Shown here: piece by piece, positions 1-33,666 of the stretch
How the letters are laid out: the number at the start of each line of letters is the position of its first letter
How positions within the stretch are numbered: the first letter of the stretch is position 1
Assembly: GCA_949287105.1 (NCBI GenBank)
Contig: CASEFE010000154.1
Coordinates: 1-33,666 of the forward strand
Source: an uncultured Bacillota bacterium
GTDB lineage: Bacteria > Bacillota > Clostridia > Christensenellales > Borkfalkiaceae
Length of the DNA stretch: 33,666 nucleotides
Direction: 5' to 3'
The notes under the pieces: generated by a model
The model's database searches: none
Seen by the model: only the letters and a program-made list of their open reading frames with translations
What the model was told of the DNA's origin: nothing
Translations under genes and position numbers: made by a program

Positions 1-854
1 GGAAACAACTTATAGCAGAGATTGATAAAGCATCGCAATGCGTGGCAGATATTTCAGAACGTTTTGGGGCATTTATTGATTTATTTGAGGTTCTTTGCGG
101 CAACGCATATTTTGTTCAGATAGGCAAATGCGGCAAGCATGTGGAATTGGCGAGACTTTTCTATAAAGAAATTGTAAGGAAAGTGAAGAATAAGTATGGT
201 GTCGGAAAAGGCTTGCTGAAAAGCGATGCTTATGTCTTGTGTTTGCTGATGGCTCTTCTTGGGAAAAAAATGCAGCCTCGTTTCGGTTTGGTTTTTATTG
301 ATGAAGGGCAGGACATATCGAGAAATGAATACAGATTATTGAAGATCATCAATGAAGATGCGGCTTTTAATGTGTATGGAGATCTTATACAGAACATAAC
401 ACCGGAGCGAGGAATTTCGCAGTGGTCGGACGTAGGTATTGAAACGGTATATAATCTCGAACAAAATTACCGGAATACAAACCAGATAGTTGAATTTGTT
501 TCTTCGCGGTTAAATATAGCGATGCAGCCGATCGGCTTTGACGGACCTTCCGTATTAAGAATAACACCTCGGGGAGTCAGTGGATTTTTTCGGGATAAGG
601 CAGGTCTGAAAGCGGTGATCGTACCTGAAACTGAATTGGAAAAGTATCGAAGAAAAAGCTATAATGTGCTGGGAGAAACAGGCAGAGTATCAAAAAAGAA
701 AATAAATTTAATGACGGTATATGAGTCAAAAGGTCTTGAATTTACAAGTGTCGCTGTTGCGGGAGAGGGTATGACCGTGCATGAAAGATATATAGCTTAT
801 ACCCGTGCGTTGAAAGAATTGGCGGTAATAACGGAGGCCGAAGATGTGGAATAA
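1..854 (+). CDS. UvrD-like superfamily 1 helicase, C-terminal part (5' end outside window)
   Basis: The frame is open from base 3 to the TAA at 852-854 with no stop, so the gene begins upstream; the GTG at 42 is only an internal candidate start and has no ribosome site. The visible part shows late SF1 helicase motifs: a Walker B-like FIDEGQD (DEGQD in place of the common DEAQD), a motif IV-like LEQNYRNT, a motif V-like MTVYESKGLEF and a motif VI-like YIAYTRA close to the C terminus. These are ATP-hydrolysis and DNA-contact motifs of UvrD/Rep/HelD-type enzymes, so the protein is probably a cytoplasmic DNA translocase. The Walker A part is not visible, so the subfamily cannot be settled. It overlaps the next gene by 11 bases, which suggests translational coupling. 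Confidence 0.8.
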   Translation, partial: KQLIAEIDKASQCVADISERFGAFIDLFEVLCGNAYFVQIGKCGKHVELARLFYKEIVRKVKNKYGVGKGLLKSDAYVLCLLMALLGKKMQPRFGLVFIDEGQDISRNEYRLLKIINEDAAFNVYGDLIQNITPERGISQWSDVGIETVYNLEQNYRNTNQIVEFVSSRLNIAMQPIGFDGPSVLRITPRGVSGFFRDKAGLKAVIVPETELEKYRRKSYNVLGETGRVSKKKINLMTVYESKGLEFTSVAVAGEGMTVHERYIAYTRALKELAVITEAEDVE

Positions 855-1527
855 TTTTCTTGTGGATGCCGATGAGACTATTTTGGATTTTATCCGTTCA
901 TCGAAAGAGAGCTTTTATTTTGCTTTGGAGGAAGAAGGACTTCCTTGCTCTCCGGGCAGATTTGAACAATTCAAAGCGATCAATGATTCTTTATGGCGTG
1001 AATACGAAAGGGGTGAAATCACAAAACAGCGCTTGGTTGTGGAAAGATTTGCGAGGCTTTTTGCGGCAAATGGCATAGAAAAGGATGCTGCCAAGGTCAA
1101 TAAAATTTATTTTGACAAGCTTTGCAAAACGGGATATATGTTGGAAGGAGCAAAAAGTTTCTTGTTTGCGTTAAAAGATTTGGGCAAGGTTTATCTTATT
1201 ACTAACGGTACGCCGGCCGCACAATATGGACGCCTGGAAGCTTTGGGAATCCGAAATATTTTTGATGGAATATTCGTTTCGGATGAAATCGGATTTGCCA
1301 AGCCTTCCCGAGAATTTTTTAATGTAGTTTTGAATTCAATCGGCAGGCCGGTGCAAGAGTGTGTTGTAATAGGCGATTCATTGACGTCTGACATTCGCGG
1401 AGCCAATTTATCGGGAATTTCAAGTATTTGGTATGCACCTGCGGGCGGCGTGCCTGTTGTTGGAAAACCGGATTATACGGCGAAAAATTATGACGAAATT
1501 CTGAATATCATTCGGGTTTCGGAATAG
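844..1527 (+). CDS. HAD-family hydrolase, YjjG-like 5'-nucleotidase
   Basis: This 227-residue protein has the four HAD motifs: DADET near the N terminus (nucleophile Asp8 and Asp10), ITNGT in the middle, FAKPSREFF with the motif III lysine, and VIGDSLTSDI with the metal-binding acids. The region between motifs I and II is a helical cap of type C1. The opening NNFLVDADET and the overall length match the YjjG subfamily, which dephosphorylates pyrimidine and non-canonical nucleoside monophosphates; the substrate here is inferred from family only. The ATG at 844 lies inside the end of the upstream helicase gene, so the two are probably co-transcribed. It could also be another small-molecule HAD phosphatase. 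Confidence 0.85.
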   Translation: MWNNFLVDADETILDFIRSSKESFYFALEEEGLPCSPGRFEQFKAINDSLWREYERGEITKQRLVVERFARLFAANGIEKDAAKVNKIYFDKLCKTGYMLEGAKSFLFALKDLGKVYLITNGTPAAQYGRLEALGIRNIFDGIFVSDEIGFAKPSREFFNVVLNSIGRPVQECVVIGDSLTSDIRGANLSGISSIWYAPAGGVPVVGKPDYTAKNYDEILNIIRVSE

Positions 1528-1566
1528 GACGAAGAGGAAAAGGCAATAAAAACGCATAGTTGCTTA

Positions 1567-1585
1567 TTTGGCAACGCTTGCCAAA
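1567..1585. promoter_or_regulatory. Perfect 19-bp palindrome, candidate operator (or short terminator) at the helicase promoter
   Basis: TTTGGCAA-CGC-TTGCCAAA is a perfect 8-3-8 inverted repeat. Its right arm contains the -35 hexamer of the promoter at 1578-1606, so a bound dimeric repressor would block RNA polymerase. The following bases contain only a broken T-run, so it would be a weak Rho-independent terminator for the HAD gene. I favour the operator reading. I cannot name the regulator. Confidence 0.55.
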
Positions 1586-1606
1586 CTTGTTTAATTTTGC
1601 TAAAAT
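1578..1606 (+). promoter_or_regulatory. Sigma-A promoter for the DUF4011 helicase gene
   Basis: TTGCCA (1578-1583), exactly 17 bases, then TAAAAT (1601-1606), with TGC directly before the -10 giving an extended -10. Transcription would start near 1613 and leave a leader of roughly 85 bases before the start codon. The leader holds a small AGGC/GCCT hairpin with a purine-rich loop near 1665-1681, of unknown meaning. Confidence 0.6.
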
Positions 1607-1698
1607 AAATAAGGAACAGAGAAAATAAGTTTGTGCCGTAAGATGAAGGCGGTACAGAGGTAAAGAGGCGAAAGAGCCTTGCGGCGACGGAGGTGCGT

Positions 1699-4600
1699 AT
1701 GGCAGGGAAAAAATCCGCAAAGATATTACTGAAAGAGCGTGTTAAACTTTCAGTAAGGGTGCAGCAATTTTTTGGATATACGGATTATTTTAATAGAATT
1801 CCGTTGTTTATTACATTGCAGGTTTCCAACAGCGGTGCGGAATCTTTGGAAGACATCGAAATAGTAATTGAAAACGGGAATGGCTTTTTGTTGCCTTTTT
1901 CGAAGCATCTTGATGAAATTCCGTTTGAAAGTTCTGTGGAGGTTTCGGCGGAAAATGTAGTTTCACCTTTATATCTCACGGAAGTTTCGGAAATCACGGT
2001 TCAGCCTATAAAAGTTAAGGTGATTCAAGGGAAAGAAGTTTTAGCGGAAGAGAGCGTAGAGGTATCCGTTTTGCCGTTTGATTATTGGTGCGGCAGAAGT
2101 GGAAATGCGGAACTTCTTTCAAGTTTTGTGAGGCCAAAGGTAGCGGATTGTCTGCGTGTACTGGAAGAGGCGAGGGAACAGCTTGCCAAATGGAATATAT
2201 CCTGTGAATGGCAAGGTTATCAGGAAGGGGATAAAAATAAAATACGTCAGATTTGCGCCGCTGTATTTGCTGTTGTGAAAAAGCAAGTGATTGAAAAGTC
2301 GGCGGCTGAGTACAGTTATGATGACCCTGTGCCGGTAGGCGATATAACGAAAATACTGAAAAGCAAAGTCGGCACTTCGTTTGAATTGGTGTTGTTTTTG
2401 GCATCATGCTTAGAGTGCGCGGGGTTACATCCGGTAATTGCCGTAGGAGAAAAAAGCGTTTCGTGTGGTGCGTGGTTATATGATAACTGTTTTGCGGACA
2501 GTGTCAGTGATGATGTGGATCTTCTGCACAAATATATAGCAGACGGAATCAACAATATCAGCATGTTTGATGCGGAAGATGTGTTTTCGGGTAAAAATGT
2601 AAACTATACGGCGGCGGAAAAACATTTTCGGCAAAAACTTGAAAACAATTGGTTTGATACGATCATTGACGTGCGGCGTTGTCGAATTGCGCGGATCAGT
2701 TCGTTGCCCTTAAAAGTAAAGGGGATCAAGGGGTACGAGCTTCTTGGAGAGGAAGAAACGGATCTGGATGCGGCACCGGAAACGATTTCGGGTACGCATA
2801 AACTGAGTCTGGACGGAAAGACAACGAAAAATAAGCAATGGGAGCGGCGCCTTCTTGATTTATCGTTAAAAAATACATTGTTAAATTTTCATCCGGAGAA
2901 AAACGCGCTTCATATTCTTTCGGCGGATATAAATGAGACTTATGACAGTTTGGCGACAGGCGAGGAATTCTTCCTTTTGGAAAAAACGGCCGACGTCCGT
3001 GGCATACTTACGGGAGGAGAACCGTTCACTGCGCCTTCGAATCTTTCGGCATTGTCCGAGTTGGTTGGGGTTGAACTGAAAAACAGGCGGCTTCGCACAT
3101 ATGCGGAAAATGAAGAAGTTGCTGATACACTTCGATATCTGATCAAGAAAGGGAAGACGGCCGAAGAAGAGGCGGGCGCCAATGTTTTGTTTTTGGCATT
3201 CGGATTTTTGAAGTGGTACGAATCGGGAGAAAGCGATGCAAAATATGCGCCGCTTGTGCTGTTGCCTGTAAAAATAACGCGAAGCAAAGGCGGCAAGGGG
3301 TATTCCGTCTGTATTACGGAAGACGGAATGCAATTTAATACCACTTTATTAGAGTTTTTGCTGCGCGAATTTAAGATTGATATTCGAGGTTTGGATAATA
3401 TATCTCCGGGAATTCGCATCTCCGAAATCATTGCAATGGTCAAGATGGAAATTTTGAACATGAAGCGATGGGATGTTTTGGAAGATGTATATTTGTCGAG
3501 TTTTTCGTTTGCGCGCTATGCGATGTGGCAGGATGTGCGTAAAAATATCGATAAATTCCGTAAAAATCCGCTGGTGAGATCCTTATTGGAAAACAGGCTT
3601 GAAATTCCGGAAACGGTATTTGAGGATAAAGCGGAAGATGATTATGCTCCGGAAGAAGTTCTGTCTCCGTTGATGGCGGACGGCTCACAATTTTCAGCAA
3701 TTGCCGAAGCGGTCAACGGAACGACGTTTGTGCTTCATGGCCCTCCGGGTACGGGTAAAAGCCAGACGATCACGAATATAATAGCCAACTGTCTGAACCG
3801 CGGCAAAAAAGTTCTTTTTGTTGCGGAAAAGCAAGCAGCGCTGTCGGTTGTTAAAAAAAGACTGGATTCGATCGGGTTGGGGGACTTTTGCTTAGAGCTT
3901 CATTCCAACAAACTGGATAAAACACAGGTATTAAAAAAATTAGAAACAACACTTTCGTTGTCCGAACAGCAGGATAATGCCGAATTTCAGTCCAAGAGCG
4001 AGCAGATCGAAGAGGTTCGCCGTGCATTGAACGAACCGATCGCTGCGCTGCATAAAAAGCGCAGGTTGGGAGTTTCGGTTTACGAAGGGATACTGATTTA
4101 TCTTAAAAACAAAAATGCACCCGATGTTTTGGATATAGAAAGTACATTTTACGATAGTTTAACAAAAGAAAAATTAGAGACGTACGAAAAACTTCTCATT
4201 GATTTATCGGCGGCCGCAAAACAATGCGGCGGTGCGTATCGTTCGCCGTTTGATAATGTTAATCTTTGCGAATACGATTTTGAAGTACGTAACAAAGTTT
4301 ATTATGCAGCAGAAGTTTTGATTGCAGAAATCAAACATTTGAAAAGTTATCTGAGCTTGTTTTTAGATTTTTACAGACAGCGTATCAGTGCGTTTACGCA
4401 GAAGAAGCTAAGTACGCTTTTGCAATTGATAGAAAAGCTGCGCAGTGAGGATATCCAAAAATATTTTGATTGCGACGAAAACGAATTTTATGTCTTTTTT
4501 AACGCAAACAGAAGATTGGACAGGCTTTTGAGCAATTATTTCAAAGTTTTTAAGGTTCTTGTGGATATTGATGTTGATCCGGCAGTGATCGAACAAGAAC

Positions 4601-7371
4601 TTGATAACTGGGATGTAAATTATAAGAGTTCGAAAGTTCTTGGCACATTGGCTAAAAGGCTGCGCAAAGCCGCACTGGTAAAGTTAGCCCCGGGTGAGGA
4701 GCTTAAATATATCGGGATCGTTGCCCAGATTTATGAGGATTTGCAACTGGTCAAAAACAACACAAAGCTTTCTTCGAATTTCATTGACCGTGGGGGCAAA
4801 ATCAATTTTCGCCGCCGTGAAGATTTTATGGAAGACTTAAAGCAAATGCACGCATTGGCGGAAGGCGTGTTCATGGATTATAATGCTGACAGTTTTAACA
4901 GTGTCTGTGTAAAATCTGTACCCGGTGAATATGCGGAACCGATTCTGGACGGGCTGAAACAAGCAATAGTTGGATATGAAGGGGCACAAAAAAGTTTTTG
5001 CGCAACGATCAATGCGCACCCCGATAAATATTATGACGAAGACCTTTTAGATTATTTTAATGTAAAAGCAGGGGCATTGATCGACAATATCGACATGCTT
5101 GCGGCATGGTGTCTTTTCAAAAATATTTCAGAACAGCTGAATGAAGCCGGGCTGAATTTTATCACCGATTCATTGGAATCGGGAGCGATCAATTCGGATA
5201 ATCTGCTGGATAGTTTCCGAAAAAATGTGTACAGAAACTTTATTGAAACGAATATCGGCGCCGACCCTGTCCTTTCTAAATTTTCAGCATCTGTACTGGA
5301 AGAAAAGATTGAGCAATTCCGTTTATTGGATGAGCAATACAGCAAACTTTCGCGGGAGCATATACGCAACAAACTGATCGCTGCGCTTCCTACGACATCT
5401 ACCGAAGGTACTCTGAGCTTGGAAGTTCTTGCATTTCAGCGGATTTTGAAAAGCAATATGCGCGGAATGAAAATGAAGGCATTTTTTGAAGAAATACCGG
5501 CATTGTTTTCCCGTCTGGCACCCTGTTTGTTGATGAGCCCGATTACAGTTTCACAATATTTGCAGGCGGATCCGGATCTTTTTGATCTTGTAGTATTTGA
5601 CGAGGCATCGCAATTGCCTACGAGCGAAGCGGTCGGAGCACTTGCGCGGGCAAAAAGCGCTGTGATTGTCGGCGATCCGAAACAGCTTCCTCCGACGACA
5701 TTTTTTGCTTCGGGCTATCTGGATGAAGAAAATCTTGAAACGGAAGATCTGGAAAGCATACTTGACGACTGTCTTGCTCTCAGTATGCCCGAAAAGCATT
5801 TGAACTGGCACTATCGAAGTAAACATGAAAGCCTCATTGCCTTTTCAAATATCATGTATTATGGCAATAAACTTTGTACATTCCCTTCGCCGGATGCTTT
5901 GGAAAGCAAAGTTAAGCTTGTTTTGACGAATGGTGTTTATGACCGCGGATTTACAAAACGTAACAAAGCGGAAGCGGAGGCGCTGGTTGCAGAGGTTGTA
6001 CGTAGGCTGAAAGATCCGACTCTTGTTCATTCAAGTATCGGAATTGTGACATTCAGCACGGCACAGCAGGATTATATTGAGCGCAGGCTTGCTGATGCTT
6101 TGGTAAAGAATAAATTGGAAGACGCCGCGTATGAAAGAGAAGAACCTCTGTTTGTAAAGAATCTGGAAAATGTTCAAGGTGACGAGCGTGACGTGATTTT
6201 ATTTTCTGTTTGTTATGGACCGGACAGAGCGGGACGTGTTTCACTGAATTTCGGGCCGCTCAACCAAGTTGGCGGATGGCGAAGATTAAACGTGGCGGTA
6301 TCCCGGGCGAGGGAAGAGATGATGGTGTTTTCTTCGATGACGTCAGCTATGATCAATTTAGCTAAAACAAACAGCAAGGGCGTTGCCGGATTAAAGGCGT
6401 TTTTGGAGTTTGCCGAAAAGGGCAGAACGACGCTTGCAATCAATTCGGAAGAGCTGAAAACAACGCACAGCGGTATAGGCAAATATATCGCCAAGGAACT
6501 TGCCAATTATGGCTATGAATGCCGTTACGATGTGGGAATTTCCGATTTTAAGATCGATTGTGCGGTGTTGGATCCTAAAAACAAAAAGCGTTTTATTCTT
6601 GCAATTATGTGCGACGGGGATACGGCATATCGTTCGTGTGCCAAAGACAGGAACATTTTGCAGGTCCAAACTTTGAAACTGAACAACTGGAATGTCGTAC
6701 GAATCTTTACGATCAACTTTATAAACAATCCCAAGCGTGAAATCAAGAAGGTCAAAGATATCCTCGACCGCCTTACGGGAGCGGATAAGGTGAATCGGGA
6801 TCATTTGGCTAAGTATCGGAAAGTTTATCGCTATGCGAAGTTGGAGCGTGAAGAAAATACCGCGCAATATGTGACGTGTGGAGATAATGATGCGGCAATC
6901 GTTTCGCATTTACGGGCGATAGCGGCGGCGGAAGAACCGATTTCCGTACGCTTTTTGATGAAGCGCTGTCTGTATACTTTGGGTATACAGAAGTTCGGCG
7001 GAAAGGTTGAAGAGAGAATGATGAATCTGATCAATCTGTGCGATCTTAAGCGCGAAGAATTATGCGGAAAAGTATATTTGCGTAAAACAGATAAATGTCT
7101 CGGATATGATTTTTACCGGGTAGAGCCGGGTGAACCATTGCGAAAATCGGAGGAAGATTTCACGCCCTATGAAATCATTGCCATGATCAAAGGGCTATTA
7201 GAAAATAAAGTCAGCCTTTATGCCGATGAATTAGATGCAATGGTATGTGCGGAATTGAAGGTAACTCGTCCGAGCGATAAATTGATTGCATTTATCCATG
7301 AATGTGTCGATCTGGGTGTTTCACAGACTTTGTTTGTTCGGTCGATCAGCGATCGGATCAGCCTTTCTTAA
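1699..7371 (+). CDS. Giant DUF4011 - SF1 helicase - Vsr-like nuclease - DUF3320 protein
   Basis: About 1890 residues. I chose the ATG at 1699 over the in-frame GTG at 1693 because GGAGG (1689-1693) sits five bases before it. Order of regions: a beta-rich N terminus; a transglutaminase-like stretch near residues 180-310; a DUF4011 signature WERRLLDLSLKN near 380; Walker A GPPGTGKS at 681-688; a long helical insert; Walker B DEAS at 1301-1304, then GDPKQLPP, HYRS, VQGDERD and VSRAREE; a Vsr/MTES_1575-like nuclease fold near 1595-1690; and a C-terminal DUF3320 domain. Such proteins are large cytoplasmic helicase-nucleases, and the architecture has been linked to antiphage defence in genome surveys (recalled, not checked). 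Oddities: Ser227 stands where relatives have the transglutaminase-like Cys, and Met1637 where I recall a nuclease Glu. Asp1620 and Asp1639 remain. Confidence 0.9.
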   Translation: MAGKKSAKILLKERVKLSVRVQQFFGYTDYFNRIPLFITLQVSNSGAESLEDIEIVIENGNGFLLPFSKHLDEIPFESSVEVSAENVVSPLYLTEVSEITVQPIKVKVIQGKEVLAEESVEVSVLPFDYWCGRSGNAELLSSFVRPKVADCLRVLEEAREQLAKWNISCEWQGYQEGDKNKIRQICAAVFAVVKKQVIEKSAAEYSYDDPVPVGDITKILKSKVGTSFELVLFLASCLECAGLHPVIAVGEKSVSCGAWLYDNCFADSVSDDVDLLHKYIADGINNISMFDAEDVFSGKNVNYTAAEKHFRQKLENNWFDTIIDVRRCRIARISSLPLKVKGIKGYELLGEEETDLDAAPETISGTHKLSLDGKTTKNKQWERRLLDLSLKNTLLNFHPEKNALHILSADINETYDSLATGEEFFLLEKTADVRGILTGGEPFTAPSNLSALSELVGVELKNRRLRTYAENEEVADTLRYLIKKGKTAEEEAGANVLFLAFGFLKWYESGESDAKYAPLVLLPVKITRSKGGKGYSVCITEDGMQFNTTLLEFLLREFKIDIRGLDNISPGIRISEIIAMVKMEILNMKRWDVLEDVYLSSFSFARYAMWQDVRKNIDKFRKNPLVRSLLENRLEIPETVFEDKAEDDYAPEEVLSPLMADGSQFSAIAEAVNGTTFVLHGPPGTGKSQTITNIIANCLNRGKKVLFVAEKQAALSVVKKRLDSIGLGDFCLELHSNKLDKTQVLKKLETTLSLSEQQDNAEFQSKSEQIEEVRRALNEPIAALHKKRRLGVSVYEGILIYLKNKNAPDVLDIESTFYDSLTKEKLETYEKLLIDLSAAAKQCGGAYRSPFDNVNLCEYDFEVRNKVYYAAEVLIAEIKHLKSYLSLFLDFYRQRISAFTQKKLSTLLQLIEKLRSEDIQKYFDCDENEFYVFFNANRRLDRLLSNYFKVFKVLVDIDVDPAVIEQELDNWDVNYKSSKVLGTLAKRLRKAALVKLAPGEELKYIGIVAQIYEDLQLVKNNTKLSSNFIDRGGKINFRRREDFMEDLKQMHALAEGVFMDYNADSFNSVCVKSVPGEYAEPILDGLKQAIVGYEGAQKSFCATINAHPDKYYDEDLLDYFNVKAGALIDNIDMLAAWCLFKNISEQLNEAGLNFITDSLESGAINSDNLLDSFRKNVYRNFIETNIGADPVLSKFSASVLEEKIEQFRLLDEQYSKLSREHIRNKLIAALPTTSTEGTLSLEVLAFQRILKSNMRGMKMKAFFEEIPALFSRLAPCLLMSPITVSQYLQADPDLFDLVVFDEASQLPTSEAVGALARAKSAVIVGDPKQLPPTTFFASGYLDEENLETEDLESILDDCLALSMPEKHLNWHYRSKHESLIAFSNIMYYGNKLCTFPSPDALESKVKLVLTNGVYDRGFTKRNKAEAEALVAEVVRRLKDPTLVHSSIGIVTFSTAQQDYIERRLADALVKNKLEDAAYEREEPLFVKNLENVQGDERDVILFSVCYGPDRAGRVSLNFGPLNQVGGWRRLNVAVSRAREEMMVFSSMTSAMINLAKTNSKGVAGLKAFLEFAEKGRTTLAINSEELKTTHSGIGKYIAKELANYGYECRYDVGISDFKIDCAVLDPKNKKRFILAIMCDGDTAYRSCAKDRNILQVQTLKLNNWNVVRIFTINFINNPKREIKKVKDILDRLTGADKVNRDHLAKYRKVYRYAKLEREENTAQYVTCGDNDAAIVSHLRAIAAAEEPISVRFLMKRCLYTLGIQKFGGKVEERMMNLINLCDLKREELCGKVYLRKTDKCLGYDFYRVEPGEPLRKSEEDFTPYEIIAMIKGLLENKVSLYADELDAMVCAELKVTRPSDKLIAFIHECVDLGVSQTLFVRSISDRISLS

Positions 7372-7376
7372 AAATT

Positions 7377-7715
7377 ATGAAAAATGCTTTGAGATTATCG
7401 GCGGCGTTATTGGTTTTGGCTTTTTTGGCGCTTGCGGTTGCATTGTCGGATATGCATATTCCGTTGCAAAAAGAAGGAATGGCGGTTTGTGTGGATCTGG
7501 AAGAAAATTATAATTCTTCCATCAACGTAATTGTTCAGGGCGAAGATGTTCTTCGCCCGGGCAGATATACCGTTCCATATGATTCTACCTATGAAGATAT
7601 TTTTCTTTTAGCGGGTGTACTCGAACCCCCTTCGGATTTGAATCCGAAAGCGCCTCTGGATTTTTGTGATGCGGTTTTTTTCGGCGATGTTTTGTACATT
7701 TATTTGGTAGTATAA
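7377..7715 (+). CDS. Exported SLBB-domain protein, ComEA-like without the DNA-binding domain
   Basis: A 112-residue protein starting at the ATG at 7377, five bases after the helicase stop; no clear ribosome site is visible, so the start may depend on coupling. The first 22 or so residues form a signal peptide or membrane anchor (basic start, then a long hydrophobic run). The rest reads as one SLBB beta-grasp domain: INVIVQGEDVLRPGRYTVP, then an alpha segment ending in AGVL, then GDVLYIYL at the C terminus. The N-terminal half of ComEA, the competence DNA receptor, looks like this, and comEA usually precedes comEC, as here. The helix-hairpin-helix pair that binds DNA is absent. The domain call is from pattern and context; an unrelated SLBB protein is possible. 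Confidence 0.65.
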   Translation: MKNALRLSAALLVLAFLALAVALSDMHIPLQKEGMAVCVDLEENYNSSINVIVQGEDVLRPGRYTVPYDSTYEDIFLLAGVLEPPSDLNPKAPLDFCDAVFFGDVLYIYLVV

Positions 7716-7719
7716 TAGA

Positions 7720-7747
7720 ATTACGAAAGAAAAATTACGAAAGAAAA
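7720..7747 (+). repeat. Tandem 14-bp duplication directly before comEC
   Basis: ATTACGAAAGAAAA occurs twice without interruption (7720-7733 and 7734-7747), and the comEC ATG follows immediately. Each unit carries a weak purine-rich ribosome site (GAAAGAAAA), so the duplication doubles the translation-initiation region. Confidence 0.9.
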
Positions 7748-9919
7748 ATGGAAAAGATTAAGCGTGCAGACAATCATTTGTTCTATAAAGGGGACAGAAT
7801 TATCAATTTTCGTCCTGTCCTTTGTATATCCCTAAGTTTTGGCTTAGGGATATTTTTATCTTTTTTGATCGGGTATTCTGCATTTTGGCTTAACTTGGTT
7901 GTAATTCCTGTCGGTATTTTCTTGCTTTTGCATAAAAACAGCGCAAAGAGTTTTCATAAAATTTTGTTTGTTCTCGTTTTAGCTGTGTTTTATTCCATCG
8001 GCGCTATCAGCTTTGTTGCGAAAATTTCTGCATTTGAAAAAGATCCGGAAATCTTAGGAAAATGCTTCGTTTCGGGTGAAGTTTTTGAGATAGGTGATGG
8101 TGGAAGCAGAACAATCCTGACGGTAGAAAATCTGCATATTGTTACGGAAAAGGGCGTCACTGTATTTCCGGATGGAAATATGTCGCTCTATCTTTATGGT
8201 GATTCGGGACAAGAGATTGAAATAGGATCGCACGTTGTATGTGAATGTTCTGTCACAACTTATGATGCGTGGGCATATGGCCGTATAAATACTTCGGCGA
8301 TTTTGTCGGGAACGCGATACTTTGCATCGGTTAATTCGGAAAATCTGATCATATCGGAAGGGAACGGGAAATCGGTTTTTGTCTCGGTGCGCAGCCGTCT
8401 TCGGGAAACATTGTTTTCTTCTACGGATGCGTCTACGGCTTCGATTGCATATGCTTTACTGGTTGGTGACAGCGGTTATATGGATCAGGATGTATTGCAA
8501 AATTTCCGCTACGGAGGCATTGCGCATATATTTGCCGTATCCGGTCTCCATATTGGTCTGCTTTACGGTATGTTGTACTTCCTTGTCAAGAGGTTACGGA
8601 TTCGCGGCGTTTTGCGTGTGACAATTGTGTTTCTGGTTTTGTTATTTTACACAGGTGTCTGCGGTTTTTCTCCTTCGTCTGTTCGTGCTTTGATCATGTG
8701 CACTGTGTTAATGATAGCCGATACCGGAGGTTATCAATACGATTGGTTAAATTCGGTGTCGCTCGCATTTCTTCTTGTTTTAATTTTGAATCCGGTTTAT
8801 CTGTTTTCCGTCGGGTTCCAGCTTTCGATTGCTGCGGCAGCCGGGATCATTGTGTTGGGTGGTCATCTTGGACGCTTGCTTTCGCGCGTGAAATTTTTAC
8901 CGAAAAAGCTGGCTTCTGCTTTGTCGGTATCTGTATCGGCGCAGATCAGTACGTTTCCGCTGTTGTTAGATTCTTTCGGGTATGTGTCTGCGATCAGTTT
9001 GGTTTTGAATTTGTTGTTTGTGCCCATTATCAGTGCCGTTTATTCGATCCTATTTTTGTGTATGTTGCCGGCAATTCTTTTTCCGGCTGCCGGAACTGTA
9101 ATTTTATATCTTCCTTGTTTACTTTTACAATTTGCAGTGACACCGATTTTGATGTTGGATTTCAAAATTTTATTGATCTGCGGCTTTTCGTTTGGTTCAG
9201 CTGCAATTTTGTGGTATATATTGCTGTTTTTGGTTTCAGATAAAGTCAACTTAAAGCTGGTTCCGAAAATGATCGCATCCGGAATACTCGCCGTTATTTT
9301 ATCATTGGTGATGGTTTTTCAAAACGGAACATTTTATTATGACGGAACGATTACCGTCCATTCGTATTATGGTGATAATGCTGTGATTTTCAAAAGTGAC
9401 GATCGGACGGCATTGCTGCTTGTCGGATCACCGGATCCGGTCTTTGTGGAAAGATTGTTTTTGCAAGAGGGCGTTTCATATATTGATGATCTTATAGTGC
9501 TTTCCGAAACGCGTGATATCAATACAGCTGTTCCGATTGTACTTAAATTTGCAAAAATAGGTATGATGCATGTATGGGCAAAATCAGAATTTGTCGATAC
9601 GTTTCAAACTTTGGAAATTCAGGAAGAAAACAGTTTCTTTCGTATGGGAAATTCGAATGCTTGTTTTATGGGCAATGAGGTTTTATACTTAAATTTTCTT
9701 GGAGCGGACATACTGATTTGTGGGGAGGAAGTTAATGAGAACTTACCGGATTGTGATGTTTTGATTGCTCCGATTTATGAGGAAGAGCTTTTTTCTGAAT
9801 GTGAGCCGGAAGTTGAGATTTATTTTGAAAAAACAGAAGGTAAGATGAACGTATATTCTGCGGGCGACTTGCAAATAGGGTTGAAAAATGATATAATCAA
9901 AGTGAAAAAAGCGGAGTGA
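7748..9919 (+). CDS. comEC: ComEC/Rec2-family DNA uptake channel with degenerate C-terminal domain
   Basis: A 723-residue polytopic membrane protein. Residues ~25-85 contain the first membrane helices. Residues ~85-200 form the soluble beta-rich DUF4131/OB-like region. Residues ~225-510 form the Competence domain, with the signature AVSGLHIGLL starting at Ala263 and many hydrophobic helices. ComEC conducts single-stranded DNA across the membrane during transformation. The C-terminal ~180 residues align in position with the metallo-beta-lactamase-like domain, but the strand that normally ends in a HxHxDH metal motif reads LIVLSETRDINTA (582-594) with no histidines. The extracellular nuclease role is therefore probably lost. 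It follows the ComEA-like gene and ends four bases before holA, so the three are likely co-transcribed. Confidence 0.9.
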   Translation: MEKIKRADNHLFYKGDRIINFRPVLCISLSFGLGIFLSFLIGYSAFWLNLVVIPVGIFLLLHKNSAKSFHKILFVLVLAVFYSIGAISFVAKISAFEKDPEILGKCFVSGEVFEIGDGGSRTILTVENLHIVTEKGVTVFPDGNMSLYLYGDSGQEIEIGSHVVCECSVTTYDAWAYGRINTSAILSGTRYFASVNSENLIISEGNGKSVFVSVRSRLRETLFSSTDASTASIAYALLVGDSGYMDQDVLQNFRYGGIAHIFAVSGLHIGLLYGMLYFLVKRLRIRGVLRVTIVFLVLLFYTGVCGFSPSSVRALIMCTVLMIADTGGYQYDWLNSVSLAFLLVLILNPVYLFSVGFQLSIAAAAGIIVLGGHLGRLLSRVKFLPKKLASALSVSVSAQISTFPLLLDSFGYVSAISLVLNLLFVPIISAVYSILFLCMLPAILFPAAGTVILYLPCLLLQFAVTPILMLDFKILLICGFSFGSAAILWYILLFLVSDKVNLKLVPKMIASGILAVILSLVMVFQNGTFYYDGTITVHSYYGDNAVIFKSDDRTALLLVGSPDPVFVERLFLQEGVSYIDDLIVLSETRDINTAVPIVLKFAKIGMMHVWAKSEFVDTFQTLEIQEENSFFRMGNSNACFMGNEVLYLNFLGADILICGEEVNENLPDCDVLIAPIYEEELFSECEPEVEIYFEKTEGKMNVYSAGDLQIGLKNDIIKVKKAE

Positions 9920-9923
9920 TACG

Positions 9924-10916
9924 ATGAAATTTGTAAATTTTAAAAAGAGCCTGGATGAAGGGGCTTGTCCGATATATTTGTTCGACGGTGAAGAGGAATA
10001 CTTTAAAGAGCGTGGAGAAGAGATGCTGCGTGAAAGGTTTCTGGGTGAACCGTCTTTGAATTTTACCGTGTTTCATGGCGAAACATTGAAAGGCAGCGCT
10101 TGTAGTTCAATGATTTCTGCGGCAGAAAGTTTTCCGTTTATGAGTGAAAAGCGAATAGTAAAAATTACAGATTTTTATCCTACGGAAAAAGAATTTGATT
10201 TGTATCTTCGCAAATATTTTGAAAATCCACAAGAAAGTACGATCTTATTGATCGTGAATTCGGATAAAGCAAAAGGAAAGTCTTATGACTTAAAAAAGGC
10301 ACCCAATATAACATGGGTCGATTGTTCAAAGGCTGATGACGCAATAGTTTTGCGCTGGATATTTGCACAGTTCAAGAAAGCAGGAATTATAGCAGATACG
10401 GAATGTTGTGAACGAGTCATGCTGTATTGTTTGGGAGATATGTCGAGAATAGCGGCGGAGACAGAAAAACTTATCGCATATGCGGGTGAAGGAAATCGGA
10501 TTACAATCAGTGATATAGATGAGATCGTATATAAAGATACTGATTATAAATTGTATGAAATGACCAATGCATTGGGGCTGCAAAATAACGGAAAATACCT
10601 ATCTATTATGAACGAATTATTATCGAAAGGCGTTGATGAAATGATGGTATTGAATACGGTTCTGTCATATTTTAGAGCCATGTACGAGATCATATTGTTG
10701 CATAAACCGGATGCAGAAACAGCGCAGATATTAGGTATGAAAGAATATCCAGTCAAGATGAATCGCAGACAGGCACAGTTGATAGGTGCGAACCGGGTTA
10801 AAGAATGCTATTTTTATGTTTTGGAAGCAATCAATGATGTAAAAAGCGGCAATTTAACGGCACAAGGAGCGCTTTTGAAAGCAAACTCTCTTTTATTTTT
10901 GGGAAAAGAGCAGTGA
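9924..10916 (+). CDS. holA: DNA polymerase III delta subunit
   Basis: A 330-residue protein of the HolA family, the subunit of the clamp loader that opens the beta sliding clamp. The N terminus shows the typical PIYLFDGEEEYF opening. A central AAA+-like domain lacks a Walker A, as usual for delta. The C terminus ends in a helical domain with ALLKANSLLF. Length matches the family. The GGAG just upstream lies in the end of comEC, and the comEC-holA order is common in Firmicutes. The rpsT gene that often follows holA is absent here. Confidence 0.9.
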   Translation: MKFVNFKKSLDEGACPIYLFDGEEEYFKERGEEMLRERFLGEPSLNFTVFHGETLKGSACSSMISAAESFPFMSEKRIVKITDFYPTEKEFDLYLRKYFENPQESTILLIVNSDKAKGKSYDLKKAPNITWVDCSKADDAIVLRWIFAQFKKAGIIADTECCERVMLYCLGDMSRIAAETEKLIAYAGEGNRITISDIDEIVYKDTDYKLYEMTNALGLQNNGKYLSIMNELLSKGVDEMMVLNTVLSYFRAMYEIILLHKPDAETAQILGMKEYPVKMNRRQAQLIGANRVKECYFYVLEAINDVKSGNLTAQGALLKANSLLFLGKEQ

Positions 10917-10922
10917 TCTGTC

Positions 10923-10952
10923 AGGAAGCGGTGTGATTTGCTTTCTTTTTTT
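10923..10952 (+). terminator. Weak intrinsic terminator after holA
   Basis: AGGAAGC (10923-10929) pairs with GCTTTCT (10940-10946) through seven pairs including one G-U, with a ten-base loop and a run of six to seven T at 10946-10952. The stem is short, so read-through into cdaA is likely. Confidence 0.45.
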
Positions 10953-11000
10953 CACAATTTCGTGTAAAATAATAAAGTGTGAATACTGCGGAGAAAAATT

Positions 11001-11825
11001 ATGAAAAACTTTTTTTCGAATATCGGTAAAATTTTTATTTCTTTCGATGTAGTGGATGCTTTGGTAATCATCATGTTTACCTTGGTTTTTTATTATGTAT
11101 TTCGAATTTTGAAAGGCAGCAATGTTAAAAGTGTCATTGCTGTTTTTTCGGCATTGATTGTGGTAACAGGTATCATATTTATTTCCAACGATGAAATGAG
11201 CGGGGCAACGTATATGATCATTCCGCTTGTGATGGCCGGGCTTGTGCTTGTTATTTTCAATGTTGAAGTAAAAAGAGACATACTGAACATGAATTCTTTC
11301 AATATGCACACGGAAAAGCAAGGTCATCAGACGGCTGTTTCCAAAGATGAGGCGGAGCGATACTCGGCGGAGATTATTCGTGCGTTACAGAATCTGTCGA
11401 AGGACAATATCGGAGCTTTGATCATACTATCCAATGATAATGTGCCTTCGCAAGTGTTAGAAAGTGGGGTTGTATTGGATGCGAATATTTCATCACAGTT
11501 AATTGAAGGGATTTTTTTTCCGAAAGCGCCTTTACATGACGGTGCGATGATCATCAACAACTATAAAATTCAGGCGGCAGGGTGTTTTTTGCCTCTTACC
11601 CAGAATGTAAATATTCCAAAAGAATTGGGTACGCGGCATCGCGCAGGAATAGGGATCACGGAAACTTCGGATGTTATTGCCTTTATTGTATCTGAAGAGA
11701 CAGGGATTATAACGATTGCGCAGCGCGGAAAGATATCCAGGTATGCAGATTATGATTTATTAAAAAAGACGTTGAATGATTACTATTGGAAAGATCTGAG
11801 TGCCAACGGGAGGAAACGGATATGA
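11001..11825 (+). CDS. cdaA: Diadenylate cyclase CdaA (c-di-AMP synthase)
   Basis: A 274-residue protein. The first ~90 residues hold three membrane helices, followed by a coiled linker and the DisA_N/DAC domain. Both catalytic signatures are intact: DGA in LHDGAMII near residue 180 and RHR in GTRHRAGIG near 211. It makes c-di-AMP from two ATP on the inner face of the membrane; in Firmicutes this signal controls potassium and osmolyte uptake and wall homeostasis. Usually it is followed by cdaR and glmM. Here it is followed by a 39-codon micro-ORF and then unrelated genes. The start follows GGAG by several bases. Confidence 0.95.
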   Translation: MKNFFSNIGKIFISFDVVDALVIIMFTLVFYYVFRILKGSNVKSVIAVFSALIVVTGIIFISNDEMSGATYMIIPLVMAGLVLVIFNVEVKRDILNMNSFNMHTEKQGHQTAVSKDEAERYSAEIIRALQNLSKDNIGALIILSNDNVPSQVLESGVVLDANISSQLIEGIFFPKAPLHDGAMIINNYKIQAAGCFLPLTQNVNIPKELGTRHRAGIGITETSDVIAFIVSEETGIITIAQRGKISRYADYDLLKKTLNDYYWKDLSANGRKRI

Positions 11826-11941
11826 GAGAAAAGAGTTTTTGGCGTAAACTTGCCGGAATATTTATTGACAATGTCCCGATCAAATTGCTTGCTATCGGGC
11901 TGGCATTTGTTGTATATATAGTGATCAATTACGGTATGTGA
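11822..11941 (+). CDS. 39-residue single-helix micro-ORF at the cdaR position
   Basis: Read directly from the sequence: ATG at 11822 overlaps the cdaA stop as ATGA, with GGGAGG (11808-11813) eight bases upstream, a near-ideal ribosome site. The product starts MREKSFWRKLAG and continues IKLLAIGLAFVVYIVI before ending YGM. That pattern, a basic amphipathic start plus one membrane helix, resembles the N-terminal anchor of CdaR/YbbR proteins, which sit after cdaA and modulate CdaA. No YbbR repeat follows in any frame; the next gene begins at once. It is either a functional micro-partner of CdaA or a remnant of cdaR kept by translation coupling. Function is inference. Confidence 0.6.
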   Translation: MREKSFWRKLAGIFIDNVPIKLLAIGLAFVVYIVINYGM

Positions 11942-11958
11942 AAAACGGAGAAATAAAT

Positions 11959-13152
11959 ATGGCAGAGCAATGTATAGAGGCGGCAGAAATTTTACTTCCG
12001 GTGTCGTCTGTGGATATGAACAAATGGGCTGTTATTGCCTGTGATCAGCATACATCGGATTACAGATATTGGGAGGAAGTGGAAAAACTGGTTGGAGACA
12101 GTCCGTCAACGTTACGGCTTACTCTTCCGGAAATATATTTATCAGATCGATGTGAGGAACGAATCAAATCGATTCGAAAAGCAATTACCCAGTATCGTCA
12201 GAAAGGTATTTTCCGCAAACTCCCCAAAGGGTTTGTCATGGTGGAACGCAAAACGAAGAATTCGCCTTTGCGGAGAGGAATTGTTCTGTCTGTTGATTTG
12301 GAAAAATATTCTTATGAACAGAAAAGCAATGCATTGATTCGAGCAACGGAGGCAACGATTTTAGAGCGCATACCGCCTCGTTTGAAGATACGAGAAGGGG
12401 CTGAGATGGAGTTTCCGCATATCATGCTGTTGTATGAAGATCCAAAGAATCTTGTTCTTGGCCCTTTGCAAAATCAAGATGATTTAGAAAAATTGTATGA
12501 TTTTGAGTTGAATATGGGAGGAGGCCACGTTGTCGGCAAATTTATTTCCGATTACCAGCCTGTGATAGATCGTTTTTCGAAGTTGGAAAAAGACGGACTC
12601 TTATTTATGGTAGGCGACGGAAATCATTCACTTGCGACAGCAAAAGTGCTTTGGGAAAAAATAAAAAACAACTTATCCCGACAAGAACAGGAGTATAACC
12701 CTGCCCGGTTTGCTCTTTGCGAAGCTGTTAATATTTATGATGAAAGTATTGCTTTTGAAGCAATTCATCGGGTGGTGAAGGGAGTAGATCCGCGCGATTT
12801 TATAGCAGGGCTTTCGGTTTCCGGAAAGGGGCAAGGCGCCATTTATACGGCGGGCAAAAAATCCTCTTTAAGCGTTCCGGAAGATGTTCCGGAGGCAGTA
12901 AAATCAATAGATGCGTATATTTCGAAATATATTTCTGAAAAGGGTGGAGAAGTAGATTACATTCATGGGGAAGAGGCGTTGTGCGCATTGACAAAGGAGC
13001 GCACGGATTGCGTTGGAATATGTCTTCCCAAAATGAACAAGTCAAAATTATTTGATGCGGTGAAACGTTTCGGAAGCTTACCGCGTAAAACGTTTTCGAT
13101 GGGAGAAAGTGAGGAGAAGAGATATTATATCGAGGGCAAGGAGATATTATAA
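11959..13152 (+). CDS. DUF1015 family protein
   Basis: 397 residues from the ATG at 11959; GGAG (11947-11950) sits eight bases before it, so I prefer it to the in-frame GTG at 11938, which overlaps the micro-ORF. The opening AAEILLPVSSVDMNKWAVIACDQ, the middle LGPL, and the motif MVGDGNHSLATAK near residue 215 are typical of DUF1015. The family is widespread, soluble, often near amino-acid genes, and has no firmly known reaction. The DGNHS motif recalls the DGHHR of ParB-like kinases such as SerK, so a phospho-transfer role on an amino acid is possible but unproven. The stop overlaps the start of aspartate kinase by one base (TAATG), so the two are translationally coupled. Confidence 0.75.
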   Translation: MAEQCIEAAEILLPVSSVDMNKWAVIACDQHTSDYRYWEEVEKLVGDSPSTLRLTLPEIYLSDRCEERIKSIRKAITQYRQKGIFRKLPKGFVMVERKTKNSPLRRGIVLSVDLEKYSYEQKSNALIRATEATILERIPPRLKIREGAEMEFPHIMLLYEDPKNLVLGPLQNQDDLEKLYDFELNMGGGHVVGKFISDYQPVIDRFSKLEKDGLLFMVGDGNHSLATAKVLWEKIKNNLSRQEQEYNPARFALCEAVNIYDESIAFEAIHRVVKGVDPRDFIAGLSVSGKGQGAIYTAGKKSSLSVPEDVPEAVKSIDAYISKYISEKGGEVDYIHGEEALCALTKERTDCVGICLPKMNKSKLFDAVKRFGSLPRKTFSMGESEEKRYYIEGKEIL

Positions 13153-14474
13153 TGAGTTTAACGGTTTGTAAATTCGGAGGGTCTTCTTTGGCGGACGGCA
13201 ATAATATAGCGCGAGTTGCCGAAATCGTTAAGAGTGATCCGGCCAGAAAATATGTGGTTGTTTCTGCACCGGGGAAGCGTTTTTCGGAGGATAGAAAGGT
13301 AACAGATCTTTTATATGATTGTTATAAAGAGAGTTTGGAAAAGGGAAACTGTTCTGAAGCATTCTCAAAAATAAGAAAAAGATTTCATTCGATTGTAGAA
13401 GAACTTAATTTAGAGAGTTTTGATATCGATGCAATATTGGATGAAACGGAAAAAGAAATTGAAACTCGTAAAAGTATAGATTTTACGGCGTCACGGGGAG
13501 AATATCTGAATGCAAGAGTTATTTCTGCATTTATGGGCTGGCAATTCGTGGATGCAAAAGATATTATATTTTTTGATGCAAACGGATCGTTTGACGAAAA
13601 GAGATCATATCCTCTTATTTTTGAGACGCTTACAAAATATGAAACAGCGATCATTCCTGGATTTTATGGTACCGATGCAAAGGGGGAAGTAAAAACATTT
13701 TCACGGGGCGGAAGCGATATCAGCGGAGCAATCGTAGCGCGTGGGGTAAACGCCGAATTGTATGAGAACTGGACGGACGTAAGTGGTTTTTTAGCTTGCG
13801 ATCCGCGTATTGTTGAAAAGCCGAAAAAGATTGAAAATATATCGTTTAAGGAGCTGCGTGAATTATCTTATATGGGAGCGAATGTGCTTCATGCGGATTC
13901 AATTTTTCCGGTTCGAAAAGGGGATATTCCTATAAAAATTAAAAATACATTTCGCCCGCAGGACGCCGGTACATTGATTTTGCCTTCTAAAAAATACAAA
14001 AAAGGGGAAGGTATTGTAACAGGGATTGCCGGCAAAAAAGATTTTACCGTTATTTTTCTTGAAAAATCAATGATGAATGCGGAAGTTGGTTTCGCACGGA
14101 AGGTATTGTCTGTTTTGGAAAACAAAGAAATACGCTTTGAGCATATGCCTTCCGGGATTGATACTCTTTCTCTTGTCATTGAAAGTCATTTTTTAGAAAA
14201 TGGCATTTTAGAGGAACTGTTGGTTGAGATTAAAGAGGCTGTGCATCCGGACTATATCCATGTTTTGGAAAATATCGCTTTGGTAGCAACGGTTGGACAT
14301 GGAATGGCTTCAAGCGTCGGTACTTCGGCGAGGCTGTTCAGTGCTTTATCGGATGCCGGAATCAATGTAAGAATGATAGATCAAGGCTCGAGTGAATTAA
14401 ATATCATTGTAGGCATCAATAATGAAGATTATGAGCGTTGTATTCGAGCGATTTATCATGCGTTTTTCCAGTAG
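13152..14474 (+). CDS. lysC: Aspartate kinase
   Basis: A 440-residue aspartokinase that phosphorylates aspartate, the first step to lysine, threonine, methionine and diaminopimelate. It shows KFGGSSLAD at the N terminus (ATP/aspartate site), FTASRGEYLNA, and SRGGSDISGAIVARG followed by NWTDVSGFLACDPRIV. Two C-terminal ACT domains include GHGMASSVGTSARLFSAL and GSSELNIIVGI and would provide amino-acid feedback control. The monofunctional length and the C-terminal order fit the clostridial type. The ribosome site AAGGAG is in the end of the DUF1015 gene. No homoserine dehydrogenase is fused or adjacent. A strong terminator follows 80 bases after the stop. Confidence 0.93.
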   Translation: MSLTVCKFGGSSLADGNNIARVAEIVKSDPARKYVVVSAPGKRFSEDRKVTDLLYDCYKESLEKGNCSEAFSKIRKRFHSIVEELNLESFDIDAILDETEKEIETRKSIDFTASRGEYLNARVISAFMGWQFVDAKDIIFFDANGSFDEKRSYPLIFETLTKYETAIIPGFYGTDAKGEVKTFSRGGSDISGAIVARGVNAELYENWTDVSGFLACDPRIVEKPKKIENISFKELRELSYMGANVLHADSIFPVRKGDIPIKIKNTFRPQDAGTLILPSKKYKKGEGIVTGIAGKKDFTVIFLEKSMMNAEVGFARKVLSVLENKEIRFEHMPSGIDTLSLVIESHFLENGILEELLVEIKEAVHPDYIHVLENIALVATVGHGMASSVGTSARLFSALSDAGINVRMIDQGSSELNIIVGINNEDYERCIRAIYHAFFQ

Positions 14475-14553
14475 TCGCAGAGAACACGTAAGATTTTTTA
14501 TCGGCAGATCAGATGGAAATGTTAAAGAAACGCTATACAGCATTGAAAAATTT

Positions 14554-14594
14554 TATCGGGCGGCAGCTTGTTCTGCCGCCCGATATTTATTTGG
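14554..14594 (+). terminator. Strong intrinsic terminator closing the cdaA-lysC cluster
   Basis: A perfect 12-bp GC-rich stem, ATCGGGCGGCAG (14555-14566) with CTGCCGCCCGAT (14573-14584), extends to 13 by one T-A pair. The loop is CTTGTT and a T-rich tail follows. It separates the housekeeping cluster from the araC locus. Confidence 0.85.
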
Positions 14595-14640
14595 TGTTGA
14601 GAAGTACAAAATTTTGGCAGCTTATAAAAGTAAAAATAGC

Positions 14641-14669
14641 TTGAATCGTAAGAAAAAGTATGGTAAAAT
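14641..14669 (+). promoter_or_regulatory. Promoter P1 of the AraC regulator gene
   Basis: TTGAAT (14641-14646), 17 bases, TAAAAT (14664-14669), with TGG directly before the -10 as an extended -10. Predicted start is near 14676. A second -10-like TATAAT (14704-14709) lies downstream without a clear -35 and may be P2. Confidence 0.55.
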
Positions 14670-14688
14670 AACATAGAGAATAAAAAAA

Positions 14689-14699
14689 TTGTATTCAAT
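14689..14699 (-). promoter_or_regulatory. Candidate operator copy 1 (ATTGAATACAA on the minus strand)
   Basis: The minus strand reads ATTGAATACAA, which occurs on the plus strand at 15703-15713 before the glycan operon. Here it lies just downstream of P1 and immediately upstream of the second TATAAT, a position that would suit autorepression. Confidence 0.4.
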
Positions 14700-14753
14700 C
14701 TTCTATAATGTTTAGTAAGTAATCAGATAAATTCGGAAAGGAGGCAATTTAGA

Positions 14754-15581
14754 ATGCGATATTATTCATTTCGCGAATTATATCCTGAATATGGGGATAT
14801 GGAACTTCATGAAACTTCCGAATCGTTTGTTTACGTACATACACATGACTTTTGGGAATTGTTTTATATTACGGAAGGCGAGGTTGAGCACTTGATTAAC
14901 GGGCACGTTGTTCTTCTGGAAAAGGGCGATTTTGTATGTGTAAGACCGAATGACGTACACGGTTATCGTTGTCAGGAAGGAAAATTTTATCAAATGCAGT
15001 GCATTACAGTTACAGACGAACTATTCCGTAAATATTTGAGTTTATATAGTTTGGATTATGATGAACTATATTCCGGATATGAAACAGGAATACAGTATCG
15101 CTTGGCAAGCAAAGAATTTCAGGAAATAGTAGAAGAATTCAAAATTGTAGAGCATACGCGATTGCTAGACGAGAAGCAAGCCAAAAGGCATGAAGCGATT
15201 TTATTGGGAGAATGCTTAAAGCTTTTTATTAATCGAAAAGAGTTAAAAAGTTTGCCGGATTGGATATCAAAGATAGTGGAGGCCGCCAATAGTCCGGAAG
15301 GAATGCAGATGAAAGTTTCGGATATTTATGGATATAGTTGTTATGGTAAAACGCAATGTATCAAGTTGTTCAAGCAATATATGGGAGTAACGCCGGGCGA
15401 ATATTTTGTTGATTGTAAAATTCGGTATGCCCGATATTTATTGATCAATACAGATCTTTCCGTACTTGAAATCTGCGGAAGGATCGGGTATGACAGTTTA
15501 AGCCATTTTGATCATGTGTTTCGCCGTAAAATAGGGGTAACGCCGTTGCAATATCGCAATGCGGTGTATGGCGTGGAATAA
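14754..15581 (+). CDS. AraC-family transcriptional regulator with cupin sensor
   Basis: A 275-residue protein; the start is fixed by AAAGGAGG (14737-14744) nine bases before the ATG. The N-terminal ~100 residues form a cupin-type ligand pocket (HTHDFWELFYITEGEVEHLING, then GDFVCVRPNDVHGY). The C-terminal ~100 residues hold the two helix-turn-helix units (CYGKTQCIKLFKQYMGVTPGEYF and then SVLEICGRIGYDSLSHFDHVFRR, ending KIGVTPLQYR). Such proteins sense a sugar or small molecule and activate nearby uptake and degradation genes. It has its own promoter and terminator and stands directly before the mannosidase operon, its likely target. Confidence 0.9.
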   Translation: MRYYSFRELYPEYGDMELHETSESFVYVHTHDFWELFYITEGEVEHLINGHVVLLEKGDFVCVRPNDVHGYRCQEGKFYQMQCITVTDELFRKYLSLYSLDYDELYSGYETGIQYRLASKEFQEIVEEFKIVEHTRLLDEKQAKRHEAILLGECLKLFINRKELKSLPDWISKIVEAANSPEGMQMKVSDIYGYSCYGKTQCIKLFKQYMGVTPGEYFVDCKIRYARYLLINTDLSVLEICGRIGYDSLSHFDHVFRRKIGVTPLQYRNAVYGVE

Positions 15582-15602
15582 AAGACAAATCTACAAACAA
15601 GC

Positions 15603-15630
15603 AAGAAGAGGGATAACCTCTTCTTTTTTT
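15603..15630 (+). terminator. Intrinsic terminator of the araC gene
   Basis: AAGAAGAGG (15603-15611) pairs perfectly with CCTCTTCTT (15617-15625) around a GATAA loop and is followed by TTTTT (15626-15630). Confidence 0.85.
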
Positions 15631-15702
15631 ATGGAAAGCAGCTGGAAATTTCTATTGTTAATTAAGTTTAAAATGATTTCAAGAGTGAAAAAAATAACAA
15701 TT

Positions 15703-15713
15703 ATTGAATACAA
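15703..15713 (+). promoter_or_regulatory. Candidate operator copy 2 (ATTGAATACAA) for the glycan operon
   Basis: An 11-base match to the motif in the araC promoter region, in opposite orientation. Its centre lies about 47 bases before the predicted transcription start, the usual place for an AraC-type activator touching the -35 region. An AT-rich inverted pair ATTGTTA (15654-15660) and TAACAAT (15695-15701) lies next to it and could be part of the site. Confidence 0.4.
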
Positions 15714-15739
15714 AAGAACAAGAAAATAGAAAGTGCGTG

Positions 15740-15748
15740 TGATATAAT
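15740..15748 (+). promoter_or_regulatory. Extended -10 promoter of the glycan-utilisation operon
   Basis: TGATATAAT is a consensus extended -10 (TG-N-TATAAT, with TATAAT at 15743-15748). No good -35 is present 17 bases upstream, which fits a promoter that needs an activator. The leader before the first start codon is about 80 bases. Confidence 0.6.
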
Positions 15749-15834
15749 TAAAATAGATTTAGCTAAAAGCCTACATTTTGAAAGGAAAAATCAGCCTGAA
15801 ATAGAAATAAAACAAAGAAACAGAAGAAATTTAT

Positions 15835-16791
15835 ATGGTTATACAACAAAAAATAGAACAATTTTTACAAAATGCAAAAATTTATGATAGCGCGCTTCTT
15901 TCCTTTTCTGGCGTGGATGGATTTGATGTATATAATCCATCGATTCCTTTTGAAGTAGATGGTAAAGAATATTTGTTCGGAAGGGTTGAAAGGCGGTTAA
16001 AATGGGCAAATTCCAGAACAATATTATTTGAACGCGTATCCGGAGATCATTGGAGAATGGCTCCCGAAGCTCTGGGATATCCATTGGAAGATCCTTTTAT
16101 AAGTTTTATACAGGGAGAAGTGTTACTTGGTGGTACACATGTACGATACCAAGCGGGTGACATTGATACTTATCACTGTTATTTTTATCGGGGGAATCAG
16201 CCGAAAGAGTTAGATCCGTTTACATGTGGTCCGAATTATATGAAAGATATTAGGCTTGTCGATTTGGGATCACGAGGAATCGGGGTGTTTTCAAGACCAA
16301 GAAGTAAGGCGGTGTTAGCACGCTACGGTACAGAATCTGTAGTGGGGTTTCGTGTTATTTCATCGTTAGAAGAATTGACAGCTGCGCGAATTCGTAACGC
16401 ACCGATAATTTCTGGGCTTTTTCAAGCGGGGGAATGGGGCGGTTGTAACCAGGCTTTGGCTTTGGACAGTGGTTTGATTGGTTGTATCGGTCATCAATGT
16501 TTTCTAAAAGCAAAGGATGAGCCGGTATACGTAAATACTGCGTTTGTATTGGATCCGGATTCGCGTCGCGTTTTAGACAGCAAGGTGATCGGATGCAGAA
16601 GTTGTTATCCGGAAGGAGATGCGAAGCTTGCGACTTTAAAGGATGTTGCTTTTACTTCGGGGATCGTTCCGGCGGGAGATGGACTCGTAAATTTATATAG
16701 TGGTTTGGGCGATTGTATGGCGGGCAGAATTACGATCGAAAACCCTTTTTCAGAATACGGCAATATTATTTGGGCGGAGGCAAAAAATTGA
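15835..16791 (+). CDS. DUF1861 family protein, probable beta-propeller glycan-active enzyme
   Basis: A 318-residue cytoplasmic protein with no signal peptide. The pattern YNPSIPFEVDGKEYLFGRVERR near residue 37, the repeated strand-rich blocks, PFISFIQGEVLLGG, and GEWGGCNQAL around residue 200 match DUF1861. Members are predicted to have a five-bladed propeller related to glycoside hydrolase families such as GH43 and GH130, and they often stand next to alpha-mannosidases. No reaction can be assigned from sequence alone; action on a mannose-containing oligosaccharide is inferred from the GH38 neighbour. The gene opens the operon and its stop overlaps the next gene's TTG start as TTGA. The ribosome site is weak (GAAGAAA). 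Confidence 0.75.
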   Translation: MVIQQKIEQFLQNAKIYDSALLSFSGVDGFDVYNPSIPFEVDGKEYLFGRVERRLKWANSRTILFERVSGDHWRMAPEALGYPLEDPFISFIQGEVLLGGTHVRYQAGDIDTYHCYFYRGNQPKELDPFTCGPNYMKDIRLVDLGSRGIGVFSRPRSKAVLARYGTESVVGFRVISSLEELTAARIRNAPIISGLFQAGEWGGCNQALALDSGLIGCIGHQCFLKAKDEPVYVNTAFVLDPDSRRVLDSKVIGCRSCYPEGDAKLATLKDVAFTSGIVPAGDGLVNLYSGLGDCMAGRITIENPFSEYGNIIWAEAKN

Positions 16792-19700
16792 AAGCGCTTA
16801 AAGAAAGAGTAAAATTGATCGTTGATACACTGGAACGTCTTATCGTGACGGATTGTCAAGAAGTTACAGGACTGAGGTATTTGCCTTGCGGTTACAAAAA
16901 GCCGGGGGAGCTACCTGATGTATTGTCGCCGGGGTGGAGGGAGTTCTCTTCCGGGGGCTACTGGGGTGGCGAAAGTGATATGCACGCGTGGTTTACAGCT
17001 GATGTGATTGTGCCTCCAAAATTTGTGGGTAAAACAGTTAGGCTTTGCGTTGATACGCAGCGGAGCGGATGGGATTTGAAAAATCCGCAGTTTATGCTAT
17101 TTATAGATGGAGTTTTACAGCAGGCTTTTGATGTGAATCATCGATCATTTTTATTGCCGGAAGGGTGCACAAATTTTCACATGGATTTGTATGCTTATAC
17201 GAGTCAATATGTAAGTGATCAGATGCGCTTATTTGTAGAACTAAGAGAGATCGATACTGAAACAGAAGAGTTGTATTACGACTTAAATGTCCCTTTGCAA
17301 ATATTGGAATACACCGATTCTGATGATATAGCTTATATAGAGCTTTTGAAAGGATTGAATCAGGCAGTGGATGCACTGGATTTACGTCGTTTGGGCTCAA
17401 AGGAATATAAGGAAAGCGTGAAGCTTGCCTTAAAAAAAGTACATGACACGATCTATGGAAAGTTGAAAGGAAAGTCGGAAATAAGCGCCGTTTGCATTGG
17501 ACATACGCACATTGACATAGCGTGGCTTTGGACACTTGTACAGACGCGCGAAAAGGTTGTGAGAACTTTTTCCACGGTTGTAAATTATATGAAGCAATAT
17601 CCGGAATATCGGTTTATGTCTTCACAGGCGTATTTATACAATGTGGTTAAGGAAGATGCACCGGAATTATTTGCGCAAATTCGTGAATTGATCCGCCAGG
17701 GCAGATGGGAAGTGGAAGGAGCCATGTGGGTCGAAGCGGACTGTAATATCAGCGGCGGTGAAAGCTTGGTTCGGCAGATCCTTTACGGGAAACGCTTTTT
17801 TCAAAAGGAGTTCGGCGTTGATTGTAAAATTTTATGGCTTCCAGACGTATTCGGGTATTCCGCAGCTTTGCCGCAAATTCTGAAAAAAAGCGGGGTAGAT
17901 TCTTTTCTGACATCAAAAATCAGTTGGAATGATACCAATCGTGTGCCGTATGATTTATTTTATTGGAAAGGTATTGACGGCAGTGAGGTTTTAACATATT
18001 TTTTGTGTACGCAGGAAAAGAAGTTGGGAGAAAAACCGCAGACACAGACTTTATATGTCGGTTTTGCGATTCCGAAACAGATAGCGGGATCATGGGATCG
18101 ATTCCAGCAAAAGGAATTGGCGAATGAAACGCTTGTTACATACGGATATGGAGATGGCGGAGGCGGTCCCACCTTGGAGCATCTTGAAAATTTACGGAGA
18201 ATGGCTTATGGGTTGCCTGGGTGCCCGCGTACAGTGCAGGAACCAGCGGGTAATTTTTTCCGGCGTATGCATGAGCGGTCTTTGCATTCAGTGTTTCCGA
18301 AATGGGTCGGCGAATTGTATTTGGAGTTTCATCGCGGAACGTATACGACAATGTCGCGAAATAAACGCTTTAATCGCAAGAGCGAATTTTTGATGTGGGA
18401 ACTGGAATTGCTGCAATCGATCAATCAAGGTTTATTGGGAGAGCGGTATCAACAAACGGAAATACGTAAGTTCTGGGATACGATCATGGTCAATCAATTT
18501 CATGATATCGTTCCAGGTTCTGCAATCCGTGAAGTTTATGAAGATAGTTTGCGGCAATATTTAGAACTGACAGAGCAAGCAACCCATTTATTGAATGAGA
18601 GCATGCAGAATTTGCTAAAGCAAGTGCAGACGAGCGGAGGATATCTTGTTTTTAATCCGCACTCATTTGAAAACAGTGATGTCGTTGTTGCGGAAGATGG
18701 ATTCGAGTTTTTTGCAGAAGACATACCGCCCAAAGGTTACGCGGTTGTAAGGCCTGCAAGCGATAGAGTCAGCTCAGTCGTTTTAGGTGAGAAGAAAATA
18801 GAAAATGCACGTTTTTGTCTTGCTTTTAACGATTGTTATGAACTGATTTCAATATACGATAAAAAATTTGCTCGTGAATTGATTCCGGAAAAGAGCAGGG
18901 CAAATATATTGCGCGTTTTTGAGGAACCGATGCATGACGAATACGATGCTTGGGAGTTGCGTGAATATTATCGTGAAAAATATTGGGATGTTGTGGATTT
19001 ACAAAAGGTAGAAAGTGTAAGGACTGCGGAAAGTGCCGGATTTTGCATAGTACGTAGGTTTTTGGATTCAACGATTACGCAGACTATTCGATTATATGAC
19101 AGATTAGACAGGATAGATTTTGATACGAAAGTTGATTGGAAAGAAAGGCACTTACTATTGAAGGCATTGTTTCCTTTGGATATCAATCAAAGTGTTGCTA
19201 CATACGATATTCAGTTTGGAAACGTACAACGCAATACCCATGTCAATACAAGTTGGGATCAAGCAAAGTATGAGGTATGTGCACATAAGTTTGCTGATTT
19301 ATCAGAAGGCGGGTATGGTGTAGCTTTACTAAATGATTGTAAATATGGATACGATGTACATGACGGAGTTTTAGGACTTTCGCTGTTGCGATCACCTACA
19401 TATCCCAATCCGGATGCAGATCGTGAAGAGCATACTTTTCGATATTCGCTGTACCCTCATAACGGAGGGTTTACTCAATCAGGGACAGTTCGGGAAGCTT
19501 ACCGCTTTAATTTGAAAATGACAGCGTTTCCAGTAATGAAACAAAAAGGAAAATTGCCGGAAAGATTTTCGTTGGTTACTTGCGATTCTGAACAAATCAT
19601 TATGGAAACGGTTAAGAAAGCGGAAGATTCGGACGCAATCGTTTTACGAATGTACGAAACGGCAAATACGAGAGGCGTGGCGATATTACATTTTGGAATA

Positions 19701-19823
19701 CCGGTACAATCAGTAAAGTTATGCAATCTTTTGGAAGAATGTATTGAAGAACTGACGGTGCAGGAAAATACGGTACAGGTAACTTATTCTCCATATGAGA
19801 TTATCACGCTGATGGTGAAATAG
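16788..19823 (+). CDS. GH38 alpha-mannosidase
   Basis: 1011 residues, starting at a TTG at 16788 with GGAGG (16776-16780) seven bases upstream; upstream ATG codons would overlap DUF1861 heavily and lack such a site. The catalytic domain begins with GHTHIDIAWLW (zinc ligands His241 and Asp243), then LPDVFGYSAALP (nucleophile Asp353) and FHDIVPGSA (zinc ligand His572), so the active site is complete. The helical middle and C-terminal beta domains match the normal family length. It hydrolyses alpha-mannosides, for example from N-glycan cores or branches, in the cytoplasm after import, since there is no signal peptide. It sits between DUF1861 and a sugar importer. Confidence 0.93.
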   Translation: MKALKERVKLIVDTLERLIVTDCQEVTGLRYLPCGYKKPGELPDVLSPGWREFSSGGYWGGESDMHAWFTADVIVPPKFVGKTVRLCVDTQRSGWDLKNPQFMLFIDGVLQQAFDVNHRSFLLPEGCTNFHMDLYAYTSQYVSDQMRLFVELREIDTETEELYYDLNVPLQILEYTDSDDIAYIELLKGLNQAVDALDLRRLGSKEYKESVKLALKKVHDTIYGKLKGKSEISAVCIGHTHIDIAWLWTLVQTREKVVRTFSTVVNYMKQYPEYRFMSSQAYLYNVVKEDAPELFAQIRELIRQGRWEVEGAMWVEADCNISGGESLVRQILYGKRFFQKEFGVDCKILWLPDVFGYSAALPQILKKSGVDSFLTSKISWNDTNRVPYDLFYWKGIDGSEVLTYFLCTQEKKLGEKPQTQTLYVGFAIPKQIAGSWDRFQQKELANETLVTYGYGDGGGGPTLEHLENLRRMAYGLPGCPRTVQEPAGNFFRRMHERSLHSVFPKWVGELYLEFHRGTYTTMSRNKRFNRKSEFLMWELELLQSINQGLLGERYQQTEIRKFWDTIMVNQFHDIVPGSAIREVYEDSLRQYLELTEQATHLLNESMQNLLKQVQTSGGYLVFNPHSFENSDVVVAEDGFEFFAEDIPPKGYAVVRPASDRVSSVVLGEKKIENARFCLAFNDCYELISIYDKKFARELIPEKSRANILRVFEEPMHDEYDAWELREYYREKYWDVVDLQKVESVRTAESAGFCIVRRFLDSTITQTIRLYDRLDRIDFDTKVDWKERHLLLKALFPLDINQSVATYDIQFGNVQRNTHVNTSWDQAKYEVCAHKFADLSEGGYGVALLNDCKYGYDVHDGVLGLSLLRSPTYPNPDADREEHTFRYSLYPHNGGFTQSGTVREAYRFNLKMTAFPVMKQKGKLPERFSLVTCDSEQIIMETVKKAEDSDAIVLRMYETANTRGVAILHFGIPVQSVKLCNLLEECIEELTVQENTVQVTYSPYEIITLMVK

Positions 19824-19865
19824 TTTTCAAAATTGCGTTAAGAAAATTAAAAGTTGATTTGGAAT

Positions 19866-19884
19866 TTTGAATCCGATATTCAAA
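19866..19884 (+). repeat. Inverted repeat before the substrate-binding protein gene
   Basis: TTTGAAT-CCGAT-ATTCAAA is a perfect 7-5-7 inverted repeat in the 97-base gap after the mannosidase. In RNA it could form a small hairpin at the 5' side of the binding-protein message, perhaps stabilising it after processing. It has no T-run, so it is not a terminator. Confidence 0.5.
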
Positions 19885-19920
19885 GTTATTAAATATTTTA
19901 TTATGAGGAGGAATAGAGCA

Positions 19921-21570
19921 ATGAAACTCAAAAAGATCATGGCGATTTGTATGTTGAGTATTTTGGCTTGTATGACCTTTATAACATTCTCCGGATGTTT
20001 TCGAAGGGGACAACAAGGGGAAGACATAGACCCGAACCGTACACAGGTTTACATAGGTAATTTTGGGGGCGGCTTGGGGGAACAATGGCTGAAAAACGCC
20101 AAGGCTGAATTTGAAAAGATATATCCGAAGGCTCAGATCATGATCAACACAAACCAGGACTTGTACAACGATTCTTATTTGAGCGCGAACTGGGATGGTA
20201 TGACGGAAGATATATATGTTCTGTCGATGGGCGGCTATTATGATTATGTGCATAAGGATCGGTTCGAAGATATTACGACGGCAGTGACGACTCCGTTGAG
20301 CGAATTTAATGAAACCGAAAGCATTGAAGACAAAATGGACGAAGGATTTAAAACGTATATAAAGACAAACGATAAATATTATGGTTTGCCTTTATATTCC
20401 GGAAGTACCTATATGGTATACAACAAAGAAGTTTTTCGTTCGTACGGATTGTATATGAAAGAGGGCGGCGGATTTGTTCGGCCGAATTCGGATGATCCGA
20501 AAACGGTAGGCGGTGATGGAAAAGAAGGAACTTACGACGATGGGCTTCCGGTTACGTTGAGTGAATTTAAGGCTTTGATGGATCGTATGGTAAGGCAGGG
20601 CGTTACGCCTTTTATTTGGACGGGACAACACGGGTCTTATTTTGCAGAATTGTTGGCTTCTGTATGGTTTGATTACGAGGGATATGATAACGCAGAATTG
20701 TTTTATACAATGAACGGTTCTTACACATTCCATGGAGAAAGTACGCCTACGCCCATCAGTTATAAGAATGCATATCTTCTTCAAAAACAATGGGGAAAAC
20801 ATTATATGCTTGAATTTATGAAAACCATTTTGGACGGAGAAGGATATACGAGAACTGAATGTTTTGACCAAGTATCTCATACTGCTGCGCAGAGTAAATT
20901 TTTGCTCTCGGAAGAGACAAGTAATCCGATCGGAATACTTGTGGAAGGAACATGGTGGGAAAACGAAGCTAAAATTACATTCCAGAGTTTGGTAAATCAG
21001 TCCAACGATCCCAATGATGCATACGGCAAAAAAGAATTCGGTATTTTGCCTGTACCGAAGGCGGATGACGGAACTTCCGCTTCCGGGCATACCTATTATG
21101 GGAATTCGGGACAATCGGTGATAGGAATTCGGAAAGGAACCAAAGTCAAAGATCTTGCTGTTAAATTTGTACAGTTTTTACATACGGATAGCATGTTGTC
21201 GATGATGACTTCAACAACGGGTATTCCGCGCCCGTACGATTATGAGCTTTCAGACGAACAATTAGCTGCGATGACGCCGTTTGCTCGTGAGATTTTAGAA
21301 GTGAACGAATCTACAAAATATGTATACGGAAACAGAAAAAATGCTTTTTCTCAATATAACCCCGATTATTTTAACTGGATTGCGTGGGAATTTAACTTTT
21401 TGGTAAAAGGCAGTACTACATCAGAATTGTTCCCGCAGAATTATTATAAATTTACCAGTAAAGACAAGAGCATTGAACCGATATATGAAGGATTTTTAAA
21501 TTATTACGACGTGAATAAATGGAACGCGGCTGTAGCAAAATTCGAACAGGATACAGGAATAACGGCATGA
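19921..21570 (+). CDS. ABC transporter sugar-binding lipoprotein (CUT1 type)
   Basis: 549 residues from the ATG at 19921, chosen because AGGAGG lies at 19905-19910 and a lipoprotein signal follows at once: KLKKI, a hydrophobic run, then the lipobox FSGC with Cys26 as lipid anchor. The mature part has the family 1 solute-binding layout: TQVYIGNFGGGLGEQWLKNAKAEFEKIYP at the start, then YGLPLYSGSTYMVYNKEVF, and aromatic residues through the middle (GYYDY, GTWWEN) that would stack on sugar rings. It captures an oligosaccharide outside the membrane for the two permeases that follow. The length of nearly 550 residues is on the large side, consistent with binding long oligosaccharides. The stop overlaps the next start as ATGA. 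Confidence 0.9.
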   Translation: MKLKKIMAICMLSILACMTFITFSGCFRRGQQGEDIDPNRTQVYIGNFGGGLGEQWLKNAKAEFEKIYPKAQIMINTNQDLYNDSYLSANWDGMTEDIYVLSMGGYYDYVHKDRFEDITTAVTTPLSEFNETESIEDKMDEGFKTYIKTNDKYYGLPLYSGSTYMVYNKEVFRSYGLYMKEGGGFVRPNSDDPKTVGGDGKEGTYDDGLPVTLSEFKALMDRMVRQGVTPFIWTGQHGSYFAELLASVWFDYEGYDNAELFYTMNGSYTFHGESTPTPISYKNAYLLQKQWGKHYMLEFMKTILDGEGYTRTECFDQVSHTAAQSKFLLSEETSNPIGILVEGTWWENEAKITFQSLVNQSNDPNDAYGKKEFGILPVPKADDGTSASGHTYYGNSGQSVIGIRKGTKVKDLAVKFVQFLHTDSMLSMMTSTTGIPRPYDYELSDEQLAAMTPFAREILEVNESTKYVYGNRKNAFSQYNPDYFNWIAWEFNFLVKGSTTSELFPQNYYKFTSKDKSIEPIYEGFLNYYDVNKWNAAVAKFEQDTGITA

Positions 21571-22484
21571 AACAATTCAGTTACAATAGAAAAAAAGTGG
21601 GTGATTGGCTGTTTTTTTTCTCATTGATTGCTATTCCGATGATTGTATTTATTCTGCTTAACATTGGCGGGATGATTCAATCGTTTTCTTTGGCATTTTC
21701 CAAATATGATTATAAAAAACAGGAATATGTTTTTGCCGGTTTTTATAATTTTGCAGATGTAATTCGGAGTTTTTCAAGTGATGCATTGTTGCGCGGGAGT
21801 GTTTGGAATTCTTTCAAATATTATTTGGCTGTATTAATTATCGTAACGCCGGCGGGCTGGTTGTTTTCTTTTCTTATTTATAAAAAGATGCCTTTTCATG
21901 GAATTTTGAAAGTTGTTCTTTTTATGCCGTCCGTTATCAGCGGTTTGATTTATATCATGATTTACCGTTCTTTCGTACAAGATGCTTTGCCGTTGTTGAT
22001 GAGTCCTTTCGGGATTAAAGTGGAGCATATTTTAACAGGGCCGGATACAGCTTATAATGCTTTGTTAGTGTACACTTTGTGGATGTCTTTGTGCGGAAAC
22101 GTTTTAATCGGAACGGGTGTAATGAGCAAAATTCCCGAAGAAACGATTGAAGCCCTTCAAGTGGACGGAGCGACGGTAATACAGGAATTTATACATCTTA
22201 CGATACCGGTCATCTATCCATTGTTGGTTTTAGGATATTCCACGGGGATTATGTTAATTTTGCAAGGTCAGCCGAGTACTTTTCCTTTCTTTAATACGGA
22301 AGGTCCGAGTTATGTATATACGATCGGTTATTATTTGTTTGTAAAAGTCATGGGAAACAGTACAGTGGAAGAGATTGCATATCCTTACTCTGCGGCGGCT
22401 GGTATAATGATAGGATATTTGTGTTTGCCTGTTGTATTGCTTATACAAAAAGTGCTCACAAAGATTGGCCCGAAGGAGGATTGA
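21567..22484 (+). CDS. ABC transporter permease, MalF-like (CUT1)
   Basis: A 305-residue integral membrane protein with about six helices. The start at 21567 forms ATGA with the upstream stop. The EAA loop that contacts the ATPase is present: EALQVDGATVIQEFIHLTIP. The N terminus (RKKVGDWLFFFSLIAIPMIVF) and the long first periplasmic loop are of the MalF/LplB type. It pairs with the next permease to form the sugar channel. No ATPase gene is next to it, so it probably uses a shared MsmX-like ATPase encoded elsewhere. Confidence 0.9.
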   Translation: MKQFSYNRKKVGDWLFFFSLIAIPMIVFILLNIGGMIQSFSLAFSKYDYKKQEYVFAGFYNFADVIRSFSSDALLRGSVWNSFKYYLAVLIIVTPAGWLFSFLIYKKMPFHGILKVVLFMPSVISGLIYIMIYRSFVQDALPLLMSPFGIKVEHILTGPDTAYNALLVYTLWMSLCGNVLIGTGVMSKIPEETIEALQVDGATVIQEFIHLTIPVIYPLLVLGYSTGIMLILQGQPSTFPFFNTEGPSYVYTIGYYLFVKVMGNSTVEEIAYPYSAAAGIMIGYLCLPVVLLIQKVLTKIGPKED

Positions 22485-22485
22485 C

Positions 22486-23391
22486 ATGTCAAAAAATAGA
22501 AATCAAATTCGGTGGAATACTATTGTTGGCAATATAATCCTTTGGACTTTGTATGTGATACTTTTCATATATGCGGTTACGTTGATATTGGCTTTATTGT
22601 GGGGTTTAAACTGCTCATTTAAGGATATTGGGGATTATATTTTGCATCCGTTTGGTTTTCCTGATCCTTTTGTGGCAAAAAACTATTATTATGCATTAGA
22701 AGGGCTTTATGTTCCGATGATGCTGAACGGTTCTTCGGTATTGATCTATATAGAAGAGCTTACCTTTAACTCATTGGTTTACTCCCTGATCGGTGCTTTA
22801 TTGCAAACAATGAGTGTATGTTTTGTAGCATATGCTGTTGCAAAGATACCAAATAAGTTTGGCTCTTTTCTTTATTGGCTTGCCATTATTTTAATGGTTG
22901 TGCCGATGGGAAGCAGTGATTTGGCATCGACTTTAAGATTGTATCGGACATTGAATATTTACGATAATTTTATTGGAATATTTGTAACCAAGATCGGTTT
23001 TCTCGGATTCAATTTCATTTTATTTCATACGGCATTTTCATCGATATCCAATGATTATATACATGCGGCAGAAATTGACGGGGCAGGGCGTTACACAATA
23101 TTATTTCGTATAATGTTGCCAATGATCTTTAATATTATTTCGATTGTATACCTGCTTTCGTTTGTGGGACTATGGAATGACTGGACTACATCATATCTAT
23201 ATTTGCCTTCTCGTCCCACGCTTTCTTATGCGCTCTATCTTTTGCAGTTCCGAAGCGGGACGATGTACAGTATTGAACCTGTCCGGCTTGCGGCGTGTAT
23301 GATTGTGTGTATCCCGTGTTTCATATTATTTTTCCTTTTCCGCAAGCAAATGATGAATTCATCTCTTGCAATCGGTGGATTAAAGGGTTAA
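22486..23391 (+). CDS. ABC transporter permease, MalG-like (CUT1)
   Basis: A 301-residue membrane protein; the ATG at 22486 follows AAGGAGG by seven bases and begins just after the previous stop. About six helices and an EAA loop (AAEIDGAGRYTILFRIMLP) place it in the MalG/UgpE class. A roughly 40-residue insertion after the first helix (ILHPFGFPDPFVAKNYYYALEG and following) is typical of oligosaccharide permeases of this class in gut Clostridia. It is the second half of the importer. Confidence 0.9.
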   Translation: MSKNRNQIRWNTIVGNIILWTLYVILFIYAVTLILALLWGLNCSFKDIGDYILHPFGFPDPFVAKNYYYALEGLYVPMMLNGSSVLIYIEELTFNSLVYSLIGALLQTMSVCFVAYAVAKIPNKFGSFLYWLAIILMVVPMGSSDLASTLRLYRTLNIYDNFIGIFVTKIGFLGFNFILFHTAFSSISNDYIHAAEIDGAGRYTILFRIMLPMIFNIISIVYLLSFVGLWNDWTTSYLYLPSRPTLSYALYLLQFRSGTMYSIEPVRLAACMIVCIPCFILFFLFRKQMMNSSLAIGGLKG

Positions 23392-23410
23392 GTTTATCAA
23401 GAGGTAGAAA

Positions 23411-26400
23411 ATGAAGAGATATAAAAAGTTTTGGTTTGCAATATGTCTCGTTAGCTTAGCGGCTTTGTGTGTAGCGTTTTCTTTAACGGCATCAGCGAAA
23501 TTCGGATATGAACTGTTTGACTTATATGGCGTCAGTATGGAAAGCGATCAAACCGTTTCTTCGGAAAGCGGGATCAAAGATTCAAGAACCGGTGCTTTGT
23601 TACAATCTACAAAAGATGGTTCACATGTAGAATTTCGCGAAATGTTTGTCGGTTCTTTTGAAACGGAATTCCGTGTGTTTACGGATGAGCCTGGAAATGC
23701 GGCAGACCCTGGTGTTACAGCACAGAATGCAACACTTAAAAAATTGGTGTTCACTTTCACGGATGCTGAAAATACCGAGAATAGTTTTGATATTGTTCTG
23801 GATGCATCTTCAGAAGACGTTGTTACGCCGCAGGTATCTGTACGAAAAGACGGGCAAAGTGCCGGCGTTTGGTATAGAAACGGAACCGCTCTCGGAAATA
23901 CAAGCGGCGCGAATGAACAGGGGTATTATACAACTGCTTATGGAACCAGTTTTGTTAATTTGGCAAAATCCGCGGATGGTTACGATGCCGCAAATGTTTC
24001 TAGTATTCAGATAGGGTATAATAACGGAGAGGTATGGACGGTATCGAACGGTACAAAAGTTACCGTTTGGGATTGGAAACAAGGGAATAATGATGGCAAG
24101 TTGTTTGAGCCGATGAGCCATACAATGAAGTCTTTCCATGTTTCGATTTCATTTGAAGATATATTGGATGGAAAGACAGCAAAAGTTTTGTTATATACGG
24201 TAAACGGTTTGTCGGTCGGTGATTCAGTATTGCGTGATAAAGAAGTTCCGGGGCTGGCCGTAGAGGCTGAGACCGTTGCAGTTGTCGGAAAGCCTTATAG
24301 TATTCCTCTTGCGATCTGCGGTGATTTGGTTGATGGTGTTATAAGCGATATAAGCGTTTCGGTCAAGACAATCAAGGGCGCCGTAATTCCGGTTCGTTAT
24401 ACAGACGGGGAAGAAGCAACGGAGCTATTGCAAAAAGAGGGTATTTCTTTTACGCCGAACGAAGCTGGAGAATATATAATTACTTATAAAGCAAAAGATC
24501 TTTCAGGAAATCAGGTAAAGAAACAACTTTTGATAGAGGCAAAAGCGGCTGAACCAGAAAGTATATTTTCTGTAAAAACAGGCGAAGAGATCGTAGGAGT
24601 CGGGGCAATTTATAATGTTTACGGGGCTACGGCAACGAATCAATATTATTTGGATGGCAGGCAATTACCTGTCACGATAACATTGTTGAAAGATTCTCAA
24701 ACAGTTCAGGTTTGGGAGAATCTGAACAGCGGTGAAGTGGATTCTATTGCGTTAGAAGAGGAAGGCGAATATGTAATTCGTTATCAGGTTGCAGACAGTG
24801 TTATTAAAGATGTTTATGAATTTACCGTGACCGTAACGTCAGAAATTCCTGTTTTTAAAATCGCAGGAACGATTTCTGAAAATATCTTTTGCGGAGAAGT
24901 TTTGCAAATACCGTCGGCGATGGTAAGTTTTCAAGGCAGTGAAAGTGTTGCGGAAGCAAAATTGATTTTGCCGGATGGAAGTGCTTACACCTGTGAGTCA
25001 TGGAATGTAGAGCAGCCTGGTATGTATACAATTGTATATTCGGTAAAAATCAATGATGTAATGTATCATAAACAATTTTCAGTTCTCGCGGAACCGAAGA
25101 GTGCGGATCTTTTTGAGAATTTGTCGAATGCTACGATTGAAGGACCCGTTCGTTCCCATTTGAACGCAGGGTTGGTCGGCGTTCAGGTGAAGACTTCGGG
25201 TATCGGGAGTATTCAATACAACCGTGTCATTGATTTTAGCGATAAAACCAAAGACGATGTATTTTTGGAATTGATCATTACACCCGAGACTGCGGGCGCT
25301 GTTGATTTCAGAGAGCTGAAATTGTATTTGACGGATACGGAAAATCCGGAAAACAAGGTAGAGATTGATTTAACATTAAGCTTAGATGATGCCGCCTTAT
25401 ACAGTTGGGCTAAGATCGGAGCAAACGGAGAAAGACCTGCCGGCATTTATAACGGTTCATTGTTGGATGATCGTTTCTTAGGTGCGCTGTTTTTGCATAG
25501 TTTTTCCGGGATAGGCGCGAGCAGTCCTTTGCAGGAACAAACATGTCGATTGTCGTTCGATTATGAGGAAAAAGCTCTTTACGTAAACGGAAATTTCGTA
25601 AGAGATCTGGATAATGCAGATCAGGTCAATACTTTATGGGAAGGATTTGAAACCGGTAAAGCAACATTGACCATTTCGACTTCGTATATTTTAACTACTT
25701 CTGCGTCGTTTATGATTTTGGAGGTAGACGGTAATCGCTATGATAAAGTTAATTTGGCAGATTCAGAAGCACCTGTCATTCATATTCAAAGCGGGAAGGA
25801 ATCTGTAGATGCAATGCCGTTCGGGGTTGTCGGGAAAAAATATCCGTTTTTTGCAGCGTCTGCATACGACAAAACAAGCGGTAATACGGAAGTCAAGATG
25901 CGTGTTTACAGAGAATATGGAACGCCGCAGCAAGCCGAATTTGACATAAATAACGGTTCGTTTGTTCCGACATTGCCGGGTCGATATACGGTTGTTTATA
26001 GCGCAAGTGATTGGTTTGGAAACGTTTCTGCGATACCTTGCTCATTTGATGTTATAAAAGCGGAATCTTATCAGACTCCAACATTGACAAGTGAGCCTCT
26101 GGAAGATTGCTTGGCGGGAATTGCGTTGGCATTGCCGAAATATTCTTTATCCGGAGGAAGCGGCGTCCTTTCTGTAAAGCATGAGTTGCAGTTGCCGGAT
26201 GAAAGTATTGTGTTGGTGGAGGATAGTTACATTCCGGAGGTTTCCGGTTCATATAGTTGGAAAATTACAGTAACGGATTATCTTGGCGAAGAAAAAATAT
26301 TTGAATTACCTTTCAATGTTTTGCTTAATCCGGATCCGGTAACGACGGAAGTAAATATTCCCCAAACAGCGCTTGCAGGTAAAAACTTTGTGATTCCGGA

Positions 26401-27742
26401 ATTTTCAGCATGGGATTATTCGGACGGAAGCAAGAAGGATGCTGAAGTCTACGTTGAAGTCGATTATGGCGGATCCATACAAAAACTGCAACCCGGAGAT
26501 GTATTTGTTCCTGCGGCAATCAGCGGCGAAGACAGATCTAGTATGACGGTGCGCTTTATCGCAAAAAATAGCAATGGAGTGAAAAAAGAGATTCCGTTTG
26601 ATGTTACGGTTGCAAATGGTGGAACAGATTTTGACCTGAAAATAATGAATTATTTTGTGGGGACAAATGTGACATCATCAGTAGGGTCCGAAAATGAATT
26701 GATATACAGCGTAACAGGAGAAAATGCGGGATTAGAATTTGTAAATCCGTTGCCCTCCGGTGAATTTATGTTCCGTTTCAGTGCAAATGGAACAACGGAT
26801 GGAATTCGGTTGATCTGGACGGATGAAAAAGATTCATCCATACAGCTTGATGTCTATGTGAAAAATATTGGAAGTGATTCAGTCGAAATATTCTTAAACG
26901 GAGAATCGGTTGGTCATGCGGCTGGTTCATTCGATGGCAGCTCCGGATTTCTGATCACGATCGGCTTGAATGAAGCAACCAATAAACTTGTTGCGCGTAA
27001 TGCTTCGACGGATACCGATATTGAATTGTGCACCGTTCAAAAAGATAAAGCCGGGAAAGCTTTTACCGGTTTTCCGAGTGGTCGTTTACGCATGAAAGTC
27101 GAATTTGTAAATGCTTCTGTCGGCGCGCAATTGATTCCTCGATTCCTGAATACTCAGATATTGGATGCTTCGGTGACGATGGATGAAATTCGACCTTCGA
27201 TTCAAATTTATGGAACGGTAAAGTATATCGCACAGTTGGGTGATGTTGTGGAAGTTCCGTATGCGGTGGCGACAGATATTTTGGATCCTGATTGTACGAT
27301 GACGGTTTCAGTAAGAGGGCCGAGCGGAATTCTTTTGGAAGAGCAGGCAGTAACTTCGGGACTGAGTTTCAAATGTGAAGAATACGGACGTTACCAGGTC
27401 GTGTATACGGCAATGGATACGGCAGGAAATATGATGACCAGTCGTTTGTCTGTTTATGTACGAGACGAGATCGCGCCTGAACTTACGGTCAACGGAACCA
27501 TTCCTCAGAAAGCGAAAGTAGGCGCGAAAATAACACTTCCGTCAGCGACCGGAACAGATAATATTTATTCTGCCGATGAATTAGAATTATCGATATTTGT
27601 TGTGGAAGATAATTTTGCGATGCGGGCAGTAAAAGAAGGCACAGTCACGTTTGATCGGGCCGGAACGTATGAGATACGCTATTATTTGCGGGATCCGGAT
27701 TATAATATCACGATGCAAAGTTTTATCGTAAAAGTGTCATAA
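23411..27742 (+). CDS. 1443-residue secreted modular protein with three beta-sandwich modules and Ig-like spacers
   Basis: The signal peptide spans residues 1-30 (KRYKKF, hydrophobic run, then TASA). I do not recognise a named family for the whole. By eye it has three related beta-rich modules: A ~35-275, B ~564-785 and C ~1070-1258. A and B share strand blocks such as LVFTFTDAENTENSFDI and LKLYLTDTENPENKVEI. They are separated by Ig-like or Big-type domains ending in a typical strand, for example ITYKAKDLSGN, VVYSASDWFGN and VVYTAMDTAGN. The layout is A-3Ig-B-3Ig-C-2Ig. There is no LPXTG, SLH or other anchor and no recognisable catalytic motif. A glycan-binding or adhesin role beside the importer is inferred. 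The modules resemble laminin-G/concanavalin-like sandwiches, which I cannot confirm by eye. Confidence 0.75.
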   Translation: MKRYKKFWFAICLVSLAALCVAFSLTASAKFGYELFDLYGVSMESDQTVSSESGIKDSRTGALLQSTKDGSHVEFREMFVGSFETEFRVFTDEPGNAADPGVTAQNATLKKLVFTFTDAENTENSFDIVLDASSEDVVTPQVSVRKDGQSAGVWYRNGTALGNTSGANEQGYYTTAYGTSFVNLAKSADGYDAANVSSIQIGYNNGEVWTVSNGTKVTVWDWKQGNNDGKLFEPMSHTMKSFHVSISFEDILDGKTAKVLLYTVNGLSVGDSVLRDKEVPGLAVEAETVAVVGKPYSIPLAICGDLVDGVISDISVSVKTIKGAVIPVRYTDGEEATELLQKEGISFTPNEAGEYIITYKAKDLSGNQVKKQLLIEAKAAEPESIFSVKTGEEIVGVGAIYNVYGATATNQYYLDGRQLPVTITLLKDSQTVQVWENLNSGEVDSIALEEEGEYVIRYQVADSVIKDVYEFTVTVTSEIPVFKIAGTISENIFCGEVLQIPSAMVSFQGSESVAEAKLILPDGSAYTCESWNVEQPGMYTIVYSVKINDVMYHKQFSVLAEPKSADLFENLSNATIEGPVRSHLNAGLVGVQVKTSGIGSIQYNRVIDFSDKTKDDVFLELIITPETAGAVDFRELKLYLTDTENPENKVEIDLTLSLDDAALYSWAKIGANGERPAGIYNGSLLDDRFLGALFLHSFSGIGASSPLQEQTCRLSFDYEEKALYVNGNFVRDLDNADQVNTLWEGFETGKATLTISTSYILTTSASFMILEVDGNRYDKVNLADSEAPVIHIQSGKESVDAMPFGVVGKKYPFFAASAYDKTSGNTEVKMRVYREYGTPQQAEFDINNGSFVPTLPGRYTVVYSASDWFGNVSAIPCSFDVIKAESYQTPTLTSEPLEDCLAGIALALPKYSLSGGSGVLSVKHELQLPDESIVLVEDSYIPEVSGSYSWKITVTDYLGEEKIFELPFNVLLNPDPVTTEVNIPQTALAGKNFVIPEFSAWDYSDGSKKDAEVYVEVDYGGSIQKLQPGDVFVPAAISGEDRSSMTVRFIAKNSNGVKKEIPFDVTVANGGTDFDLKIMNYFVGTNVTSSVGSENELIYSVTGENAGLEFVNPLPSGEFMFRFSANGTTDGIRLIWTDEKDSSIQLDVYVKNIGSDSVEIFLNGESVGHAAGSFDGSSGFLITIGLNEATNKLVARNASTDTDIELCTVQKDKAGKAFTGFPSGRLRMKVEFVNASVGAQLIPRFLNTQILDASVTMDEIRPSIQIYGTVKYIAQLGDVVEVPYAVATDILDPDCTMTVSVRGPSGILLEEQAVTSGLSFKCEEYGRYQVVYTAMDTAGNMMTSRLSVYVRDEIAPELTVNGTIPQKAKVGAKITLPSATGTDNIYSADELELSIFVVEDNFAMRAVKEGTVTFDRAGTYEIRYYLRDPDYNITMQSFIVKVS

Positions 27743-27754
27743 AAGGGGATCAGA

Positions 27755-29644
27755 ATGAAAAAATACATCAGACATATTTTAATATGGGTGCTCTTATGCG
27801 CGGTATTGGTTACGTTTGGCTTTACAGGTTGTAAAAAAAATGAAGGCAAACCGGAAGAGGATAACCCGTCCAAGGTAGAAGAGACAGATTATCCGTTCAT
27901 TGTAAACGGAACTACGCCTTATCGTGTTGTTATACCGGAAGATGCAGAAGAAAACGTTGTTCTTGCCCGAGATGAATTGTTGTATTTTGTGAAAGAAGCG
28001 ACCGGTATAAATTTGACTGTAATTTCCGATACAGGTCTTACTTGGTCGGAAGAGGATCAAATTATATCATTGGGTCCGACAACGCTTGCAAAAGAAGCAA
28101 AAATAGATGCGGATCAGGATGTATTGGGCATTTCAGGCTCGCGCCTTGTGACAAAAGGTAAAACGGTTTTTCTGACGGGAGCTACTGATTTTGGTGTGCT
28201 GTACGCAGTATATGATTTTTTGGGTTACGCATTCGGATATCATTTTTATGCGCAAAATGTTTGGACTTTGAATCAAGTAACCAACAGTAATTTATTGGCG
28301 TTTGATGTTGTCAATGTTCCGGATATCGATGTTTCGGCACTTGGTTATGCGGAAATTTACACGGACTCACTACTTCGTGCAAGGTTGCGTCAGCAATCGT
28401 ATTGGGGTGAGTGGGTGATGTCTTCACATTCTTACTTCAATGTTGTTCCCCCGCAGGAATATTATCAAGAACACAGAGACTGGTATAGTCCGGATTGTTT
28501 AGAAGATGGATTGTCTTCAAATGGAACAGGACAAGGGAACATGTGTCTTAGCAATGTAGACAAAGATGTGTTTTTCGAAAATCTGGTAGAAATCGTAGCT
28601 GATGAAAATTCTCCTTACGGAAATCATGAAGGCAGTTATATTATGTTGGGACAACAGGATAATTTTGGCTTTTGTGATTGTCCAGATTGTACTGCTCAGA
28701 TAGAAAAGGACGGCGGTAATTGTGCAGGCATGGTGATGCGTTTTACAAATGAAATGGCGCGTCGCCTGAAAGCTTGGTTGGCGGAAAACGACCCGGGAAG
28801 AGAATTGACTGTTGTGGCGTTTGCTTATAATGCTACGGCAAATCCGCCTACAAAGTATGATGCTGCGTCGGGTAAATATCAGCCGATCAGCAACGACGTT
28901 ATAGGAGAAGATAATGTAGCGATCATGTTTGTACCTCCTCGTCTGAATTACACATATGGTTATGAAGATTCCAGCAATGCAGAAAATATGAATCGCTTAC
29001 TCGGATGGAGCAGTATATGTTCAGACTTATTTATTTGGCAATATTGCGTTAATTTTGATGAATATATGCTTTTATATGACGCTTGGGGTTCGCATAAACC
29101 GATTGCGGAGCTGTATGCGGAACATAACGTTTCATTTATTTTTGACGAAGGGAAAATAGAAGAGCCAATAGCCAGTTTTTCAGATATGGCTATGTATGTG
29201 AAGGCGTCTTTGAACAGAGATTCTTCTTTAGACACTAAAACCCTGATTGAAGATTTTTCGGAGCATTATTATGAGGCGGCGTCACCTAAGATCCTGGAAC
29301 TGTTTTATCTGTTGCGTATGCATTATGCGGATTTGGGTGCTAAATACGGGCAGTTTACTTATTCGGGCGGAAACTGGCACGATATGAAATTCTGGCCGGA
29401 AAACTTTTTGATGAAGTGTTTGGATCTAATTGATGAAGCGTATGAATTGATTGCACCGTTGCGTGAAAGTGATTATGCACATTATGAAGTTTTGTATGAT
29501 CGCGTATTGCGTGAATCATTGATGTTGCGGTATTGGATGCTTACTTTCTATCCGAGTTATTTTGAAAATTATTCTGCCGAGATCGTGCGTTACGAAAATG
29601 ACTGCGCAAACTTTGGAATATTTACAGGATGCGAAATCCGATAG
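27755..29644 (+). CDS. DUF4838 lipoprotein, candidate surface glycoside hydrolase
   Basis: 629 residues. A lipoprotein signal ends in FTGC (Cys26), followed by an acidic, low-complexity linker. Residues ~45-180 form an alpha/beta domain like the N-terminal domain of GH67 and GH20 enzymes (VLARDELLYFVKEATG; GVLYAVYDFLGYAFGYHFYA). Then comes the DUF4838 region, with SHSYFNVVPP, the motif GQQDNFGFCDCPDC (299-312) containing three cysteines, and FIFDEG (Glu465). DUF4838 contains, as I recall, the GH163 endo-beta-N-acetylglucosaminidases acting on N-glycans; catalytic residues here are not proven. It would act outside the membrane, feeding the importer. The start follows GGGGATC. The next gene is its paralogue. 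Confidence 0.85.
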   Translation: MKKYIRHILIWVLLCAVLVTFGFTGCKKNEGKPEEDNPSKVEETDYPFIVNGTTPYRVVIPEDAEENVVLARDELLYFVKEATGINLTVISDTGLTWSEEDQIISLGPTTLAKEAKIDADQDVLGISGSRLVTKGKTVFLTGATDFGVLYAVYDFLGYAFGYHFYAQNVWTLNQVTNSNLLAFDVVNVPDIDVSALGYAEIYTDSLLRARLRQQSYWGEWVMSSHSYFNVVPPQEYYQEHRDWYSPDCLEDGLSSNGTGQGNMCLSNVDKDVFFENLVEIVADENSPYGNHEGSYIMLGQQDNFGFCDCPDCTAQIEKDGGNCAGMVMRFTNEMARRLKAWLAENDPGRELTVVAFAYNATANPPTKYDAASGKYQPISNDVIGEDNVAIMFVPPRLNYTYGYEDSSNAENMNRLLGWSSICSDLFIWQYCVNFDEYMLLYDAWGSHKPIAELYAEHNVSFIFDEGKIEEPIASFSDMAMYVKASLNRDSSLDTKTLIEDFSEHYYEAASPKILELFYLLRMHYADLGAKYGQFTYSGGNWHDMKFWPENFLMKCLDLIDEAYELIAPLRESDYAHYEVLYDRVLRESLMLRYWMLTFYPSYFENYSAEIVRYENDCANFGIFTGCEIR

Positions 29645-29653
29645 GAGAAAAAG

Positions 29654-31384
29654 ATGAAATTAGTAATAGGTGGAAATCCTGCATTCAGGATCTTGTTGCC
29701 AAAAAAGCCGACTCCGAGGGAACAGTTCGCTGCAGAAGAATTGGCGCGGGTAGTAAAAGTCAGTACAGGAAAAAATCTCCAAGTTGACCATGAAGTGAAG
29801 GAAGGGGTTCAATATATTTCACTGGGCAAGACCTTGCTTGCAAAATGTCCCGATCTTGCTCTTGGGGATTCCGGATATCTGTTAAGTGCAAAAGAAGAGG
29901 CTGTAACCATATGCGGCGTAAGCGACAGAGGAACGATTTATGGCGTATATGATTTGTTGGAAAGATGGTTTGGCTACCGATTTTATGCTAAAGATTGTGA
30001 AAAGATAGAAATCCAGGAAGATGTTGATACTGGTGAATTGGAAATTTCATTCAAACCGGACATAGAATTTCGGACCATCGGGTACTCCAAAGATACATGG
30101 GAAGAAGACAGTCCGTATTTGCACCGATTGAAATTGAGCGGCAGTTTGTATTCGGGTTGGGTATTGGCAACGCACACATATTTTCAGATTCTGCCTAAAG
30201 ATCGGTATTACAAAGATCATCCGGATTGGTATTCTCCGGACGGGAAAAACCTGTGCCTAAGCAATAAAGAAATGCGGGCAGAGTTTCTGCAACGAATGAA
30301 AGAACTGATTGCTGCGCGTCCGGATGCGGATTTTATGATGATGGGACAGGAAGATACATTTGAGTTTTGCGATTGTCCTGCTTGCCGTAAAGCAATAAAG
30401 GAATATGGCAGTGAATCGGCGGTCATGATGCGCTTTTCAAACGAAATGGCGAGAGAAATTGCCTCTTGGTTGAAAGAAACATATCCTGATCGTAAACCAT
30501 TGACTTTAGTGACATTTGCATATAATAAAACCTATGCTCCGCCTGTTCGGGAAGAAAACGGAAAATTTGTACCTTTGGATGCAGAGGTCGTTGCAGAAGA
30601 TAATTTGGCAGTCATGCTTGTACCGTACTGTACGACCACGGTGTATTCGGCAAGTTTTCTGGATACAAAGCATAATGAAAAGACAAGTCGAACATTACTA
30701 GGGTGGAAAGCGGTAGCAAAGCGATTGCATATTTGGGTTTACAATGTATCGTTTGATAATTATATGTATCCGTTTTGTGATTGGGATGCGCTCGGTGAAA
30801 ATTATCGGATTTTTAAAAATTTCGGGGTTCAGTTTTTATTTCAGGAAGGTAATCATGAAACCGGATATGATCCTTTTCATGATTTAAAAATTTATGCTCG
30901 AAGTCGTTTGATGTGGGATAGTAGTTTAGACACGGAGGAGTTGTACAGCGATTTTATTAAAAATTATTTTCAAGAAGCGGCTCCTTATATGGCGCACTAT
31001 TTTCAAGGAGTGCGTGAATGTTGGCGAGAGGCAGAGCAAAAATACGGGGTGGAATTAAAGTCCAGTACGTATTTAAGCAATCGCGAGTATTGGCCGGAAG
31101 AATATCTGAAATCGTGGTTGGAGGATTTTGAGAAAGCCAAAAAAGCAATATGTGAGTGTGAACCGGAGCGGAAAAAAGTTCTTGCAGAGCGGCTGTTGCG
31201 AGAAAGTTTATCTCCGCGATATATGATGATTCATCTGCACAGTGATTGGTACGGGGATCGTTTGCAGACCACGATCGATGAATTCCTGGCCGATTGCGCA
31301 AAATTCGGGATCGAATGTTTTGGCTGGTATCACAACGACGAAATTATTCGCGACCCGTCGAAGAAAAGAATGTTTGAGGAATGA
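29654..31384 (+). CDS. DUF4838 protein without signal peptide, cytoplasmic paralogue
   Basis: 576 residues from the ATG at 29654, seven bases after AGGAG. It begins directly with the GH67/GH20-like domain (REQFAAEELARVVKVSTGK; TIYGVYDLLERWFGYRFYA), with no signal. The core aligns throughout with the upstream lipoprotein: THTYFQILPK, GQEDTFEFCDCPAC (231-244) and FLFQEG (Glu398), then RLMWDSSLDT matching the neighbour's SLNRDSSLDT. The three cysteines and the FxEG glutamate are kept in both; GQQD becomes GQED. The two genes look like a duplication with different cell locations, so this copy would act on imported fragments alongside GH38. Substrate is inferred. The stop overlaps an in-frame ATG of the next gene. 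Confidence 0.85.
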   Translation: MKLVIGGNPAFRILLPKKPTPREQFAAEELARVVKVSTGKNLQVDHEVKEGVQYISLGKTLLAKCPDLALGDSGYLLSAKEEAVTICGVSDRGTIYGVYDLLERWFGYRFYAKDCEKIEIQEDVDTGELEISFKPDIEFRTIGYSKDTWEEDSPYLHRLKLSGSLYSGWVLATHTYFQILPKDRYYKDHPDWYSPDGKNLCLSNKEMRAEFLQRMKELIAARPDADFMMMGQEDTFEFCDCPACRKAIKEYGSESAVMMRFSNEMAREIASWLKETYPDRKPLTLVTFAYNKTYAPPVREENGKFVPLDAEVVAEDNLAVMLVPYCTTTVYSASFLDTKHNEKTSRTLLGWKAVAKRLHIWVYNVSFDNYMYPFCDWDALGENYRIFKNFGVQFLFQEGNHETGYDPFHDLKIYARSRLMWDSSLDTEELYSDFIKNYFQEAAPYMAHYFQGVRECWREAEQKYGVELKSSTYLSNREYWPEEYLKSWLEDFEKAKKAICECEPERKKVLAERLLRESLSPRYMMIHLHSDWYGDRLQTTIDEFLADCAKFGIECFGWYHNDEIIRDPSKKRMFEE

Positions 31385-31386
31385 AA

Positions 31387-33666
31387 ATGATGAAAGGGAA
31401 AGGAAAAAGTAGTTTATTGATTGTGTTGTCGGTTTTATTGATTGTCAGTATAATCGGCTTATGCGCATGCACCAAAGAAAAAAAGGATCCGGAAAAGAAA
31501 CTTTCCGTGTCTCCCGCAAGTGTAACAATTGAAGTGGACGCAACGCAGCAATTGACGGTAAATTTAGGAGATGAAAAAGCGGAGGATGCTGGGTTTGAAT
31601 CTTCGGATGTAAGCGTTGCGACGGTTACGGCGAATGGTTTGGTGACGGGCGTTGCAAAAGGAAATTGTTCGATAACCGTAACAGCTGGCAGTCAATCGGT
31701 CAGTGTTTCCGTGACGGTGAAAGAAAAGTCGGTAGTCGCTGAAGATGCATTAAATATTACTGTTCCGAGCGATGCTTCCGTATATATTGGCAATACTTTG
31801 ACTATGCGTCCTAGTGCCAAAAATGGATCTGAAACAGTTACGGCAACGTATACTTTTGAGAGCGAAAATGAAAATATTGCAACGGTTTCATCGGAAGGCG
31901 TTATAACCGGTGTTGCCGAGGGAACAACCAAGATTGTTGTTACCGGGACATACCAGAATAAAACAGACCAGGCGGAATGCAATGTCAATGTAATTAAATT
32001 GAAAAAAACCCTGACGTTTGAAGAGGAAGAAGTGCTTGGTGTAATCGGAAAAACAGTGATGCCCTCTTTGTTGTTAAATGGAGAACCTGTATCCAATGCG
32101 GATTTTAACTTCGAAAGTGAAGATGCCGATATAGCTTCAGTAAATTCGGAGACTGGTGAAATCACGTTTGTTTCCATGGGGACGACGACGATTCGTGCAT
32201 ACGACGAAGATTGTTCGGCGACATTAGAGGTTTCTTCTTTTGAAGGGATTGGAAATAAGTCAGAGTTTAAGTCCAAAATTGCAGCCGATTTGGACGGCAT
32301 GTTTATGCTGACTTCAGACATTGATTTTGAAAAAAATACGGCACCTTTATTTTCGAAAGAAGAGAAGTTTATCGGACGTCTGGAAGGTCAAGGCTATGCA
32401 CTTTGCAACATCGGATATAATATTTTTTATGTTATTGGAGGCGCAAAGTTAAACAATTTTGCTGTTGTGGATACTTCGTTGTCATGGAGTAAACAACAAG
32501 AAGTCAGACATGTTGCGGCAATTACCGAGGCGTTGGATCCGGATTCGGTTGTGTCGAATGTTTACGCTGAAGTGACGTTACTTACAGACGGCGCGGGTAC
32601 GGATGATAGTTTAGCTTCTTTGTTTGGTATTATGCGTGGGGCGACATTGGAAAATGCTGTGATCGTTGTGAAAACGGATGTGCAAAATCCGGCACACATG
32701 GGCGCTGTTGCAGGTAATAACTGGGATACAAGTGCAAAAGGCATAATTCGCAATACGGCTGTTATCAGTGATATTGAGCTTCCTTTTGATGCACGAGGGT
32801 GGGCAACTGTTACGGAAAAGAGTGAGGTGTTTGTCGGAGAAGAAGCGTATTTGCGTGCGGTTTCGACAGGGGCATTTGACGCGAGCGTATTTACAGACGA
32901 ATATTTCACGCAGGATGGAGTACCGACTCTTTATCACGCACCGAAACTTTTTGTTGATACAAATATGACGGTTCTGTATCAGGAAACAGCGACGATACAA
33001 CCGGTTGTAAAGCAAAATTACAAGGTCGTAGATGATGTTCAGTATTCTTATAACGTTTTGGAAGGAAACGATTATGTCACTGTAAACGCAGGTGTGATTT
33101 CCGGGGTTGCGGAAGGAACTGCAAAGATAAAGGTTTCTTGCAATGTGGCTGATGTACCGCTTGAACAGACCATCAATGTTTTGGTGAAGTTGGATCGTGA
33201 ATTGGAAATTGCATCCACATTAAATCTCGGCCTGTATTACAGGGGTGACAATACTGAGCAGGATAAAGTCGGAACGATCAGTGTGATAAAGACGACAATC
33301 AACGGTAATCCTGTGGATGATGCGCAGGTTGTTTGGTCAGTTGAAAATCCGGAAATTGCTACGGTTGATCCGGTGACAGGAACTGTTACAGCGGTAAAAG
33401 AAGGTACGACAACGGTAACCGCGACATGGGAAACGGAACAGAAAACCTGTGAAGTAAGGGTATATTATGGCTTTATTCGTACGCTGGAAGATTTGTATTA
33501 CACTGTTTCGGATAATAATTCCAAAGATTATATTTTGATGAATGATATTGATTTTAACAATGCTAAGTTAAATTATGTTCGCAATCCTTACTATGGAAAA
33601 TTTAACGGAAATGGATTTGCATTCAGAAATGTTGCATACCCTGTCTTCCAACAAATCAATGCGGAC
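31387..33666 (+). CDS. Big2-domain lipoprotein with beta-helix-like repeats (3' end outside window)
   Basis: The frame is open without a stop to the window end (760 residues visible). I chose the ATG at 31387 because GAGG (31376-31379) is seven bases upstream; ATG 31381 is too close to it and 31390 is also possible. A lipoprotein signal ends LCAC with the lipid Cys at residue 28. Big2 (Ig-like) domains occur at ~39-112, 124-203, 208-284, 521-600 and 607-693, recognised by blocks such as VATVTANGLVTGVAKGNCSITV. After the third comes a non-Ig block starting LTSDIDF (308) with FIGRLEGQGYALCNIGY, and after the fifth the same block begins again (LMNDIDF at 717; YGKFNGNGFAFRNVAY). These GxGxxxxN blocks look like GLUG-type beta-helix repeats. 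A surface binding role is inferred. Confidence 0.85.
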   Translation, partial: MMKGKGKSSLLIVLSVLLIVSIIGLCACTKEKKDPEKKLSVSPASVTIEVDATQQLTVNLGDEKAEDAGFESSDVSVATVTANGLVTGVAKGNCSITVTAGSQSVSVSVTVKEKSVVAEDALNITVPSDASVYIGNTLTMRPSAKNGSETVTATYTFESENENIATVSSEGVITGVAEGTTKIVVTGTYQNKTDQAECNVNVIKLKKTLTFEEEEVLGVIGKTVMPSLLLNGEPVSNADFNFESEDADIASVNSETGEITFVSMGTTTIRAYDEDCSATLEVSSFEGIGNKSEFKSKIAADLDGMFMLTSDIDFEKNTAPLFSKEEKFIGRLEGQGYALCNIGYNIFYVIGGAKLNNFAVVDTSLSWSKQQEVRHVAAITEALDPDSVVSNVYAEVTLLTDGAGTDDSLASLFGIMRGATLENAVIVVKTDVQNPAHMGAVAGNNWDTSAKGIIRNTAVISDIELPFDARGWATVTEKSEVFVGEEAYLRAVSTGAFDASVFTDEYFTQDGVPTLYHAPKLFVDTNMTVLYQETATIQPVVKQNYKVVDDVQYSYNVLEGNDYVTVNAGVISGVAEGTAKIKVSCNVADVPLEQTINVLVKLDRELEIASTLNLGLYYRGDNTEQDKVGTISVIKTTINGNPVDDAQVVWSVENPEIATVDPVTGTVTAVKEGTTTVTATWETEQKTCEVRVYYGFIRTLEDLYYTVSDNNSKDYILMNDIDFNNAKLNYVRNPYYGKFNGNGFAFRNVAYPVFQQINAD

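Follow-up and report, generated by a model that had tools for sequence, protein, structure and literature searches.

A recurring importer and DUF4838 core with candidate mannoside enzymes in a locus of an uncultured Borkfalkiaceae bacterium

The locus described here, on contig CASEFE010000154.1 of an uncultured Borkfalkiaceae bacterium (the window, i.e. the whole analysed stretch of 33,666 nt), is in our assessment a new, modular variant of a Gram-positive polysaccharide-utilisation locus (gpPUL). We consider it rather probable that it is assembled around a core which this lineage reuses, in this copy fitted for mannosides. The core itself is a reusable unit to which varying enzymes are attached.

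A recurring core and its neighbours

Counted over the window and 78 compared loci, the order binding protein, two permeases, Surf1 and DUF4838 is complete in 36 cases, and Surf2 comes after the core in 28. A further 10 loci, spread over two other families of the same order, also have the complete core. Its components diverge together in all 15 of 15 pairs (r 0.60-0.86, p = 0.001, Mantel test with 999 permutations, which ignores the shared ancestry of the species), with DUF4838 following the binding protein at r 0.78 and Surf1 at r 0.86. Surf1 lies directly upstream in 43 of the 64 DUF4838 genes of the genus, a number that includes L118, probably called in a wrong frame, and the L108 row, cut by a piece end; one DUF4838 place of the genus (G023:C37:22306) falls outside all loci analysed. 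The core is patchy, and Surf1 was not found in 20 listed genomes of the family that lie outside the genus, its counts being lower bounds as two candidates were scored per genome.

Genes found near DUF4838 cores include GH78, GH127, GH94, GH3 and glucuronate isomerase, and also GH20. Genes in the compared loci were called by a six-frame script, and families were assigned with profiles that were built, over two rounds, from window genes and a few relatives, so that the binding protein and permease labels stand only for generic CUT1 components. Because the attached enzymes vary between loci, the core is not specific for N-glycans. The first-pass annotation had read the locus as one for N-glycan utilisation and proposed a neighbourhood comparison; the core does recur, but beside genes for other sugars, and its presence is thus on its own no pointer to N-glycans. 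The core as a plain N-glycan machine was rejected for the same variety of neighbouring enzymes.

Surf1 is conserved throughout the cassette from about residue 480 onward, and towards the C-terminus it is similar to Ig/cadherin-like domains of known structure. Its structure model is all-beta and weak (pLDDT 52.7), too poor for a structure search. Surf1 would bind the glycan. The key surface protein family of the cassette is, to our knowledge, almost unstudied.

Layout of the run and its candidate mannoside enzymes

The features are collected in Table 1. A single same-strand gene run was confirmed at 15740-33666, in the order GT108 (DUF1861), GH38, binding protein, two permeases, Surf1, DUF4838-A, DUF4838-B and Surf2. 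Intergenic gaps range from -4 to +19 nt, except for 97 nt upstream of the binding protein; these sizes depend on the start codons of GH38, the binding protein and the permeases, which were chosen by upstream Shine-Dalgarno-like sequences. The earlier description of closely spaced or overlapping genes on one strand, and of their content (GH38, DUF1861, an importer, two DUF4838 and two surface proteins), is therefore upheld. Surf2, the last gene, stays open where the contig stops at 33666. An ATPase gene for the importer was not recognised in the run, and searches of the window for RNA families (gathering threshold) and tRNAs gave no matches.

Table 1. Annotated features of the locus, in window coordinates.
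Feature	Position	Strand	Basis
AraC-family regulator, cupin-like sensor domain	14754..15581	+	Pfam HTH_18 E 4.2e-18, AraC_binding E 1.4e-12
Extended -10 promoter-like element TGATATAAT	15740..15748	+	motif match
GT108 (DUF1861), candidate beta-mannoside transferase/phosphorylase	15835..16791	+	Pfam DUF1861 E 1.3e-99; PDB MPT-4 E 2.6e-82
GH38 alpha-mannosidase, start codon uncertain	about 16788-19823	+	GH38N E 2e-87; best solved relative Ams1 E 3.4e-139
CUT1-type solute-binding lipoprotein	19921..21570	+	Pfam SBP_bac_1 E 3.4e-8; AGGAGG upstream of start
CUT1 permease 1 (MalF-like)	21567..22484	+	NCBIfam MalF E 1.7e-10, under its cut-off; Pfam: no match
CUT1 permease 2 (MalG-like)	22486..23391	+	Pfam BPD_transp_1 E 4.2e-9; NCBIfam MalG E 1.4e-9, under its cut-off
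Surf1, 1443 aa, Ig-like domains	23411..27742	+	secreted or N-terminally anchored
DUF4838-A lipoprotein, GH67N-like and DUF4838 domains	27755..29644	+	Pfam DUF4838 E 2.8e-39; lipobox Cys26
DUF4838-B, probably cytoplasmic	29654..31384	+	Pfam DUF4838 E 5e-58; no signal peptide seen
Surf2, lipoprotein with Big_2 domains, incomplete at contig end	31381..33666	+	Pfam Big_2 E 3.7e-40

One promoter for the whole run, as first proposed, is only plausible: the extended -10 element is in place, but two further matches lie within the run, at 22400 (permease 1, on the run's strand) and at 28061 (DUF4838-A, antisense), and a general promoter scan of 14400-33666 showed no excess (41 found, 51 expected). Extended -10 matches in the whole window, on both strands, number 5 against 1.82 expected by chance. 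Control by AraC had also been put forward. The regulator gene is indeed present, but a terminator-like hairpin at 15603-15625, 3' of it, makes it probably a separate transcription unit (terminator-like sites in the 14400-33666 scan: 21 found, 14.4 expected), and the regulator may control the run from there.

Four GH38 domain models exceed their cut-offs in the alpha-mannosidase, which carries the motifs HTHID, WLPDVFGYS and QFHD, presumably those of metal binding and the nucleophile. No signal peptide was seen in the GH38 or GT108 sequences. The first-pass annotation recognised the DUF1861 protein but missed its identity: PDB sequence alignments place DUF1861 in GT108, the family of the Leishmania mannosyltransferase/phosphorylase, with E 2.2e-82 to 5.5e-66 against 2b4w and MPT-1/2/4 over query residues 6-312 at most. 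The active-site Asp is kept, Asp86 aligning with Asp94 of Leishmania MPT-2, the position mutated in MPT-2 D94N, and the protein is a candidate beta-mannoside phosphorylase. It thus resembles the MPT enzymes (CAZy GT108; PDB 6q4w-6q50), as presented in the part of PMC8950772 considered here, nearly over the full length; unlike them, it is bacterial and stands in an uptake-type run beside GH38, with no storage-polymer setting.

GH38 is the next gene in 3 of 5 GT108 loci of the genus, and a phosphomannomutase-type gene is next in a fourth. Outside the genus, GT108 directly adjoins GH130 in 6/11 loci (4/9 genera), and GH130 is directly upstream of the core in contig C30 of the same genome and in two loci of genome G002. 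GT108 is in line with importer genes in the window locus and in contig C3.

DUF4838 proteins and their signal-less copies

Both DUF4838 proteins belong to PF16126, with 135.6 bits (A) and 197.2 bits (B) against a curated cut-off of 26.6 bits. The hydropathy maximum at the N-terminus of DUF4838-B is 1.25. Among core DUF4838 proteins, the lipobox Cys column holds Cys in 36/36, and a simple lipobox pattern matches 33/36. Asp302, Cys264, Tyr358, Pro365, Trp418 and Tyr430 are identical in all 36. Residue 301, beside the invariant Asp, is Glu in 14, Gln in 7, Asn in 4 and another residue in 11 (Gln in DUF4838-A; the corresponding residue is Glu in DUF4838-B), so that a common catalytic pair is not assured.

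The fold model of DUF4838-A is moderate (pLDDT 70.5), and in a Foldseek search the best TM was 0.51 among the matches listed, the best 50 of 770, none of which was named GH163. Searched singly against PDB, one DUF4838 protein had four matches, all at chance level (E 0.38 or worse), and the other had none. DUF4838 profiles matched mainly the N-terminal domain common to GH67 and GH84 (best E 3.9e-8 and 2.4e-5), with weak matches elsewhere, e.g. to 4pys (E 0.068). A non-core DUF4838 subgroup aligns (E 1.3e-4) over the GH20 Asp-Glu motif of PDB 8qk1, the Trichuris suis HEX-2 of GH20 subfamily 1 according to the part of PMC11308363 considered. In that alignment the invariant Asp falls on the general-acid Glu and the preceding residue on the GH20 Asp; DUF4838 differs from HEX-2 in having an invariant Asp at the general-acid position and a variable residue before it. 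The core's own profile gave no GH20-type PDB match, the GH20 likeness coming from the non-core subgroup. Fold class and motif alignment together suggest that the DUF4838 lipoprotein is probably a hexosaminidase-like enzyme.

Likeness to GH163 of B. thetaiotaomicron (PMC10154615, in part) is by label only, DUF4838 and GH163 occurring on one protein in a published table. A comparison that took PDB 6q63 for GH163 and BT1044 for its founder was dropped, since BT1044 is called a GH18 enzyme in the part of PMC8374693 considered. The control genome, Bacteroides ihuae, gave no DUF4838 match.

On the DUF4838 tree, built without L118, L139 (overlapping L138) and any row not longer than 450 aa, the 11 signal-less rows need at least 9 label changes, a count that does not separate gain from loss of the signal; well-supported branches alone force 9. 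A single old subfamily of signal-less copies was rejected on this count. The label is not more clustered than chance (69 of 500 shuffles as low), and in 6 of 8 tandem pairs the signal-less copy is the sister of its own surface partner. In all 8 pairs the first member fits the simple lipobox pattern; the second of L072 fits it too, but was counted as signal-less because no hydrophobic stretch was seen there. As called, three of the 57 surface-type rows are without a strong N-terminal hydrophobic stretch: L038 and L145, beginning at a contig or piece end, and L140, with a miscalled early start.

Substrate and meaning of the locus

The following scheme is proposed. Around a core of binding protein, two permeases, Surf1, DUF4838 lipoprotein and Surf2, the two Surf proteins would retain a glycan on the cell surface and the DUF4838 lipoprotein would cut it there, probably in a hexosaminidase-like manner. 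The CUT1 importer, with an assumed shared ATPase, would take in the fragments, as its family suggests; in the cytoplasm GH38 would remove alpha-mannose, GT108 would split the beta-mannoside with phosphate to mannose-1-phosphate, both by analogy with their families, and the signal-less DUF4838-B may repeat its surface partner's kind of cut. The earlier outline of surface cleavage, import and cytoplasmic trimming is consistent with the localisation signals.

In grouping GH38 (glycan-trimming by family), a CUT1 importer and an AraC gene, whose control of the run is presumed, the locus resembles the substrate-specific gpPULs of Roseburia/Eubacterium rectale, where enzyme genes stand together, as a rule with an ABC importer and a regulator (in some loci AraC-like), and without SusC/D (PMC5320581, in part). 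Loci are described there one by one, and no core of this kind appears in the portion considered, whereas here a fixed DUF4838/Surf1/Surf2 core recurs across loci. With the S. pneumoniae N-glycan system (CPL locus, EndoD, ABC-NG; PMC5215778, in part) the locus shares GH38, a binding protein with two permeases, and the proposed import of a mannose-rich fragment followed by cytoplasmic trimming. The pneumococcus uses GH85, GH92 and GH125, each with 0 matches in the present genome (82% complete), and neither GT108 nor DUF4838 is described for it in the same portion. Elsewhere in the genus GH92 does occur, in 3 of the 24 other genomes.

N-glycan cores carry alpha-mannose on beta-mannose, and a host N-glycan fragment is a good candidate substrate of the window copy; this much of the N-glycan claim fits, while the recurrence of the core beside genes for other sugars and the failure to find GH85, GH92 and GH125 in the 82%-complete genome do not lend it support. 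A dedicated host N-glycan locus, with the DUF4838 proteins as GH163 endo-beta-GlcNAcases, is possible, if somewhat doubtful. GH38 and the phosphorylase candidate can be matched to the N-glycan core, the genome has 5 GH20 matches and GH20 also lies near other cores, a Polaribacter DUF4838 protein is labelled GH163 in a table of PMC9870897 (in part), and GH163 of B. theta acts on complex N-glycans, cutting GlcNAc-beta1,2-Man (PMC10154615); the varied enzymes and glucuronate isomerase near DUF4838 cores are unlike a single N-glycan function, and the three families not found in the 82%-complete genome also argue against it. The recurrent GT108-GH38 pair, the GT108-GH130 pairs elsewhere and the action of characterised GT108 enzymes on beta-1,2-mannan (PMC8950772) would also suit a mannan from fungi or protists that contains beta-1,2-mannose, GT108 acting on beta-1,2 and GH38 on alpha links. 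We regard this as unlikely, since none of the genes in the run was recognised as an endo-alpha-mannanase and DUF4838 would have no clear role on pure mannan.

Two further readings concern single components. That the core DUF4838 proteins bind glycan without catalysis, as components of the capture machinery, would agree with their divergence alongside the binding protein and Surf1, their place beside several enzyme types and the variable residue 301, but the six invariant residues, Asp302 among them, and the repeated changes of the signal-less state, which a surface binder would not need, make it rather improbable. Leishmania GT108 enzymes are dual transferase-phosphorylases (PMC8950772), so that GT108 might build a storage or surface beta-mannan and merely share an operon with the importer; its place in line with the importer genes, both in this run and in contig C3, and its GH130 neighbours outside the genus render this very improbable.

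The preferred reading remains a modular gpPUL, in this copy probably for mannosides. A wider and tentative version, in which we place limited confidence, is that an order-level lineage of uncultured Gram-positive bacteria has its own counterpart of the Bacteroides Sus core, a cassette for capture and cutting at the surface and for import. DUF4838, its hallmark enzyme, would be an uncharacterised branch of a hexosaminidase-like clan, repeatedly copied into a cytoplasmic form that makes the same cut within the cell, and the window copy would use GT108 to break down alpha/beta-mannosides, for example N-glycan cores, by a bacterial phosphorolytic pathway. Glycan uptake in Bacteroides is well understood as one core (SusC/D) reused with changing enzymes. 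A conserved, duplicated core with exchangeable enzymes, if true, would make substrates predictable across dozens of loci from one example and would assign DUF4838 a place and a role. It would also extend GT108, characterised only in Leishmania according to the part of PMC8950772 considered, to bacterial mannoside uptake, and the surface/cytoplasm DUF4838 pairs would represent a natural experiment on moving an enzyme from outside to inside the cell.

Gene run and probable mannoside enzymes of the window

The host genome is a 2.07 Mb draft of 176 contigs (82% complete), and the window ends with its contig. The gene list and same-strand run of the first-pass annotation are confirmed: nine + strand genes with almost no gaps lie behind, in this order, an AraC gene, a terminator-like hairpin and an extended -10 at 15740. 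The locus is real and well-formed. Genes upstream of the run are unrelated (helicase, ComEC-like, DNA polymerase III delta, DisA-type cyclase, aspartokinase). The DUF4011 helicase in the window (1892 aa) carries an MTES_1575 nuclease domain and is perhaps a defence or repair protein.

Searched against sequences of solved structures, the DUF1861 protein matches Leishmania MPT-1, -2 and -4 (E 5.5e-66 to 2.6e-82), and its conserved Asp86 aligns with the position altered in the D94N structure of MPT-2; by sequence, it is assigned to GT108. According to a review (PMC8950772), the four characterised members of GT108 act on beta-1,2-mannan as both transferases and phosphorylases, share the fold of GH130 and resemble it in mechanism; the characterised enzymes named there are all from Leishmania. 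Few mentions of DUF1861 and GT108 were found in open-access literature. Across 398 genomes of the phylum, that of the window included, the GT108 profile matches 13 (12 above cut-off). We fetched the 11 strong loci that lie outside the window's genome; GH130 directly adjoins GT108 on the same strand in six of them (four of nine genera) and lies ~6 kb off in a seventh. Within the genus, GT108 occurs in 4 of 25 genomes, at five loci in total. It is followed by GH38 in three (the window, L028 and L029), and directly precedes the binding-protein gene on contig C3 and a phosphoglucomutase/phosphomannomutase-type gene in L027. These neighbourhoods fit a role of GT108 in beta-mannoside phosphorolysis, supplying mannose-1-phosphate to metabolism. 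L029 also has a GH130, a Surf2-like gene and genes for CUT1 permeases, while DUF4838 is absent. It is another mannoside locus of related kind, which may be broken; alternatively, its split GT108 frame may be an assembly error.

The GH38 protein matches four GH38 domain models; among solved structures Ams1 is the closest (E 3.4e-139), and entries labelled alpha-mannosidase come next. The matching 7uf- PDB entries are presumably Bifidobacterium longum enzymes. Inspection by eye revealed no signal peptide in GT108 or GH38, which makes both probably cytoplasmic. The window's genome has eight GH38N matches, seven above cut-off.

DUF4838 proteins predicted on both sides of the membrane

The GH67N, GH20b and DUF4838 models all match the signal-less DUF4838-B above their cut-offs, and the lipoprotein DUF4838-A matches the DUF4838 model, with GH67N below cut-off. 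The structure predicted for DUF4838-A, of moderate confidence (pLDDT 70.5), resembles GH115, GH84 and GH67 enzymes. Six residues never vary across the 36 core proteins (Asp302, Cys264, Tyr358, Pro365, Trp418 and Tyr430), and a CxCxxC motif is almost invariant (33-34 of 36). When six DUF4838 proteins from outside the core are built into a profile, it aligns with HEX-2, a GH20 hexosaminidase (PDB 8qk1, E 1.3e-4), over the HxGxDE motif; this puts the invariant DUF4838 Asp on the general acid Glu199 and its preceding residue on Asp198. The core proteins' own profile did not find this match. The corresponding pair is Glu-Asp in DUF4838-B and Gln-Asp in DUF4838-A. This alignment points weakly to hexosaminidase-like chemistry. 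Among the open-access papers listed for DUF4838 or GH163, one shows DUF4838; among those listed for DUF4838 together with gpPULs, none does.

Eight loci carry tandem DUF4838 genes, the first with a lipoprotein signal and the second without. A 68-row tree requires nine label changes for its 11 signal-less rows, and the well-supported branches force nine on their own; gain and loss of the signal are indistinguishable. In six of the eight pairs the inner copy is sister to its own surface partner (L072, L037, L038, L148 and L144 at 99-100%, L147 at 95/82), and the L076 pair belongs to a three-member clade. In the window, the two copies are not strict sisters: DUF4838-B groups with the solitary signal-less copy of contig C122 in the same genome (100/97), DUF4838-A has a weak link (98/62) to the C3 cassette that carries GT108, and the four together form a clade (100/96). 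The pattern could come from repeated duplication or from gene conversion. In either case inner copies stay close to their surface partners, which suggests that the cut made inside the cell is of the same kind as the one outside. The C122 copy shares 38% identity with DUF4838-B; the next gene encodes a protein with a weak DUF5054 match.

A reusable cassette

DUF4838 has 17 matches on 13 contigs in the window's genome, and occurs in 16 of 25 genus genomes versus 3 of 16 sampled elsewhere in the order. All listed genus places except one were fetched, and genes were labelled by profiles. Among 64 DUF4838 genes there, 43 directly follow Surf1, the large secreted Ig-like protein, 32 directly precede Surf2, the Big_2 lipoprotein, and for 52 a same-strand binding-protein or permease-1 gene lies no more than 12 kb away. 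The window and 78 loci together hold 36 complete runs of binding protein, permease 1, permease 2, Surf1 and DUF4838, six of them in the window's genome; Surf2 follows in 28, after the second DUF4838 where present. A lipobox-like pattern is seen in 32/36 binding proteins, 33/36 DUF4838, 26/28 Surf2 and 7/36 Surf1. Median identity of the components is only 21-35%, and yet their distance matrices agree in 15/15 pairs (r 0.60-0.86, strongest for Surf1-DUF4838); the cassette therefore behaves as a unit. The window's genome also holds a second DUF4838 subgroup without Surf1 (L030-L034), which in L031 and L033 directly precedes two CUT1 permease genes.

At E 1e-20 the Surf1 profile matches at least 15 of 297 order genomes, and none of the 20 listed from other genera of the family. 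Outside the genus, 10 of 13 matching genomes were fetched, G439, G450 and G618 being left out as weak partial matches. Ten of the 13 pieces obtained, from families f158 and f172, have the complete core order, and L150 is complete but for a recognisable permease 2. The overlapping L138 (G609:C46) and L139 carry Surf1-DUF4838-Surf2 units (two in direct tandem in L138), with no transporter genes found in the fetched pieces. Surf1 is absent from five DUF4838 loci fetched in other classes (G052, G072, G230) and three in other families of the order (G027, G029, G040).

Positions of individual genes, and genes beside the core (a chosen part of the neighbours, some of which may sit outside the operon)
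Locus	Position	Genes	Relation to core
Window	1693-7371	DUF4011 helicase	
Window	15835-16791	GT108	neighbour
Window		GH38	neighbour
C3 (L026)		GT108	neighbour
C30, L089, L107		GH130	neighbour
L100		GH130	near
C65		GH3, GH78-type, BNR protein	neighbours
L083, L089, L105		GH20C	near
L089		GH127	neighbour
L079		GH1, melibiase	neighbours
L076		GH94-type, glucuronate isomerase	neighbours
L087, L073, L113		BNR, DHDPS/NAL-type	neighbours
L027 (G024:C21)	9412-12102	GT108, phosphoglucomutase/phosphomannomutase-type	cassette absent from fetched 20 kb
L029 (G009:C14)	6538-7310	GT108 split over two frames, adjoining GH38	
L035 (C122)	856-4620	lone signal-less DUF4838, then protein with weak DUF5054 match	

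An N-glycan substrate, as the first-pass annotation had proposed, is possible for the window copy but less likely than not. GH38 and the candidate beta-mannoside phosphorylase fit an N-glycan core with its Man-alpha and Man-beta, the genome has GH20 genes (5 matches), a Polaribacter DUF4838 protein is labelled GH163 in a published table (PMC9870897), and GH163 is described as cutting GlcNAc-beta1,2-Man (PMC10154615). Against this, the core also stands beside enzymes of other kinds and is thus not tied to an N-glycan set, and searches of the 82%-complete genome gave no GH85, GH92 or GH125; GH92 occurs in three other genus genomes.

The GH38/GT108 pairing recurs in the genus, the importer/Surf1/DUF4838 core recurs beside varied enzymes, and the reusable cassette is the main wider finding. 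Since the attached enzymes vary, the core would, by analogy, work like the SusC/D core of Bacteroides, as one machine with exchangeable enzymes.
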